Source: Calothrix sp. HK-06
Lineage (GTDB): Bacteria; Cyanobacteriota; Cyanobacteriia; Cyanobacteriales; Nostocaceae
DNA length: 64,000 bases
Direction of reading: 5' to 3'
Assembly (NCBI RefSeq): GCF_001904745.1
Contig: NZ_MRCD01000006.1
Location: forward strand, 62,001-126,000
Shown here one piece after another: positions 1 to 64,000 of this stretch. A program made the translations under genes and the position numbers. Numbering within the stretch: the stretch's first letter is position 1; every line of letters begins with the position of its first letter. The notes below the pieces were generated by a model that searched no databases, was not told the DNA's origin, and worked only from the letters and a program-made list of their open reading frames with translations.

Positions 1-1
1 T

Positions 2-403
2 AATTCAGAAAATTATATTCCCGAACTTTCCTTAGTTGCAGAAATTGACGGTAACATCATCGGTCATGTTCTATTTAGTTACATACATGTTGTGAGTAAT
101 GAAATTTTATCTGTGTTAGCATTGGCGCCAGTAGCTGTGTTACCACAATTCCAAAACCAAGGTATCGGAACTGCTTTGGTACAATATGGATTAGAAAAAG
201 CGGACGAATTAGGAGAAGCACTAGTTATTGTACTTGGTCATCCCTCATTTTATAGTCGTTTTGGCTTTGTTCAATCAACTTATTACGGTATAAAAGCACC
301 TTTTGAAGTTCCAGCAGAAGTGTTCATGGTGAAACCACTGAAAAATTATGAAATTAAATATACTGGTGAAGTGATTTATCCACAAGTATTTAATAATGTT
401 TAA
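2..403 (+). CDS. GNAT-family N-acetyltransferase, 5' end outside window
   Basis: The reading frame is open from the first bases of the window, so the true start lies upstream. The visible 133 residues carry the acetyl-CoA binding motif A of GNAT enzymes, seen as LPQFQNQGIGTALV (a Q/RxxGxG/A-type pyrophosphate loop), followed by a G-H-P-x-F-Y-x-x-F-G-F segment typical of YhbS-like acetyltransferases. Members transfer an acetyl group from acetyl-CoA to an amine; the substrate cannot be told from sequence. An internal ATG at 92 exists, but sequence upstream of it (VAEIDGNIIGHVLFS) already looks like the family's beta2-beta3 region, so 92 is not the start. Confidence 0.85.
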   Translation, partial: NSENYIPELSLVAEIDGNIIGHVLFSYIHVVSNEILSVLALAPVAVLPQFQNQGIGTALVQYGLEKADELGEALVIVLGHPSFYSRFGFVQSTYYGIKAPFEVPAEVFMVKPLKNYEIKYTGEVIYPQVFNNV

Positions 404-410
404 GAAACAT

Positions 411-468
411 AGAAACCCGGTTTCTCAACGAAGCGCAAAAACTAGTAATGTTGAGAGACCAGGTTTCT
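411..468. terminator. Inverted repeat between convergent genes
   Basis: The arms 411-429 (starting agaaacccggtttct) and 450-468 (ending accaggtttct) pair over about 18 positions with two or three mismatches around a 20-base loop. The repeat lies between two convergent genes and could terminate both. The 'aaaccgggtttct' core recurs at 40127-40193 and 49708-49742, so it is also a dispersed repeat family. Confidence 0.6.
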
Positions 469-500
469 TTCGTTTCTATTGATGATTGTTGTGTTCAGTG

Positions 501-1871
501 CTAAATAAACCTGGTTTCAAGATATGCTGCTACTTGTATTATTTTGGCTTCGTTGTAAGGTGCCGCTATTAACTGTACACCTAGAGGTAAAGCGTTTGGG
601 CGTTGAATTGCAATTGATAATACTGGTAGACCAATAAAAGATAATGGCTGTGTAAATTGTCCTAGGTAAGGACGAACTAAAATTTCCTCACCATCTAATA
701 TCATGGTTTGCTGTCCTATTGAAGGCGCCGTAATTGGTGTAGTAGGGGCGATAATTATATCTACGTTTTGGAATATTTCTCTGACTTTATTGCGATACCA
801 TTTTCTAAATCTTTGTGCTTGTATATACCAGTTACTTGGAATTAAGGCGCCTGCTAAAAATCTATCGCGAGTTGCTGGGTCAAAGTCTTGGGGACGGGAG
901 CGAAGTTTTTCTAAGTGTAAGTTGGCGCCTTCTGCTGCTGTAATAATAAATGCGGCTGCACGCGCGCGGTGTGCTTCGGGAATGGTAACGTAATCTTTTA
1001 CATTTAACGCTTCGGCGACTTTTTGAACTGCTGCGAATGCTTCTGGTTCAGCTTTTTGATTGAAATAATCATCTGCGATAGCTATTTTTGTGTTATCAAT
1101 ATCACGTAGAGACGCGATTAATCGCGTCTCTACAGGTGGACGTGTTGTACAAACAGGGTCTTTATCATCTGCACCTTGCAATACATCAAATGCTGCTGAG
1201 ATATCACGAACAGAATTTGCGAACGGCCCAATATGGTCAAAACTACTAGAAAATAAAGCCACACCCGCGCGAGACAATCTACCGTAAGTTGGTTTAAAAC
1301 CATATACACCACACAAAGCTGCTGGAACTCGTATCGAACCATTGGTATCACTACCTAAAGTTATTGGCACTAAACCAGCAGCAACAGCAGCAGCAGAACC
1401 TCCCGATGAACCACCAGCTACACGAGTAACATCATTTGGGTTACGTGTGGCGCCATAATGAGAGTTTTCAGTAACAAAACCATAAGCGTACTCATCCATA
1501 TTTAGCGCACCTACAAGTATTGCACCCGCTTGTTTTAACCTCGCTACAGCGGTTGCATCTTGTGTAGCTACAGCGTTTTCTGCATTTATTTTGGCACCCG
1601 CAAGCGTAGTTAAACCTTTAATATCAAATAAATTTTTGACGGCAAACGGTACACCAGCAAGAATACCCGTGTCCTCACCCTTCTGAATTTGATTATCTAT
1701 TTTTTCAGCATCAGCTAAAGCAGTTTCTGCGGTAACAGTCGTAAAGCAGTTTAGTTCAGTATCGCGCGTTTGAATGCGTTCAAGCGTAGCGCGCACAACT
1801 TCGACTGCGGTCACTTCACGTGCTTTTACCGCAGTTGCTATTGATATCGCGTCGGTTAAATTTAAACTCAT
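501..1871 (-). CDS. atzE: AtzE-family amidohydrolase (amidase signature enzyme)
   Basis: A 456-residue amidase-signature hydrolase. The Ser-cisSer-Lys triad is readable: K79 (in PFAVKN), S155 (in [10 protein letters not shown]) and S179 (in [11 protein letters not shown]). The segment [21 protein letters not shown] matches the AtzE branch, whose founding member hydrolyses 1-carboxybiuret in cyanuric acid breakdown and works as a complex with the small subunit AtzG. A DUF4089/AtzG-like gene lies just upstream on the same strand (1984-2172), which supports the assignment. No cyanuric acid hydrolase or AtzF is visible, so the substrate here is open. Residues 247-256 ([10 protein letters not shown]) are encoded by a 28-bp palindromic repeat lying inside the gene. 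Confidence 0.8.
1106..1133. repeat. 28-bp perfect palindrome inside atzE coding sequence
   Basis: Bases 1106-1133 form a perfect palindrome with half-site GTAGAGACGCGATT. Relatives occur between genes at 5838-5865, 34540-34567, 42185-42204 (shorter) and 45152-45179. Here the element is inside an intact reading frame and is translated as part of the amidase. Confidence 0.9.
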
Positions 1872-1899
1872 TATTTAATATATATTTAAAAACTTTTTC

Positions 1900-1960
1900 T
1901 TGTGGGGTGGACATCCTTGCCCGCCCTTTAAACTGGACGGGCGAGACGCCCATCCCACAA
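1900..1960. repeat. Dispersed hairpin repeat (TTGTGGG...CCCACAA type)
   Basis: The arms starting ttgtggggtgg (1900) and ending catcccacaa (1960) enclose a second pair, tgcccgccc / acgggcg. A close relative with arms cttgtgga / tccacaag lies at 3873-3939. It separates atzE from the atzG-like gene, so it may attenuate transcription between them or simply be a mobile palindrome. Confidence 0.75.
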
Positions 1961-1983
1961 TTAATCACAATAAATGATGTTTA

Positions 1984-2172
1984 TCAAGGCTCAAAAACAG
2001 GCGCCGCTTCTATCTCTTCAGGTAACTCAAACTCATTAACAAGTTTTGCTATATTACCTATCCGTTCAAAATTAGCAACAACCCCATCCTTATACTCATT
2101 ACGTAACTGCAAATCAACCAACAAAGCCATCTGCTCAACATAAACCTTCACATCTAACTCATTCTCTTCCAT
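1984..2172 (-). CDS. AtzG-like small subunit (DUF4089)
   Basis: A 62-residue, acidic, largely helical protein: an N-terminal MEENELDVKVYVEQMALLVD helix, a long helix around IGNIAKLVNEF and a Pro-rich end. The size, the order of helices and the position immediately upstream of an AtzE-type amidase match AtzG, a GatC-like subunit that wraps around and stabilises AtzE. It should act in the cytoplasm with the downstream amidase. The two genes are separated by 112 bp containing a hairpin repeat, so expression may not be strictly 1:1. The assignment rests on context and resemblance, not on a catalytic motif. Confidence 0.7.
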   Translation of the reverse strand: MEENELDVKVYVEQMALLVDLQLRNEYKDGVVANFERIGNIAKLVNEFELPEEIEAAPVFEP

Positions 2173-2247
2173 GTTCTTCCCCTTTTCTCTTTGCGTTCTA
2201 CTTTGCGGGAAATCCTGCGGATTGCGCGTTCTTTGCGGTTCGGTTTA

Positions 2248-3786
2248 TTAAATCCTCATCGCAGCACCAGGGCCTAAAGGCAGCCCAAACATAAACCATA
2301 TTACAAACAAAACCGACCAACCAATCAAAAATGCAATCGAATAAGGCAACATCAAAGAAATCAAAGTCCCTATCCCCAAACTTTTATCATACTTTTGCCC
2401 AAAAGCCACCACCACAGGAAAATAAGGCATCAAAGGAGTAATAATATTAGTCGTCGAATCACCAATACGATAAGCAGCTTGCACCAACTCTGGCGAATAC
2501 CCCAACAGCATAAACATCGGCACAAAAATAGGTGCCATAATAGCCCACTTAGCAGAAGCCGAACCAACAAAAATATCTATAGCCACACTCACCAAAATAA
2601 ACAATATCAACAACGGCGGCCCAGTAATACCCGTCGCCTTCAAAAAATCGGCGCCTTTGACTGCTACAATAATACCCAAATTACTCCAAGCAAAATAACT
2701 AATAAACTGAGCAGCGATAAAAGCCAAGGCAATATAATACCCCATCGAACTCATCGCATTACCCAAAAACCTTGCCACATCCTTATCATTCCTGACAGTA
2801 CCAGCAACCTTTCCATAAACAACACCAGGAATAAAAAAAGCCAACGCAATAATAAAAACAATCCCATCAATAAACGGAGAAGGAATAATTGTAAACTTCT
2901 CAGGGTCGCGTAAAATACCCTGCGGCGGTATCACCAACACCAAAATAAAAGCAATAAAAGCCAAAAAAGCATACCCAGCCCAACGTAAAGCTCTACGTTC
3001 GGTAGCCGTCACCTCATTCATCTCAATATCAGCATCACCTATATAGGCTCCCAAACGAGGTTCAACAATCTGAGTACAAACAAACCACCCTATCAACGTA
3101 ATCAAAAACGTTGACACAGCCATAAAATAATAATTAGCAGTAGCATTCACCTCATACTCAGGTCTTATTAACTGTGCCGCAGTTTGAGTAAGTCCCGCTA
3201 ACAACGGGTCAAGCGAACTAATAAGCAAATTAGCACTAAAACCACCAGCTACCCCAGCAAAAGCAGCAGCCAAACCCGCTAAAGGATGGCGCCCAAACGC
3301 GAGAAATATAACGGCGCCAAGTGGGACAAGCACAACATAACCAGCATCAGATGCTACATTTGCCATTACACCAGCAAAAATAACCACCGGAGTAATTAAC
3401 TTTCTGGGCGTTACCATTACGATTTCACGTAAAAGCGCAGACAGTAAACCAGTAGCTTCAGCAACCCCCACACCCAACATTGCCACTAACACAGTTCCCA
3501 AAGGTGGAAACTCAACAAAATTCTTTACAGCTTGCGTAAATATTCGCCTAACGCTATCAGGTGTAAGTAATGATACAGCCGCAACAGTTTTGTTAGTACC
3601 AGGGTGAACTACCGATAAATTTACAGAAGCAGCTATCGCACTGACCACAATCACAAAAAGTGAGAGTATGAAGAAAAGCGTTAGCGGGTCAGGCAGCTTA
3701 TTACCCAGCTCCTCAATAAAAGCTAAGGACTTTTCCACCCATGTTGACTTTGCCTGGTTTGTTGATGCATCTCTTGTGTCTGGCAC
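2248..3786 (-). CDS. AbgT-family transporter
   Basis: A 512-residue polytopic membrane protein with about a dozen hydrophobic segments after a hydrophilic N terminus. Motifs LPDPLTLFFILSL near the start, GVMANVASDAGYVVLVPLGA in the middle and YRIGDSTTNIITPLMPYFP near the end are characteristic of the AbgT family. Characterised members take up p-aminobenzoyl-glutamate or export sulfonamides using the proton gradient. It is on the same strand as and 75 bp upstream of the AtzG/AtzE pair, which raises the possibility that it imports or exports the amidase's amide substrate or product; this is inference. Length is normal for the family. Confidence 0.85.
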   Translation of the reverse strand: MPDTRDASTNQAKSTWVEKSLAFIEELGNKLPDPLTLFFILSLFVIVVSAIAASVNLSVVHPGTNKTVAAVSLLTPDSVRRIFTQAVKNFVEFPPLGTVLVAMLGVGVAEATGLLSALLREIVMVTPRKLITPVVIFAGVMANVASDAGYVVLVPLGAVIFLAFGRHPLAGLAAAFAGVAGGFSANLLISSLDPLLAGLTQTAAQLIRPEYEVNATANYYFMAVSTFLITLIGWFVCTQIVEPRLGAYIGDADIEMNEVTATERRALRWAGYAFLAFIAFILVLVIPPQGILRDPEKFTIIPSPFIDGIVFIIALAFFIPGVVYGKVAGTVRNDKDVARFLGNAMSSMGYYIALAFIAAQFISYFAWSNLGIIVAVKGADFLKATGITGPPLLILFILVSVAIDIFVGSASAKWAIMAPIFVPMFMLLGYSPELVQAAYRIGDSTTNIITPLMPYFPVVVAFGQKYDKSLGIGTLISLMLPYSIAFLIGWSVLFVIWFMFGLPLGPGAAMRI

Positions 3787-3872
3787 TGGTCTAGCCCTGA
3801 ATATATATGTATGAATTATGACTTTAACTACTAAATTATCTGTTATGTTGTAATTTACAATACTTTTTTAGT

Positions 3873-3939
3873 CTTGTGGAGCGGGCATCCCTGCCCGCCT
3901 TAGTAAAAATGCAATGGGCAAGGATGCCCATTCCACAAG
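3873..3939. repeat. Dispersed hairpin repeat
   Basis: Inverted repeat with outer arms CTTGTGGA (3873-3880) and TCCACAAG (3932-3939) and inner arms around GGGCATCC / GGATGCCC. Same family as 1900-1960. It lies between the DUF952 and AbgT genes. Confidence 0.8.
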
Positions 3940-3950
3940 AAACTTAATCA

Positions 3951-4268
3951 TCATACAAAATAGTTATTACGAGCTTCAAAATCGATAGTTTGACATACTG
4001 CATCAATATTCAAGGCGCCATATATATGTGGAAACAGTTCATTATCAGCAAGTTCATACTTAACTTCGCTATTAACCTTATATACATCAATACAAAGTAT
4101 TATCAAACCAGTTTGGTTTTGAAAAAATCTATCTGCTGTCTTTAAAACTTGTGCATGTGTCGAACAATGAATAAAACCCTCGGTTAAAAGGGAATCCGCA
4201 CGATAGCTGCCAATGATTTGTGCTTCTTCCCAAACTTGGCGCCGTGTAATGTGATAAATAGTATTCAT
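3951..4268 (-). CDS. DUF952 domain-containing protein
   Basis: A 105-residue single-domain protein. The pattern IYHITRRQVWEEA ... YRADSL..EGFIHCSTHAQVL ... LFPHIYGALNIDAV is that of DUF952 proteins, which share an ADP-ribosyltransferase-like fold (inferred for the family; no enzymatic activity is established). Conserved His/Ser in FIHCS and the FPHIYG motif are intact. It is the last of a run of minus-strand genes downstream of the thioredoxin-NHL gene, 38 bp away. Function is unknown. Confidence 0.8.
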   Translation of the reverse strand: MNTIYHITRRQVWEEAQIIGSYRADSLLTEGFIHCSTHAQVLKTADRFFQNQTGLIILCIDVYKVNSEVKYELADNELFPHIYGALNIDAVCQTIDFEARNNYFV

Positions 4269-4286
4269 TTCTTAACTCTCAATTAG

Positions 4287-4310
4287 TATGGTGGGCAGCG
4301 CTCACCCTAC
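4287..4310. repeat. GGTGGGC-type short hairpin supplying a stop codon
   Basis: A ggtgggcagcgctcaccc hairpin, related to the perfect GGTGGGCACTGCCCACC copies at 14847-14863 and 47881-47897. The TAG stop of the minus-strand gene ending at 4307 falls inside the GTAGGGTG edge of this element. Confidence 0.65.
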
Positions 4311-5788
4311 AAGTTGGGGATACAAAAGTCGGGAGCGCATAAACCTGATATTTTTAAGGTAGTTACTTCAAAAGTATTTAGATTTACATGTTGAATAGCA
4401 TGATTGTTAGTGTCAGCAATGTATAAGTTTGAACCGAAAATGCTTAATCCTGAAGGTTCAGAGAATTTGCTATTACTGGCGCCACTACCCAACACAGTTT
4501 TACATTCACCCGTTATTGGGTTAACTAACTTGATTTTATGATTATAAGTGTCAGCAATCCAAAGATTACCTTGTGCATACTCTACACCCATACAATGTTG
4601 TAATCTTACTTCTTCTCCAATACCATCTTTATCACCAAATAAATATAAGTCCCCACTACCGCAAATTGTTCTCACTTTTCCAGTATCTAATTCAATTGCA
4701 CGAATTGAACTACTTTCACTATCTGCTGTGTATATAAAATTACTGTTAATTGTAATACCACTTGGTTGAGCAAAGACTGAAGTATCTAACTCACCATCAA
4801 AACAAGCTTCGGCGCCAGTACCAGCATAAGTTTTAATTATGTTAGTTTCCAAATCCATCACCCAAACTTGGTGTGAACCTGCCATTGCAATATAAAGTAA
4901 ATTGTCGTACTTTACTAAATCCCAAGGAGAATTTAATGCTATATCTAATGCATGACCTTGAGTAAAGCTTAAATTACGACTTTGTATACCTGTTCCTGCT
5001 ATTGTTTCTACAGATTGGCACCGTAAGTCAACTTTACGTAAAGCATGGTTTTCTGTATCGGCAACATAGAGAATTTGATTTTGGTTATCAAATGTCATTC
5101 CTTGTGGCGCCAAAAATTCAGCTATATTAAAATTATCATCTTTAAATCCTGCTTGTCCGCTTCCAATTATATGTAAAACCTCACCTTCTAAAGTTGTCAC
5201 AACAATACGATTATGTCCTGTATCTGCTATAAACAAACCTGAAGAAGTTGCTAAAACTTTACCAGGAAAAGCTAATGGTGTGATTATTGGTTGTCGCTGC
5301 TTCTCTAAAATTACATCTAGCTCTTGAAGATTAATTGTGCCTTTATCTTGATGTTGTTGAATTATTTGCTGTATTAACTCGTCTAAAATTTCACGCTTCC
5401 CTTCTCCCATAAAAGAAGCAACTACATAACCTTCTGGGTCAATTAACATAAAACTAGGATATGCGCGTACAGCATATTCTTGCCAGACTCGAAAATCTTT
5501 GTCTACTAAAACAGGATGTTCGATATCGTAGCGTAAAATAGCTTGACGAATATTCTCAATATCTTTCTCATTATCAAATTTTGCAGAGTGTACACCAATA
5601 ACAGTAAGACTATCTTTATATTTTTGTTCCAGATATTTTAAATCTGGTAGTACATGCAAGCAATTTATACAGCAGTAAGTCCAAAAATCTAAAATAACTA
5701 TTCGACCCCTGAGTTGTTTTAATAACAAAGGTTTATCTGTATTCAACCAATTATATTGCGGTAGTTCCGGCGCCCGTACACGAACCAT
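4307..5788 (-). CDS. Thioredoxin-like / NHL-repeat protein (NHLRC2-like)
   Basis: A 493-residue protein with two parts. Residues about 10-150 are a TlpA/thioredoxin-like domain with the redox motif WTYCCINC (CxxC at C40-C43, with an extra C39). Residues about 165-490 are NHL beta-propeller blades, recognisable from repeated A-D-T-x-N-H and GxGxxGxxDG signatures (IADTGHNRI, VADTENHAL, IADTYNHKI, IADTNNHAI). The architecture is that of NHLRC2, found from bacteria to human; the physiological substrate is not known in bacteria. No signal peptide is evident, suggesting a cytoplasmic protein. The stop codon lies in a dispersed repeat. Confidence 0.85.
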   Translation of the reverse strand: MVRVRAPELPQYNWLNTDKPLLLKQLRGRIVILDFWTYCCINCLHVLPDLKYLEQKYKDSLTVIGVHSAKFDNEKDIENIRQAILRYDIEHPVLVDKDFRVWQEYAVRAYPSFMLIDPEGYVVASFMGEGKREILDELIQQIIQQHQDKGTINLQELDVILEKQRQPIITPLAFPGKVLATSSGLFIADTGHNRIVVTTLEGEVLHIIGSGQAGFKDDNFNIAEFLAPQGMTFDNQNQILYVADTENHALRKVDLRCQSVETIAGTGIQSRNLSFTQGHALDIALNSPWDLVKYDNLLYIAMAGSHQVWVMDLETNIIKTYAGTGAEACFDGELDTSVFAQPSGITINSNFIYTADSESSSIRAIELDTGKVRTICGSGDLYLFGDKDGIGEEVRLQHCMGVEYAQGNLWIADTYNHKIKLVNPITGECKTVLGSGASNSKFSEPSGLSIFGSNLYIADTNNHAIQHVNLNTFEVTTLKISGLCAPDFCIPNL

Positions 5789-5837
5789 AAATTAAAACCC
5801 ACGTTCATTATTAATTGTTTTATTTACCACAAACACA

Positions 5838-5865
5838 GTAGAGACGTGATTAATCACGTCTCTAC
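5838..5865. repeat. 28-bp perfect palindrome
   Basis: A palindrome with half-site GTAGAGACGTGATT, differing from the copy inside atzE only by T for C in each arm. It lies between two minus-strand genes, 8 bp beyond the stop codon of the lipoprotein gene, and could act as a terminator hairpin. Confidence 0.9.
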
Positions 5866-5873
5866 ACAGGGTT

Positions 5874-7409
5874 TTAATTTGTTAGAGGAGTAGGAATAAT
5901 TTCAGGTAATGGGGTTGGTAACACTTTATCTGGTATTATTTCCGGCGCCGGAGATAGTGTAGGTTCAGGTATTGGTTCTTTTGACTCGCGACGTTTAAAG
6001 TATTTACCTAATTGAACCTTTGATGGTTTTACTGTTGCCTCCTTAGTTGCTTCTGGTTGTGGTGTTGGAGACTCAATAATAGGTTTTTCTACTTCAGGTG
6101 CCTTTTCGGGTATTGTTACTTCTGGGGTTGGGACTATCTCAGGTAATGGTGTTGGTTTTTCAACTTCACGTGTCGGTAAAGGTATATTTGTAACTTCTGG
6201 TTCCGGTGTTGGAGTAATAATTACTTCTGGCGGAGCAGGAGTCTCAATTGGTGTTGGTTCTATACTTGGTGCAGGTAATGGTGCTTTTATTTCTCGACGT
6301 TTAAAGTAACCGCCAGATTTTGGTTTCTCTGGTTCCGTTACAGGTGGCGCCATTTCTGGTTCTTTCGCTTCAGGTGTAGGTTCTATAGTTGGTTCAATCG
6401 TTGGTTCAATCGTTGGTGTAGGTTCAGGTAAAGGTTCTTTAGCTACATATGTAGAGTCTACTATGCTGCGTACTTGGTCAGCCGATAGTTCACCTCTAAC
6501 TATTCGAGAAAGTGTGTCTTTGCCTTTAGGTTCATAAGTGAAACTTCTAACTGTGCTGTTAAAGACGTTTTTAATCACTTCGCCTTTACCATCTAAAAAT
6601 TCCAGTTTTATCCAGTTTTTACCTGGCTTGAAGCCTTTTAAGTATATAGACTCCCAACGGTCGAGTACAAAGCTTTCATCATTAACTGTGCAGCGAATCC
6701 GCCAATCGCCAATTTCATCTTGTAATATGTCTTTACCATTTAATTGTAACGGCGCGTTTGTTAAGTAAAAGTCAAGAAGTATAGGTTCGGCGCCATATTC
6801 TCCATTTGGACGGTTATAGGTTAACAGGGGTTTTGTAGCATCTGGGTTATGCTCATCGGTTTTGGTAAATACGTGAAATGTTGTTTGCGCGTAAGCTCCT
6901 TCGCTTTTATAACTTTCGTACCAAGGACGTTCTGCAAAAACACGCAGTGTGTGGGTACCCGGAGGTAGGTTATGCAGGCTTAAAGGCTGATTTAAATCGT
7001 AAACTTCAATACCTGGCTGGCCATCTAAAATTACTTGTAGATGTGAGCCTAGATTAAACTGGGAATCTTTGAATATTGGTAAGTCCTTTACTTGTAGCGT
7101 CACTTCTACTGTATCTGTCGATAAAACCTCATCAGATTTAGGAGTAACGATTGTAACTTGGGGTCGGTAAGTATCTAAACTACGTTGAAGTTCTTGAATA
7201 ACCGATGGTGGGGCAACTTCTGAAATTTGATTAGTTAACTGTGGGTTATCTTTACGTCCTATAAGCGACGGTTCAGTGCTAACAGCTTTATCACCACAGC
7301 TAGCTAGACTTAGTACCAGCAATAGAGCGAAGAATGATTTTACTGTACCTGCAATTATCCTATGTCGTGTTCGTAAAGGTTTGAGGGGCGCCTTCATTAG
7401 CCAGTCCAT
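5874..7409 (-). CDS. Proline-rich lipoprotein of unknown function
   Basis: A 511-residue protein. An N-terminal hydrophobic stretch ends in a lipobox (LSLASC), so the mature protein probably starts at Cys38 and is anchored to a membrane. Residues about 60-290 are a globular domain with no family I recognise; HTLRVFAERPWYESYKSEGA suggests a beta-sandwich. From about 325 the sequence becomes Pro/Thr/Glu-rich (EPTPTIEPTIEPTIEP), with two copies of a Y-F-K-R-R-E-x-K-x-P-x-P motif about 100 residues apart. An inner Met at residue 5 (7397) could also be the start; neither has a strong ribosome binding site. A role in envelope or cell-wall association is only a guess. Confidence 0.7.
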   Translation of the reverse strand: MDWLMKAPLKPLRTRHRIIAGTVKSFFALLLVLSLASCGDKAVSTEPSLIGRKDNPQLTNQISEVAPPSVIQELQRSLDTYRPQVTIVTPKSDEVLSTDTVEVTLQVKDLPIFKDSQFNLGSHLQVILDGQPGIEVYDLNQPLSLHNLPPGTHTLRVFAERPWYESYKSEGAYAQTTFHVFTKTDEHNPDATKPLLTYNRPNGEYGAEPILLDFYLTNAPLQLNGKDILQDEIGDWRIRCTVNDESFVLDRWESIYLKGFKPGKNWIKLEFLDGKGEVIKNVFNSTVRSFTYEPKGKDTLSRIVRGELSADQVRSIVDSTYVAKEPLPEPTPTIEPTIEPTIEPTPEAKEPEMAPPVTEPEKPKSGGYFKRREIKAPLPAPSIEPTPIETPAPPEVIITPTPEPEVTNIPLPTREVEKPTPLPEIVPTPEVTIPEKAPEVEKPIIESPTPQPEATKEATVKPSKVQLGKYFKRRESKEPIPEPTLSPAPEIIPDKVLPTPLPEIIPTPLTN

Positions 7410-7925
7410 GTAACCGCATCCAAATCAGAACAACTTAACAAACAATTGTGGCTCATTAACGCACGTAAGGGAGCAACAAAGCAAAAGTTAAATCTTCTGT
7501 TACAACCTAGCCCTTAGTATTATTCGTGACACAGAATAATAATAAAACTAATGGTGACTATAGATGACCTAGGGTCGCAGATACTAGCACAGAAAAGGTT
7601 AAAAAGGGTAAATTTTACAAATTGTTTCGCTTTGTAAAAAAAATGAATAAAGTATTGACATTTTGACCAGTGATATAACCTAGGAGCTAGAATCTACGGG
7701 AAGTTGAGGGATTTTGAATTATTGTAAACAACTATCTAACAATGTGGGGTATTCGACTTTATAATTCAGACTGAAACCACTCTCCACATGAGTCCTGATC
7801 GCTGCCTAAATTTTGTTAACCCATATTGGTCAACTTAAGTTAGGATGCGAATAAGCTAAAATTTAGTCACCAAGACTCTACGTGGTGTTTATAATTCCTC
7901 AATCCCTTTATAGAGAGGAGGTCGA
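7410..7925 (+). promoter_or_regulatory. psaA upstream region with possible RpaB-type site and -35 element
   Basis: A 516-bp gap between divergent genes, containing the psaAB promoter. A TTGACA hexamer lies at 7655-7660, but no clean -10 hexamer sits 16-18 bp downstream. At 7614-7629 there is TTTACA-AATT-GTTTCG, a partial match to the HLR1 direct repeat bound by RpaB at high-light-regulated photosystem I genes; the second half matches poorly. A strong ribosome binding site, AGGAGG at 7916-7921, sits five bases before the psaA ATG. The start point cannot be fixed by eye. Confidence 0.35.
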
Positions 7926-10184
7926 ATGACAATTAGTCCTCCAGAGCGAGAGGAGAAGAAAGCAAGAGTAATCGTCGATAAAGACCCAGTACCAACTTCG
8001 TTTGAACGATGGGGACAGCCCGGTCACTTCGATAGAACTCTCGCTAAAGGTCCAAAAACCACTACCTGGATTTGGAACCTTCATGCACTCGCCCATGACT
8101 TTGATACACATACAAGCGATTTAGAAGACATTTCCCGTAAAGTATTCGCAGCACACTTCGGTCACTTGGCTGTTGTGACACTGTGGTTAAGCGGGATGAT
8201 ATTCCACGGCGCCAAGTTCTCAAACTACGAAGCTTGGTTAATGGATCCTCTCAACGTAAAGCCTAGCGCTCAAGTTGTTTGGCCAATTGTTGGACAAGAC
8301 ATATTAAACGGTGATGTAGGCGGCGGTTTCCACGGCATCCAAATCACCAGTGGTTTGTTCCAAGTTTGGCGTGGTTGGGGTATCACCAATACCTTCCAGT
8401 TGTATTGCACTGCAATTGGTGGTCTAGTATTAGCTGGCTTGTTCTTATTTGCAGGCTGGTTCCACTACCACAAGCGGGCGCCAAAATTGGAATGGTTCCA
8501 AAACGTTGAGTCTATGCTCAACCACCACTTAGCAGTATTGTTAGGTTGCGGTTCTTTGGGTTGGACTGGTCACATAATTCACGTATCAGCTCCAATTAAC
8601 AAGTTGTTGGATGCGGGGGTAGCATTGAAAGATGTGCCTTTACCTCACGAGTTCATCCTCAACAAAGATTTGTTAATTGAGTTGTTCCCCAGCTTTGCTA
8701 ATGGCTTAACTCCTTTCTGGACGTTAAACTGGGGTCAGTACGCTGATTTCTTGACCTTTAAAGGCGGTTTGAACCCCGTAACTGGCGGTCTTTGGATGAC
8801 TGACATCGCACACCATCATTTAGCGATTGCAGTTCTCTTCATCGTTGCTGGTCACCAATACCGTACCAACTGGGGTATCGGTCACAGTATTAAAGAGATT
8901 CTTGAGAACCACAAAGGGCCTTTCACAGGTGAAGGTCACAGGGGTCTTTACGAAAACTTGACCACCTCTTGGCACGCTCAGTTAGGTATTAACCTTGCTA
9001 TGTTGGGTTCGCTGACGATTATCGTCGCACACCACATGTACGCAATGCCTCCGTACCCTTACTTGGCAACAGATTACGCTACCCAACTGTGTATCTTCAC
9101 TCACCACATGTGGATTGGCGCCTTCTTAATTGTCGGTGGTGCGGCGCACTCAGCCATCTTCATGGTGCGGGATTATGACCCTGTTGTTAACCAAAACAAC
9201 GTTCTGGATCGAGTAATTCGTCATCGCGATGCAATTATCTCTCACCTCAATTGGGTATGTATGTTCCTAGGCTTCCATAGCTTTGGTTTATACATCCATA
9301 ACGACACAATGCGCGCGTTGGGTCGTCCTCAAGATATGTTCTCCGACACTGCAATCCAGTTACAACCAGTGTTTGCTCAGTGGGTACAAAACCTACACAC
9401 AGTGGCGCCTGGTGCAACAGCTCCAAATGCATTGCAAGTTGTCAGTCATGCCTTCGGTGGCGGTATCGTCGCAGTCGGCGGCAAAATAGCAATGATGCCA
9501 ATTGCTTTGGGTACGGCGGATTTCATGATTCACCATATCCACGCATTCCAAATTCACGTAACCGTACTGATTCTGCTTAAGGGTGTATTATTCGCCCGCA
9601 GTTCACGCTTAATTCCAGATAAAGCGAACCTAGGCTTCCGCTTCCCTTGCGATGGTCCAGGTCGTGGCGGTACATGTCAAGTGTCTGGTTGGGACCATGT
9701 GTTCCTCGGACTCTTCTGGATGTATAACACTATCTCAATTGCAATTTTCCACTTTAGTTGGAAGATGCAGTCTGATGTGTGGGGAACTGTTGACTCAGAC
9801 GGTGTGGTTTCACACATCACTGGTGGAAACTTTGCTCAAAGTGCGATTACTATCAATGGTTGGTTGCGTGACTTCTTGTGGGCACAAGCCGCACAAGTCA
9901 TCAACTCCTACGGTAGCGCTCTGGCTGGTTACGGTCTCATGTTCTTAGGCGCCCACTTCGTTTGGGCATTCAGCTTGATGTTCCTGTTCAGTGGTCGCGG
10001 CTACTGGCAAGAATTGATTGAATCGATTGTTTGGGCACATAATAAATTGAAGGTAGCACCTTCAATTCAGCCACGTGCTTTAAGTATCATTCAAGGTCGT
10101 GCAGTAGGTGTGGCACACTATCTACTAGGAGGTATTGCCACAACGTGGGCATTCTTCCACGCGCACATCCTTTCAGTAGGCTAA
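7926..10184 (+). CDS. psaA: Photosystem I P700 chlorophyll a apoprotein A1
   Basis: 752 residues, full length. PsaA and PsaB form the thylakoid reaction-centre heterodimer that binds P700, A0, phylloquinone and the inter-subunit F_X [4Fe-4S] cluster. The F_X loop [18 protein letters not shown] is intact, with cysteines at 575 and 584. The many His-rich helices ([33 protein letters not shown]) bind antenna chlorophyll. The start is fixed by an AGGAGG ribosome binding site. psaB follows after 121 bp, the usual dicistronic order. No features of the far-red paralogue cluster were seen nearby. Confidence 0.99.
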
Positions 10185-10190
10185 CTATAT

Positions 10191-10267
10191 TTTGGATTTG
10201 CGATTTGGGATTCTGGATTATTAATCTAGAATTTCAAATCCAAAATCCAAAATCCAAAATCCAAAAT
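10191..10267. repeat. psaA-psaB intergenic hairpin ending in CCAAAAT heptamer repeats
   Basis: Four perfect tandem copies of CCAAAAT occupy 10240-10267. The preceding tttggatttgcgatttggg segment and the internal ttctggatt / aatctagaa pair let the region fold into an imperfect hairpin. Heptameric tandem repeats (STRR) are typical of heterocystous cyanobacteria. It could influence relative psaA and psaB transcript levels. Confidence 0.8.
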
Positions 10268-10305
10268 CACATGACGGCTAAAGGTTAGAGGATTTATCAA
10301 AACCT

Positions 10306-12531
10306 ATGGCAACAAAATTTCCAAAATTTAGCCAGGACCTCGCACAAGATCCGACTACTCGTCGGCTCTGGTATGCGATGGCTACAGGGAATGATTTTGA
10401 AAGCCATGACGGGATGACGGAGGAAAATCTTTATCAAAGGATTTTCGCTACTCACTTCGGTCATGTAGCAATCATTTTCTTGTGGGCATCCAGCCTCAAT
10501 TTCCACGTAGCTTGGCAAGGCAACTTTGAACAGTGGATTAAAGACCCTCTCCACATTCGCCCTATCGCTCACGCGATTTGGGACCCTCACTTCGGTAAAC
10601 CAGCTATCGAAGCATTCACCCAAGGTGGCGCCTCGAATCCAGTAAACATTGCTTACTCTGGTGTTTACCACTGGTGGTACACCATCGGGATACGTACTAA
10701 CAACGACCTTTACATGGGCGCCGTGTTTTTACTCCTGTTGGCAGCAGTGTTCTTGTTTGCAGGTTGGTTACATTTGCAACCCAAGTTCCGTCCTAGCCTT
10801 TCTTGGTTCAAGAGTGCAGAACCCCGTTTAAACCACCACTTGGCTGGTTTGTTCGGTGTAAGCTCCTTAGCTTGGACTGGTCACTTGGTACACGTTGCTA
10901 TTCCTGAATCTCGTGGACAACACGTAGGCTGGGATAACTTCCTAAGTACATTGCCTCACCCCGAAGGTTTAACACCCTTCTTTACAGGAAACTGGGCTGT
11001 ATACGCACAGAATCCAGATACTGCGAATCACTTATTTGGTACCTCAACAGGTGCAGGTACAGCAATTCTGACCTTCTTGGGCGGTTTCCACCCTCAAACA
11101 GAATCGCTGTGGTTGACCGACATGGCACACCACCACTTGGCAATTGCAGTTATCTTTATCATCGCTGGTCACCAGTACCGCACCAACTTTGGTATTGGTC
11201 ACAGCATTAAAGAAATGCTCAACGCCAAAAACTTCTTTGGCACCAAGACTGAAGGTCAATTCAACTTGCCTCACCAAGGGTTGTATGACACTTACAACAA
11301 TTCCCTACACTTCCAATTGTCTATACACTTGGCTGCGTTAGGAACTGCATTGTCATTAGTTGCACAACACATGTACGCTCTGCCTCCTTACGCTTTCATC
11401 GCTAAGGACTACACTACACAGGCAGCACTGTACACACACCACCAGTACATAGCCGTTGCCTTCATGCTTGGCGCCTTTGCCCACGCAGCAATTTTCTGGG
11501 TACGTGACTACGACCCCGAACAAAACAAAGGCAACGTACTTGACCGCGTGCTAAAGCACAAAGAAGCGATTATCTCGCACTTAAGCTGGGTATCCCTTTT
11601 CTTGGGTTTCCACACCCTCAGCTTGTACGTACACAACGACGTAGTTGTTGCGTTTGGTACTCCTGAGAAACAAATTTTGATTGAGCCAGTATTTGCTCAA
11701 TTCATCCAAGCATCTCACGGTAAAGTTCTGTACGGAATGCAAACATTGCTCTCTAACCCAGACAGTGTTGCTTACACCGCTTACCCGAACTACGCCAACG
11801 TTTGGTTGCCTGGTTGGTTAGATGCAATTAACAACGGCACGAACTCTCTATTCTTAACCATCGGTCCTGGCGACTTTTTAGTACACCACGCCTTCGCGTT
11901 AGCTATCCACACCACCGTATTGATTCTTGTCAAAGGTGCTTTGGATGCTCGTGGTTCTAAATTAATGCCAGACAAAAAAGACTTTGGTTATACATTCCCT
12001 TGTGACGGTCCTGGTCGTGGCGGTACTTGCGACATTTCCGGTTGGGACTCGTTCTACCTAGCTGCATTCTGGGCATTAAACACAGTCGGTTGGGTAACCT
12101 TCTACTGGCACTGGAAGCATTTAGGTATTTGGCAAGGTAACGTAGCACAATTCAACGAAAACTCGACCTACTTAATGGGCTGGTTCCGCGATTACCTCTG
12201 GGCGAACTCCGCACAGTTAATCAACGGTTACAACCCATACGGTATGAACAACCTGTCTGTTTGGGCTTGGATGTTCCTCTTTGGACACCTAGTTTGGGCG
12301 ACTGGCTTCATGTTCCTCATCTCTTGGCGTGGTTACTGGCAAGAGTTGATCGAAACCTTAGTTTGGGCACACGAGCGCACTCCTCTTGCGAACCTAGTTC
12401 GCTGGAAAGACAAGCCCGTTGCAATGTCCATCGTTCAAGGTCGCTTAGTCGGTTTAGCTCACTTCACAGTTGGCTACATTCTTACTTACGCAGCGTTCCT
12501 AATAGCTTCTACGGCTAGTAAATTTGGATAA
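10306..12531 (+). CDS. psaB: Photosystem I P700 chlorophyll a apoprotein A2
   Basis: 741 residues, full length, the partner of PsaA in the photosystem I core. The F_X-binding loop [18 protein letters not shown] is present with cysteines 566 and 575. It starts with the canonical [20 protein letters not shown]. Chlorophyll-ligating His clusters such as [12 protein letters not shown] and [12 protein letters not shown] match those in PsaA, as expected for homologous subunits. It is co-transcribed with psaA on the evidence of spacing and the absence of a terminator between them, and ends at a strong terminator at 12562. Confidence 0.99.
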
Positions 12532-12561
12532 CTCCAACTTCACAGCTCTTAGCTAACTAAT

Positions 12562-12593
12562 AAAATCCTCTACCTATGTGGTAGGGGATTTTT
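12562..12593 (+). terminator. psaAB rho-independent terminator
   Basis: Stem AAAATCCTCTACC (12562-12574) with GGTAGGGGATTTT (12580-12592), one G-T wobble, a 5-base loop, followed by T-rich sequence. It lies 31 bp after the psaB stop. Confidence 0.9.
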
Positions 12594-12809
12594 ATTTATG
12601 TATTGATTTTTCCTTTGAAATGGGAAATATAACAATAAGACTAAGGCTATGTTTTGAAAGTTCAATCAATTATAAATTGTCATTCTGAGCAAAGCGAAGA
12701 ATCTAAAGTCTTTTCAAGTAAAATGCGAAATTACATAAAAAATATTTATTATGGATTCGCAATAGCCCACTTTAGTATAATTTTATCCAAATAGTCATCT
12801 AACTGTGAT

Positions 12810-13610
12810 TTAATACATTTTGTACCAATATTGTTTTGTTTCGTCTGGTAAACAGCTAGCTCCAACTAATAAAGCTCGCCTTGACCAAGGTGGTTCATTA
12901 CGAAGTTGGTTCCATTGTGCCTGTAACCAATTTTTGTGATTAATTTTAACTAGAGATAAAATTAACTGGCGCCTGCTCATTCCTAAGTCGGAGGCTAATA
13001 AATCAATAAGTTTTTCCCTGTTATTCCATTTAGTGGAAGATACAAATAAATTTAACGCCCATATACGATAGTATTCTAGTTCACTGATTATAGAATTTTC
13101 AACTAATTGCAGCACTTGTTTTCCAATGTCGGTAAGCTCTTCAGGATTTAATCCTTCAAGTCCATCAAGATAGTTAATAATGTAACGAAAAACAGGAAGC
13201 AGTAAGACTAAATTATCTTGATTTAATACATCTTTTACAAGCGAATGATTATTTATATATGTAAAATGAGTTAAAATTACCCTAGATATAGCAAGAAATT
13301 TTTCAAAATCATTAAACATATCCTTTGATTTAAGGCTTTGGCGAAATTTATTAATTAGCTCAAGTGTAATTAGTAATTGTTTTTTATGATTGTTTTTATA
13401 ATTATTTTTGATACTTATTTGTCCATATAAATTTGGTATACCTAAATTTTCTTCTACTTTTTGCCTACGTTCTTGTAAAGGTAATGGAAGCTTCAGTTGA
13501 AAGAAGGCGCCATTCGTCATGCTGAACACGACCTTAATCTTGCCCAAGATTGGTTTGTACTTGAGGAAGAAGCATATCAGCACAGTACACAGCAATAAAC
13601 AAATAAACAA
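12810..13610 (-). CDS. Unassigned helical protein, possibly a C-terminal fragment
   Basis: 266 codons. From about residue 35 the protein is rich in Leu/Ile/Asn and looks all-helical; it ends with an Arg/Trp-rich segment, PPWSRRALLVGASCLPDETK. I do not recognise a family. Tails of this style (W-x-R-R-A ... A-S-x-L-P-x-D-E) resemble the C-terminal helical parts of some reverse-transcriptase-like phage-defence proteins, but no polymerase motif is present and only 120 bp separate it from the divergent reductase gene, so an intact upstream domain is impossible here. The hydrophobic first 30 residues may be spurious, with Met31 (MTNGAFF) an alternative start. It may be a remnant. Confidence 0.45.
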   Translation of the reverse strand: MFICLLLCTVLICFFLKYKPILGKIKVVFSMTNGAFFQLKLPLPLQERRQKVEENLGIPNLYGQISIKNNYKNNHKKQLLITLELINKFRQSLKSKDMFNDFEKFLAISRVILTHFTYINNHSLVKDVLNQDNLVLLLPVFRYIINYLDGLEGLNPEELTDIGKQVLQLVENSIISELEYYRIWALNLFVSSTKWNNREKLIDLLASDLGMSRRQLILSLVKINHKNWLQAQWNQLRNEPPWSRRALLVGASCLPDETKQYWYKMY

Positions 13611-13730
13611 ATTGATACAAAAGCTTAAGCTGAGTAAACTTTTTGTAACTTTCTTAGCATTTTTGAGCTATTCTGCCACCAAGTACCGCGCGCTCCGTAA
13701 CCTGGAAGAAAGTTCGCTACATCAAAACCC

Positions 13731-14813
13731 ATGACAACACTCTTCGATTCCATCAAAGTCGGCGCCTTAACGCTACCAAACCGTATGATAATGGCGCCAC
13801 TAACACGAGGACGGGCAGAAAGTGATGGTACACCCACCGAGATAATGGTGGAATATTACCGTCAGCGTGCAACAGCAGGATTAATAATTAGTGAAGCAAC
13901 TTCTATTTCACCGTTAGGGGTAGGTTGGGTAAATGCTCCCACAATATTTAAACCCGAAGATATTACAAACTGGCAAGCTGTAACTGATGCAGTTCATCAA
14001 GCAGGTGGTCGTATATTCTTACAACTTTGGCACATGGGCAGAGTATCACATCCTGACTTTCTCAACGGACAACAGCCAGTTGGACCCTCAGCTATTGCTG
14101 CTATTGGTGATGCCCATACACCACTAGGTAAAAAACCTTATGTTACACCACGAGAACTAACAGTAGAAGAAATTCACGCAACTGTTGCAGACTATGCCAC
14201 AGCTACTAAAAACGCGCGTGAAGCTGGATTTGATGGTGTAGAAATACACGGTGCCAACGGTTATTTAATTGATGAATTTTTACGAGATAGTGCAAATCAA
14301 CGTAATGACGAATATGGTGGCGCCATACAAAACCGTGCGCGTTTCATGCTCGAAGTTGTCGAAGCTGTAGTTTCTGCTTGGAGTCATGACCGTGTAGGTA
14401 TTAGAATATCGCCTGCAAATCCCTACAATGATATGAGTGATAGTGACCCCATTGGATTATTTACTTATGCTGCTGAACAATTAAATAAATTTGAACTTGC
14501 CTATTTACATGTTCTCGAAGGACTTCCTGGTAGTGTGTTAGCAGGCCCAGAACCGCGCGTTACGCCTCATATTCGCCGCACGTATAATGGAATACTTATG
14601 GTTAATGGTGGATATAACCAAGAGTTAGGAACCAAAGCTTTAGAAAATAACGAAGCTGATTTAATCGCTTATGGAACTCTATTCCTTGCTAATCCTGATT
14701 TAGTCGAACGTTTCCGCAAAGCTACCTCGCTTAATACTCCAGATTTTCATACTTTTTACACTCCTGGAGAGAAAGGTTATGTTGATTACCCTGCTTTAAC
14801 ATCTGTTGCCTAA
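13731..14813 (+). CDS. Alkene reductase, Old Yellow Enzyme family
   Basis: A 360-residue FMN-dependent TIM-barrel oxidoreductase that reduces activated C=C bonds of alpha,beta-unsaturated carbonyls or nitro compounds with NAD(P)H. The N terminus LFDSIKVGALTLPNRMIMAPLTRGRA is diagnostic. The substrate-binding pair and proton donor are present as H173, N176 and Y178 in EIHGANGYLIDEFL, followed by RNDEYGG. The family's usual length is about 350-370. It is transcribed divergently from the unknown gene at 12810-13610. A GGTGGGC hairpin follows at 14847. Confidence 0.93.
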   Translation: MTTLFDSIKVGALTLPNRMIMAPLTRGRAESDGTPTEIMVEYYRQRATAGLIISEATSISPLGVGWVNAPTIFKPEDITNWQAVTDAVHQAGGRIFLQLWHMGRVSHPDFLNGQQPVGPSAIAAIGDAHTPLGKKPYVTPRELTVEEIHATVADYATATKNAREAGFDGVEIHGANGYLIDEFLRDSANQRNDEYGGAIQNRARFMLEVVEAVVSAWSHDRVGIRISPANPYNDMSDSDPIGLFTYAAEQLNKFELAYLHVLEGLPGSVLAGPEPRVTPHIRRTYNGILMVNGGYNQELGTKALENNEADLIAYGTLFLANPDLVERFRKATSLNTPDFHTFYTPGEKGYVDYPALTSVA

Positions 14814-14846
14814 GTAAGGAAGACTTTGATCCCCCAACTTTTGTAT

Positions 14847-14863
14847 GGTGGGCACTGCCCACC
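14847..14863. repeat. GGTGGGCACTGCCCACC hairpin
   Basis: A 17-bp palindrome with a single central base, identical to the copy at 47881-47897. It lies between convergent genes and may terminate transcription, although the T-run is weak. Confidence 0.75.
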
Positions 14864-14877
14864 TTACTCTTTTATTA

Positions 14878-15978
14878 CTAATACGTTTGCATCAATGCTT
14901 TTTCTATTGACCCCAAACTTTTATATGCTCTTACAAGTTGATGTGCAGGAGTTTCGCGCTTTGACAATAAACTTTTAAGCGGCGCCAATAACTCAACATC
15001 AGGGTCATTATCATTATTAAGAGCAACTTCAGCAGCGTGAATAACCTCAGTTGCGGCGCCAAAAATTTCTTCGTTATCGAATGCTTCTTGGGCAGAAAGT
15101 TGATGTAACGCAGCATCAGGAACAGTTGCTCGACCTGGTAAAGTTGTGTCTAGCACTAAACCCTTTAATAAAGCTAATATCCCAGCATAAATACTAAAAT
15201 CATCACAGCTATCACAAGCTTTAAATTCAATTCGACCTACTTCTGCTGGCAAACGCGCAATTTTAGTAAGTGCAGGAATACTTGAAATAAGTTGTTCTGG
15301 TTCTGCTACAAATACCCGTGTTGCCGCACGCTTTCCTGTACGAATAAACGTTCTTACTGATAATCCTTCCCATAAAGTACCTTCATAAAAAGGAGAGCTA
15401 TAGCTAAAAGGAACAATATAGGGACTGTAATAAGTTAACTTCTGACCAATCTCAATTACACGCTCTACTGGTAAATCAGCCATTGAGATATTTAAATCTG
15501 GTCCATATGAAACCATATAAATATTAACCGTTTGTTCATCTGGATATGCCTGCAACTCACTAATTTCAAAAGCATTTAACGATGGTTGAGGTTCATATTT
15601 TGATTGGTAAGGGTTGTAACTAATTAAAACTGGAGAAAGTCCAAACTTAGACGCAACATCGCATAGTAAAGAGAAACTCTCATTCAGTTCTGTAATAGTA
15701 TCTTGAATACTATAGTGAATCGTAGTGCGTATCTCAATTCCTTTTGGTACGCATTCCACAAACTCCTCAGACTCTGAAAAACGCTCAAACCCTTCAATAT
15801 ACCATCTTTTTTTTCTAATCCCAGCATCCCCCATATGCAGGTGTAAATAATCATCAGCATACTCTGGTAATGCTTCAATTATCTGATTAAAATCAGCAAA
15901 CTTTGCACGTGAAAAATCAACAAAATTTCCCACACGGTCAACGAAAGCAACCTCATGTTCTATGCCAAAATTAAACAT
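14878..15978 (-). CDS. GCS2-family carboxylate-amine ligase (glutamate-cysteine ligase-like)
   Basis: 366 residues. The start FGIEHEVAF contains the GxExE-type motif of the GCS2 superfamily, where the acidic residues bind ATP-magnesium; further matches are GIEIRTTIHYSI and VGRIEFKACDSCDDFSIY. The family makes gamma-glutamyl or related amide bonds. The sequence is not the canonical cyanobacterial GshA, whose N terminus starts differently, so this is a paralogue probably annotated as glutamate-cysteine ligase elsewhere; its real substrate is uncertain. The ATG at 15978 is directly preceded by an AAAGGTG ribosome binding site. Confidence 0.75.
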   Translation of the reverse strand: MFNFGIEHEVAFVDRVGNFVDFSRAKFADFNQIIEALPEYADDYLHLHMGDAGIRKKRWYIEGFERFSESEEFVECVPKGIEIRTTIHYSIQDTITELNESFSLLCDVASKFGLSPVLISYNPYQSKYEPQPSLNAFEISELQAYPDEQTVNIYMVSYGPDLNISMADLPVERVIEIGQKLTYYSPYIVPFSYSSPFYEGTLWEGLSVRTFIRTGKRAATRVFVAEPEQLISSIPALTKIARLPAEVGRIEFKACDSCDDFSIYAGILALLKGLVLDTTLPGRATVPDAALHQLSAQEAFDNEEIFGAATEVIHAAEVALNNDNDPDVELLAPLKSLLSKRETPAHQLVRAYKSLGSIEKALMQTY

Positions 15979-16459
15979 TATTCACACCTTTAAACATCTG
16001 CAACGGATTTGAACGGATGTAACTGATAGCTGATTTTTTTTAATTGAAGGCGCCTTAAAAGCTTGCTATCATAAATAACTCATCCGTTACATCCGTTATA
16101 TCCGTTGCTAATTGACTACTACTACTTGCTAAAGATTAGCAAATAACTTGTAAACAATACTGTCTACTTAGATACATTGGTAACTACAGCATTACTAGTA
16201 TTTTTATACACATAAGTTACTTAATTATTATTCAAGATTAGTTAGAAATAATTCTCAATATTTATATAAAAAAATATACTGTAATATTTCGATACAAAGT
16301 CTGTCAAAAATTGATTAAATAATAAAATAAAATACTTGAACTAGAAACAAGTGATAAAAATACCTAATACTAAACCCCTCAATTTCTCAATTTTCACCCT
16401 TACTGCCTTAACTTACCGTTCGCTAGTATGGACATAAAGACAGCTTTAGGCATAATTTT
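15979..16459. other. AT-rich intergenic region
   Basis: 480 bp between divergent genes. The first part holds an inverted-repeat element (16000-16108, listed separately). The rest is AT-rich, with no gene, tRNA or recognisable regulatory site. It must contain promoters in both directions. Confidence 0.6.
16000..16108. repeat. Inverted-repeat element with GCAACGGAT ends (copy A)
   Basis: The left arm begins GCAACGGATTTGAACGGATG (16000-16019). The right arm (16081-16108) reads as its reverse complement from the other side, ending ATCCGTTATATCCGTTGC, with the inner extension gatagc / gctatc. The 109-bp element shares its ends with a 212-bp element at 54389-54600. No coding sequence lies inside. 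Confidence 0.8.
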
Positions 16460-17146
16460 ATGATGAGTGCGGTAAAATCTCCTTACAGCAGCGAACAAGT
16501 GAGTGCGTGGTTGCGCGGGTTGCTCGCTATTGCTTGGGCAGATGGCGATTTCGATGACCAAGAACAGCAGTTAATTGCTAGCATTACGGAAAAAGAGTTA
16601 GCTCCTGGCCTAGTAATCGAGTCACTAGAAGATATTTCGCCAGACGAACTAGCGAATGTACTAGGTAAAGGTACACCCCTAGCAGAGAATTTCTTACGAA
16701 CTGCCGTGATGGTGGCAATTGCCGATGGTATATATACCAAAAGTGAAGACTACATGCTTCATGAGTTGTGCAAAGCTTTAGGTGAACCAGAAAATATTCT
16801 TGAAGCTTTACGTCACACCCTTGAACATCCAGAACAAATTGACCCAGCAACATCACAAGTTATAACTATAACTCCCGGTCGTCAACACCCAGATGCGCTT
16901 CATCCAGTGCGTGACTGGCTAGATAAGCTTGAAATTCATGACCCTAGAGTTGCACGTTTCTTATGTAAAATGATTCCCTCGCAATGCCCATTTGAACGTG
17001 ATGTAACTTTATTCAAGCGCAAAATAGTTCATATTCCTCCCCTATGTAAACTCAATCCCATCTACGAACAACTAGTAGGGTTGCGTTTCCGTGCGCTTTC
17101 TTACTTAGCTGATGATTGTGGTGAGGATGTCACCCCGTACATATAA
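16460..17146 (+). CDS. TerB-like / Mo-dependent nitrogenase C-terminal-domain protein
   Basis: 228 residues. Residues about 10-130 form a TerB-like helical domain with two metal-site-like repeats (AIAWADGDFDDQEQQLI and AVMVAIADGIYTKSEDYML). Residues about 145-228 match the cyanobacterial 'Mo-dependent nitrogenase' C-terminal domain: HPVRDWLDKLEIHDPRVARF, MIPSQCPFERDVTLF, HIPPLCKLNPIYEQLVGLRFRALSYLADDCGEDVT. This domain is widespread in nitrogen-fixing cyanobacteria, but its function is unproven. Two ATGs in tandem (16460, 16463) are possible starts. Confidence 0.8.
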   Translation: MMSAVKSPYSSEQVSAWLRGLLAIAWADGDFDDQEQQLIASITEKELAPGLVIESLEDISPDELANVLGKGTPLAENFLRTAVMVAIADGIYTKSEDYMLHELCKALGEPENILEALRHTLEHPEQIDPATSQVITITPGRQHPDALHPVRDWLDKLEIHDPRVARFLCKMIPSQCPFERDVTLFKRKIVHIPPLCKLNPIYEQLVGLRFRALSYLADDCGEDVTPYI

Positions 17147-17164
17147 AATAGTGTGCTGGTGGAG

Positions 17165-17271
17165 AGTGAGTCGTGTTGAGTGTAAAGACTGAATTAATTA
17201 GGTTATTGGTGCTAAGAATATTTATAATAGAAGACTCATGACTCTTAACTTATTACTCAGCACGACTCACT
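17165..17271. repeat. Inverted repeat AGTGAGTCGTG...CACGACTCACT upstream of obgE
   Basis: The arms AGTGAGTCGTGTTGAGT (17165-17181) and ACTCAGCACGACTCACT (17255-17271) match at 16 of 17 positions and enclose 73 bp. The right arm runs into CAGCACT heptamers, the same family as at 24553-24608. It lies in the obgE leader, 15 bp before the ATG. Confidence 0.8.
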
Positions 17272-17283
17272 CAGCACTTTTGA

Positions 17284-18324
<1,041 letters not shown>

Positions 18325-18333
18325 TGTACAAGA

Positions 18334-18876
18334 ATGTATAAATTTTATGCTGCTGATGAAAAAGAAACCATAGTCTATGGTGCAGCTAAACCCGGTTATT
18401 CAAACGAGCAAGTTAATAATTGGGTAAAGTTTATGCAGGAGCAAGGTATCCAGAGAGTTTGTTGCTTGCTCGCAGATGCTCAATTAACTCGTTATCCATC
18501 AAACCTACTAGAAATTTATCATAAAACATTTGGAGCGAATAAAGTATGCTCGGTGCCTATTCAAGACTTTCACCTTGCTAGCGAAGAAACATTGATACAA
18601 ATTATCTTGCCGTTTCTCAACGAGGCTTTTCGAGAAAGCGAAAAAGTAGTTGTGCATTGCGGCGGGGGAATTGGACGCACAGGACATGTACTAGCTGCTT
18701 GGTTAGTACATACTCGTGGAATATCAAACCGCGAAGCAATTGCTGCTGTTAAAAAAACAGGTAGAGACCCTTATGAAGCAGCTTTAGCCGCTCCTTTTTA
18801 CGTTAAAAATCCTTGGAAAGTTGTAACCGAACTAAATGCACTTCTTGATAAATGCCGTAACAAACATCAGTTATAA
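18334..18876 (+). CDS. Dual-specificity / protein-tyrosine phosphatase family protein
   Basis: 180 residues. The P-loop HCGGGIGRTG gives catalytic Cys109 and Arg115 (CX5R), and a plausible general-acid Asp lies upstream in the PIQDFH loop. The enzyme should hydrolyse phosphotyrosine, phosphoserine/threonine or possibly phospholipid substrates; the target is unknown. It starts 9 bp after obgE. Its 3' end overlaps the convergent LysM microprotein gene by 10 bp. Confidence 0.85.
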   Translation: MYKFYAADEKETIVYGAAKPGYSNEQVNNWVKFMQEQGIQRVCCLLADAQLTRYPSNLLEIYHKTFGANKVCSVPIQDFHLASEETLIQIILPFLNEAFRESEKVVVHCGGGIGRTGHVLAAWLVHTRGISNREAIAAVKKTGRDPYEAALAAPFYVKNPWKVVTELNALLDKCRNKHQL

Positions 18877-19028
18877 CCACATTGTAAAGGTATCAACATT
18901 CTGATACCTGGCATTAGTACAATTACATCTGGATTCGCATCAATAATTAGTTGCCAAAAAACACGATTTCCATAAAACTTCTCTGTGATTTTTAATAAAG
19001 TATCACCTGGTTCGACAGTATAAAGCAT
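18867..19028 (-). CDS. 53-residue LysM-domain microprotein
   Basis: The minus strand from the ATG at 19028 encodes 53 residues beginning MLYTVEPGDTLLKITEKFYG and ending in a TGA at 18867. YTVEPGDTLLKITEKFYG is a classical LysM start (Y-x-V-x-x-G-D-T-L-x-x-I-A-x-x-x-Y-G), and NRVFWQLIIDANPDVI..LMPGIRMLIP completes one LysM repeat. LysM modules bind peptidoglycan or N-acetylglucosamine. No signal peptide is present. An AAAGGA ribosome binding site lies 9 bases upstream. It overlaps the end of the phosphatase gene tail to tail. Confidence 0.75.
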   Translation of the reverse strand: MLYTVEPGDTLLKITEKFYGNRVFWQLIIDANPDVIVLMPGIRMLIPLQCGYN

Positions 19029-19269
19029 TACCCCAATCCTTTACATTTTGTAAACTTGAAACGAGTAGCAGCGTAATATCTTTAACTATTGCATTATGTA
19101 AGCAAGGAGAGAATATTCTCTATCCTAGCAACGGCGCCCATAATCATGGGCGCGTTAATTACATAAATTTACGAATAGTAAATTCATTTGCTTCTAGTTA
19201 TATAATTAGTAATAAACTTGTCAGCTTATGCACAAGCATTTGTAACAGTTACCATCAGGGCTACCAAAG

Positions 19270-20142
19270 TTGATTACAGGAACAACCAAGCTTTTAGGTG
19301 TAATAGGATATCCAGTAGAGCATTCGCTATCACCTCGGATGCATAATGCTGCCATCGCCCAGATGGGAATAGATTATGCTTACCTTCCATTTCCAATTGC
19401 ACCACAAAATTTACAAGCTGCGTTAGAAGGGTTTGCAGCAATTGGAGTAGTGGGTTTTAGCGTTACCATTCCCCATAAACAAACAATTATTCCCCTATTA
19501 TCCGAAATATCAAGTCTGGCTCAATCTGTCGGTGCTGTGAACACTGTTGTTCGTAAAGATAATCAATGGATTGGTACGAACACCGACGTTGAAGGATTTA
19601 TTGCTCCCCTACAATCAACACATAACCGTGATTGGCACAAAACTACAGCAGTTATTTTAGGTAACGGAGGAGCAGCACGCGCAGTTGTTGCAGGATGCGC
19701 GCAGTTAGGTTGTCGCGAAATTCACATAGTAGGACGTAACCTAAATAAATTAGTCGCCTTTCATGAAAGCTGGAACAATTCAACAATAGCTGCACATTTA
19801 CATGTACATCACTGGGATAAACTACCAAAATATATCCCACAAGCGAATCTCATTGTAAATACAACACCTATTGGCATGTATCCTCATATTGATGAGGCGC
19901 CTTTAGCTCCTGAAGAAATAAATAATTTACCAGATGGCGCCATCGCCTATGATTTAACTTATAATCCAAACCCAACAACATTTCTTAAACTCGCGCAACA
20001 AGCCGAAGCCATAACTATAAACGGCTTAGAAATGTTAGTACAACAAGGCGCCGCTGCCTTAAAAATTTGGCTACAACGCGAAACAGTACCCGTCGATGTT
20101 ATGCGTCAAACTCTAATAGAAGAGTTAGGAGTTAGAAGTTAG
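19270..20142 (+). CDS. aroE: Shikimate dehydrogenase (NADP+)
   Basis: 290 residues, fourth step of aromatic amino-acid synthesis (3-dehydroshikimate to shikimate). The substrate-site motif GYPVEHSLSPRMHN, catalytic K70 (TIPHK) and D106 (TNTDVEGF) are all present, with the nucleotide loop GNGGAAR. The start is a TTG at 19270: an in-frame stop lies just upstream at 19243 and no ATG fits. An AGGG lies 9 bases before it. The last residues (LGVRS) and the stop codon are encoded by GTTAGGA heptamer repeats. Confidence 0.95.
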   Translation: MITGTTKLLGVIGYPVEHSLSPRMHNAAIAQMGIDYAYLPFPIAPQNLQAALEGFAAIGVVGFSVTIPHKQTIIPLLSEISSLAQSVGAVNTVVRKDNQWIGTNTDVEGFIAPLQSTHNRDWHKTTAVILGNGGAARAVVAGCAQLGCREIHIVGRNLNKLVAFHESWNNSTIAAHLHVHHWDKLPKYIPQANLIVNTTPIGMYPHIDEAPLAPEEINNLPDGAIAYDLTYNPNPTTFLKLAQQAEAITINGLEMLVQQGAAALKIWLQRETVPVDVMRQTLIEELGVRS

Positions 20143-20187
20143 GAGTTAAAATCCACTCATAACTTATAACTCATAACTTTTAACTTA
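20124..20187. repeat. Heptamer repeats GTTAGGA overlapping the aroE 3' end
   Basis: GTTAGGA, GTTAGAA and GTTAGGA run in tandem from 20124, followed by loosely complementary ataactcataactt sequence, so the region can form a stem between the convergent aroE and Nudix genes. The first copies are part of the aroE coding sequence. Confidence 0.75.
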
Positions 20188-20728
20188 AAAACTTCCGTGC
20201 CAGTAAAAAGCTAGAAATTGATTTGGCATCAATGGGTTCACCGTCTAAAATGGCGTTCTCTAACTGTTCTGGACTCCAAATTAGCACTTCGATATCTTCA
20301 TCATCATCTTGTGCAGGTGGTTTTTCCAGCTTTTCTAAATCAGTTGCCAAAAATGCGTAAATAATTTCATCCGAATAACCGGGGGCAAGAAAAAATTCGC
20401 CAAGTTTCTGCCATTGGTTTGCATGATAACCTGTTTCTTCCTCAATTTCTCGCTTTACTGTTTCTGATGGGTCTTCATTTACTTCGACAGTACCAGCAGG
20501 AAACTCAATAACTCTCCCACTCACCGCAAAACGATATTGACGCACCAGTATCAGTTTACCGTCTGATGTTACGGGTACTGCTAAGGCGCCTCCAGGGTGA
20601 CGAATACACTCCCAATCACCCTCAACTTGATTGGGTAAACGTAACCGATTCACTTCAAAATCAAACTTTCTTCCTTTATAGAATAAGCGCTGTTTTAGTA
20701 GCTGCGGTAATTCTCTACCTAATGGCAT
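20180..20728 (-). CDS. Nudix hydrolase (ADP-ribose pyrophosphatase-like)
   Basis: 182 residues. The Nudix box is complete, starting GTVEVNEDP and ending REIEEETGY (GX5EX7REUXEEXGU). The preceding HPGGALAVPVTSDGKLILVRQYR is the typical ADP-ribose/sugar-nucleotide pyrophosphatase beta-hairpin. It hydrolyses a nucleoside diphosphate linked to another moiety; ADP-ribose is the likely substrate by similarity. It lies 16 bp downstream of folK on the same strand, suggesting an operon. Confidence 0.9.
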   Translation of the reverse strand: MPLGRELPQLLKQRLFYKGRKFDFEVNRLRLPNQVEGDWECIRHPGGALAVPVTSDGKLILVRQYRFAVSGRVIEFPAGTVEVNEDPSETVKREIEEETGYHANQWQKLGEFFLAPGYSDEIIYAFLATDLEKLEKPPAQDDDEDIEVLIWSPEQLENAILDGEPIDAKSISSFLLARKFLS

Positions 20729-20744
20729 AATCAGTTAGCTTTGT

Positions 20745-21215
20745 TTATATTTTGGTACAGTCTACATCTTTAATAAGCTCTTTAATCGTTAGACCTGAAA
20801 CTGGGTCTACCCAATCTGGTGCTATTTCTGCAAGTGGCACTAACACAAACGCACGTTCTCGCATCCGAGGATGAGGAATTTGTAATTTCGGTGTTTCGAT
20901 AATTCGGTCTGAGTATAATAATATATCTAAATCTAGAGTACGCGGTCCCCAACGCTCACCACGCAGGCGCCCAAACTTATTTTCAATTTTTAACAATATT
21001 TCTAGCAGCAATTCTGGTATCATTTCCACTTGCAATAAAACGCAACCGTTAAGATAATCTGGCTGTGGTGGACCTACTGCTTTGGTACGATATAAACTCG
21101 ATTGGGAAATTAATCTAATTCCCGGCGTTTGCGCTATCGCGTCAATCGCCCCTAATAAAATCGTGTGACTGTCACCAATATTGCTTCCTAAAGCAATCGC
21201 TGTATTATTAGACAA
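20745..21215 (-). CDS. folK: 2-amino-4-hydroxy-6-hydroxymethyldihydropteridine pyrophosphokinase
   Basis: 156 residues. HPPK transfers pyrophosphate from ATP to hydroxymethyl-dihydropterin in folate synthesis. The family pattern is clear: ALGSNIGDSHTILLGAIDAI at the start, YRTKAVGPPQPDYLNG for substrate binding, and GRLRGERWGPRTLDLDILLY with the two metal-binding aspartates. Length matches other HPPKs. It is followed by the Nudix gene. Confidence 0.95.
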   Translation of the reverse strand: MSNNTAIALGSNIGDSHTILLGAIDAIAQTPGIRLISQSSLYRTKAVGPPQPDYLNGCVLLQVEMIPELLLEILLKIENKFGRLRGERWGPRTLDLDILLYSDRIIETPKLQIPHPRMRERAFVLVPLAEIAPDWVDPVSGLTIKELIKDVDCTKI

Positions 21216-21427
21216 GCTGTTTTTCCCGCTTACGCTCTATTTCAACAATTCGTATTATTAATGTATTTGATTTTACGAAATTAAATTGAAAAAATCATAC
21301 GTAAGTGTTAAATAACAGTATATATAATTAAACTCTGATGGAATGTTATACTAACACAAACATAGTGCTTCGATTCAAAAGTTTTGATTATTCGTTAATT
21401 AGCAACTGCTTCATATGAGGAACTGAC

Positions 21428-24046
21428 GTGGTTAAGTTTACCTCTTGGTTCAAAGACAAAACCAACTTGAGTGATACGCACACAAACAATTCGGAGTTGC
21501 CACCGGGCGACGATATTCAACCTCATTCAGAGGCTGATTCAGAGTTGATTACTGATTCTGAGGAGCCAAGGAAGCAAGGCAAAGGTAAGCAGTTGCGGGA
21601 ACAAGTCGGGAGAGTGTCATCTACAATAGTCTCTAAACTCCCTGGACACCCAAAACCGCTATATCGTCGGTTCTGGTTTATTGCTTTTTTAGGTTTGGGT
21701 GGTGGTGCCATTGCGGTGGCTAATACAATTTCGTCTATCGACCGAAATTTACCTCCTACTTCAGAACTTAACAGTTTGGTGCGTGAGCAAACACTGACTA
21801 TTAAAGCTGTTGATGGCACAATTTTACAGCAGTCTGGGCCTGCAACGCGCGAACAGCTAGCACTTTCAGAAATTCCCGAAAAACTCAGAAAAGCTTTTAT
21901 TGCTTCTGAAGACCGACGCTTTGATAAACATAACGGAGTTGATGCTCAAGGTATCGCCCGTGCTATAGTCAATAATTTGCGCTCGCAAAATGTCGTTGAA
22001 GGTGGTAGTACTATTACCCAGCAGTTAGCGCGTATTCTTTTCCTGAAGCAAGAAAAAACCATGTTGCGTAAGGTTAGAGAAGTACGTTTAGCTCAGAAGA
22101 TGGAAAAAGAATTAAGCAAAGACAAGATTTTGGAACGATATTTAAATCTTGTTTACCTTGGTTCTGGCGCCTATGGTGTTGGTGATGCTTCTTGGGTATA
22201 TTTTAGTAAGCCAGTTAGCGAACTAACTTTGGGTGAAATGGCTACTATCGCTGGTTTGGCGCCTGCACCAAGTGTGTACGCTCCTGATAAAAACCCCGAA
22301 GCAGCAAAACAGCGTCGCAACTTAGTTTTAGCGCGAATGTTTGAAGACGGTGTAATTACTGCTGCCGAAAAACAAGAAGCAGTTTCAGAAACACTTACTA
22401 TTAAATCAAGCCTACCCAAACGCTTAGAAGTTCAAGCACCTTACTTTACTAGTTTTGTTCAAAAAGAACTGCCGAAGTACGTTTCCCCCGAAGTTATAGA
22501 AGCAGGTGGGTTAACCGTAGAAACAACTCTCAACCCAACGATGCAAGCAGCAGCAGACAAAGCGGTCGCGAAAACATTGCGAAATCAAGGACGTTGGGAA
22601 AACTTCAAACAGGCAGCATTAGTTTCAATTGACCCCCGCACCGGACAAATTAAAGCGATGGTGGGTGGTAAAGATTTTGGACAATACCAATTTAACCGCG
22701 TCACCCAAGCACAGCGACAACCTGGCTCAACTTTTAAAGGATTTCTTTACGCAACAGCTATTGCTACTGGCATGAGTCCTTATGACACTTTTGAAGATAG
22801 CCCATTAGTAGTAGACGGTTACGAACCAAAGAATTTTGACGAAGGTTATCGAGGTTCGCTTGATATGCGAACAGCCCTAACTAAATCAATTAATATTGTC
22901 GCAGTACGAATTTTGATGAAAGTGGGCTTTAACCCCGTCATCGACCTTGCCCATAAAATGGGTATAAAATCTGAACTCCGACCAATGTATTCTTTAGCAC
23001 TTGGTTCTTCTGAAGTTAATTTGCTTGAATTAACAAGTGCTTATGGAAGTTTTGCAACTCAAGGAGTTCATAACGAAGTACACGGTATTACCCGTATTCT
23101 TAATCGTCGAGGTGAAGAAATTTGGAAGGCAAATTTTACACCCGTTCGCGCGCTTGATTCTGATAGCGCTAATATTACAACCTGGATGTTAAGAAATGTT
23201 GTAACATCTGGAACTGGACAACCTGCACAGTTAGGTAATCGTCCAGTCGCAGGTAAAACAGGAACGACTGATGAAGCTCGTGATTTGTGGTTTATTGGAT
23301 TTATACCACAACTTGTAACTGGGGTATGGTTGGGTAACGATAATAATAATGTTACTTACGGTAGTAGTGCGAGTGCGGCTTACACTTGGCACGAGTTTAT
23401 GGAAGAAGCTGTAAAGGGAATGTCCGTTGAACAATTTGCCGAACGCCCAAAACTCAACGGTCGTAAAGGCACTATTAAAGCTGAACCAGTCAAAGCTAGA
23501 CGACTTGTCAACCGTTCATTCTCCGATAACGAGCGCTCTGGTGATGATAGTTCTGGTGATGATTCTTCAAGACAATCGAGAAGGCGCCGCAGTAGTCAAG
23601 TAAATTCCGACGATAATAATAACGATAACAATAACGAACAATCATCAAGAAGGCGCCGACGTTCTTACCAAAGCTTCCAGCAAGACGACAACAACTCAGA
23701 TAGTACACCACGTCGTCGCAGACGGCGTAGTGGAAGCGATGACTCTAACTCGTCGTCAAGTAGCACATCAAACAGTAGTTCAGATTCTAACGAATCTCGT
23801 CCAAGGCGCCGACGTTTTCGTTCAAATGATTCAGATTCGTCTTCTGAGTCATCTCAACCAACAAGTTCGCGTCGTAGAAGCTCAGAATCTTCAGATAGCG
23901 GTAGTTCGAGATCTTCACGCCAAAGAAGATCTTCTGGTTCATCTGGTTCCTCAAGTAGCGGTTCAAGTAGTGGTTCAAGTAATGGCGGCAATTCATCACC
24001 AAGCACACCATCATGGCGTGAACGTTTGAGACCGAATGGTGGTTAG
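21428..24046 (+). CDS. Class A penicillin-binding protein (PBP1A-type) with Arg/Ser-rich tail
   Basis: 872 residues. After a 79-residue cytoplasmic part and one membrane helix (about 82-100) comes a GT51 glycosyltransferase domain with catalytic E161 (EDRRFDKHNGVD) and GGSTITQQL. The transpeptidase domain has S434-x-x-K437 (PGSTFKG), S487-I-N489 and K610-T-G. It polymerises and crosslinks peptidoglycan. From about residue 670 the sequence is an unusual tail of about 200 residues made almost only of Ser, Arg, Asp and Asn, with RRRR clusters. The start is GTG, preceded by AGGAA. A terminator follows at 24131. Confidence 0.95.
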   Translation: MVKFTSWFKDKTNLSDTHTNNSELPPGDDIQPHSEADSELITDSEEPRKQGKGKQLREQVGRVSSTIVSKLPGHPKPLYRRFWFIAFLGLGGGAIAVANTISSIDRNLPPTSELNSLVREQTLTIKAVDGTILQQSGPATREQLALSEIPEKLRKAFIASEDRRFDKHNGVDAQGIARAIVNNLRSQNVVEGGSTITQQLARILFLKQEKTMLRKVREVRLAQKMEKELSKDKILERYLNLVYLGSGAYGVGDASWVYFSKPVSELTLGEMATIAGLAPAPSVYAPDKNPEAAKQRRNLVLARMFEDGVITAAEKQEAVSETLTIKSSLPKRLEVQAPYFTSFVQKELPKYVSPEVIEAGGLTVETTLNPTMQAAADKAVAKTLRNQGRWENFKQAALVSIDPRTGQIKAMVGGKDFGQYQFNRVTQAQRQPGSTFKGFLYATAIATGMSPYDTFEDSPLVVDGYEPKNFDEGYRGSLDMRTALTKSINIVAVRILMKVGFNPVIDLAHKMGIKSELRPMYSLALGSSEVNLLELTSAYGSFATQGVHNEVHGITRILNRRGEEIWKANFTPVRALDSDSANITTWMLRNVVTSGTGQPAQLGNRPVAGKTGTTDEARDLWFIGFIPQLVTGVWLGNDNNNVTYGSSASAAYTWHEFMEEAVKGMSVEQFAERPKLNGRKGTIKAEPVKARRLVNRSFSDNERSGDDSSGDDSSRQSRRRRSSQVNSDDNNNDNNNEQSSRRRRRSYQSFQQDDNNSDSTPRRRRRRSGSDDSNSSSSSTSNSSSDSNESRPRRRRFRSNDSDSSSESSQPTSSRRRSSESSDSGSSRSSRQRRSSGSSGSSSSGSSSGSSNGGNSSPSTPSWRERLRPNGG

Positions 24047-24130
24047 TCAGGCTAAGTATACTACAATAAAATAATATAAAAGGTTCTCGATTTTCTCAAA
24101 ATCTGGAATCTCACACCCAATAATTGCATA

Positions 24131-24170
24131 CCCGCACAAACAACTTTTATTAGTTTGCGCGGGTTTTTTA
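24131..24170 (+). terminator. Rho-independent terminator after PBP gene
   Basis: Stem CCCGCACAAAC (24131-24141) with GTTTGCGCGGG (24153-24163), one mismatch, followed by seven T. Confidence 0.9.
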
Positions 24171-24323
24171 CTACTCAGATTTGATTGTATAAAATACCAC
24201 TCATCCTCAAGAAATTTAAATCTCCTTCTACAGTGCTTTTAAGCATTCTCCCTACTGGGAGATGAACTCAGAGCCTAATTTTTATACGGTCATAAGTAGC
24301 GCAGTTAACAAGAGGAAATACTT

Positions 24324-24551
24324 ATGTACTTATTCATGCAAGCGGCAAGCGCCGTATCTCAAGAGCCTAGTTTTCCAGTAGCTTCAGTTGCAGTATATGT
24401 AATTGGTTTTATTGCAGCTACAACAATAGGTTCCATTGCTTGGTATAACTCAAAGCGTCCCGTGGGTTGGGAAGACAAAGAACGTCCAAGTGTTGTACCC
24501 CAAGTTGAAAAAGAAGAAACCCCAGGTATTGGAGAACCCAAAACTGAATAA
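24324..24551 (+). CDS. Small membrane protein, Psb35-like
   Basis: 75 residues with one transmembrane helix (about 20-42, VAVYVIGFIAATTIGSIAWY) followed by a conserved-looking NSKRPVGWEDKERPSVVPQ segment and an acidic tail. It resembles the small cyanobacterial protein now called Psb35, which associates with the CP47 module of photosystem II; this is recognition from memory at moderate confidence. The start is well supported by AGAGGAAA eight bases upstream. It is monocistronic, with heptamer repeats directly after the stop. Confidence 0.6.
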   Translation: MYLFMQAASAVSQEPSFPVASVAVYVIGFIAATTIGSIAWYNSKRPVGWEDKERPSVVPQVEKEETPGIGEPKTE

Positions 24552-24552
24552 A

Positions 24553-24608
24553 GTTATGAGTTATGAGTGATGAGTTATGAGTTACCACTCAGCACTCAGC
24601 ACTCAGCA
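24553..24608. repeat. Eight-copy heptamer repeat array (GTTATGA / CTCAGCA)
   Basis: Contiguous heptamers: GTTATGA, GTTATGA, GTGATGA, GTTATGA, GTTACCA, then three CTCAGCA. It sits between convergent genes. This is an STRR array typical of heterocystous cyanobacteria. Confidence 0.9.
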
Positions 24609-24615
24609 CTTTTAA

Positions 24616-25047
24616 CTAATTTTGGATTTCAATCCAACGACGATACAGTTTTTGAATCTGTTTTAGAATAGTGTCCGCTACTGGCTTGTTAGAATCTTTG
24701 TGATCAGATAATTTCAACAGCTTACTCAATAGCTTCGCTTCTTCACTCGCAACATCACCGTCACTATATATCAACCCACTAATAGACTCAATCAACTTTT
24801 GACAATCTTCGTGAGTCGGATGTTCTCCCAAGTACTCATGTACCCAATTATAAAACTCGTTTGGTTTCACTGATAAAAATTCATACAGAAACGGTCTTAT
24901 CTCTGGGTCGTTTGTCAAATTATTCGCTTGAGCGATTTGATGTAGATATTTACGCTCTTCAGGTTGGATTATACCGTCAATCCATGCGGCGCCTATCAGT
25001 ATTTTTACTTGTGTTTTTACGCTCGAATCGGTTCTCATATACTGCAA
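24616..25047 (-). CDS. TerB-family protein
   Basis: 143 residues, all-helical. Two acidic motifs typical of TerB-like domains are visible: LIGAAWIDGIIQPEERKYL and ISGLIYSDGDVASEEAKLL. TerB-like domains occur in tellurite resistance proteins and in many cyanobacterial proteins of unknown role, probably binding metal or membrane. A second Met at residue 4 (25038) could be the real start. It is one of three TerB-like proteins in the window (others at 16460 and 52028). Confidence 0.75.
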   Translation of the reverse strand: MQYMRTDSSVKTQVKILIGAAWIDGIIQPEERKYLHQIAQANNLTNDPEIRPFLYEFLSVKPNEFYNWVHEYLGEHPTHEDCQKLIESISGLIYSDGDVASEEAKLLSKLLKLSDHKDSNKPVADTILKQIQKLYRRWIEIQN

Positions 25048-25101
25048 GACCTTTATGAGTGGATTTCACCTTGATGCAATCCTAACAATACAAGCGAGTA
25101 T

Positions 25102-26436
25102 TTACTGAGAATTGTTTGATTTTCTTAACCGGGTCATGAAAAAACCATCCATATTATGTTGATGTGGCACCACTTTTAACCAGCCTTGGGGCATTATATA
25201 TTTGTTTAGGAATGAATTAATGCTCGGTGCCTCAATTTCCCACTTTGGGTTTGCGACTAAAAACGACTCGATAACCGCTTCATTTTCGAGTGGGTGTAAT
25301 GTACACGTAGCATAGACTAACACGCCACCTGGTTTTACATATGTTGCCGTGTTCGACAATAGCTCACGTTGAAGCACAGCTAGTTCTTGTACACTTTCAG
25401 GAGTTTGGCGCCATCGTGCATCTGCATGACGGTGTAAAGTACCTAGTCCAGAACAAGGAGCATCAACTAAAACGCGGTCGGCAGTATTAATAAACTTTGA
25501 AAAACTCCGACTATCTCCAGTACAAATTTCTATAGACTTTAACTGTAAACGACGAGCATTCTCCTCAAGTTTACGAAGCCGCGAAGCAGTGCGGTCACAA
25601 GCCCATATTTTACCTTCATCACCCATCAGTTCCGCAATATGAGTTGTTTTTCCACCCGGCGCCGCACAAGCATCAATTATCACTTCTCCTGGTTGCGGGT
25701 CGAGTAAGTGAGCTACTAGCTGCGCGCTGCTATCTTGGACACTCCACCAACCTTGTTCATAACCGGGTAAATTTTGGATGGCGCCGTTACTACCAATTAA
25801 ACGTAAAGCTTGGCGTAAATAACTAAGTTTTTCATATTTAATATTACTATCTTGAAAAGCTGTTTGAACTTCTGTAATCGTCGCACGAAGCAAATTAACC
25901 CGTAAATCAATTGTCGGTGTCTGGTTCATCCATTGGCACAATTTCTCAGTTTCCTCTTCACCAAACTGTTTTACCCACACTTCAATTATCCAATCAGGAA
26001 AGCTATATAAAACTCCTAACCCTTCCCCTTCTCGCTTTTCCCCCTCACGTATAAACGAGCGTAACATTCCATTCACGACGGGTGCAAGCTGTACAAAACC
26101 ATTATCCTTTGCGAGTTCAACAGTAGTATTTACAGCAGCAGAAGCGGGTATGCGGTCTTGGTACATCAATTGGTACAAACCGATATGTAAAATAGTACGT
26201 AAGTCCTTTGGTTGCTGGTGTGCTTTCTTTTTTCCAAGCAAGTCAATAAAATAGTCAAGCGTTCGTTGGCGCCGAACACAACCATAAACCAATTCAGTAA
26301 CAAGGCGCCGTTCATTATCAGCTAAACTTGATTTTGAATTATATTTTTGTAACGCACGGTCAACAGCAACATCAACAAAGGCGCCTTTATGGACATCACG
26401 CAAAGCAATAAAAGCAATTTGACGAGCAGAAAACAT
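25102..26436 (-). CDS. rsmB: 16S rRNA (cytosine-967-C5)-methyltransferase
   Basis: 444 residues. An N-terminal NusB-like RNA-binding domain (about 1-140, with FIALRDVHKGAFVDVAVDRAL) is followed by a Rossmann methyltransferase domain. Seen: the SAM-binding motif DACAAPGGKTTHIAEL, motif IV DAPCSGLGTLHRHADARW, and motif VI YATCTLHPLENE with the nucleophilic Cys. The frame is open for 40 further codons upstream to 26556, but that stretch is encoded by a dispersed hairpin repeat and lacks resemblance to RsmB, so the ATG at 26436 (MFSARQIAF) is chosen. Confidence 0.95.
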   Translation of the reverse strand: MFSARQIAFIALRDVHKGAFVDVAVDRALQKYNSKSSLADNERRLVTELVYGCVRRQRTLDYFIDLLGKKKAHQQPKDLRTILHIGLYQLMYQDRIPASAAVNTTVELAKDNGFVQLAPVVNGMLRSFIREGEKREGEGLGVLYSFPDWIIEVWVKQFGEEETEKLCQWMNQTPTIDLRVNLLRATITEVQTAFQDSNIKYEKLSYLRQALRLIGSNGAIQNLPGYEQGWWSVQDSSAQLVAHLLDPQPGEVIIDACAAPGGKTTHIAELMGDEGKIWACDRTASRLRKLEENARRLQLKSIEICTGDSRSFSKFINTADRVLVDAPCSGLGTLHRHADARWRQTPESVQELAVLQRELLSNTATYVKPGGVLVYATCTLHPLENEAVIESFLVANPKWEIEAPSINSFLNKYIMPQGWLKVVPHQHNMDGFFMTRLRKSNNSQ

Positions 26437-26466
26437 TAAAATTACGATTATTAGAATATATATATC

Positions 26467-26583
26467 GTAGGGGCGGGTTAACCCATATCCTCCAACTAGT
26501 AGAAAAATATCGTAAACCCGCCCCCTAATTAAAAATACCGTAAACCCGCCCCCCAATTCAAAACATCATAAACCCGCCCCTAA
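26467..26583. repeat. Hairpin repeat GTAGGGGCGGGTT with three AAACCCGCCCC arms
   Basis: One left arm (26467-26484) and three right-arm copies (about 26514, 26540 and 26569). Only one can pair at a time, so it looks like an expanded palindromic repeat. Relatives: 42008-42094, 51107-51164, 63903-63961. It lies between invertase and rsmB. Confidence 0.85.
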
Positions 26584-26586
26584 ATT

Positions 26587-28047
26587 TTAATACCGCGCAG
26601 TATCAACAACGCTACCAATCTCAAACTCACACGCACGCGACACAAGCTCCTGTGGCAACTCTTCAAAGCTAACCAAAGGCAAGTGTTGAGGATTCTCAAT
26701 AAGTTCTTTAGCAAGTAAAAAGCCAGCAATAGTCCAGGTTTGGTACTTACGAGCTTGTTTACCAATCAATCTTCCCTTCTTACCGTCATAGTACTCAACC
26801 CACTCATCATTTTTCAAACGAGGAGCAGCAATGGCAATTGCTTTTTTAGCAAGGTCAAGACGGTTAGTTTTTACAGCAGCAGCAGCCAACATCCACAATA
26901 AAACGGGCCAACTTCCAGCATTGTGATAAGACCAAGGAATATTTTTCGGGTCACATCCAGTGACAATTCGATACTCTTCACCTTCTAAAGCAGGGAAACA
27001 AATCTTCATCGGCATGTCCCCAACTAAATTATCCCAGCGTTGGTCTACCAAATTCATAATCGCTTGCGATTGCTCTTCAGTAGCTAGTTCCGAAATAATT
27101 GCCATCAAGTTACCTAGCGAGAAGAAGCGCGTATCGAGTTGTGACGGTCCCACATTACCCGCAAGATAACCACCATTAATAGGAAGCCATTTGTCTAGTT
27201 CATAATAAGGAAGCGAATCACTATATATATTAAATAGATTTACTGCCGCCTTTCCATACTCTTCACCTTTAAAACGGTAAATTGCATTGAGACGGTTTAT
27301 ATCAATCCAGTAGTGCTGGCGAATATGAGCGCACAATAATGGTAAACGGTTATCAATAGCAGCAACAATATTTTCGTTGTACTCACATACTAATAGTTCT
27401 CGTGCTGCACGTAGTGAAGCATAGAACAAAGCTTGAATTTCTAGAGGATGACCATAAATTCCCATCCTACGATCAATCATGCAGGCACCATCGGGTACCA
27501 ACAGTGTTGGGTACATATCAAAGCGATTAGCCAAGCATAATTCTACAATCAACTTGATACCAGTTTGAAATTCTGGTTGATAAGCGAAACAGAAATCTTT
27601 GGTTGCTACGACATAAGCACGTAACAAAATAATCCACCATAAACAGGAGTCTACTGGTGTGACTCGTGCAATAGCATGTTCACCAAAGTCAGCGTCAAGA
27701 TATTCTTTTCCATCGAGTGACACAACTTTAAAACTAGCGGGCATTAATCCGCGCGCTGGTTTGTAAGCATCGAGTTCACGTTCTTTAGGTTGCAACTTGA
27801 GAGTTTCTTCTAAGAAGTTACGAACAATATCAGTTCTACCCTTCATTAAAAATATCAGAGCAGATGACACAAAATCGCGTACAAATACTTGGTCATAATT
27901 CAGCGCTTCTGTTGAATTATCAAATGCCGCTACAGTTCCAACTGGGCGTCCTTGATAGTACACAATAGATTTTTCTAAAGCTTCCCAAGCTTCTGCGTCG
28001 ATATCGTTGTCTTTTACTGTTGTTGCTGCTAAGTCCTTAAGTTGCAT
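26587..28047 (-). CDS. Alkaline/neutral invertase, GH100 family
   Basis: 486 residues. It hydrolyses sucrose to glucose and fructose in the cytoplasm. Family signatures are [59 protein letters not shown] and DLVGDMP-type sequence near residue 340, ending in the [16 protein letters not shown] block. In heterocystous cyanobacteria such invertases feed sucrose carbon to heterocysts. The start is the ATG at 28047, preceded by AAGGAG at good spacing; a TTG at 28068 also opens the frame but has no ribosome binding site. Confidence 0.92.
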
Positions 28048-29808
28048 CGTCAGAAAACTCCTTTTCAATTTTAATGAATTAATGGTAGAAGCGCTTTTTA
28101 TAAACTTGCTATCTTCATATTAACAATACTGTTTTCTGAAAAAGCAAATTTTATTATCTGCACTTTTAAATGAAAAACTATATTTACTTACTCAAACCGC
28201 TATCAAATTAACGATTCTCGCTTGTAAACTAACTGTGGATATTGCTTGTTAAATGTAAATTAATACCTGTCTTAAGCTTTTGCTTGTACTACAAATGCTC
28301 AAATTTTACAAACCCGCACTCTCGCCTATTTAACAAGATATAACTATTTATTTCTACTACCTAGATATTTTATTTCACAAACCAATTCATTAGTTTGACT
28401 TATCTAGGAAATTTAGGCTTAAGTAGTTTTACTAGTTTTTACGCACAAGATGTTCAAGTTACCAGACATAATTATCTAAATACATATTAATCATAATTTA
28501 TAACTTTTTTTCACAATATGCAACATTATTTTCATAATCCACACATTACACGTATGCTCTAGCAACATAGTTAACCTTAAATAAAATTTACTACTCAATA
28601 CCAAACCTTGAAACGCTTTACATAATTGCCTTGTACACAAATACAAAAAATCGCAAACATTTATAAAGTGTTTGCAAAGTGTCATTTTTTACAAATTACA
28701 AAAATTAACAAAATTAATTAATCTCATTATTAATTTAGAGCCAGATTAAATATTTTTGACACTATTAACTTTGCTTGAGTCGTGTCAAGTATCAAAATAC
28801 ACATTTAATCTAGCCTTAAATATTGATAATCAACATGTTAGTTCTGCGTATTCAAGCATTGAGTCGTGTTGACTATTATGTGAAGGTAAACGAGCTAATA
28901 TTGTGACGATAAAATACTGCATAGCTGAAATAATAAGTGTATGTACAAAATTCTAAAATTGACTAGCAATCGAGATTATTATAATCGTACTTACCCAACT
29001 TTGAATTTTTTGATATCATGATGTGAATTTACTTTTTTTACATACTAACTTTATTGGTACTAAAAAATTTTAAAGTCTTTATGTTAAATTGCGATTATTG
29101 AATTGTAATATAATTAGACACAGGTTTATTTATTACAAATTTTCGCAAAAAACGATTTTTAATACTAAGACAATATATAAGTCAGGTTTAATTACTACGC
29201 TTACTATTATTTTTACTTAAAAAAGCGTAACATCTGTAAACGGTTATACAAAACAAATACATAACAGGGAATTTATAAAAAAAACTAAAGTGTCTGGACT
29301 GACAAGTGACATTACCAAGATATCACCGATGTATATATGTTCGCTAGCCCGAATATACAATTACTTAGTAAAGAATCGTGAAATAATCAGCCTTAATTTT
29401 AAAGCGACTATAAATTTCAATTTTAGAAACTGGGTTTATGTATATATTTTTATGCCGTTATAAAATATAAACAACCGTCAACTTGCTTAAATATTAAATA
29501 AAAATAGCTACTTGTATGCATCAATAAAACTACTTAGGTAATAATTCTTATTCAAACTACTATGCCTTGCAATATAAAGGCACATTTACTAAAAGGTTAA
29601 GTTTATGTAAACTCAAACGAAAAAAATAGTTAAATCTTCTACGTATTATCACGTGCAAAACATGATATAGTGTTACTCTAATAAGTATAGAGATTTGTAA
29701 CAAATTTGTAATTATTAATAAGTACTTTAACTTATCATAAATTGTATAATACGATACATTTTAATTAATTGCATTCAGTACTAATGTGACTGTCTCAGAG
29801 AATAATCT
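28048..29808. other. 1.76-kb AT-rich gap between divergent genes
   Basis: No protein family, tRNA or other structured RNA was recognised on either strand. Open frames are short (the longest is 64 codons, minus strand 28491-28685) and lack ribosome binding sites. Two related TTGAGTCGTGT palindromic motifs occur near 28777 and 28861. A TATAGT hexamer near 29668 may belong to the promoter of the downstream gene. It may be a decayed region or a large regulatory/replication-related spacer. Confidence 0.5.
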
Positions 29809-30921
29809 ATGCTTAAAACAACTCAAGTTTTAGAAACTCCGTCAGTTGAACGTTTGCTTAACCTCTGGGCACAGCGTTATACACTTGGCATAAATCGAAG
29901 TAAGAATCAAAATTCACTTGGTAGTAAGTTGCTTGAGAGTGCATCTTCAAAAGGTCGGGCTTTAACAGCGACCAAGCTGAAAGATAATATACTGACTGTT
30001 AACTGCCAAATGGGGTGGATACAAACGAAGACACTTTATGCTTATATACCGAATGTGATGGATTTGACGGAAGCACGTCGAATTACACAGTTTGCGTTTC
30101 GTGTATACAAAAAGTTAATCGACGTTTACCAAAAATCCCCCTGTGCAAACGAAGCGCTGACTGACAAATCGTTCTCAAACTTAGAACTACCTGCAATCCA
30201 AGAGTTAGCGTATGCACTTGAACCGACATTACTCGTTTTTCAAGAACAGCATATTGCCTCTAAAGACTGGCGTGCTTTAGGATTTATGACTACGCAGTTA
30301 AATTTTACCAATAAATTAATTGCTAAAAAGCTTGAACCGCAAGAAAAAATTCTGCTTGCTCCTTATTTAAAATTCGTTGAAGAACAAGTAGCAATACCTT
30401 GGCAAAGAGTTTGTGCTGCGAGTGCAAAGTATAGCGTGGATTCTGCTGAGTTTCGCTTAGTCGAAGAAATGCTACCAGCGGCGCCGTCTATTGCCTCTTC
30501 AGTTTATAATCGACTATTAGAATTATTTCCTGAATATCGAAGTCGTCGTGGTCACTTGAGTGACGAGGATATAGCTCACTCATGCATTCGCGACCTAAAC
30601 ATGTTTCAAGCTTACCTGTGGCTATGTCTATTTGAAGGTACCATAGCACCAATACAGCAAGAGTTACTACCTTTGTGCGCGATGGTTGTTCAAGGAATCA
30701 ACATCAAATGGGAACTAACAGAAAAATGGTGGCAGGTTCTAGAAGAAGAAATTCTAAATCGCATAAATCCCCAAGCTCAACAGCTAATACAACCTTACAC
30801 CAAACAAATCCAAGAATTACTCTGGGAAGGGCGCCATCGTCTAGGCTACCCTGAAGATCCCCTTCGTAATAATCACTTCAGTGATTCCAATTCTCTAACT
30901 CATTCCCAACTTAATCACTAA
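29809..30921 (+). CDS. Conserved-looking protein of unknown function
   Basis: 370 residues, soluble and mostly helical, with no signal peptide or membrane segment. I recognise no domain. Notable are TWAQRYTL-like repeats near the start, a Trp-rich segment MFQAYLWLCLFEGTIAPIQQELLPL (about 265-290) and KWELTEKWWQVLEEE. Codon use and base composition match the neighbours, so it is not an obvious import. It follows the longest gene-free stretch in the window. Its last 11 bases overlap the convergent nucleotidyltransferase gene tail to tail. Confidence 0.7.
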   Translation: MLKTTQVLETPSVERLLNLWAQRYTLGINRSKNQNSLGSKLLESASSKGRALTATKLKDNILTVNCQMGWIQTKTLYAYIPNVMDLTEARRITQFAFRVYKKLIDVYQKSPCANEALTDKSFSNLELPAIQELAYALEPTLLVFQEQHIASKDWRALGFMTTQLNFTNKLIAKKLEPQEKILLAPYLKFVEEQVAIPWQRVCAASAKYSVDSAEFRLVEEMLPAAPSIASSVYNRLLELFPEYRSRRGHLSDEDIAHSCIRDLNMFQAYLWLCLFEGTIAPIQQELLPLCAMVVQGINIKWELTEKWWQVLEEEILNRINPQAQQLIQPYTKQIQELLWEGRHRLGYPEDPLRNNHFSDSNSLTHSQLNH

Positions 30922-31741
30922 ACTGATTATTACTATACCCAGAAAACTTCTGCACAGCGAGCATCAAATCACTCGGTGTGCCAATATCCAAATAACTACC
31001 ATTATCAAAAACCTCAGCCTCAACGCGCATACCTTGTTCAATAGCTGCCTGTATCACATTACCAATAGGTAACTCAGGTAGACTCAACAAATCATTTGTT
31101 AACTTTAAATTCGATACGAAAGAATGCAAAAACTCTGTAAATGTCGGCGCCCATACAGCGATAGCCCACATATATCGTAAATTCGATTGTGGGGGTTTCT
31201 CAACAATGAGCCTAACTTTACCCGTACTATCAAAATCAACCATACCAGCTTTTTGGGGTTGTTCTGTAGGAAATAACCCTAAAACAACATCGGCGCCGAG
31301 TTTCGCTTGACGTGCAATAATTCGCTGGAACCCATCAAGCGGTTCAAATAAAATATCAGGAAAACCCAAAGCCACAATCGCATCTTGAACAAACGGGTAC
31401 GCCTGGTCTAGTGTAAAAGGAACACCATGAGGCAATCCCATCATTAAATACCCCAAGTTCATCTCAAGCATTGAGCCATCACCAAAATAAGCAGGAATAT
31501 CCCATTTACCAGGTCGCAAAATAAAATACGCCGTCTCAATACCTGCTAGCCGCATCTTTTCGAGCAAATAATGTGAAACTACTTTAGGACGTAGTTTATT
31601 CTCTTTATCATTAAAATTATTTTGATAACAAATATTTTTAACTTGAAACCCAATTGGGTATAACTCTTTACTCAGTGGCAAAGGTGAAATACGTGTAGCT
31701 TGCCCACCCGCAGGTAACAATCCTATAATTCGCCGATTCAT
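30911..31741 (-). CDS. Nucleotidyltransferase family protein (sugar-1-phosphate NTP transferase-like)
   Basis: 276 residues. The N-terminal signature GLLPAGGQATRISPLPLSKELYPIG is the nucleotide-binding loop of glucose-1-phosphate thymidylyl/uridylyltransferases. IVALGFPDILFEP holds a probable metal-binding Asp, and IVEKPPQSNLRYMWAIAVW and GSYLDIGTPSDLMLAV are usual later motifs. It should make an NDP-sugar, substrate unknown. An upstream TTG (31753) also opens the frame, but the ATG at 31741 starts directly at the conserved domain. Confidence 0.85.
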   Translation of the reverse strand: MNRRIIGLLPAGGQATRISPLPLSKELYPIGFQVKNICYQNNFNDKENKLRPKVVSHYLLEKMRLAGIETAYFILRPGKWDIPAYFGDGSMLEMNLGYLMMGLPHGVPFTLDQAYPFVQDAIVALGFPDILFEPLDGFQRIIARQAKLGADVVLGLFPTEQPQKAGMVDFDSTGKVRLIVEKPPQSNLRYMWAIAVWAPTFTEFLHSFVSNLKLTNDLLSLPELPIGNVIQAAIEQGMRVEAEVFDNGSYLDIGTPSDLMLAVQKFSGYSNNQFSD

Positions 31742-31913
31742 ACAGCTTTGCAATTAATTAAAATATTAATATTACAAGTATCACAAATCACTTGAATATT
31801 TACAGAAATTCTGTATGAATTGGTAGATAAATAAATATCCCCTTCTCAAACAAAACTCGTGCTTAAGAAGAGGTTAACTATATATATATCTATAGTTTAT
31901 GGCTTTGTAACGG

Positions 31914-32243
31914 TTACTCAACTGAAACAGCATCCACATCAATCGTCTGTGTCTGTGTATTGGCTTGTGGACTTGTTGTGGTAGTGGTATTTGTAGTATC
32001 GCTAACTTCGGTATATCCTTTACGCGCTTTAAAGCCCTAAATTACTAACTGAGATACTTCTGATACAAGTAAAGTCAAGATAAAAGCGTCATCGATTTGT
32101 CCGACAATAGGTAAAAAGTCTGGAGCAATATCAAATGGACTAATAAAATACAAAGCTGTACCTAGAATTACCCACCAGCGATATTTGGGGTTGCGTATCA
32201 AATCACGGTACCATCCGTAAACAGCTTGAATCGAGAATTTCAT
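31914..32243 (-). CDS. DUF1232 (YkvA-like) protein with an in-frame TAG at codon 69
   Basis: The first 68 codons encode a typical DUF1232 membrane protein (YGWYRDLIRNPKYRWWVILG, ISPFDIAPDFLPIVGQIDDAF, LLVSEVSQLVI). Codon 69 (32037-32039) is TAG, but the same frame continues GFKARKGYTEVSD and a Thr/Gln-rich tail for 40 more codons to a TAA at 31914. Homologues, as I recall them, continue past SQLxI with an acidic residue and GFKxRKG, so the tail belongs to the gene. This is either a nonsense mutation, a sequencing error or translational readthrough. Its role is unknown. The truncated product alone is 68 residues. Confidence 0.75.
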
Positions 32244-32408
32244 ATATCGAGCCTCCTTGTTAGCTTTAATTTTGCATGATATTGCCTTAAACTTCCTGTG
32301 GGAATAACCGCCCTTAATTGTCTGGAAGGTGCGAAAAACTTATTTCTGTAATGGCTGCTGTGTGGCCATACCTAATAGCTTGCTTGTCGTTTTTAGCAGA
32401 GGATAGTT

Positions 32409-33200
32409 TTGACCGTGGATATAATAGCTGAATTTAGAAGAGGCGGACCTGCGATGTATCCGCTACTCGCATTGTCAGTTTTGACGATAAGCGTAGTTTT
32501 TGAGCGGTTATGGTTTTGGCTCCGCATGTTGAACCAAGAGCGTCAAATAGTCGAGCGTGTTTTAGAAGCTGCGCGTGAAAATTGGGGATTAGCTCGTGAT
32601 ATTGCCCAACGTGCTACTGACCAGCCAATTGGCAGATTTTTATATGCACCTTTGAGTTTGACAAAAAACGACCCTGAAACTTTTCGACTTGCCTTAGAAG
32701 CAACTGCCGAAGATGAGTTAACTGGAATGCGACGTGGTGAAAAGCTTTTAGAAGCAGTAATTGCACTGGCGCCACTTTTAGGTTTGTTTGGTACAGTGTG
32801 GGGACTAATTCAGTCATTGCGCGCGATTAAAATCGGTGATTTAGGAACCGAAGCAACAGCAGGAGTAACTACAGGTATTGGGGAGTCATTAATTAGTACA
32901 GCAGCAGGACTAGTAGTGGCAATTACAAGTTTGGTATTTTACCGCTTGTTTCAGTCATTCATTTTTAACCAAGTTCAGGTATTTCGCAAAGCAGGTAACG
33001 AGCTAGAACTATTGTACCGCCAGTCACCTCCATCTGACATCAATGTCGTAAATACAGAAACTCCAACTTTACTAGCACCAGAAACCAACAGCAATAGAAA
33101 TTCAGGAGGAAATTCCCCACGCAAGAGAGGAAAAAATCGGTTTGGCGACCCTTACGAAGCTCCAACGGAACCAAATCCTACTGATTCAGACAATATATAG
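32409..33200 (+). CDS. MotA/TolQ/ExbB proton-channel family protein
   Basis: 263 residues. There are three membrane helices: an N-terminal one (about 15-38) and two C-terminal ones in the conserved block LLEAVIALAPLLGLFGTVWGLIQSL ... GIGESLISTAAGLVVAITSLVFY, the ExbB signature. With ExbD it forms a proton-driven motor energising outer-membrane transport. The start is a TTG at 32409 with AGAGGA five bases upstream; a GTG at 32415 is possible. The C terminus is a hydrophilic Ser/Asn/Pro tail. The exbD-like gene follows after 26 bp. Confidence 0.92.
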   Translation: MTVDIIAEFRRGGPAMYPLLALSVLTISVVFERLWFWLRMLNQERQIVERVLEAARENWGLARDIAQRATDQPIGRFLYAPLSLTKNDPETFRLALEATAEDELTGMRRGEKLLEAVIALAPLLGLFGTVWGLIQSLRAIKIGDLGTEATAGVTTGIGESLISTAAGLVVAITSLVFYRLFQSFIFNQVQVFRKAGNELELLYRQSPPSDINVVNTETPTLLAPETNSNRNSGGNSPRKRGKNRFGDPYEAPTEPNPTDSDNI

Positions 33201-33226
33201 TTGAACAACTAGTTGAACAATGCAAA

Positions 33227-33922
33227 ATGAAAATAAACCTTAATAATTCTAAAGATGAGGCTCAAGTACAAATCATTCCTTTAATAGACGTAATCTTTTG
33301 TATCTTGACGTTTTTTCTTTTGGCAGCACTACAATTTTCTAGACAACAAGCAATACGTGGTATTAACTTTGACTTAGCACCAGCCAAATCAGGAACAACA
33401 ATTCCTGGAACATCTGCACCTGGCTCACCAGCTAACCAAGCAGAAACAAAAGATGGGCAAAGACTGGTACTATATCTCGACGCATTAGGTCAAATTATTG
33501 ACATTAGCACCCCAGCGCAAACTCAAATTCCCAAAGAGCAATTGCGAACATATTTAGAGAATTATGTCAAGCAAAATCCGACAAAACCTTTAGTATTATA
33601 TGCAGCGCGTTCAGTAAGCTACAACGATGTAATTGGAACTATAGACTTACTGAGACAAGTTGGTGGCGACCGTGTTTCTTTAGCAGTATCAGCTAGTGGC
33701 GCCGACCAAACATTACCCGGAGCAACACCAGGCGCGATTCCCAACCAAACAATCCCAAATACTGTGGTACCCAACCCTGTTCAACCAATTAACCCACAAC
33801 TTAACCCACAAGGTAACATTAATCCTAATTTACCTAATCAAGCTCCCCCAATTCCGGCTCCAGGTCTAACTGTACCTAGTGGGCAAAATGTCAATCCCGG
33901 CACAGTTCCAGCACAACCTTAA
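33227..33922 (+). CDS. ExbD/TolR family protein with long Pro/Asn-rich C-terminal extension
   Basis: 231 residues. One membrane helix (about 17-38) contains the proton-carrying Asp21 in PLIDVIFCILTFF. A periplasmic domain follows (about 75-155, ending DLLRQVGGDRVSLAVS). The last 75 residues are an unusual Pro/Asn/Gln-rich extension (NPVQPINPQLNPQGNINPN) not needed for the ExbD fold; it may reach through or bind peptidoglycan. No TonB gene is next to the pair. Confidence 0.9.
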   Translation: MKINLNNSKDEAQVQIIPLIDVIFCILTFFLLAALQFSRQQAIRGINFDLAPAKSGTTIPGTSAPGSPANQAETKDGQRLVLYLDALGQIIDISTPAQTQIPKEQLRTYLENYVKQNPTKPLVLYAARSVSYNDVIGTIDLLRQVGGDRVSLAVSASGADQTLPGATPGAIPNQTIPNTVVPNPVQPINPQLNPQGNINPNLPNQAPPIPAPGLTVPSGQNVNPGTVPAQP

Positions 33923-33950
33923 AGGCGCCTAGAACAAATAACAATTAAAA

Positions 33951-33997
33951 TAATCCCCCCTAACCCCCCTTATAGAGGGTTCTGGTTGGGGGGATTA
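33951..33997 (+). terminator. Terminator after exbB-exbD
   Basis: TAATCCCCCCTAACC (33951-33965) pairs with GGTTGGGGGGATTA (33984-33997) with one bulged base. A weak T-rich stretch follows. Confidence 0.75.
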
Positions 33998-34167
33998 ATT
34001 TATCAAAAATAAAAATATTTAAAATAGTTCTCTGATAGCGGAATTTATTATTCAAATTTACAAATAATAACTTTCATATTTGATGTTATTGCTGCGGAAA
34101 AATCTTCTTGCAAACGATGACACCATAATAACTAGCCTACGCCATTCACGTTTCAGGGTATGTGGCA

Positions 34168-34530
34168 ATGAATATTACATCAATTATGATTGCTTGGTTT
34201 GTAACAGCAGCCAGCTTTTTTGCTATCAGTAAACTTCCAATTGGAGTTGATATTGATTCTCCTGACAAAACTTTTACTGCTGCTGCCGCTCTTGGCATTA
34301 TAACAGTAATGGTTAAACCGCTTCTTACCTTTGTATTTGCAATACCAAATGCTTTAACCTTTAACTTCTTTCCCGACTTTTTTACCTTCGTTATCGGAGT
34401 TATTTGTTTCTGTTTAGCTGCTTATTTTGTGCAGGGTTTTCGTTTACGGTATGGCATCTGGAGCGCAATAATGGGCGCCTTAGCATTGTCAATAGTCAGT
34501 AACATTATCTACCGCATCGTACCCATTTAA
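34168..34530 (+). CDS. Phage-holin-family (superfamily IV) membrane protein
   Basis: 120 residues with four hydrophobic segments. The pattern MVKPLLTFVFAIPNALTF and FVIGVICFCLAAYFVQGFRL is that of the small 4-TM 'phage holin family' proteins common in bacterial chromosomes, where a lysis role is not established. The start is the ATG at 34168, nine bases after CAGGG; a GTG at 34162 is too close to it. It is a single gene followed by a palindromic terminator-like repeat. Confidence 0.75.
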   Translation: MNITSIMIAWFVTAASFFAISKLPIGVDIDSPDKTFTAAAALGIITVMVKPLLTFVFAIPNALTFNFFPDFFTFVIGVICFCLAAYFVQGFRLRYGIWSAIMGALALSIVSNIIYRIVPI

Positions 34531-34539
34531 TCATAAAAC

Positions 34540-34567
34540 GTAGAGACGTTAGATGTAACGTCTCTAC
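34540..34567. repeat. 28-bp GTAGAGACG palindrome
   Basis: The arms GTAGAGACGTTA and TAACGTCTCTAC are separated by GATG. It lies 9 bp after the holin-like gene and 9 bp from the end of convergent thf1, so it probably serves as a bidirectional terminator. Confidence 0.85.
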
Positions 34568-34576
34568 ATCATTTTA

Positions 34577-35254
34577 TTATTGTTTAGCTTTTGCGCGTTC
34601 TTCACGCTTTTTACGGTCAGCTTGCAGCATATCAGCCATTACAGCCATAGCTTGGGTCATTTTATCGAGGTTGGAGCGATATAACTCTAAATCTTTATTG
34701 AGTTTGTCGTCAGAAATATTCAAACCCTTAGCAATAGAATTGAGAGCGGAAGATCGACGCTTTTCATCTTTAACAACTTCTGGGTCAGATGCTTCTAATA
34801 GTGTAAATATACCAATAGCAAACAATCTATTATATTTAAACTTCGGATTGTGAGCGATGGCATCGAGTTCAGCTTGTAATTGCGTATCGTTTTCTAAACG
34901 ACTAGTTTGACTCAGCCACGCAACTAAATCATTTACAGGTAAACTCTTGGCAACATTAAGCAAGCGTGCGGCATCTTGATGATATTGGTCTTCATTTGCC
35001 TCAACTGCTTGACAAAGAGCATGAAAGATTGATGCTTTATCGCTTTCTGGTTGATAACCTTGCATAAAGCGGTCAAAGGCTGTGACTACACCCAAGGTGT
35101 AAATTGAGTTGTAGCTGAAATCTACGTTAACTGATAGTAGATGCATTTCTACCATCAACTCTTCCACCACTCGACGATAAATCGTGTTTACCGGGCGAGT
35201 ATGAAGTGAGTAGAATGTTCGCTTTGTATCAGAGACAGTACGGACGTTATTCAC
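34577..35254 (-). CDS. thf1: Photosystem II biogenesis protein Psp29/Thf1 (Psb29)
   Basis: 225 residues. The N terminus NNVRTVSDTKRTFYSLHTRP, then IYRRVVEELMVEMHLLSVNVDF, are near-invariant in Thf1/Psb29. The protein supports photosystem II assembly/repair and thylakoid organisation, probably through FtsH proteases. The C-terminal third is a charged coiled coil ending KKREERAKAK. The start codon is GTG at 35254; no in-frame ATG gives the conserved N terminus. Confidence 0.95.
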   Translation of the reverse strand: MNNVRTVSDTKRTFYSLHTRPVNTIYRRVVEELMVEMHLLSVNVDFSYNSIYTLGVVTAFDRFMQGYQPESDKASIFHALCQAVEANEDQYHQDAARLLNVAKSLPVNDLVAWLSQTSRLENDTQLQAELDAIAHNPKFKYNRLFAIGIFTLLEASDPEVVKDEKRRSSALNSIAKGLNISDDKLNKDLELYRSNLDKMTQAMAVMADMLQADRKKREERAKAKQ

Positions 35255-35541
35255 AACAATAGTTCTTTATTAGGACGAAGGAATGTTTGTTTTCTTGTAC
35301 TTGAATACAAGGAAAGTCAAAAGACAATATTCTAGGTGCTAGTAGCTTTAACGCTCTTTAGCTCAGATGCTATCAGAATGGAATATACCCGTATTGCATC
35401 TTAAGACACAAGGCTTTTGTATCCTGCATCTCTATTATTATAGCTGTAGGAGTTATTACATACTTAGGATACTTAATTTAAGCATCTTTATAATGTGTAA
35501 CTTCTTCTCAACATAATACAGCATAAATTAATATTACCGAA

Positions 35542-36135
35542 ATGCCCTTCTCATCGCAGCTACTAGCTCTCGCTGAATACCTGACTGGTGAATTTGATAA
35601 CCAAGAACAAGCACTCCAAGACCCTGTGTGGTATGTCCACTTGCGCTTATGGCAGGCGCCTGTACCCATTTTTAAAGAAGACAGCATAACTATATTCGCC
35701 GAACAGGCAAATATTATTAGCCTTGACAAACCTTATAGACAGAGAATTATGAGGTTACGTGAGACAGGTAACTCAGATATACCCATTACCGTCCAATACT
35801 ATATGCCTCAAGACCCAGATGGATTAGCTGGTGGAGGCAGTAACCCAAGCAAAATACAAAGTTTAACCACTGACAAGTTAGAATTGTTACCCGGTTGTGT
35901 ACTAAACGTATCAGTAAAAGAATTAGCACCCAACTGTTACGAATTTTCGGCTGTGCCACCAAAAGAAGCCAAATGCACTTTTACTTACCTCGGCAACACC
36001 GTGCAAGTCTCGTTAGGGTTTGAAGTTACTCAAACAGAACTCAAAACTTACGATAAAGGAATTGACGAAGAAACAGGAAGAGCCACTTGGGGAGCTATTA
36101 TGGGCCCATTTTGCTACACTAAAGTTAGGAGTTAG
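35542..36135 (+). CDS. Chromophore lyase CpcT/CpeT family protein
   Basis: 197 residues. The order LAEYLTGEFDNQEQALQDPVWYVHLRLWQAPVP, RQRIMRL, LPGCVLNV and GRATWGAIMGPFCYTK is that of CpcT/CpeT T-type bilin lyases, which attach phycocyanobilin to Cys-155-type sites of phycobiliprotein beta subunits. No phycobiliprotein gene is adjacent, so the exact substrate cannot be assigned. The C-terminal KVRS and stop codon lie in GTTAGGA heptamer repeats. Confidence 0.85.
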   Translation: MPFSSQLLALAEYLTGEFDNQEQALQDPVWYVHLRLWQAPVPIFKEDSITIFAEQANIISLDKPYRQRIMRLRETGNSDIPITVQYYMPQDPDGLAGGGSNPSKIQSLTTDKLELLPGCVLNVSVKELAPNCYEFSAVPPKEAKCTFTYLGNTVQVSLGFEVTQTELKTYDKGIDEETGRATWGAIMGPFCYTKVRS

Positions 36136-36158
36136 GAGTTAGAAGTTAGGAGTTATAA
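36124..36158. repeat. Heptamer repeats GTTAGGA at gene end
   Basis: Five heptamers, GTTAGGA, GTTAGGA, GTTAGAA, GTTAGGA and GTTATAA. The first two contain the stop codon of the CpcT/CpeT-like gene. Confidence 0.85.
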
Positions 36159-36182
36159 TTTATTACTCAGCACTCATTACTT

Positions 36183-36557
36183 TTAATTTTGAGGAGTGAG
36201 ACTGCGAGGTACACCTTCTAAAGCTTCTTCTTCAGTTTCAAAAATTTCAAATACCGTATCCATCATCGTTACCTCAAAAACAAGCTTGGCTTCTGGGTGA
36301 ACGTTACAAATACGGAAACTGCCTTTGACTTTATCAGCATCCCGCATTCCAGCTACTAGAGATGTAAGACCTGAGCTATCGATAAAATTGACTTGGCCCA
36401 AATTAACAACAACGTGGTGGGTAAGTTTGGATATGCACTCCTGTAACTTCAGGCGAAACTGCCAAGCTGTTGTAATATCTAGGCGCCCAGATGGGGTCAG
36501 AACGATTACACAATTACCGTCTTGAATGCTATAGGTTCTCTGGTCGATATGAATCAC
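36183..36557 (-). CDS. STAS-domain anti-sigma-factor-antagonist-like protein
   Basis: 124 residues forming a single STAS domain (SpoIIAA-like). The phosphorylation loop is VNFIDSSGLTSLVAGM, where the serine after Asp is the usual kinase target. Such proteins switch partner anti-sigma/kinase proteins in regulatory cascades; no kinase is adjacent. A second, related STAS protein is at 55841-56200 (VNFMDSSGLVPLVNGL). It is convergent with the CpcT/CpeT-like gene. Confidence 0.9.
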   Translation of the reverse strand: MIHIDQRTYSIQDGNCVIVLTPSGRLDITTAWQFRLKLQECISKLTHHVVVNLGQVNFIDSSGLTSLVAGMRDADKVKGSFRICNVHPEAKLVFEVTMMDTVFEIFETEEEALEGVPRSLTPQN

Positions 36558-36767
36558 GCTTGTCTCTCCCCTGGCACTACGAAATAAAACTAATCTAGTA
36601 TTTTTTATAACCTTTTATCTCGCTAGTATCCAGTCTTTTTTTATGAATAAATACCCACACCATGCCGAAATGACTATGCTGTGGGCATTATATGCTACGT
36701 ACAAATAAAAAGGAATGTTACATTTTAGTCAAGCGCATCACTCTTTTTATTTCGTTTTCTTGTCTTT

Positions 36768-37808
36768 TTAGGTATGCGGCCAATTTGCCCAATCTTGAGG
36801 CTTGAGGAAAGTATCATAAAGTTCTGCTTCTGGAGTGTTCGGTTCTGGCTTAAAGCCATATTCCCAACGCACTAACGGAGGTAGCGACATTAATATCGAT
36901 TCTGTACGTCCGTTTGTTTGTAATCCAAAAATGGTTCCTCTGTCGTATACCAAATTGAATTCAACGTAGCGACCGCGACGATAAAGTTGGAAATTGCGTT
37001 GGTGTTCTGAGTACTCAGTATTATGGCGCCTTTGGACGATGGGTACATAAGCAGGTAAGAACGCTCGACCACAGTCTGTAATAAAAGAGAATAATTCTTC
37101 CCAAGTGCGTTGTGTGGGTTCGCCAACTTCTTGACTGTAATTAGCTGCTGCCCCGTGGTTATCGGGACCGCGATACAAGGCGCCGCGACCATCTTGATAG
37201 TCAAAGAACAAACCACCAACACCGCGTGTTTCGTTACGATGTTTTAAATAAAAATATTCATCGCACCAACGTTTAAATACTGGATAATATTCCGAATGGT
37301 GTTTATCACAAGCTTGTTTAAAAGTTTTATGAAAATGACTTGCGTCTTCGGCAAAAGGATAGTAAGGAGTTAAATCGGCGCCACCACCGAACCACCATAC
37401 AGGGCCAGCTTCAAAATAGCGGTAGTTTAAATGAACAGTAGGTACATAAGGGTTGCGGGGGTGCAACACCATAGATGTGCCAGTAGCGTAGAAACGATGT
37501 CCAGCAGCTTCAGGACGCTGGGTTAAAATTGATGGTGGTAAATGGTCTCCCCACACTTCCGAAAAATTGACACCAGCTTGTTCAAAGATTGCCCCGTCAC
37601 GTAAAACGCGCGAACGTCCACCACCACCTTCGGGACGCTCCCAGCTATCTTCTTGAAACTTGGCAACACCATCAACTGCTTCCAAACCGTTAGCAATTTC
37701 GTCTTGTAATTGACGCATGAAAGCACTAACTCGCTCTTTCGCGTTGTCTGGGGGTAAAAATTTTGATGGAGAAGTTTGAATAGCAGGAGAATGCGAGTTT
37801 GTCAACAT
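36768..37808 (-). CDS. hemF: Oxygen-dependent coproporphyrinogen III oxidase
   Basis: 346 residues. It converts coproporphyrinogen III to protoporphyrinogen IX for haem and chlorophyll. Family motifs: the [19 protein letters not shown] region, [38 protein letters not shown], the H-rich [25 protein letters not shown], and [15 protein letters not shown]. The start is the ATG at 37808; a TTG at 37817 also opens the frame but adds only three residues. Confidence 0.96.
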
Positions 37809-38442
37809 AAGTCTCAAAACCTAGATTAAAATTTTCACTCTTTGTTTTTATGGCTTTTAATCCATAGGGTAGTGCAGCTTTATTGCTTGCAAGCGTAGAA
37901 TAAACGCTACTACCACAAGCCGGACACATGATATCCCCGTATGTTGACACACAAGCGTCGGCGTAACTTAAGTTATTCTCTCTTAAATTGTGTATCTACT
38001 TGTATACGATTTGTTATTTTAACGAATGCTTAACATTGCATTAAAATCGCCAAAATCCACTTCTAGTAAGTAATACAGCCCAAGTAACACAATATTAATT
38101 AATACATAAAAATACACAAACAATTAAAGTGCTATTCTTACTACTGGCGCCACCGAAGAATAAACATTTATATTTACTCTTGCAGGTCTTTTCATGGATT
38201 CTGATATGCATATTGTCAGTTTAGCAACAAGTCGTGTTAATAAAAATTCATACTTAATAACAAGCGTGTATACGTCGTCAGAAGGAAGACTAATTAGGTT
38301 AAGAGATATATGTATGTAACGATTACCTATTTAAAGCATTAAGTTCTGAATGAGAACAAAGATTTAGATAGCAAAATTTGTCAACGCTGACAATGCCACA
38401 GCAACATTAAAGAGAGCGCAAACGCGAGGAGGGTCGAATTCA
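37809..38442. other. Intergenic region between hemF and SRPBCC gene
   Basis: 634 bp between divergent genes. No known element was recognised. A 41-codon frame at 38194-38319 (plus strand, AGG seven bases before the ATG) is the only candidate small gene; it resembles nothing I know. A minus-strand frame at 37726-37950 overlaps the hemF start and is judged spurious. Confidence 0.45.
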
Positions 38443-38967
38443 ATGCAAGGTTGGTTATCTAGGTTTATCCACCGCAAACGGCGCCGGATATGCGCTTCCT
38501 TAGTACGAACATACAGAGAAATTAGCTCGGCTTCAGTTGACGAACTTTGGCAGAAAGTAGTTGACATAGCTGATGTTTCTTGGCATCCACTGTTAAAAAG
38601 TACTAATGTACCTTATGGATTAGTTCCAAAACCAGGGTTGATATATGAAGCAGTGACGCGCTTATCACCAATTCCCATTCGTATTTTTGTAGAAAGAGTT
38701 AACCCAAGAGAACTATTGAGTATTAGGGTGCTAGCACTTCCGGGGATTGAGGAACGGATAACTTATAAAGTAGAGTCTACAGTTTGCGGCACTTGTTTGT
38801 CATATTCTGTAACATTACGCGGCTGGTTATCTCCGTTAATTTGGTCATTCTCGCGTCCCTATGCAGACCGTGTAGCGCGCGCACTAGTTGAAGCAGTAGA
38901 AGGAACGGCATTAAAAGCAGTGTCAAGCAAGAGAAAACCACGTCAATTTGGTTGCTTCGATTTTTAG
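38443..38967 (+). CDS. SRPBCC-like (START/Bet v1 fold) protein
   Basis: 174 residues. Following a basic N terminus, the pattern SVDELWQKVVDIADVSWHPLLKST, PYGLVPKPGLIYEA, ERITYKVEST and a long C-terminal amphipathic helix (RPYADRVARALVEAVEG) fits the helix-grip fold of polyketide-cyclase/START-like proteins, which bind hydrophobic ligands. No ligand can be named. The start is well fixed by an AGGAGG ribosome binding site. It is 83 bp upstream of mrp on the same strand. Confidence 0.65.
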   Translation: MQGWLSRFIHRKRRRICASLVRTYREISSASVDELWQKVVDIADVSWHPLLKSTNVPYGLVPKPGLIYEAVTRLSPIPIRIFVERVNPRELLSIRVLALPGIEERITYKVESTVCGTCLSYSVTLRGWLSPLIWSFSRPYADRVARALVEAVEGTALKAVSSKRKPRQFGCFDF

Positions 38968-39050
38968 TTAGCATAACTCCACCCCCATAGCCAGTTAAAA
39001 TCCGATTAGATACAAAAAAAAATTTTGGGGCAGTAAGGGTGGAAAAAGCT

Positions 39051-40127
39051 ATGAATGGTGTTCTTGATACGCAGTCAGTATTAGAAGTGTTGCGACCAGT
39101 GCAAGACCCCGAACTCCGCAAAAGTTTGGTGGAGCTGAACATGATTCGCAACGTCAAAATAGACGGCTCTTTGGTTAGCTTCACATTAGTGTTGACTACA
39201 CCTGCTTGTCCGTTGCGCGAGTTTATAGTCGAAGATTGTCAAAGAGCTGTTAAAAAGCTACCAGGTGTTACTGATGTGGCAGTGGAAGTTACGGCAGAAA
39301 CTCCAAAGCAAAAAGATTTAGCCGACCGTACTGGTATTAAAGGCGTAAAAAATATTATTGCCATTTCTAGCGGTAAAGGTGGAGTTGGTAAGAGTACCGT
39401 AGCAGTTAACGTAGCTGTTGCTTTGGCTCAAACAGGCGCCAAAGTAGGCTTACTAGATGCTGACATTTACGGACCCAATGACCCAACAATGTTAGGGTTA
39501 TCAGACACATCGCTAATTGTGCGTCCATCCGAAAACGGTGAAATATTGGAACCTGCTTTTAATCACGGCGTCAAGTTAGTATCAATGGGTTTTCTAATTG
39601 ATAAAGACCAACCCGTGATTTGGCGTGGTCCAATGCTAAATGGTATCATTCGTAAATTTTTATACCAAGTAGAATGGGGCGATATCGATTATTTAATCGT
39701 TGATATGCCTCCTGGTACAGGCGATGCCCAGTTAACATTGACACAAGCAGTACCAATGGCAGGCGCCGTAATAGTCACAACACCACAAACCGTTGCCTTG
39801 TTAGATTCACGTAAAGGACTACGGATGTTTCAACAGCTAAACGTGCCTGTGTTGGGAATAGTAGAAAATATGAGCTACTTTATTCCCCCTGATATGCCGG
39901 AAAAACAATACGATATATTTGGTTCAGGTGGTGGGTCAAAAACAGCACAAGAATTGGATGTACCTTTACTTGGCTGTGTCCCACTAGAAATTTCCACGCG
40001 CGTTGGTGGAGATAACGGTGTGCCAATTGTTGCCGCAGACCCATCATCAGCAAGTGCAAAAGCCTTATGTTCAATTGCACTAGCCATTGCAGGCAAAGTA
40101 TCTGTTGCAGCTCTAAGTTGCTCCTAA
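39051..40127 (+). CDS. apbC: Mrp/NBP35-type iron-sulfur carrier ATPase
   Basis: 358 residues. N-terminal MIP18-like domain (about 5-85, with VQDPELRKSLVELNMIRNV) and ParA/MinD-type ATPase domain with deviant Walker A GKGGVGKST at 109-117, DADIYGPNDP and DMPPGTGDAQLT. It carries and transfers Fe-S clusters. The C-terminal CxxC pair seen in some NBP35 members is not evident here. The start is the ATG at 39051, after TAAGGG; the frame also opens at a GTG at 39039 without a ribosome binding site. Confidence 0.94.
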   Translation: MNGVLDTQSVLEVLRPVQDPELRKSLVELNMIRNVKIDGSLVSFTLVLTTPACPLREFIVEDCQRAVKKLPGVTDVAVEVTAETPKQKDLADRTGIKGVKNIIAISSGKGGVGKSTVAVNVAVALAQTGAKVGLLDADIYGPNDPTMLGLSDTSLIVRPSENGEILEPAFNHGVKLVSMGFLIDKDQPVIWRGPMLNGIIRKFLYQVEWGDIDYLIVDMPPGTGDAQLTLTQAVPMAGAVIVTTPQTVALLDSRKGLRMFQQLNVPVLGIVENMSYFIPPDMPEKQYDIFGSGGGSKTAQELDVPLLGCVPLEISTRVGGDNGVPIVAADPSSASAKALCSIALAIAGKVSVAALSCS

Positions 40128-40193
40128 GAAACCGGGCTTCTTTGTGACAAACTAGAATTTTTAGCATAATTTATAACAAGAAGCCCGGTTTCT
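40127..40193 (+). terminator. Terminator hairpin after apbC
   Basis: Perfect 16-bp arms AGAAACCGGGCTTCTT (40127-40142) and AAGAAGCCCGGTTTCT (40178-40193). The left arm starts on the last base of the stop codon. It belongs to the aaaccggg family also seen at 411 and 49708. Confidence 0.85.
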
Positions 40194-40325
40194 GTGTAGG
40201 ATATTACAGTTTTGGCATAAAAAAATAAAATATTTTCATTCTGGTTCTCAGGTGATACCTGGGAATACAGATTTTTAGTGGCGACTAAATTTAAAATCTA
40301 TAAAGCTAAAGTCTAAAATCGTACA

Positions 40326-41639
40326 ATGTTATTAAAAAAGAGTTCGCGCTCCCAATCACGCTGGAAGTATTGGATTAAACCTTGGCAGCAAATCGACTGG
40401 CTATTATTCTTCGTTGTAGTTGGCATCAGCTTCTTCGGCGGCTTAATGATTCGCAGCACCGAGTTAAGCCAGGGTCTAATTGACTGGTGGTGGCACTGGT
40501 TAATCTCCTTGATAGGCGCCGGTATGGCACTAATTATTGCCCGTGTACGCTACGAAAATCTACTCCAGTACCACTGGTATATATATACCGCAGTCAATAT
40601 CAGCCTTGTCGCGGTAATGCTTATTGGTAAAAGCGCAAAAGGGGCACAGCGGTGGATTAGTATTGCTGGTATACCTGTACAGCCGTCAGAATTTGCTAAA
40701 TTGGCAATGATTATTACTTTGGCAGCGCTATTACATAAAACAACAGCATCAAGTTTATCTACAGTTGCGCGTGCGATGGCATTCACCGCAATTCCTTGGG
40801 CATTAGTTTTCATCCAACCTGACTTAGCGACATCGTTAGTGTTCGGAGCAATTGTCTTAGGGATGTTGTACTGGGCAAACGCAAATCCAGGTTGGTTAGT
40901 ACTAATGGTTTCACCAATTATCGCCGCGATATTATTTAGTATTCAATGGCCCTTTACGATTGCTTTTTCCAGGGATTTGGTGTTTGGTCCTTTGGGGTTA
41001 ATCTGGGCAGTAGCAATGGGTATTGTTGGGTGGCGTACTTTGCCTTGGAAACGATTTGGTGTAAGTGGAATCGGCGCCTGGGCACTTAATATGCTAGGTG
41101 GGGAAATAGGTATTTTCCTTTGGAATCACGTTTTAAAAGAATATCAAAAAGGACGCTTAACATCATTTTTAAATCCCGACCAAAACCTGTTAACGACAGG
41201 ATATCACCAACACCAATCACGGATTGCCATCGGTGCTGGAGAGTGGCTAGGATGGGGATTAAATAAAGGCCCGATGACACAACTTAATTTCGTGCCTGAA
41301 CAACATACAGACTTTATATTTTCTGCCGTTGGTGAAGAGTTTGGTTTTATAGGTTGTTTAATATTACTTTCAGTCTTTGCTTTACTTTGCCTGCGCTTAC
41401 TACATATTGCTCAAACAGCCAAAGATAATTTTGGTTCACTCCTAGCAATTGGAGTCTTAGCAATGATTGTTTTCCAGGTAATAGTAAACGTCGGTATGAA
41501 CGTTGGACTGGCGCCAGTTGCGGGAATACCATTACCTTGGATGAGCTACGGACGCTCGGCGATGGTAACAAACTTCGTATCCCTAGGTATCGTCGAATCA
41601 GTCGCCAACTTCCGAACCAAAAAGAAATATTGGGCGTAG
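40326..41639 (+). CDS. rodA: Peptidoglycan glycosyltransferase RodA (SEDS family)
   Basis: 437 residues with about ten membrane helices. SEDS polymerases elongate glycan strands in the lateral wall. Signatures: KGAQRWISIAGIPVQPSEFAKLAMI, FIQPDLATSLVF, ending with GEWLGWGLNKGPMTQLNFVPEQHTDFIFSAVGEEFGF and GIPLPWMSYGRSAM. The basic N terminus (KKSSRSQSRWKYW) is cytoplasmic. The TAG stop falls at the edge of a gttaggag repeat. Confidence 0.94.
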   Translation: MLLKKSSRSQSRWKYWIKPWQQIDWLLFFVVVGISFFGGLMIRSTELSQGLIDWWWHWLISLIGAGMALIIARVRYENLLQYHWYIYTAVNISLVAVMLIGKSAKGAQRWISIAGIPVQPSEFAKLAMIITLAALLHKTTASSLSTVARAMAFTAIPWALVFIQPDLATSLVFGAIVLGMLYWANANPGWLVLMVSPIIAAILFSIQWPFTIAFSRDLVFGPLGLIWAVAMGIVGWRTLPWKRFGVSGIGAWALNMLGGEIGIFLWNHVLKEYQKGRLTSFLNPDQNLLTTGYHQHQSRIAIGAGEWLGWGLNKGPMTQLNFVPEQHTDFIFSAVGEEFGFIGCLILLSVFALLCLRLLHIAQTAKDNFGSLLAIGVLAMIVFQVIVNVGMNVGLAPVAGIPLPWMSYGRSAMVTNFVSLGIVESVANFRTKKKYWA

Positions 41640-41746
41640 GAGTTAGGAGTAGAAACGCGATTAATCCCTACCCTGCGGGAAAAGCTCCGCTTTACGGGAA
41701 ATCCTCTGGATAACGCGTCTGTACGAGTTAGGAGTTAGGAGTTTTC
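41637..41746. repeat. Composite repeat region after rodA
   Basis: Contains GTTAGGA heptamers at both ends (from 41637 and from about 41725) and, between them, a gaaacgcgattaatc fragment of the GTAGAGACG palindrome and a ctgcgggaaaagctccgct hairpin. It appears to be several repeat families nested together. Confidence 0.65.
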
Positions 41747-41808
41747 ACGCTCCGCCTAACAAGTATTAAGCTATATAAAGGAAACCAACCATAAAAAGAG
41801 TAAAAGCC

Positions 41809-42003
41809 ATGATTCTGCCTGGAGCAACCGTTCGCGTCAAAAACCCCGCAGATACCTACTATCGCTTTGAAGGATTAGTTCAACGAGTCAGCGATGGTAA
41901 AGTTGCCGTTTTGTTCGAGGGTGGTAATTGGGATAAATTAATCACATTCCGTTTATCGGAATTAGAAGCCGTAGAAACCGCAAGTCGCAAAAAAGGAAAA
42001 TGA
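41809..42003 (+). CDS. ndhS: NAD(P)H-quinone oxidoreductase subunit S
   Basis: 64 residues. [21 protein letters not shown] ... [25 protein letters not shown] is the SH3-like domain of cyanobacterial NdhS, the NDH-1 subunit that forms part of the ferredoxin-binding site for cyclic electron flow around photosystem I. It is located on the cytoplasmic side of thylakoids. It is a single gene with a hairpin repeat 5 bp after the stop. An AAAGGAAA ribosome-binding-like sequence is rather far upstream. Confidence 0.88.
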
Positions 42004-42007
42004 TACT

Positions 42008-42094
42008 GTAGGGGCGGGTTAACCGAAATTTGCGTTATCAACGACGATATCGCTAAACCCGCCCCTAAACCCGCCCCAATCAGAACCCGCCCCA
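42008..42094. repeat. Hairpin repeat GTAGGGGCGGGTT with three AACCCGCCCC arms
   Basis: Left arm at 42008-42024 and right-arm copies at about 42055, 42067 and 42084. Same organisation as 26467-26583, again one left and three right arms. Confidence 0.85.
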
Positions 42095-42184
42095 ATCACA
42101 GGTGCCAGATTAATATATAAAAAACCAAAACATCTGTATTAAATTATAAATATGAGATGTTAGGGTTTATATTTATAATTTTCA

Positions 42185-42204
42185 AGACGTGATTTATCAC
42201 GTCT
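42185..42204. repeat. Short GACGTGAT palindrome copy
   Basis: AGACGTGATTTATCACGTCT is a shortened copy of the 28-bp palindrome family; it ends 8 bp before the start codon of the next gene. Confidence 0.75.
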
Positions 42205-42212
42205 CTATAAGT

Positions 42213-42866
42213 ATGCGCCTTCCTTTACCACAATTCAATCGTAGTAACCGTGATGAAAATCACATCGCCGAAGTCATAGAGACAACAACAACAGAATTTT
42301 TAGCTCAGTGTTTAGAACCAGATGATTTGAGCTTTCCCCCAATGCCCCCATTCGGTAGCTGGGTAAAATCACAAGATGAAGAATCTGGCAATCAAGTTTA
42401 CGCTGTTGTTTATCACGCCACCACCATGCCAATAGACTCAGTGCATCGTGCGCGCGCTTTGGGTATGTCACTCGCTGATTTACGTGAGGAACAGCCCCAA
42501 ATTTTTGCTATGCTTAAAACAGAGTTTCGTGCCGCAATTATCGGGTTTGAGCAGCCAAAAACTAATAATTCAAACGGTGCTGTCTATCAGTACTTACCAC
42601 CTCGTCCTCCACAAATTCATCAGGCTGTTTATCGCTGCGAATCCGATGCGATAATACGATTTTCAGAGGAAATGGACTTTTTACGAACTCTTTTAACTAT
42701 AAACGGCGCCCCTATCGATTCTTTGACGGCAGCGGCAATTCGTGAAGTGTTTCAACTACGCAAGGCTGACCGTGAATGGTTAGTTAAAGCTGGTCGGACT
42801 CTAAGTATACTACTCAAAGACGATTACGACCGTTTAAAATATATATTGAGCCAAATTCATATATAA
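42213..42866 (+). CDS. HAS-barrel-like conserved cyanobacterial protein
   Basis: 217 residues starting MRLPLPQFNRSNRDENHIAEVIETT. The beta-rich first half (FGSWVKSQDEESGNQVYAVVYHATTMPID) resembles a HAS barrel, a module usually at the front of HerA-type ATPases; the C-terminal half is helical (AAIREVFQLRKADREWLVKAG). No ATPase domain is fused or adjacent. The family is recalled as conserved across cyanobacteria without known function. A GTG at 42189 would place the start inside a palindromic repeat, so the ATG at 42213 is preferred. Confidence 0.65.
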   Translation: MRLPLPQFNRSNRDENHIAEVIETTTTEFLAQCLEPDDLSFPPMPPFGSWVKSQDEESGNQVYAVVYHATTMPIDSVHRARALGMSLADLREEQPQIFAMLKTEFRAAIIGFEQPKTNNSNGAVYQYLPPRPPQIHQAVYRCESDAIIRFSEEMDFLRTLLTINGAPIDSLTAAAIREVFQLRKADREWLVKAGRTLSILLKDDYDRLKYILSQIHI

Positions 42867-43031
42867 GCAATAAATAACTGCGGTTATCATATCGGGCGCC
42901 AATTGTTATAAAAAATACTATTTCCTTATATAAAAAATATAAAAGCAACAATACTCATTAAAAAAGCGTCAGCTTTGTAATTAGGAAAATACTCTCTGCT
43001 TTCAAGTTTCACTCCTGCCAAACACCAACCT

Positions 43032-45155
43032 ATGGAACTAATATCCCAAGTACTTGCACCAACATCTCAAGGTCTTGGCAAGGAGCCAATTGTTCCTTTT
43101 GCTATTTTACTGCTAGTTATTTTGGTTGTTCCAATTGTATTTGAACGACTGCGGCTACCTGGAGTAGTAGGTTTACTTTTGGCTGGGATGGTACTAGGTC
43201 CACATGGCTGGAATTTTTTACAAGATAAATCGCAAACGATGAACCTGCTATCAGATATTGGGTTAGTGTACCTAATGTTTGTAGCTGGACTTGAGATTGA
43301 AATTGATCAGTTTCGCCACACTGCAAATCGGTCATTGGGTTTTGGTAGTTTCACATTTGGTGTACCGATGATTGTCGGTACCGCTGTTGGAAGAAGTTTT
43401 GGGTTTGATTGGAACGCTGCAATATTAATTGGCTCATTATTTGCCTCCCATACTTTGCTCGCTTATCCGATTATTAATCGTTTGGGCGTAGCTAATAACG
43501 AAGCTGTTACAGTCACAATGGGCGCCACTGTTTTTACTGATATTAGTGCCCTATTGCTACTCGCTGTATGCATAGCTGTTCACACAAGTCAACTCAACGT
43601 TTTTAGCTTAATTACTCTAATTGGCTGGTTAACTATATATGCAACAGTAGTTTTAGTCGGATTTGATTGGGCAGGTAAGGAATTTTTTCGACGCTCACGT
43701 GAAGACGAAGGACATCAGTTTTTATTTGTATTATTGGTAGTATTTCTTGCTTCGGCTGGTGCCCAGTTAATTGGTATAGAAAAAATTGTCGGAGCTTTTT
43801 TAGCAGGTTTGGCAGTTAATGAAGCTTTAGCAGACGGTCCAGTTAAAGAAAAAGTCGTGTTTGTCGGTAGTGTATTATTTATACCGATTTTTTTTGTTGA
43901 CTTAGGATTACTAGTAGATTTGACATCGTTTACTCGAAACATAACAACTCTACAACTACCTGCTTTTATCATTGCGGGTTTAATTTTGAGTAAATTCGTT
44001 GCGGCAATACTAGCAAAATTTTTATATCAATATAACTGGCGAGAAGCAATCACAATGTGGTCATTATCCTTACCACAAGTAGGCGCCACCGTTGCAGCAA
44101 CACTCGTAGGCTATCGAGCAGGCTTACTACCTCCATCTATATTTAATAGTATTATCCTTTTGATGCTCGTAACTTCAACAATTGGCCCACTAATTACGAG
44201 TAGAGCAGCAGTAGGTTTAAATATATCTGTTGCAAAAAAACACTTACCTGCACCCGTTTATCCATCTGTCAATCAAAATAATAATCCGTTTACAATTGTA
44301 GTCCCCGTATATAACCCCCACACTCAGCAACACTTAATTGAAATGGCGGCATTATTGGCATCTGTTGCAAATGGTAAAATAATTCCTTTAGCAATTGCAA
44401 CAGCTGCCGCGCAAATGGATGCACCACGTTTAGAAGCATCATTAGAGCGCAGTGAAAGATTATTAGCTAAAGCAAGTGCTGTTTCAAAAGCTCTTAACGT
44501 TGAGTCTGAACCACTACTTCGTATTGACGATGCTTTTGCACAAGGAATAAGTAGAGCTGCACGCGAGCAAACTGCCAGTTTAATAGTAATGGGATGGGGT
44601 AAGCGTACTGGTATAAGAGCAAAACTATTTGGAAATGTCATAGATAACGTGCTTTGGGCATCACATTGTCCTGTTGCCGTCACCCGCTTAGTTGAATCAC
44701 CAAGAAAAATTCAGCGTATATTAGTACCTGTTGAAAATTTAATGGCGCCTGTACTACAGCCCGTACATTTCGCGCACATTTTAGCAGAAGGTTTGCAAGC
44801 GCAAGTAACTGTGTTAAACGTATGTGAACGCCGTACAAGTTCCAGCAAAATAGCATCATTACGTTCACAGTTAGGGCTAATCGTATCCAAACTATCACTA
44901 TCTAATCCACCAGAAGTCCAAATCATCGCCCACGAAAACGTCGCACAAGCAATTCTTCAAGCCGCGCGACTTTACGATTTAGTTGTACTACCTTTTATAC
45001 GTAATCATACAATACCAGGCGGTTTAGCCATCAGTGACGTTACAACACAGTTAGCACGTCAACTAACATGCTCAATAGTCATGCTCGGAGAACCACAACG
45101 CGGTATTGAGGCAACGGCAACTGCTGGTGTGGCAAGTAAAACCGCCGTAGTGTAG
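43032..45155 (+). CDS. Kef-type CPA2 cation:proton antiporter with universal-stress domains
   Basis: 707 residues. The first about 400 are a 12-13 helix Na+/H+-exchanger domain (LPGVVGLLLAGMVLGPHGWNFL, FTDISALLLLAVCIAVH, and LSLPQVGATVAATLVGYRAG). The rest, about 420-690, is two universal-stress-protein-like domains (FTIVVPVYNP ... ASLIVMGWGKRTG, and RILVPVENLM ... DLVVLPFIRNH). Such proteins exchange monovalent cations for protons, probably under nucleotide control by the USP part. The stop codon TAG is the second to fourth base of a GTAGAGACG palindrome. Confidence 0.9.
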   Translation: MELISQVLAPTSQGLGKEPIVPFAILLLVILVVPIVFERLRLPGVVGLLLAGMVLGPHGWNFLQDKSQTMNLLSDIGLVYLMFVAGLEIEIDQFRHTANRSLGFGSFTFGVPMIVGTAVGRSFGFDWNAAILIGSLFASHTLLAYPIINRLGVANNEAVTVTMGATVFTDISALLLLAVCIAVHTSQLNVFSLITLIGWLTIYATVVLVGFDWAGKEFFRRSREDEGHQFLFVLLVVFLASAGAQLIGIEKIVGAFLAGLAVNEALADGPVKEKVVFVGSVLFIPIFFVDLGLLVDLTSFTRNITTLQLPAFIIAGLILSKFVAAILAKFLYQYNWREAITMWSLSLPQVGATVAATLVGYRAGLLPPSIFNSIILLMLVTSTIGPLITSRAAVGLNISVAKKHLPAPVYPSVNQNNNPFTIVVPVYNPHTQQHLIEMAALLASVANGKIIPLAIATAAAQMDAPRLEASLERSERLLAKASAVSKALNVESEPLLRIDDAFAQGISRAAREQTASLIVMGWGKRTGIRAKLFGNVIDNVLWASHCPVAVTRLVESPRKIQRILVPVENLMAPVLQPVHFAHILAEGLQAQVTVLNVCERRTSSSKIASLRSQLGLIVSKLSLSNPPEVQIIAHENVAQAILQAARLYDLVVLPFIRNHTIPGGLAISDVTTQLARQLTCSIVMLGEPQRGIEATATAGVASKTAVV

Positions 45156-45179
45156 AGACGTGATTAATTACGTCTCTAC
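45152..45179. repeat. 28-bp GTAGAGACG palindrome containing a gene's stop codon
   Basis: Half-site GTAGAGACGTGATT paired with AATTACGTCTCTAC, with one mismatch. The TAG at 45153-45155 terminates the antiporter gene. Confidence 0.9.
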
Positions 45180-45482
45180 ATTGTCAACCACTTTTTGGCA
45201 TTTATTTATCGTTAGTTCTGCATATAGTAGAAGTTAAGTTTTTTTGAAGATTGTGTGAATCTTTAATTTTCCTTTATTTATAGCGAGCGATATTTGTTAT
45301 TTTGCAAGTGGCATTTACAACCAGTGGATAGACACGTCTGTATATCACTTGGCAGCAAATATTAGCTCTTATAAGCGAAAAAATACTGACAAAATTTTGT
45401 TAGTGATGAATTTTTGGGTCGGTGCTGGGTACCCTATATACAAGCGCATCTTGAAGTGAATATCTCTAAACACAGGAAAAGT
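45156..45482. other. Intergenic region before UDP-glucuronate decarboxylase
   Basis: 327 bp. Contains most of the palindrome at 45152-45179, then no recognisable feature. The reading frame of the downstream gene is open from 45414, but that stretch has no resemblance to the family. Confidence 0.5.
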
Positions 45483-46421
45483 ATGAGAATTTTGGTGACG
45501 GGCGGAGCTGGGTTTCTTGGTTCCCATCTTATCGACAGACTTATGACCGCTGGGCATGAAGTCATTTGTTTGGATAATTTTTACACGGGCAACAAGCGCA
45601 ATATCCTGCAATGGTTGGATAATCCTAACTTTGAACTCATTCGCCACGACATCACAGAACCAATTCGGTTGGAGGTAGACCAAATTTACCACTTGGCTTG
45701 CCCAGCATCTCCTGTACATTACCAGTACAATCCCGTGAAAACCGTGAAAACGAATGTCATGGGTACTCTCAATATGTTGGGACTAGCAAAGCGCGTTAAA
45801 GCAAGATTTTTCTTAGCTTCAACTAGCGAAGTTTACGGAGACCCTGATGTACACCCACAAAGCGAAGAGTACAGAGGTAATGTTAACCCTATCGGTTTAC
45901 GCGCGTGCTATGACGAAGGTAAGCGTATTGCTGAAACATTAGCATTCGATTATTACCGTCAGAATAAAGTTGATATACGAGTCGTTCGTATTTTTAACAC
46001 ATACGGCCCACGTATGTTAGAAAACGATGGTCGTGTTGTTAGTAACTTTATTGTTCAGGCATTACAGGGTAAACCTTTAACCGTATACGGTGATGGTTCT
46101 CAAACTCGTAGTTTTTGTTACGCTTCAGATTTGATTGAAGGGTTTATTCGCTTAATGAACAGTGACTATGTTGGTCCTGTAAATATTGGTAATCCCGGAG
46201 AATATACGATTTTGCAGTTAGCAGAAGCGGTGAGAGACATGATTAATCCAAATGCAGAGATAATCCATGAACCTTTACCTTCTGATGACCCACGTCGGCG
46301 CCGTCCTGATATTACTAAAGCTAAAACATTGCTTGATTGGGAACCCACTGTGCCTCTTGCGGAAGGATTGAAACTAACAGTGGAAGATTTCCGTAAACGC
46401 ATGGGCGATGCGGCTATTTAA
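45483..46421 (+). CDS. UDP-glucuronate decarboxylase (SDR family)
   Basis: 312 residues, extended short-chain dehydrogenase. NAD-binding [10 protein letters not shown] at the N terminus, catalytic Y143-x-x-x-K147 in CYDEGKR, and [27 protein letters not shown] and [10 protein letters not shown] match bacterial and plant UDP-xylose synthases. It should turn UDP-glucuronate into UDP-xylose. The UDP-glucose dehydrogenase gene follows 66 bp later, which makes its substrate. The ATG at 45483, after AGGAAA, is chosen over an upstream ATG at 45414. Confidence 0.88.
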
Positions 46422-46487
46422 GGTAAAGACAGCTTTAAATATTACTTCACTTTCATTGTACAAAATTAAGATAGGAATTGAACTAAA

Positions 46488-47873
46488 ATGCGTGTTTGTG
46501 TAATTGGTACTGGTTATGTTGGCTTGGTTACAGGTGCTTGTTTAGCACATATTGGTCATGATGTTGTGTGCATCGACAATAACGAAGAAAAAGTCAAAAT
46601 TATGAAAGCCGGTCAGTCTCCGATATTTGAACCCGGACTTTCCGAAATCATGCAAGGTGCAATTCAATCAGGAAGAATTGAGTTCAGCACCGACATTGCT
46701 GCTGGTGTTGCACACGGTGAAATTTTATTCATTGCAGTTGGTACACCTCCACTACCTAATGGTGAAAGTGATACCCGTTATGTAGAAGCAGTTGCCCGCA
46801 GTATTGGCGCCAATTTAAATGGTGGTTACAAAGTAATTGTGAATAAATCTACAGTACCCATTGGTTCAGGTGACTGGGTGCGAATGATTGTTCTGGATGG
46901 TCTTGCAGAACGTCAAAAACAATTAGTTACAGCAGGTAGCGGCCCCGCAGAAAGGTTGCCCGAAGTTGCAGACTTCGATGTTGTTAGCAACCCAGAATTC
47001 TTGCGCGAAGGTTCCGCTGTTTATGACACCTTCAACCCCGACCGAATTGTACTTGGTGGTAATAGCACTAGAGCAGTCGCATTGATGAAGCAACTTTATG
47101 CTCCTATTGTCGAGCGTCAGTTTGCTGAAAATAAAACTGCTGCCCCTGTTCCTTTTCTCGCAACAGACCTCAGTTCGGCAGAAATGATTAAATATGCCGC
47201 TAACGCCTTCTTAGCAACCAAAATTAGCTTTATTAACGAAGTTGCTAACATTTGCGACCGCGTAGGCGCCGATGTCACTCAAGTTGCAAAAGGTATTGGT
47301 TTAGATTCACGTATTGGTAGCAAGTTCCTCAATGCTGGTATTGGTTGGGGTGGTTCATGTTTCCCCAAAGATGTTAGTGCGCTTATTCACACTGCTGATG
47401 ACTACGGTTACGAAGCTCAACTCCTCAAAGCTGCTGTTAGCGTTAACGAACGTCAGCGTTTAATTGCATTAGAAAAACTACAACAAGCTCTGAAAATTCT
47501 TAAAGGTAAAACTGTAGGATTACTCGGCTTAACATTTAAACCTGATACAGATGACTTACGTGATGCACCTGCACTAAATTTAATTGAACAACTCAATCGT
47601 CTCGGCGCCAAAGTTAAAGCATACGACCCAATAGTTTCTCAAACCGGAATGCGTCATGGTCTTTCGGGTGTATTAGTAGAAACTGACGCTGAACGTCTTG
47701 CAGATGGTTGTGATGCTTTGGTACTAGTTACAGAATGGCAACAATTCAACACCTTAGACTATAACAAAATGGCTAAGTTGATGAGCCACCCTGTAATTAT
47801 TGACGGTCGTAACTTCCTCAACCCTCAAGATATGGAAAAAGCTGGTTTCCAATATATCGGTGTCGGACGGTAA
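46488..47873 (+). CDS. ugd: UDP-glucose 6-dehydrogenase
   Basis: 461 residues. It oxidises UDP-glucose to UDP-glucuronate with two NAD+. The N-terminal MRVCVIGTGYVGLVTGACLA loop, the substrate-binding SNPEFLREGSAV, catalytic C291 in GWGGSCFPKD and TFKPDTDDLRDAP are all present. Together with the preceding decarboxylase gene it forms a two-step UDP-glucose to UDP-xylose route, probably for exopolysaccharide or glycan. A GGTGGGC hairpin terminator follows. Confidence 0.95.
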   Translation: MRVCVIGTGYVGLVTGACLAHIGHDVVCIDNNEEKVKIMKAGQSPIFEPGLSEIMQGAIQSGRIEFSTDIAAGVAHGEILFIAVGTPPLPNGESDTRYVEAVARSIGANLNGGYKVIVNKSTVPIGSGDWVRMIVLDGLAERQKQLVTAGSGPAERLPEVADFDVVSNPEFLREGSAVYDTFNPDRIVLGGNSTRAVALMKQLYAPIVERQFAENKTAAPVPFLATDLSSAEMIKYAANAFLATKISFINEVANICDRVGADVTQVAKGIGLDSRIGSKFLNAGIGWGGSCFPKDVSALIHTADDYGYEAQLLKAAVSVNERQRLIALEKLQQALKILKGKTVGLLGLTFKPDTDDLRDAPALNLIEQLNRLGAKVKAYDPIVSQTGMRHGLSGVLVETDAERLADGCDALVLVTEWQQFNTLDYNKMAKLMSHPVIIDGRNFLNPQDMEKAGFQYIGVGR

Positions 47874-47880
47874 ACTGTAG

Positions 47881-47897
47881 GGTGGGCACTGCCCACC
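47881..47897 (+). terminator. GGTGGGCACTGCCCACC hairpin after ugd
   Basis: A 17-bp palindrome 7 bp after the stop codon of ugd, identical to the copy at 14847. It lies between convergent genes, with no proper T-run. Confidence 0.65.
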
Positions 47898-47924
47898 ATA
47901 CTAAATCAACCATGCCCACCAAAG

Positions 47925-48719
47925 TTAACCAGTTTGCGGAATTCTTTCAATTTCCGCATAACCACTAAAAATTAGATTTTTACCTTCGGTTTCCAAACGG
48001 TTTAACCGCATTTTGACGCCATCCAAGTCAAAGCGGTCTAAATCAACCATATTATCTAAAATCTCCGCCAGTACTAATCCCAAAGTCTTTGAAGAATCCT
48101 TTTGTTCTTCTGATACTGTCTGTAGCTCAATTTCTGGATTTTGAAACGAAACACGACGCCGTTTTTGAATACCAATAGTAACGGTCATAATAATAGGTAT
48201 GAGTTCGCCGTTGTTAAAATCAGCTTTAGCAATAATCTTCAAGCGGTTCTCTGGTAGAAGCTCCACCTGAACATCTTTAAACGAAACAGGATTACCACCT
48301 GATAGCTCAGTTAATTGTGGTAATGATAGATTATCTAAACGCTTTGTGACAAGTTCGGCGCCAAAAGCCTGATTAATACCAGCTTCAGATAAAACAACTT
48401 GGGCAACAGCTTGTGTTGGTTGCTTGAGTTTTAGCTTTCCACTCAGTACCGAACTAAAATCAATTGCGACTGCATCAGTTTCAAATGACATCTCCTCGAC
48501 AGCAAAGTCGCGACGAATCATTAAACCTCGTCCGCTCATCTTAAAGCTGTCAATACTACCTTGCAATAACTTGCTGCTTGGAAAGCAACGCACAGAGACT
48601 TCGACAGACTCGCTTTTTGTAAACAAATGGCGAATAGTCTGACTCGCTACTGTGTTGAGCATACGCTCTCCCCAGTCAGTGCCTTTTGGATCTGTTAAAC
48701 CACTTAGTCCGCCGAACAT
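47925..48719 (-). CDS. DUF2993 (LmeA-like) protein
   Basis: 264 residues. The pattern SVEVSVRCFPSSKLLQGSIDSFKMSGRGLMIR and AVAQVVLSEAGINQAF is typical of DUF2993, widespread in cyanobacteria and actinobacteria; the mycobacterial relative LmeA acts on envelope glycolipids. A clear signal peptide is not visible. The start is set at the ATG at 48719 (MFGGLSGLTD); the frame opens at 48770, but the extra residues look unlike the family. Confidence 0.8.
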   Translation of the reverse strand: MFGGLSGLTDPKGTDWGERMLNTVASQTIRHLFTKSESVEVSVRCFPSSKLLQGSIDSFKMSGRGLMIRRDFAVEEMSFETDAVAIDFSSVLSGKLKLKQPTQAVAQVVLSEAGINQAFGAELVTKRLDNLSLPQLTELSGGNPVSFKDVQVELLPENRLKIIAKADFNNGELIPIIMTVTIGIQKRRRVSFQNPEIELQTVSEEQKDSSKTLGLVLAEILDNMVDLDRFDLDGVKMRLNRLETEGKNLIFSGYAEIERIPQTG

Positions 48720-48819
48720 TTGCGTTTGGTATTTATACTTCCATGTATTTTTGTAACAAAATATGAACAATACAGCAAGTCAGTATATCCGTCGTTTTAC
48801 CTCTAAAACGACTAAGCAA

Positions 48820-49506
48820 TTACAGACGCTGCAATAAACTTAAACCATGTGTATCAGTACCGCAGGTAGCGTACAAACCATATTGGTCTGCAAGACGAAG
48901 CACTTGTTCAGTTTCAATCGTGCTGGGTTTCCAAGGTTTAGGGTTGTTATAAGCATAAAAAGCCTCTACCGCGTCGATTCCCAGCCTAGCTACTTCCGGA
49001 ATTAATTCAAACAACGGTCTTCGGTAGCGCGCTGGGTGGGCAAGTACTGCGAGTCCCGAAGCTTCGTGAATAGCGGCAATTACATTTTTCGCTTCATAAT
49101 CATCACCAGTCACACATCGTCGCTGGATATATGGCTTCATGCTTGGGTGTTCAACATCAAACGCATAACCTAGAATATGAACTTCGGCGCCTAATAAATT
49201 GGCGTTAATTTCCACACCACTCCACAAATGTGGTGTTTTACATCCTTGGTTCTTCCATTTCCAATCAAGAAGCCACGACATCGCAGCTTCATAACCACCA
49301 ATTGCGTGGTGGTCAGTAATTGCTAGTCCCTTTAAACCATAAGCAATTGCTTGTTCCATCAATGCATCTGGTTGCAACTTCCCATCTGAATAAACCGTGT
49401 GCAAGTGAAAGTTATAAAATTGAGGGCAAGATGAAGCATTAATATTTTGGAATACTTCCTTTAAAAGCTCTTTAGATGCAACAGTGCGAGCAAAATTTAC
49501 AGTCAT
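48820..49506 (-). CDS. PHP-domain metal-dependent phosphoesterase
   Basis: 228 residues. Metal-binding motifs of the PHP superfamily are clear: FHLHTVYSDGKLQPDALME, LAITDHHAIGGYEAA, VLAHPARYRRP and CGTDTHGLSLL. Single-domain PHP proteins hydrolyse phosphoesters such as 3',5'-nucleoside bisphosphates. The region WSGVEINANLLGAEVHILGYAFD is also typical. It ends abruptly after GLSLLQRL, slightly shorter than some relatives, but all metal ligands are present. Confidence 0.88.
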   Translation of the reverse strand: MTVNFARTVASKELLKEVFQNINASSCPQFYNFHLHTVYSDGKLQPDALMEQAIAYGLKGLAITDHHAIGGYEAAMSWLLDWKWKNQGCKTPHLWSGVEINANLLGAEVHILGYAFDVEHPSMKPYIQRRCVTGDDYEAKNVIAAIHEASGLAVLAHPARYRRPLFELIPEVARLGIDAVEAFYAYNNPKPWKPSTIETEQVLRLADQYGLYATCGTDTHGLSLLQRL

Positions 49507-49707
49507 AACCTCTTCTATTTAAGTTAAATAGTATTTATTTTTACTTGTTAGATACACCTTCTATGATTTTTGTCAGATTCAGCACTATTTTGTAGTGTCA
49601 GCCGTGATTTTGTAATAATGTGTGGCAAAATTTTGCAATATGTTAAGACTACGTTAGCAAATTTAAAAGCTTATAGTCATGAGTATTTTCGATTGGTCAT
49701 ATTAAAT

Positions 49708-49742
49708 AAACCCGGTAACTTCTACGAAACCGGGCTTCTTTT
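49708..49742 (-). terminator. Terminator after purM
   Basis: Reading the minus strand, AAGCCCGGTT pairs with the later ACCGGGTTT and is followed by a T-rich run. It starts 11 bp after the purM stop codon. Confidence 0.75.
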
Positions 49743-49752
49743 AATACAAATA

Positions 49753-50778
49753 TTAAGTAGGTATACCTATTAATTCACCGGCGCCAGAAACGACTTCTCC
49801 AATCGTGAAAGCTGTAATGTTATGTGAACCAAAGTAACTAATTGTTTGCTCTGCTTGCTGTGGTGGCACTATCACAACAAATCCAACACCCATATTAAAA
49901 GTATTGTACATTGCAACTCGACCAACATCACCTGTTTGTGCGAGCCATTCAAATACAGGTGGAATAGTCCAATTCAATTCGATTTTAATCGCCTGACCTG
50001 CACCCAGACAACGCGGTAAATTTTCTGGCAACCCACCACCTGTAATATGTGCCATTCCGTGAATTTCTAGCCCTGAAGCGCGCGCTGCTAATATTGGCTG
50101 AACGTAAATTTGTGTTGGTGTCAAAAAAGTTTCGCCTAAAGTTTTACCACCGAGTATATTTGGTTTATCATCCCATGCCAAATTATTATCGCTGACAATT
50201 TTTCTTACCAAGCTATAACCATTACTATGAACACCAGTGCTTGGTAGTGCGATAGCAATATCTCCAATTTGTACCTGTGAAGTATCGAGCAAAAGACTTT
50301 TTTCAACAATTCCCACACAGAAACCAGCCAAGTCATACTCACCAGCTTGATAAAATCCTGGCATTTCAGCAGTTTCACCACCAAGTAAGGCACAACCTGC
50401 TTGCTTACATCCCGAAGCAATACCTGCTACGACTTGAGTTAGTTGTTCGGGTTCTAACTTTCCTGTTGCGACATAATCTAAAAAAAACAAAGGTTCGGCG
50501 CCGTTGGTCAATATATCATTAACGCACATCGCAACTAAATCAATACCGACTGTATCGTGACGGTTGAGCATATGCGCGATTTTGAGCTTCGTTCCCACAC
50601 CATCGGTACCCGACACAAGCACAGGTTCCTTATAGCCAGAAGGTAATTGAAAGCAACCGCCAAAACCACCCAATCCACCCAGAACTTCAGGTCTAAACGT
50701 GCTATGAACCAAATTGCGAATTTGATTTACAAAAGCTCGACCAGCCTCAACATCAACTCCAGCCTCGCGGTAATCCAT
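49753..50778 (-). CDS. purM: Phosphoribosylformylglycinamidine cyclo-ligase (AIR synthetase)
   Basis: 341 residues. Fifth step of de novo purine synthesis. [71 protein letters not shown] and [13 protein letters not shown] are all diagnostic and in the right order. Length matches bacterial PurM. The ATG at 50778 is at the conserved N terminus. Confidence 0.97.
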
Positions 50779-50866
50779 GTCGTCAAAACACCGTTATCAA
50801 TCCAACGACTTACTAGGCTATCATCACACGAATACAAATTTTTATTTTTTTTTAACAAAGCTAATA

Positions 50867-51073
50867 TCAAAAAACTTCACTTTCTCTTCCACGCCACCAC
50901 TCACCGAGTTTCATCATATCTTGGTGAATATCTTCTAATTCTCTAACATATTCTTCGTGAGAAATTTCCGCGCGACGCTCTTGCAGCTTTTTGAGTCGTA
51001 GTTGAACCAGCAGCCACGGTTTAGAGGCGCCGTTTGTGATATTGATGTAATGGGCTATATCTTCGCTATCCAT
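50867..51073 (-). CDS. Small conserved-looking protein of unknown function
   Basis: 68 residues, highly charged and helical: VQLRLKKLQERRAEISHEEYVRELEDIHQDMMKLGEWW. It could be a coiled-coil or adaptor protein. Codon use is like its neighbours, and the frame lies neatly between sodB and purM on the same strand. No family recognised. Confidence 0.55.
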   Translation of the reverse strand: MDSEDIAHYINITNGASKPWLLVQLRLKKLQERRAEISHEEYVRELEDIHQDMMKLGEWWRGRESEVF

Positions 51074-51106
51074 TTATTTGGATTTTGGGTTTTGGACTTT
51101 TTGGGG

Positions 51107-51164
51107 GAGGGCGGGTTCACAAGGATGCTAAGTTAAGTTTTAGATTCTTTGTTAACCCGCCCTT
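51107..51164. repeat. GAGGGCGGGTT hairpin repeat
   Basis: GAGGGCGGGTTCAC pairs with GTTAACCCGCCCTT. It lies just after the sodB stop codon (minus strand) and may be its terminator. Same family as 26467, 42008 and 63903. Confidence 0.8.
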
Positions 51165-51170
51165 ACTAGC

Positions 51171-51773
51171 TTAGGCAGCTGCCATGTTGTGAGCGACGAA
51201 ATCCCAGTTAACTAGTTTATCAAGGAAATTCTTGATAAACGCAGGGCGAGCATTTTTAAAATCGATATAGTATGCGTGTTCCCATACATCGAGAGTTAAT
51301 AATGCTTTTTTGCCGTGTGCAAGTGGGTTTTCGGCGTTTGGTGTTTTCATAATAGAAAGCTTGCCACCATCATCAACCAACCAGGCCCAACCGCTACCAA
51401 ACTGGGTTGCAGCAGCATTTGAGAATTCTTCAGCGAACTTATCATAGCCACCAAAGTCTTTCTCAATTCGAGCGCTGAGGTCACCATTAGGGGCGCCGCC
51501 ACCTGAAGGTTTCAAACAGTTCCAAAAGAATGTATGATTCCAAACTTGGGCTGCATTATTGAAAACGCCAGCTTTGGAAGAGTCTTTGAAGGAGATTTGA
51601 ATTACCTCTTCAAGTGACTTGTTGGCTAAATCAGTACCATCAACCAACTTGTTGAGATTATCTACATAAGCTTTGTGATGCTTACCATAATGATATTCAA
51701 AGGTTTCGGCTTTCATGCCGTATGGTTCGAGCGCATCTTTTGCAAAGGGGAGTGGTGGTTGTTCAAATGCCAT
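51171..51773 (-). CDS. sodB: Iron superoxide dismutase
   Basis: 200 residues. The metal ligands H28, H80 (VWNHTFFW), D162 and H166 (DVWEHAYY) are present, with Q76 in NNAAQVWNH marking the Fe-type. It dismutates superoxide in the cytoplasm. Starts at the ATG at 51773 (MAFEQPPLPF), preceded by AGAGAGGA; the open frame to 51893 encodes an implausible N-terminal extension without similarity to a signal peptide. Confidence 0.96.
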   Translation of the reverse strand: MAFEQPPLPFAKDALEPYGMKAETFEYHYGKHHKAYVDNLNKLVDGTDLANKSLEEVIQISFKDSSKAGVFNNAAQVWNHTFFWNCLKPSGGGAPNGDLSARIEKDFGGYDKFAEEFSNAAATQFGSGWAWLVDDGGKLSIMKTPNAENPLAHGKKALLTLDVWEHAYYIDFKNARPAFIKNFLDKLVNWDFVAHNMAAA

Positions 51774-51960
51774 TGTGTGAAATCCTCTCTTTAGCGTTTT
51801 TAGTTTGGAGCTTTGAGCGCTTGTTATAAAACTTAATATTCTGATTTTACAAGTAAATGTGCTTTTGGAGCGGCAATTTTGATGTTTACACAAATAAAGT
51901 CACACATTTAGCAGATTTTTGGAATGTATCTTTGGCATGAAAATTTTTCTGTAGTGGCAT

Positions 51961-51990
51961 GTAGCACAGGCATCGCAAGCCTTGTGCTAC
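51961..51990 (-). terminator. Hairpin after the acidic TerB-like gene
   Basis: GTAGCACAGGC (51961-51971) pairs with GCCTTGTGCTAC (51979-51990) with one bulge. It lies 38 bp beyond the end of the minus-strand gene at 52028; a T-rich run follows on that strand. Confidence 0.65.
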
Positions 51991-52027
51991 AACCCATCAA
52001 AATTAATGATAATGGAGTCCTGGGATG

Positions 52028-53068
52028 TTAGATGTTGGAAAATTCGATTGTATCGATGAAGGCTAGTATATTTGCTTTCATCGTTTCGGCTTCGGTATCG
52101 ATAGAGTCAGGAGTTTCACCATTAAAGAAGCAGCGCTGACTAGTAACTATGTATATAAAATCATGTTGTTGAAACGCGATGATGCCACGAAATGCATCAA
52201 GTCTTTGGGGATGACCGTTGTTTTCTTGTTTGGATATTGTACAGCCACCAGGCATGTTCACCAAGGCAAAATAGGCGCCTTGCATTTCATTCGGTAAAAA
52301 TTCAGTATATTCCACACAAGCAGAAGATAAATTAGCGACTATTGCTTGAGGTATATATTTATCCAGTAGAACAGATTCAAAATATTGCTCACGAACAGAA
52401 TCATCAATTTCGTCTCGCTGGGATGGGGGAATAAGGTAATAATCGATTCTTAGTAAAGTTCCGTAGTCATCAGAAAAACTTACCATCCCTTCAGAAGTTT
52501 GGATTTTTCCACCTGCATCAGGAGTAACTGGAATGGAGACGGTAAAATTACATAAAGGAGAAGAGTAAACGTCTTCTTCAAAATCAGTTATTTCATCACC
52601 TAAAGTATCTTCGTCAACTTCCTCAAACGCATTTAAAACTTCTTCGATAACTTCGTTTACTTCTTCGTCTTCCACTTCCAACACAAATTGTAACTGCTTG
52701 AGTAAAGGCATTTTCGCTTTCGGAATATCAATATCATCCTCTGAGACTAAAACGCTAGCTGCTGCCGCAAACCCATCCAGAACTAGTTCGTCAGTAAGGA
52801 ACTCCAACGCAGCGTTAAATAAAGCACCTAACCCATCAGTCTCCGCAATTGAGATTAATCTACTAATAATTTCAGAAAGTGCATTGTCGTCATACTGCTC
52901 AAATACCTCAAAACCCCAGAGGATATCAACAAGCATTTCGATATCTACATTTTCAAGGGTTACATCTGCTGCTGTTGTGACAACAGCAATAGCAGCAACT
53001 GCTTCTTCTGGACTTAGTACCTCTTGAGATACATCGTCCGATTGAAAAATTTTATCGTACTTACCCAT
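52028..53068 (-). CDS. Acidic protein with N-terminal TerB-like domain
   Basis: 346 residues, strongly acidic. Residues about 18-145 form a TerB-like helical domain with duplicated patterns (SPEEAVAAIAVVTTAADVTLENVDIEMLV and LVLDGFAAAASVLVSEDDIDIPKAKM). A run of Glu/Asp follows (150-170). The second half (about 170-346) is beta-rich, including CNFTVSIPV and HDFIYIVTSQRCFF, with no family I recognise. It is divergent from argG. Role unknown; metal or stress association would be a guess from the TerB part. Confidence 0.7.
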   Translation of the reverse strand: MGKYDKIFQSDDVSQEVLSPEEAVAAIAVVTTAADVTLENVDIEMLVDILWGFEVFEQYDDNALSEIISRLISIAETDGLGALFNAALEFLTDELVLDGFAAAASVLVSEDDIDIPKAKMPLLKQLQFVLEVEDEEVNEVIEEVLNAFEEVDEDTLGDEITDFEEDVYSSPLCNFTVSIPVTPDAGGKIQTSEGMVSFSDDYGTLLRIDYYLIPPSQRDEIDDSVREQYFESVLLDKYIPQAIVANLSSACVEYTEFLPNEMQGAYFALVNMPGGCTISKQENNGHPQRLDAFRGIIAFQQHDFIYIVTSQRCFFNGETPDSIDTEAETMKANILAFIDTIEFSNI

Positions 53069-53181
53069 GTGTTACCCCTTATTGTCAGCTATCCACTATC
53101 TATTCTTCATTATTTCTATCCCCCATTTGCTAAATCATCAGATAATATAGACCTCGGTATTGCTGCCAATTGGAGAAACGA

Positions 53182-54381
53182 ATGGGTCGCGCAAAGAAGG
53201 TTGTTTTGGCATATTCTGGTGGGGTAGATACTTCGGTATGTATTCCCTACCTCAAACAAGAATGGGGTGTAGAAGAGGTAATTACTCTTGCTGCTGACTT
53301 AGGACAGGGTGATGAATTAGAGCCTATTCGCGAAAAAGCATTAAAATCGGGTGCTAGTGAATCACTAGTTATGGATGTAAAAGATACTTTTATCAAGGAT
53401 TATGCTTTCGGCGCTATTCAAGCTAATGCTTTATATGAGAACCGTTATCCTCTAGGAACTGCGCTCGCACGTCCACTAATTGCAAAAATATTAGTAGAGG
53501 TTGCAGAAAAATATGGTGCAGATGCAATCGCACATGGTTGTACGGGTAAAGGTAATGACCAAGTACGTTTTGATGTTTCAACTGCTGCTTTAAAGCCAGA
53601 CTTAAAAATTTTGGCACCAGCACGTGAGTGGGGAATGAGTCGAGAAGAAACAATTGCTTACGGTGAGCGTTTCGGCATTCCAGCACCCGTCAAAAAATCT
53701 TCCCCTTATAGTATTGACAAAAACTTACTTGGTCGGAGTATAGAAGCGGGGGTGTTAGAAGACCCAGCAATGGAACCTCCCGAAGAAATCTATGAAATGA
53801 CCAAGGCAATAGCTGACACTCCTAACGAACCAGAATATATTGAAATTGGATTTGTAAGGGGTATTCCAACAACCATCAATGGAGAACCAAAAAATCCCGT
53901 TGAATTAATCGAAGCGCTGAATAAAACAGCAGGCAATCACGGTATTGGACGGATTGATATGATTGAAAACCGTCTTGTTGGAATTAAATCACGGGAAATC
54001 TATGAATCTCCAGCAATGGTAGTTTTAATCAACGCCCATCGTGATTTAGAAAGTTTGACGTTAACAGCTGATGTCACCCAGTACAAAAGGGGAATTGAGC
54101 AAACTTATACCCAAATAGTCTATAACGGCTTATGGTATAGCCCATTAAAAGCTGCACTCGATGCTTTCATTCAAAAAACCCAAGAGCGCGTATCTGGAAC
54201 AGTACGTTTAAAGTTATTTAAAGGCAACGCCACAATTGTTGGGCGCCGCTCTGAAAATACTTTATATACACCTGACCTGGCAACATACGGCGCCGAAGAC
54301 CAGTTCGACCATAAAGCTGCCGAAGGCTTTATTTATGTTTGGGGACTGCCAACCCGCGTTTGGTCACAAACAGGACAATAG
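53182..54381 (+). CDS. argG: Argininosuccinate synthase
   Basis: 399 residues. It condenses citrulline and aspartate in arginine synthesis. The ATP pyrophosphatase P-loop [17 protein letters not shown] is at the N terminus; [32 protein letters not shown] and the C-terminal [17 protein letters not shown] are as expected. ATG at 53182 follows GGAGAAACGA; a TTG at 53170 is upstream but overlaps that ribosome binding site. Confidence 0.97.
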
Positions 54382-54388
54382 ATAGTTG

Positions 54389-54600
54389 GCAACGGATGTA
54401 ACGGATGTAACGGATGAGTTATTCATTACAAACGAATTTCTGCTTTATGAAATTACAAGCACAGTTACATCAGTTAATTATCCGTTGTTAATCTTCAAAC
54501 GTATCCGACTTATCCTCTAGGAATTTCGGCGTCATGAGGTTATTTTCCTAGAGGATATAAATATATCTGACTTATCCGTTACATCCGTTGTATCCGTTGC
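54389..54600. repeat. Inverted-repeat element with GCAACGGATGTAACGGATG ends (copy B)
   Basis: The left arm contains tandem nonamers AACGGATGT (54389-54416), the right arm (54571-54600) is their reverse complement ending TATCCGTTGC. Inside, TATCCTCTAGGAA (54511-54523) pairs with TTCCTAGAGGATA (about 54545-54557). No coding sequence. The ends match copy A at 16000-16108. Confidence 0.85.
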
Positions 54601-54609
54601 AAGTTAACC

Positions 54610-55239
54610 CTATTCTCCGGTGCCAATTTTTTCTTGCCGAGATTCAAGCCATAAAGGAATAAATATAACGGCCGCTAAAATTAACAAAGCTAAAAGTGCA
54701 AACTGACTAACCCAAGCAACCAGTTGTTCTAACGAGACAACTTTACCTGCAAAGTAAGCTAGCGTTACCATTACACTGCCCCAAATACTAGCTCCTGCAA
54801 TGTTGACTAGAAAGAATTTACCGAACGGCATACCAACAATACCTGCGAGCGGTGCCAAGAAAATTCGCAGTAAAGCAAAAAATCTACCAAAAAATACAGT
54901 TTTGACGCTATTTTCACTAAATTTATCTTTAATACTTAAAAGTCGTACTTCCGAAATACGCAGCAGTTGCCCAAACTTAACTAATAACGGCCAACCACCT
55001 GCACGTCCTATCCAGTAACCGCAAATTCCACCTATCGTGGCACCTGCTACTGCATCAGCTAATACAAACCAGTACCTTAGTTCATTACTACCAGCAAGGA
55101 AACCTCCAACTAACGTCACAGTTTCCCCTGGAATTGGGATGCCTAAGTTTTCTAATAATATGCCCACAAAAATTGCCAAATACCCATAGTGGTGAGCAAT
55201 CTCTTGGATATTCTCCAGCGAGATAAATTCTAACGACAT
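54610..55239 (-). CDS. DedA/VTT-family membrane protein
   Basis: 209 residues with about five hydrophobic segments. GYLAIFVGILLENLGIPIPGETVTLVGGFLAG, IGGICGYWIGRAGGW and FGRFFALLRIFLAPLAGIVGMPFGKF are the DedA (VTT) signatures, including the conserved Glu and Arg. DedA proteins act as lipid-carrier translocases (undecaprenyl phosphate or phosphatidylethanolamine) or in membrane homeostasis. Length is normal. Confidence 0.92.
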   Translation of the reverse strand: MSLEFISLENIQEIAHHYGYLAIFVGILLENLGIPIPGETVTLVGGFLAGSNELRYWFVLADAVAGATIGGICGYWIGRAGGWPLLVKFGQLLRISEVRLLSIKDKFSENSVKTVFFGRFFALLRIFLAPLAGIVGMPFGKFFLVNIAGASIWGSVMVTLAYFAGKVVSLEQLVAWVSQFALLALLILAAVIFIPLWLESRQEKIGTGE

Positions 55240-55840
55240 TTGTTACCGCTATATTTACATTTGTTTACTTTTACATCTATCTTGACGCTTTTTGAGACTT
55301 GGTGTCAAACTTTGCCGCCAGTATTTTAGTACTAATAAAATAATAATATCTTATTGTTATTATTGGAAATACCTATATTTACTATTCCCAAAAGTAGAGG
55401 TAATTATTAATTCAAAGGGAGCAGTAATTTTACGGTTCTATTTAAAGTACTAGCAAACAAAATTATTAAAAGCAAATTAAAGTTATTTTATTTTAGAAGG
55501 TAAATAATTTTACTTGTTTAAATAATTTTTACTTAGATGTAGACTATACCAGCAGTTTTACATAAAGATTTCATGATATATTTATAAAAACTTCACAAAT
55601 GTATAGATAAATTATAAAAAGTCTGTAAAAGATACGAAAGCTACCGAATTTATGGTTATCTTATGCGTATATTGGGATAGTTAATACAATTTATACGGCA
55701 TGAATACTGATGTTCTTCGACTAAACCAAATTGCAGCGCAACTCAGAGTTTCTGAGTAGTGTAGTAGTTTGTGGTTAAGAAGAATTTGTTATTTATGTCA
55801 TTTTTCTGTTTTTGCCTGTTACAACTACCTGATTAAATTC
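55240..55840. other. AT-rich region between dedA and a STAS gene
   Basis: 601 bp, very AT-rich up to about 55680. A 19-codon frame at 55700-55759 (MNTDVLRLNQIAAQLRVSE) looks like the start of an HTH-type protein but stops at once. No RNA gene or known site was seen. The divergent promoters must lie here. Confidence 0.45.
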
Positions 55841-56200
55841 ATGACTAATTCATCCGAGTCCCAAGTAGTTTTGTTCCAACCTAGTGAACGCATTGATTCA
55901 CAAACTGGAATTGATTTGAACCAAAAGATAAGTCAAATTACCCCAAGTGCTAACCAACTGTGGGTAATCGACTTAGCTAATGTAAATTTCATGGACAGTT
56001 CTGGTCTAGTTCCACTGGTAAATGGTTTAAAAGCTGCACGTCAACATGGTTGTCGTTTAGTTCTTTGCAATGTTCAAACTCCTGTTCGGTTGGTTTTAGA
56101 GCTTACCCAACTAGACTCAGTGTTTGAAATTTATAACTCCTATGAAGATGCAGTTCTAACTGCTGACAATGACGAACCTTTTTTAGCTACAACATGCTAA
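55841..56200 (+). CDS. STAS-domain anti-sigma-factor-antagonist-like protein
   Basis: 119 residues, single STAS domain. WVIDLANVNFMDSSGLVPLVNGLKAA holds the phosphoserine loop, and RLVLELTQLDSVFEIYNSYEDAV the last helix. It is clearly related to the protein at 36183-36557. The start is the ATG at 55841 (MTNSSESQVV), since the frame from 55769 adds a hydrophobic Cys-rich stretch unlike STAS proteins. Confidence 0.88.
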   Translation: MTNSSESQVVLFQPSERIDSQTGIDLNQKISQITPSANQLWVIDLANVNFMDSSGLVPLVNGLKAARQHGCRLVLCNVQTPVRLVLELTQLDSVFEIYNSYEDAVLTADNDEPFLATTC

Positions 56201-56531
56201 AAAATACATCTAAACCTTCAATGGTTTAAGCTGATTTTGCCGAGATTTTATTTACAAGCAACTATTGAGCAATACCTATACATATATAGTGCGAGCGCTC
56301 AATCGTAACCTTTGAAAAAGGCGCCGTAGTATGGTTCTGCTTCTGTGTTAGTAACTGATTGCAACTAGCAAACGACCATTACTCACGGCTTGCTTGGATG
56401 AATAATGTAATGTATTTATGTGTGTGTGTAAGTAAATATAGATGCGCGCATCGCTAAATTATTAGTCGAATTTTAGTTTTAATTTTTTAGCCTAATTCTA
56501 AGCTTATCCCTCAACTATTTATATATTTAGT
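56201..56531. other. Intergenic region without recognised features
   Basis: 331 bp between convergent genes. AT-rich; includes a short gagcgctc palindrome near 56294 and one GGCGCC site. No terminator of standard form was found. Confidence 0.45.
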
Positions 56532-57092
56532 TCATACATTTGGAACAGTTGACATATTTCCATCTGGAGATGACAAACGCGGAAAATTTGGTAAATCTAT
56601 ACCACTGTGCGTTGCCGTGCGAGTTTTTAAAGCTAGACGGTAACTAACGCTTTGCAGTTCTGCTTGTAATTGTCTATTTTCGCGTTGTAATGTAGCCACT
56701 TTCTCACGAACTGGCGCCATTCGCTCCTCAAATTTACGACGGTAAATTTGCGGAAGTTCTTGTACAACTTGCTCTAACATTCGACTACGGTCTGTCAGTT
56801 CTTGAACTGTTTGCCGTAGTTGATATATTTCTGTATCACGAGATGTGATTTGGTCTTGATAAAATGTGACTTGTTGCTCAACTGCTTGTAGCTGCTCACG
56901 CAGTGCTATCAGTTGAGTTTGATGACGCTCTGAAACTTCCGGACCAGGCATAAAGTTTGTATTGCCTTTAACCAGTCGAAACAATTCTTGCGAAAGTTGT
57001 TGTACGAGCTGGTCACGAAGTTGCAATTCTTGACGCAACTTCGACGCTTCCGTAGAGAGAGCTTGAATTGTGGAGTTATCAGTTTGGCTCAC
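56532..57092 (-). CDS. Coiled-coil protein of unknown function
   Basis: 186 residues, Gln/Glu/Arg-rich with heptad patterns over about residues 5-150 (ASKLRQELQLRDQLVQQLSQELFRL, LREQLQAVEQQVTFYQDQITSRD, LQRENRQLQAELQ), then a Ser/Pro-rich tail. No signal peptide or membrane helix. Long coiled coils of this sort are often cytoskeletal or structural, but nothing more specific can be said. Confidence 0.65.
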   Translation of the reverse strand: MSQTDNSTIQALSTEASKLRQELQLRDQLVQQLSQELFRLVKGNTNFMPGPEVSERHQTQLIALREQLQAVEQQVTFYQDQITSRDTEIYQLRQTVQELTDRSRMLEQVVQELPQIYRRKFEERMAPVREKVATLQRENRQLQAELQSVSYRLALKTRTATHSGIDLPNFPRLSSPDGNMSTVPNV

Positions 57093-57194
57093 AGTATGTT
57101 TACGCTCCCATTACAAAGACTTTACCACCATTAGGTATAACAGCGTCATCCCGGAGACGGCAAGTAACTGCTAATGTAGCATATGTATAAAGAT

Positions 57195-57247
57195 ACTGGG
57201 TACAAAGTGCGACACACTCTTATTAAGAGGTGGACTTTGTACCCAGT
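57195..57247 (-). terminator. Long hairpin after rpsF
   Basis: Perfect 14-bp arms ACTGGGTACAAAGT (57195-57208) and ACTTTGTACCCAGT (57234-57247), with a smaller inner stem around cactctt / aagaggtg. It lies 33 bp beyond the rpsF stop; a clear T-run is lacking, so it may be a processing or stability hairpin. Confidence 0.7.
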
Positions 57248-57279
57248 GCGCGTACTTACTGAACTTATTTAAGTAAAGT

Positions 57280-57609
57280 TTATGCGACTTCTTCTGTAAT
57301 TTCTTCAGCAGGCGCCAACTTGACTTCTTGTTTAATGGTTAGGTAACGGATTACTTCTTCGCTCAAACGCATCGCGCGCTCAACTGGTGCAATTGCTTTT
57401 CCACCATTTTTGTAGTTCATTTGTACATAAACTCCATCGCGATGCTTGCCAATTTCATATGCGAGGCGCCGCTTGCCACGATTTTGAATTTCGATGTCTT
57501 CTGCGCCTTGTTCTTTGAGCAGGTTTTCGTATTTGCTAATGTTTTGCTCGACTTGCTCGTCTCCAAGGTCAGGACGAAGAATGTACATTGTTTCGTAAAC
57601 GGTTTGCAT
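57280..57609 (-). CDS. rpsF: 30S ribosomal protein S6
   Basis: 109 residues. [20 protein letters not shown] and [27 protein letters not shown] are typical S6 sequences; the C terminus is acidic (EEITEEVA). It binds S18 and the central domain of 16S rRNA. It stands alone, without rpsR or ssb next to it, which is usual in cyanobacteria. Confidence 0.96.
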
Positions 57610-57879
57610 GATTAAATAGTAATCCTTTTGGACAAAATGGCTGTACTGTCGCGTTTTGATTCAAACTGACGAGTCAGTTGGACGCCTTTATAGACAGTTT
57701 TTCAGCAAGGAACTACCATCATATCAGCTTTTATCTCAAATGAATGAGTTTTATGGAACCCGTGGTAATCTTACATAGAGTAAGCTTTGTCGTGAGTTCC
57801 CTTGAAATAAACGAAAAGCGAATAGCTGTTTGCCTTTATAACGAGATACTACGACTGGTGAGAAGCAAGGATATTAGTT

Positions 57880-58656
57880 ATGGCACAGCGCTACGTGCGA
57901 GTTCAAAGTCAAGAAGGGCAGATTTTTTATGGTTTGCTCCAGTTATCGCTTGATGTGGTTGTATTAGATGCACCTCCTTGGATGCAAGGTCAACCCACAG
58001 ATTTAACGTTGGCGCCAGATAGTTATCACATTCTTGCTCCTTGTGCGCCATCTAAAATTGTAGCGGTTGGAAAAAATTATGCGGATCATGCTGAAGAAAT
58101 GGGTACTCCCGTACCAACAGAACCGCTAATATTTATGAAGCCACCAACAACTGTAATTGCCTATAAAGAAAACATCATGTATCCTCCTCAATCGCAGCGT
58201 GTAGATTATGAGGGAGAATTGGCGTTAGTAATAGGCGCCCCTACAGTTGGTTGTACACCTTCTGAAGCGACTGATAAAATATGGGGTTACACAATTGCCA
58301 ATGATGTAACGGCACGAGATTTGCAGTCAAAAGATGGACAATGGACGCGAGCAAAGGGGTTTGACAGTTTCTGTCCTATTGGTCCTTGGATTGTACGCGA
58401 AATCAATCCTGGCGCCCGCTTGCAAACTTTTCTAAATGACGATACCAAACCAGTACAATCGGCATGTATTGACCAAATGGTGTTTTCGCCAGATTATTTA
58501 GTGTCATATATAAGTCAAGTGATGACGCTATTACCTGGAGATGTCGTGTTGACAGGTACACCACTTGGAGTTGGACCACTTCAATTAGGAGACCGCATCC
58601 GTGTTGAAATTGAAGGAATTGGTCGTTTAGAAAATATAGTGGTAGCGCGCTCTTAA
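57880..58656 (+). CDS. Fumarylacetoacetate hydrolase-family protein
   Basis: 258 residues. The catalytic core has CAPSKIVAVGKNYADHAEEMG, FMKPPTTVIAYKENI, the metal ligands in VDYEGELALVIG, the DVTARDLQSKDGQWTRAKGFDSFCPIGPWIV block and DVVLTGTPLGVGPLQLGD. Members hydrolyse or decarboxylate beta-keto acids (acylpyruvase, oxaloacetate decarboxylase, isomerases in aromatic breakdown). The natural substrate cannot be decided. Confidence 0.92.
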   Translation: MAQRYVRVQSQEGQIFYGLLQLSLDVVVLDAPPWMQGQPTDLTLAPDSYHILAPCAPSKIVAVGKNYADHAEEMGTPVPTEPLIFMKPPTTVIAYKENIMYPPQSQRVDYEGELALVIGAPTVGCTPSEATDKIWGYTIANDVTARDLQSKDGQWTRAKGFDSFCPIGPWIVREINPGARLQTFLNDDTKPVQSACIDQMVFSPDYLVSYISQVMTLLPGDVVLTGTPLGVGPLQLGDRIRVEIEGIGRLENIVVARS

Positions 58657-58682
58657 CGATGAAAGCTATTTACGTGCTACTA

Positions 58683-59174
58683 CTAACGAACTTGCATATA
58701 AACTGCATCTGAAATTGCTGGAATTTCTGCGTAACGTCCAAGTATTGATTGCACAATTGAATACGCAGATGCAACAACAATACCAAGAAAAATTGTTGTG
58801 GCTAAGGTAGAGAGCGCGAACCCATTACCTGTAATACCAATCAACTCTAGTACTATAGTGCATAAAATAATCACAATATCTAAAAGAATTGCCTGCATCG
58901 TGTTAAAGCGAATAAAGTGGGGCACTCTTTCATTTCGGACTACTAGCATAAATAAGGCAAAAAATATAATCAACCCACCCAGCCCAAACGGGAAGCTGCG
59001 AGCGATTGTATTATAGACAGCTGATACTGCGAACAGAGGACTAAATACTACCGCGAGAGGTGGAAACTCTGACAGTAAAGGTCTACCAAAATTCGATACC
59101 TCTATCAAAGGAAGTAAATAAGGTAAACAAGCAAAAATACGGTCTTTGACGGTTGTCGAGCCGCGCCAACTCAT
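58683..59174 (-). CDS. Tic20-family protein
   Basis: 163 residues with four hydrophobic helices. KDRIFACLPYLLPLIEVSNFG and FIRFNTMQAILLDIVIILC match the cyanobacterial homologues of the chloroplast inner-envelope import channel Tic20. The bacterial function is unresolved. It is convergent with the FAH gene. Confidence 0.88.
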   Translation of the reverse strand: MSWRGSTTVKDRIFACLPYLLPLIEVSNFGRPLLSEFPPLAVVFSPLFAVSAVYNTIARSFPFGLGGLIIFFALFMLVVRNERVPHFIRFNTMQAILLDIVIILCTIVLELIGITGNGFALSTLATTIFLGIVVASAYSIVQSILGRYAEIPAISDAVYMQVR

Positions 59175-59612
59175 CCTACGTTCTCCTATGCCTAACAGTA
59201 ACGCTATATATATCTAGGATAACGTAGTAATCGCTGCTTGGCATTGTATAGCCATTTCACAGGCGCCAACACATGGAATCGGTGCCAACATATGGAACAG
59301 GCTTTCCGACCTGTGCTACTGCTATAATAAATAATATTAAGTTTGTACGGATATTTTAGTATAAATCTTTATTAATACTGCAAAATCTGGTATAATTTGC
59401 GATTTGCTGAATAGAGGCGAAATGTAGGATAAAGCTGGGAAAAGAGTTTTAGAAAAGGCGTGAATCCCTAACATGGACACGTGTTTTTTTGTTAGTATTC
59501 AAAAAAAACCATGATTGTCATGCCATTGCTTTTTAGGAGGCAATTGTAAGTAATTGTAAAGAATACTTGAAACGGGTAATTAAAACAATAGTAAATCTCA
59601 AACCAAACTTGA
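59175..59612. other. Intergenic region with 19-bp tandem duplication
   Basis: 438 bp between divergent genes. Two tandem 19-mers, ggcgccaacacatggaatc (59262-59280) and ggtgccaacatatggaaca (59281-59299), differ at a few positions. An AGGAGG at 59537 is followed by no sizeable frame. Otherwise unremarkable. Confidence 0.55.
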
Positions 59613-60050
59613 ATGTCGGATTATTCTCAAGAAAACTTCCCATTACGGTCTGTAGCAGTGACAAATAGTCCGTTTAAAGCCACTCAATTAAACAGCGATG
59701 ATGCCAGTGCCCGACTTGCTTTTTCAGCAGCAGAGGCAGCATCTGACCGCAAAGCAGGAGACATTGTGATACTTAGAGTCGCGGATGTTTCTTACATTGC
59801 AGACTATTTTGTGGTGACAACAGGCTTTTCACGTGTTCAGGTTCGAGCAGTTGCTGATGCGATTGAAGACAAAATCAAAGAGGATTTGCAACGTGTTCCC
59901 CTACGGATAGAAGGGAAAGCAGAAGGAAATTGGGTGCTGTATGACTACGGTGATGTCATAGTTCACGTTATGATGCCTAAAGAGCGCGAATTTTATAATT
60001 TGGAAGCTTTTTGGGGTCATGCCGAACGTATCGATTTTACAAATGAGTGA
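59613..60050 (+). CDS. rsfS: Ribosome silencing factor RsfS
   Basis: 145 residues. The DUF143 core (about 30-140) has AAEAASDRKAGDIVILRVADVSYIADYFVVTTG, IEGKAEGNWVLYDYGDVIVHVM and EREFYNLEAFW. RsfS binds L14 on the 50S subunit and blocks subunit joining when nutrients are short. First gene of a run with CGLD27 (23 bp gap) and asparaginase. Confidence 0.95.
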   Translation: MSDYSQENFPLRSVAVTNSPFKATQLNSDDASARLAFSAAEAASDRKAGDIVILRVADVSYIADYFVVTTGFSRVQVRAVADAIEDKIKEDLQRVPLRIEGKAEGNWVLYDYGDVIVHVMMPKEREFYNLEAFWGHAERIDFTNE

Positions 60051-60073
60051 AGCTTGCCTGTGCGGAGTGAGCC

Positions 60074-60571
60074 ATGACTAAGTCTTCTGTTTCATGTCCA
60101 GTGCCAACCGAGCAACAACCCGTCAACGAATATGAACAGTTGAAATCGGCTTGGTTGTTTCGCGATTGTACTGCCTCTATACGGGAGTACACAATTAGAA
60201 TCGCTTGGATTTACGGTTTGTCCTGGCTAATTGCTGGTCCATTGTCTGCTGCTAGTTTTCCTCCTCACAAGTTCATTGCTCAGTTTGCTCTTAGTGCTGC
60301 TGCTGGAGCTAGTATTGGCGTTGTACTTGTATTGGTGCGATTGTACTTGGGGTGGTCATACGTGCGCGACCGTCTTTTCAGCCCGGTAATATTTTATGAA
60401 GAGTCGGGATGGTATGACGGTCAAACTTGGGCAAAGCCAACAGAGATACTAACGCGCGACCGTTTGATAGTCACGTATCAAATTCAACCAATTTTGCGGC
60501 GCCTGCAACTGACGTTTGCCCTTATGCTGGTGTTGTACATTGCTGGTACTATAGTTTGGCAGATTATATAA
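60074..60571 (+). CDS. CGLD27 family protein (DUF1230)
   Basis: 165 residues with two or three hydrophobic helices (about 45-65, 80-105 and 145-163). PVPTEQQPVNEYEQLKSAWLF at the start and FYEESGWYDGQTWAKPTEILTRDRLI identify CGLD27, conserved in cyanobacteria, algae and plants; the plant member has been linked to iron-deficiency adaptation. Located between rsfS and an asparaginase on one strand, probably one transcript. Confidence 0.9.
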   Translation: MTKSSVSCPVPTEQQPVNEYEQLKSAWLFRDCTASIREYTIRIAWIYGLSWLIAGPLSAASFPPHKFIAQFALSAAAGASIGVVLVLVRLYLGWSYVRDRLFSPVIFYEESGWYDGQTWAKPTEILTRDRLIVTYQIQPILRRLQLTFALMLVLYIAGTIVWQII

Positions 60572-60595
60572 AAAGTATTGAGCATAAACGCAGCA

Positions 60596-61543
60596 ATGGC
60601 AAAAAGAACTCAAGCCGCAGCATTGGAAGTCAGGTTGCTGCGTGAAGGTATTATTGAATCTCGACACACAGTACAAGCTGTGGTGTCAGATGAACGAGGC
60701 AGAGTTTTATCAGTTGCAGGCAATGCTGAAACCGCTACATTTGTACGTTCGGCACTTAAGCCGTTTCAAGCACTTTGTGTGACAACAACAGGAACTCTCG
60801 AACGTTATGACTTGAGTGATAAAGATTTAGCTATTATCACTAGTTCGCACAAAGGCAGTATTGAGCAGGTGCGGCAAGTTTTTAATATTCTCTGGCGGGC
60901 AGATATTGACCCTACTGCACTGCAATGCCCAGTTCCCGAAGGTAAACGAAGTCGCTTAGAATACAATTGTTCTGGAAAACATGCTGGAATGCTCGCGGTT
61001 TGTCAGCAGCGACATTTCCCTTTACATAGTTATTTAGACCGTAAACATCCAGTTCAGCAAATAATCATTGGTAAAGTAGCGGAATTGCTACGGATGCCAG
61101 CAGATGAATTTATTAGCGTTCATGATGACTGTGGAGTTCCAACATATTTATTACAGCTAGCACAAATGGCACATTTGTACGCCAAACTTGCCGAGCGTAG
61201 CAATTTAGATATGGAGAGAATTGTACGCGCGATGACGCATCATCCGGTAATGGTGGCTGGAGATGGAGAGTTTGACACCGAATTAATGCGCCATTGCCCA
61301 GGAGAACTCGTTAGTAAAGCGGGAGCAGAAGGTGTGCAGTGTATTAGTAGGCTCGGCGAAGGTATGGGACTGGCGATTAAAGTTATAGATGGAGCAAAGC
61401 GAGCCAGAAATGCCGCCGCAATTCATTTACTCCAGCAAATGGGGTGGATTTCTCCTTCTACTGCCCAAGCAATGGCAGAAAAATTTATGAACCTCGGTCA
61501 GTATAAGCGTTTGGAAGTTATTGGAGAATTATCATTTTTATAG
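60596..61543 (+). CDS. Asparaginase (AnsA/asparaginase II family)
   Basis: 315 residues. LEVRLLREGIIESRHTVQAVVSDERG, TFVRSALKPFQALCVTTTG, ITSSHKGSIEQV, NCSGKHAGMLAVCQ, and DDCGVPTYLLQLAQMA fit the rhizobial-type asparaginase II family, which hydrolyses asparagine to aspartate and ammonia. The ATG at 60596 (MAKRTQAAA) is chosen; a TTG at 60578 also opens the frame but sits seven bases after the preceding gene's stop. Confidence 0.9.
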   Translation: MAKRTQAAALEVRLLREGIIESRHTVQAVVSDERGRVLSVAGNAETATFVRSALKPFQALCVTTTGTLERYDLSDKDLAIITSSHKGSIEQVRQVFNILWRADIDPTALQCPVPEGKRSRLEYNCSGKHAGMLAVCQQRHFPLHSYLDRKHPVQQIIIGKVAELLRMPADEFISVHDDCGVPTYLLQLAQMAHLYAKLAERSNLDMERIVRAMTHHPVMVAGDGEFDTELMRHCPGELVSKAGAEGVQCISRLGEGMGLAIKVIDGAKRARNAAAIHLLQQMGWISPSTAQAMAEKFMNLGQYKRLEVIGELSFL

Positions 61544-61572
61544 TTGCCAAATTTAGAACTTGAGTATATACT
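61544..61572 (+). promoter_or_regulatory. Sigma70-type promoter of initiator tRNA gene
   Basis: TTGCCA (61544-61549), a 17-bp spacer, and TATACT (61567-61572). Transcription would begin near 61579, just before the tRNA at 61585. Confidence 0.65.
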
Positions 61573-61584
61573 ATAAAAAGACGA

Positions 61585-61661
<77 letters not shown>

Positions 61662-61664
61662 ATT

Positions 61665-61700
61665 AAAAAACTCTGTAGTTAATACTTACAGAGTTTTTTT
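61665..61700 (+). terminator. tRNA-fMet terminator
   Basis: CTCTGTA (61671) pairs with TACAGAG and is followed by seven T; an A-run precedes the stem. Confidence 0.92.
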
Positions 61701-61790
61701 ATGTCTATACGTTTTTAAAGTCTAAGAATAGGTAGACTAAAGGCTGCTTTTCGACTTATTATTATTGATTGTGAGTTTTTCGATAAAACA

Positions 61791-62153
61791 ATGAACGCTC
61801 AAGAAATTATCCGCTCAATAGAAGCGGAGCAGCTAAAATCAGACTTGCCTGACATTTACGTCGGCGATACAGTCAAAGTCGGTGTAAAAATCAAAGAAGG
61901 CGAAAAATTTCGCGTTCAGCCTTACGAAGGTGTAGTAATAGCCAAGCGTAATGGTGGCATTAACGAAACTATTACTGTCCGTCGTGTATTCCAAGGCATT
62001 GGTGTTGAACGAGTTTTCTTGCTTCATTCTCCCCGTATTGACAGCATTAAGATTATTCGTCGTGGTAAAGTTCGTCGTGCAAAACTTTACTATCTACGCG
62101 ACCGTGTTGGTAAGGCAACCCGCATTAAACAGCGGTTTGACCGTTCTTTGTAA
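61791..62153 (+). CDS. rplS: 50S ribosomal protein L19
   Basis: 120 residues. [55 protein letters not shown] and [25 protein letters not shown] are characteristic L19 sequence. It sits at the 30S-50S interface. It precedes trnW, secE, nusG and rplK, the conserved cyanobacterial gene order. Confidence 0.97.
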
Positions 62154-62260
62154 AGAACGGCTGACATCGGGGAAAATCATTGTGATAGCGGCTTTTGCCG
62201 CTTAGTCTTTTCCCAATAGCCAAATTTTTATTTTTTATAAAAATATTGCCCAAGTTGCGT

Positions 62261-62266
62261 TATAAT
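62261..62266 (+). promoter_or_regulatory. -10 element upstream of tRNA-Trp
   Basis: A perfect TATAAT hexamer 43 bp before the tRNA. No good -35 element lies 17 bp upstream. Confidence 0.45.
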
Positions 62267-62308
62267 GGTGAAAGTTCAGCGTTTGGGACTGAATTAAAGA
62301 CATTACAA

Positions 62309-62381
62309 GCGCTCTTAGTTCAGTTGGTAGAACGCAGGTCTCCAAAACCTGATGTCGGGGGTTCAAGTCCTCCAGGGCGCG
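62309..62381 (+). tRNA. tRNA-Trp (CCA)
   Basis: 73 nt without encoded CCA. Acceptor GCGCTCT/AGGGCGC (one G-T pair), anticodon arm CAGGT-CTCCAAA-ACCTG giving anticodon CCA, T loop TTCAAGT. The discriminator base is G. It lies between rplS and secE, as in other cyanobacteria. Confidence 0.96.
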
Positions 62382-62610
62382 CTCTCAATAGAAGGATTGC
62401 AACCCGAAAGATTTCAAAAATCTTGTAGTATTAACCACAAGACAAGAAAATTTCGGGTAGAATCTTATTAACTATTATTTACAGCTCTTGCTTCGAGTTG
62501 TTGAAATTAGGAGCTAGAGCTGTAAGTTGTTGACTGGATGTATGAATCTCGTTAAGAATTGATTATTCTTAGCGGCAGGCACTTTTGATAGCGAAAAGGG
62601 AGGTGAAACC

Positions 62611-62835
62611 GTGAGCAAAAAAAACGAAGCTGAAATAGCAGAAACTTCGGGTGGGTTCAGCGTCAACAAATTTGTTGAAGGCACTAAAGAAGAGTTCGAG
62701 AAAGTGGTTTGGCCCAGTCGCAAGCAAGTAATTAGTGAGTCAGCGGCTGTATTGTTAATGGTGACACTTTCAGCAGCGTTGATTTTTTTAGTTGATAAAC
62801 TCTTTACGTGGGGCGCCCAACAGGTATTCGGATGA
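62611..62835 (+). CDS. secE: Preprotein translocase subunit SecE
   Basis: 74 residues with one C-terminal membrane helix (about 45-68). FVEGTKEEFEKVVWPSRKQVISES is the conserved SecE amphipathic region. It clamps the SecY halves of the translocon. The start codon is GTG, preceded by AGGGAGG. Its stop codon overlaps the nusG start (ATGA), so the two are translationally coupled. Confidence 0.95.
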   Translation: MSKKNEAEIAETSGGFSVNKFVEGTKEEFEKVVWPSRKQVISESAAVLLMVTLSAALIFLVDKLFTWGAQQVFG

Positions 62836-63473
62836 CTTCTGTAACAGACTCTGGTTACAACGAACAAGCTTTGCACTCTGACGAAACCGGGCAAGATAAT
62901 GCTTCCTCAAAGGTTTCTCGCTGGTATGCAGTGCAAGTAGCATCGGGTTGTGAAAAGCGTGTTAAAACAAACTTGGAGCAGCGCATTCAAACATTTGATG
63001 TAGCTGATAAAATACTTCAGGTGGAGATACCACACACACCCGCCGTCAAAATCCGTAAAGATGGTAGTCGCCATCAAACCGAAGAAAAAGTCTTCCCCGG
63101 TTACGTGCTGGTGAGGATGATCATGAATGATGATGTCTGGCAGGTAGTACGCAACACCACCCATGTAATTAACTTCGTGGGGGCAGAGCAAAAACGCGGA
63201 ACAGGTAGAAGTCGCGGTCACGTTAAACCCGTACCGTTGAGTAATTCTGAAGTCGAGCGAATCTTTAAGCAGACTACCGAACAGCAAGAAGTCGTCAAGA
63301 TTGATATGACGACGGGTGATAAGATAATTGTGCTTTCTGGTCCATTTAAAGACTTTGAAGGTGAGGTGATTGAAGTTAGCCCAGAGCGGAGTAAACTTAA
63401 AGCCTTACTATCAATATTTGGACGAGATACACCGGTCGAACTAGAATTCAATCAGGTAGAGAAACAGAGCTAA
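62832..63473 (+). CDS. nusG: Transcription termination/antitermination factor NusG
   Basis: 213 residues. NGN domain (about 30-140: WYAVQVASGCEKRVKTNLEQRI, EEKVFPGYVLVRMIMNDDVWQVVRNT) and a C-terminal KOW domain (VLSGPFKDFEGEVIEVSPERSKLKALLSIFGRDTPVELEF). It binds RNA polymerase and Rho or the ribosome. The ATG at 62832 overlaps the secE stop. The frame extends upstream to 62808, but inside secE. Confidence 0.96.
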   Translation: MTSVTDSGYNEQALHSDETGQDNASSKVSRWYAVQVASGCEKRVKTNLEQRIQTFDVADKILQVEIPHTPAVKIRKDGSRHQTEEKVFPGYVLVRMIMNDDVWQVVRNTTHVINFVGAEQKRGTGRSRGHVKPVPLSNSEVERIFKQTTEQQEVVKIDMTTGDKIIVLSGPFKDFEGEVIEVSPERSKLKALLSIFGRDTPVELEFNQVEKQS

Positions 63474-63479
63474 AACAAA

Positions 63480-63905
63480 ATGGCGAAGAAAGTTGTAGCG
63501 GTTATTAAGTTGGCACTTAACGCAGGTAAAGCCAACCCAGCACCGCCTGTAGGTCCCGCGCTTGGTCAGCACGGTGTTAATATCATGATGTTCTGCAAAG
63601 AATATAATGCCAAAACAGCCGACCAAGCTGGGATGATTATTCCTGTAGAAATATCAGTATTTGAAGACCGGAGTTTTACATTCATCCTCAAAACTCCTCC
63701 TGCTTCGGTACTAATTAAAAAAGCGGCAAAAATCGAAACAGGGTCGAATGAACCGAATAAAAAGAAAGTCGGTTCAATTACGAAAACCCAGTTACGTGAA
63801 ATAGCCCAAACAAAAATGCCCGACTTGAATGCCAACGATATTGATGCAGCAATGAACATCATCGCTGGTACCGCAAGAAACATGGGTGTTACAGTTACAG
63901 AGTAG
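63480..63905 (+). CDS. rplK: 50S ribosomal protein L11
   Basis: 141 residues. [63 protein letters not shown] and the C-terminal [20 protein letters not shown] are hallmark L11. It forms the GTPase-associated centre and is needed for the stringent response. Six bp after nusG. The TAG stop lies at the start of a GTAGAGGCGGG hairpin repeat. Confidence 0.97.
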
Positions 63906-63961
63906 AGGCGGGTTCACCTAAATTTTTCATTGTTATCCCAAGATATAGATAAACCCGCCCG
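63903..63961. repeat. GAGGCGGGTT hairpin between rplK and the following gene
   Basis: GAGGCGGGTT (63905-63914) pairs with AAACCCGCCC (63951-63960). It contains part of the rplK stop codon. If transcribed it would sit in the leader of the downstream gene (expected rplA) that lies beyond the window; the last 40 bases hold no start. Confidence 0.8.
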
Positions 63962-64000
63962 TACAGTAAAATTTTATCGGGGGAGAGGCTAATTGCTTCG

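Follow-up and report, generated by a model that had tools for sequence, protein, structure and literature searches.

GGCGCC as the alternate HIP of the genus Calothrix/Dulcicalothrix, and a predicted methyltransferase that could act on it

An overrepresented palindrome

What made the hexamer GGCGCC so frequent in the DNA of Calothrix sp. HK-06, and what could keep it so? The window analysed here (64,000 nt, 40.4% GC) contains exactly 104 copies of this palindrome, counted on both strands and all listed by position between 1 and 64000. A third-order Markov model predicts 17.1, an expectation itself inflated by the GGCGCC sites, and base composition predicts about 4, the chance figure of the preliminary description, whose count by eye (about 103) came very close and whose nine quoted positions were all exact. 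Neither the octamer GCGATCGC (HIP1), which had also gone unseen by eye, nor CGATCG occurs in the window by exact count.

The sites lie, as had been described, in both coding and non-coding DNA, yet they are denser inside ORFs of at least 100 aa (96 sites, 1.86 per kb) than outside them (8 sites, 0.64 per kb). Their spread, described as even on average, is so in the sense that 95.9% of sampled window positions have a GGCGCC no more than 1 kb away; the gaps (mean 609 bp), however, have a CV of 0.93, which falls between the 95% limits for randomly placed sites (0.83–1.18), and the placement is therefore random-like, not regular. One local cluster (23583–23810), of three sites at 23583, 23652 and 23805, lies inside a penicillin-binding-protein ORF (21428–24046). 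The longest GGCGCC-free stretch (26386–30479; 34.4% GC), bounded by the sites at 26380 and 30480, makes the largest gap (4,100 bp), and a gap at least as large arises in 9.9% of random placements; this stretch contains an invertase gene.

The whole genome (9.99 Mb in 243 contigs) holds 15,449 GGCGCC, or 1,546/Mb, and 88 HIP1, or 8.8/Mb. The palindrome had been taken for an alternate HIP, and both figures agree with this, since the excess is genome-wide instead of falling back to the Markov expectation, and HIP1 is not high outside the window. Genomes of high GC content can reach such counts by base composition or chance, like the one with 55% GC (G435) that has 88 GGCGCC in 41 kb, fewer than the 110.7 of the Markov model. 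As a source of the excess described here, however, composition has a vanishingly small probability, and as an artefact it is ruled out for the genus, given that this genome has 6 copies of CCGCGG, which is GGCGCC with its letters in reverse order.

GGCGCC was named an alternate HIP in Calothrix PCC 7103 (Elhai 2015, PMC4390886), in a study of one genome and 19 kb of another that called exceptional HIPs sporadic and not arranged in clades (PMC4390886). PCC 7103 is one of the seven genus genomes compared here (G061), all of which are rich in GGCGCC (7,475–20,380 per genome; 1,150–1,711/Mb), against at most 1,053 per genome, or about 111/Mb, in the other 210 genomes of the family. With HIP1 down to 31–163 copies (3.6–22.6/Mb) beside a GC-rich palindrome in the range of about 1,000–2,000/Mb, this is an alternate HIP in the sense of Elhai (2015), and it is fixed across the genus Calothrix/Dulcicalothrix (7/7 genomes).

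A class-wide search for a second such HIP, among 388 genomes drawn (24 of them from the same family), found densities of about 1,150/Mb or more, besides this genome, in G435 and in 12 genomes of a small-genome family, each of which has at least 1,357 control sites. G435 is a doubtful candidate: its GGCGCC count lies under the Markov expectation, although its octamer CGGCGCCG lies above (42 vs 12.8 expected). Two genomes, with 3,074 GGCGCC vs 165 control sites (G561) and 1,169 vs 25 (G448), are moderately rich, but HIP1 is the top octamer in the stretches of 10 kb and 30 kb examined.

A methyltransferase without its endonuclease

All seven genus genomes carry a gene for an m5C methyltransferase of the HindV/BsaHI type (GRCGYC); their matches have at least 80% identity, and the next match after theirs has 72%. 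The gene product has a C5-methyltransferase domain (PF00145, E 3.4e-63), 53% identity to a plasmid protein annotated hindVM, and a recognition stretch nearly that of relatives adjoining RE_HindVP. Judged by this stretch against relatives linked to restriction-modification, the enzyme is predicted to be of the HindV/BsaHI type and to recognize GRCGYC, a target wider than GGCGCC alone, which would make it able to act on GGCGCC in 7/7 genomes. The orphan GGCGCC methyltransferase expected earlier thus has a candidate, a matching gene without the HindV endonuclease, but the predicted target is the wider one. For M.BsaHI, methylation has been shown to fall on the central C of GRCGYC (PMC2413257).

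At the genus locus the gene adjoins what we call a RuBisCO-like gene (7/7 loci, one of them a fragment, vs none of 23 other loci read). The methyltransferase tree of all 48 rows, which takes in four of the closest relatives (G027, G029, Calothrix elsteri and Calothrix CSU_2_0) and leaves out further HindV-like copies of the genus genomes (55–61% identity), joins the genus in one clade (support 100/99), the neighbours of the clade having a support of 93/74, weakened by the inclusion of seven formerly filtered rows. In this genome the vertical gene of the genus locus lies in two parts at the ends of two contigs, and a further copy is present on a contig that looks mobile (C60); because of the split, this further copy may be the active one. 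Loss of the CGATCG methyltransferase was reported for PCC 7103 (Elhai 2015, PMC4390886).

RE_HindVP, the HindV endonuclease, was found in none of the seven genus genomes and in 43 of the 217 of the family, and the genus thus lacks the cognate enzyme of a HindV restriction-modification system. Where a family genome has both methyltransferase and RE_HindVP, the medians are 5 for GGCGCC and 6 for GACGTC, as against 39.5 and 46 where it has neither. Another 17 genomes, outside the genus, have the methyltransferase (13 genes of full length, four fragments or with stops) without RE_HindVP and yet lack the HIP, with at most 277 GGCGCC, so the methyltransferase alone is insufficient for it. These three groups (39 + 17 + 150) leave out four genomes with RE_HindVP and no methyltransferase match at 1e-40, the total being 210. 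As all seven genus genomes represent one origin, the association between gene and palindrome counts as one event.

Decay and retention of the sites

In an alignment based on 480 kb of one genome (236,300 usable columns), C-to-T singletons in GGCGCC number 90/802 at C3, 12/802 at C5 and 24/802 at C6, and 716/13,560 at other CpG. The control nGCGCH, which excludes C before G (nGCGCn, with 45/808 at C5, included it), has 33/501 at C3 and 24/501 at C5, a C3:C5 ratio different from that of GGCGCC (P = 2e-5). GGCGCC therefore decays mainly by C-to-T at its inner cytosine, as GG(m5C)GCC predicts, a mark that would fit methylation of this base in the genus. The C3-to-T excess is present in all five close lineages, at about 1.3 to 4 times the level of other CpG; this genome is inside that range, and a faster decay owing to its split vertical gene is not seen.

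In spite of this decay the sites are kept. At 87% identity 119 of 157 GGCGCC are retained (rank 1 of 1,319 hexamers), the palindrome ranks 1–3 among hexamers at 13% divergence, and its retention is above average in every reading frame and between genes (8/11 there). Gly-Ala codon pairs are also kept as DNA more often when written GGCGCC (62/82) than otherwise (30/59), with equal amino-acid retention. The fraction changed to GGTGCC or GGCACC stands at 0.091 for 95% identity and 0.074 for 87%, against a rise from 0.101 to 0.232 in the control, so the decayed form does not accumulate between these distances and the sites seem to be renewed. Directly polarised gains from GGTGCC to GGCGCC are too few to prove this (2/19 vs 37/906 in the control, P = 0.19, not significant).

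Upkeep of the sites and its meaning

We favour, with a probability of roughly 0.8, the interpretation that GGCGCC is the alternate HIP of the genus, stemming from an ancestral methyltransferase without endonuclease and subject to C-to-T decay and renewal. In the genus ancestor, an m5C methyltransferase of the HindV/BsaHI type, free of its restriction enzyme, would have settled in the chromosome beside the RuBisCO-like gene, with GRCGYC as predicted target and its inner C methylated, and the same lineage would also have lost its GATC and HIP1 sites. Thereafter GGCGCC would have kept a density of about one site per 600–900 bp; methylated sites would decay through C-to-T changes of the inner cytosine, and decayed ones would be renewed, through selection or biased repair, so that site numbers stay steady. 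We infer the specificity of the enzyme, the methylation, the renewal with its cause, and the biological use, which is perhaps that of a repair mark, as Elhai proposed. Several points count against this interpretation: the insufficiency of the methyltransferase alone, the single origin of the seven genomes, the few polarised gains, the split of the vertical gene in this genome, the 9–16 m5C methyltransferase matches in each genus genome sampled in a comparison of six genomes, which may include other candidates, and the decayed fraction, which does rise, to 0.16, when G063, the member furthest away, is the one compared.

Two causes of the upkeep can be weighed. Were it selection only, GGCGCC would be functional (in repair, segregation or nucleoid binding), ordinary mutation and purifying selection would suffice, and methylation would be incidental. 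The rank of 1–3 and the retention in all frames and between genes agree with this, and so do the changes outside C3, which are halved in GGCGCC (0.07 vs 0.153 in the control). However, selection alone speeds one direction of change and slows the other, and a two-state fit per pair distance, which assumes stationarity and one site class and could be inflated by tip polymorphism, has both faster than the control (C-to-T 0.163 vs 0.110; T-to-C 1.139 vs 0.052). We consider this explanation less likely than not.

Biased repair, whether by the G-meC-dependent mismatch repair of Elhai or by T:G repair of a VSP-like kind, would make and renew the sites and leave them as a by-product, and we give it slightly less than an even chance. 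The T-to-C exchange of the same fit is about 22 times that of the control, and in ordered ingroup pairs GGTGCC or GGCACC stands opposite GGCGCC in 281/536 cases vs 250/9,244 in the control, gains and losses together. Against it stand the non-significant polarised gains and the other near-misses of GGCGCC, which are depleted relative to the outgroup G028 but not relative to the outgroup G194, for which reason their depletion was dropped as proof of a ratchet. Vsr (PF03852) was found in none of the seven genus genomes and in 1 of the 217 of the family, by a search that finds the E. coli Vsr, and very-short-patch repair by this endonuclease was discarded as the route of renewal. That some other sequence-specific repair turns GGTGCC back into GGCGCC, decay and repair together forming a self-sustaining genome-wide palindrome, seems to us improbable, albeit conceivable.

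The GGCGCC sites resemble HIP1 in being palindromic, GC-rich and of a density of the order of one per kb, and differ from it in sequence and in methyltransferase; HIP1 itself is tied to an m5C methyltransferase in most group A and B strains (Elhai 2015, PMC4390886). With the BsaHI/HindV restriction-modification systems (GRCGYC) the genus shares the type of methyltransferase, but it lacks RE_HindVP and has one form of the target enriched, not avoided. The HIP of PCC 7103 (Elhai 2015, PMC4390886) is the same palindrome, with HIP1 and GATC lost and GrCGyC methyltransferases present; unlike in the 2015 picture, here all seven genomes from a single genus have it, together with one methyltransferase gene whose locus they share, and beyond that picture the inner C of the palindrome shows the mark of decay. 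GGCGCC as an alternate HIP was thus already known, and what this work adds is its genus-wide fixation, the single-locus methyltransferase without HindV endonuclease, the inner-C decay, and the data on conservation and turnover.

A genus that has changed palindromes as a whole and has one matching methyltransferase, at a locus common to its members, makes a natural comparison, the partners being relatives in which the same kind of methyltransferase adjoins its restriction enzyme. To our knowledge, there is no agreed function for HIP1. Through the decay and conservation data the rival origins, site selection and biased repair, yield predictions that can be measured, and Elhai's model needs a methylated base, on which the C-to-T mark has a bearing.

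The GGCGCC palindrome in the window, the genus and the class

The preliminary description took GGCGCC for an alternate highly iterated palindrome (HIP), on the grounds of its excess in the window and the absence there of the usual cyanobacterial octamer, HIP1 (GCGATCGC). This reading is correct and both observations are borne out, since by exact count GGCGCC occurs 104 times in the window and GCGATCGC not at all, and the 9.99 Mb genome of Calothrix sp. HK-06 holds 15,449 GGCGCC versus 6 of the reversed control CCGCGG, with 88 GCGATCGC. The kind is already published: GGCGCC was reported as the alternate HIP of Calothrix PCC 7103 and of 19 kb of Calothrix D253, together with depleted GATC (Elhai 2015, PMC4390886), and HK-06 is an additional genome carrying it. 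In the window the sites have a random-like placement and are denser per kb in ORFs than outside them; the ten ORFs scanned resemble ordinary chromosomal content (psaA/psaB-type proteins, argininosuccinate synthase, a penicillin-binding protein, an invertase, etc.). Several restriction-type palindromes are strongly avoided there, with 17 GATC observed vs ~154 expected and not one TTCGAA, TGCGCA, CTGCAG, GTGCAC or GACGTC, among others. The stretches 24552-24610, 26503-26580, 36123-36155 and 42053-42098 carry short tandem arrays of heptamers (AGTTATG, CACTCAG, AGTTAGG) as well as a recurring AAACCCGCCCC element.

Among the 217 genomes of the family, all seven of the genus (Calothrix/Dulcicalothrix) contain 7,475-20,380 GGCGCC each (1,150-1,711/Mb), and each of the other 210 at most 1,053. 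Besides HK-06, the genus is represented by PCC 7103, Calothrix PCC 7716, Calothrix NIES-4105, Dulcicalothrix desertica PCC 7102 and the metagenome-assembled Calothrix G063 and G064. The seven carry 31-163 HIP1 and 38-78 GACGTC per genome; for PCC 7103 the HIP1 density is 14.1/Mb here and 14 in Elhai's table (PMC4390886), whose author describes exceptional HIPs as sporadic, not clade-wise (PMC4390886). Plasmid stretches of the genus are also rich in GGCGCC: a 30 kb piece of a PCC 7716 plasmid has 43, and one of the same length from Calothrix NIES-4105 plasmid2 (318000-348000) has 106, over twice the chromosomal density. Among 388 genomes drawn from the class, comparable densities outside the genus were found only in one genome of 55% GC (G435) and in 12 genomes of family f16. 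The latter, small and probably picocyanobacterial, have high control counts too, and in G435 the 88 GGCGCC observed are fewer than the 110.7 expected from its own tetranucleotides; its octamer CGGCGCCG, of which GGCGCC is the core, is over-represented (42 vs 12.8). A moderate GGCGCC excess over the control was seen in G561 (3,074 vs 165) and G448 (1,169 vs 25); in the short stretches examined of these two genomes, the most abundant octamer is HIP1.

An orphan HindV-like methyltransferase

Together with the GGCGCC HIP, Elhai 2015 (PMC4390886) described a pair of GrCGyC methyltransferases and could recognise none specific to GGCGCC. HK-06 has 10 m5C methyltransferase matches, among which the HindV-like ones are distinctive. 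One of these, P0003, shares 53% identity with a plasmid-borne protein annotated hindVM and 59-60% with Calothrix plasmid proteins; its relatives occur in 63 of the 217 family genomes, and those of at least 80% identity are confined to the genus. In the six other genus members the closest relative adjoins a RuBisCO-like gene, and in four of these genomes a glycosidase-like gene on the opposite flank; in NIES-4105 small ORFs intervene, and in the metagenome-assembled G064 a different gene occupies that position (both gene names being our reading of the sequence letters). None of 23 RuBisCO-like-gene loci outside the genus has the methyltransferase within ~1.5 kb per side (three loci being shorter). 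In HK-06 the gene of this shared locus is in two pieces, at the end of contig C29 and the start of contig C207; immediately beyond the GGPP of its catalytic motif the first piece gives way to unrelated sequence, a picture compatible with an insertion or with a break in the assembly. P0003 is encoded on contig C60, along with a second, shorter HindV-like copy. This contig looks mobile, with recombinase-like, DnaB-like and relaxase-like ORFs (named from their letters), and another of its ORFs resembles the annotated bacteriophage protein homolog adjoining the NIES-4105 plasmid methyltransferase.

In a tree of 48 rows P0003 groups with the six locus copies in a single clade (100/99), nearest to the methyltransferases of G169, G187 and G189-G191 (93/74) and then to those of Calothrix elsteri and kin, G027 and G029. 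The HindV endonuclease family, RE_HindVP (PF09519), is present in neighbours G169, G187, G190, G191, G027 and G029; it was found in 43 of the 217 family genomes, in many directly adjoining the methyltransferase, and by the same search in none of the seven of the genus. Outside the genus, the 39 genomes with both enzymes have medians of 5 GGCGCC and 6 GACGTC, the 17 with a methyltransferase match alone 52 and 54, and the 150 with neither 39.5 and 46; therefore the site is avoided in two-enzyme genomes, as GRCGYC restriction predicts. Since the genus enzymes and their restriction-linked relatives have nearly identical recognition stretches, the predicted target of the genus enzymes is likewise GRCGYC, of which only the form GGCGCC would have been amplified. 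GRCGYC is also given for Haemophilus influenzae Rd in a RIMS-seq table, under that method's usual threshold (PMC8565308).

Decay and retention of the sites

Elhai 2015 (PMC4390886) states that for none of these enzymes had the methylated base been identified; it had, however, been demonstrated for M.BsaHI, which methylates the central C (PMC2413257). We aligned 480 kb of PCC 7103 with orthologous stretches of other genomes (236,300 usable columns), counting ingroup singletons as derived. Over 802 strands of consensus GGCGCC, C-to-T changes number 90 at the third base, 12 at the fifth and 24 at the sixth (55, 8 and 14 of 328 in a first, smaller set), set beside 716/13,560 at other CpG and 53/808 at the third base of nGCGCn. 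In the control nGCGCH, where the fifth base never precedes G, the third and fifth bases changed in 33/501 and 24/501, and the ratio differs from that in GGCGCC (P = 2e-5). Such a hot spot is what deamination of a putative GG(m5C)GCC predicts, at the same base as Elhai's model would require.

Between PCC 7103 and NIES-4105, at ~87% identity, 119/157 GGCGCC are retained, rank 1 of 1,319 hexamers, as are 233/429 GC-only hexamers. GGCGCC ranks 3 of 1,285 and 2 of 1,218 in two further comparisons with NIES-4105, and two ingroup pairs place it 16 of 1,822 and 15 of 1,482. Against G063, the most distant genus member, its rank is 27-69 among some 600 hexamers; it is lower between PCC 7103 and HK-06 (502 of 1,508) and between HK-06 and G064 (372 of 709). 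Where GGCGCC spells a Gly-Ala codon pair, the DNA is retained in 62/82 cases, versus 30/59 for other spellings (P = 0.004); the amino acids themselves are retained equally often (75/82 and 53/59). In the comparison with G063 the DNA figures are 19/45 and 7/33. The fraction decayed to GGTGCC/GGCACC does not grow between 95% identity (0.091) and 87% (0.074), while the control goes from 0.101 to 0.232; against G063, however, it reaches 0.16 (control 0.279). A stationary two-state fit gives, relative to the control, a C-to-T rate 1.5x and a T-to-C rate 22x as high, and an earlier, smaller set a saturation of 0.70 vs 0.10. Polarised gains from GGTGCC to GGCGCC amount to 2/19 vs 37/906 in the control (P = 0.19), a sample that favours a static GGTGCC.

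Possible renewal and origin of the palindrome

Within the literature searched, which leaves most subscription journals outside its coverage, we recognised no further publication on the GGCGCC HIP; what is added here, within that literature, is that the palindrome is fixed throughout the genus, that the orphan gene sits at a single locus, that decay leaves a mark specific to one base and that decay does not build up. In the most likely scheme, the orphan GRCGYC methyltransferase would mark GGCGCC, deamination would then erode the marked inner cytosine, and selection or biased repair would bring it back. Since exchange is faster in both directions, the balance tilts towards some contribution from mutation or repair; a search for Vsr found none in the seven genus genomes. 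Elhai 2015 proposes a G-meC-dependent mismatch repair (PMC4390886), for which HIPs would putatively serve as the mark (PMC4390886).

The methyltransferase by itself does not go with the palindrome: the GGCGCC HIP is absent from the 17 genomes with a methyltransferase match (13 full length) and no RE_HindVP, each of which has 1,751-8,091 HIP1. Neither does low HIP1 by itself, as in G194, a family member outside the genus (10.7 Mb; 535 HIP1, 326 GGCGCC, 4 GATC in 80 kb), which has no HindV-like match at 1e-40, no GGCGCC HIP and, in the stretches sampled, no replacement palindrome. Low HIP1 and a HindV-like methyltransferase without RE_HindVP occur together, among the genomes examined, only in the genus. 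This pattern is in line with Elhai's suggestion that the loss of HIP1 makes way for a different palindrome, but it represents one origin.
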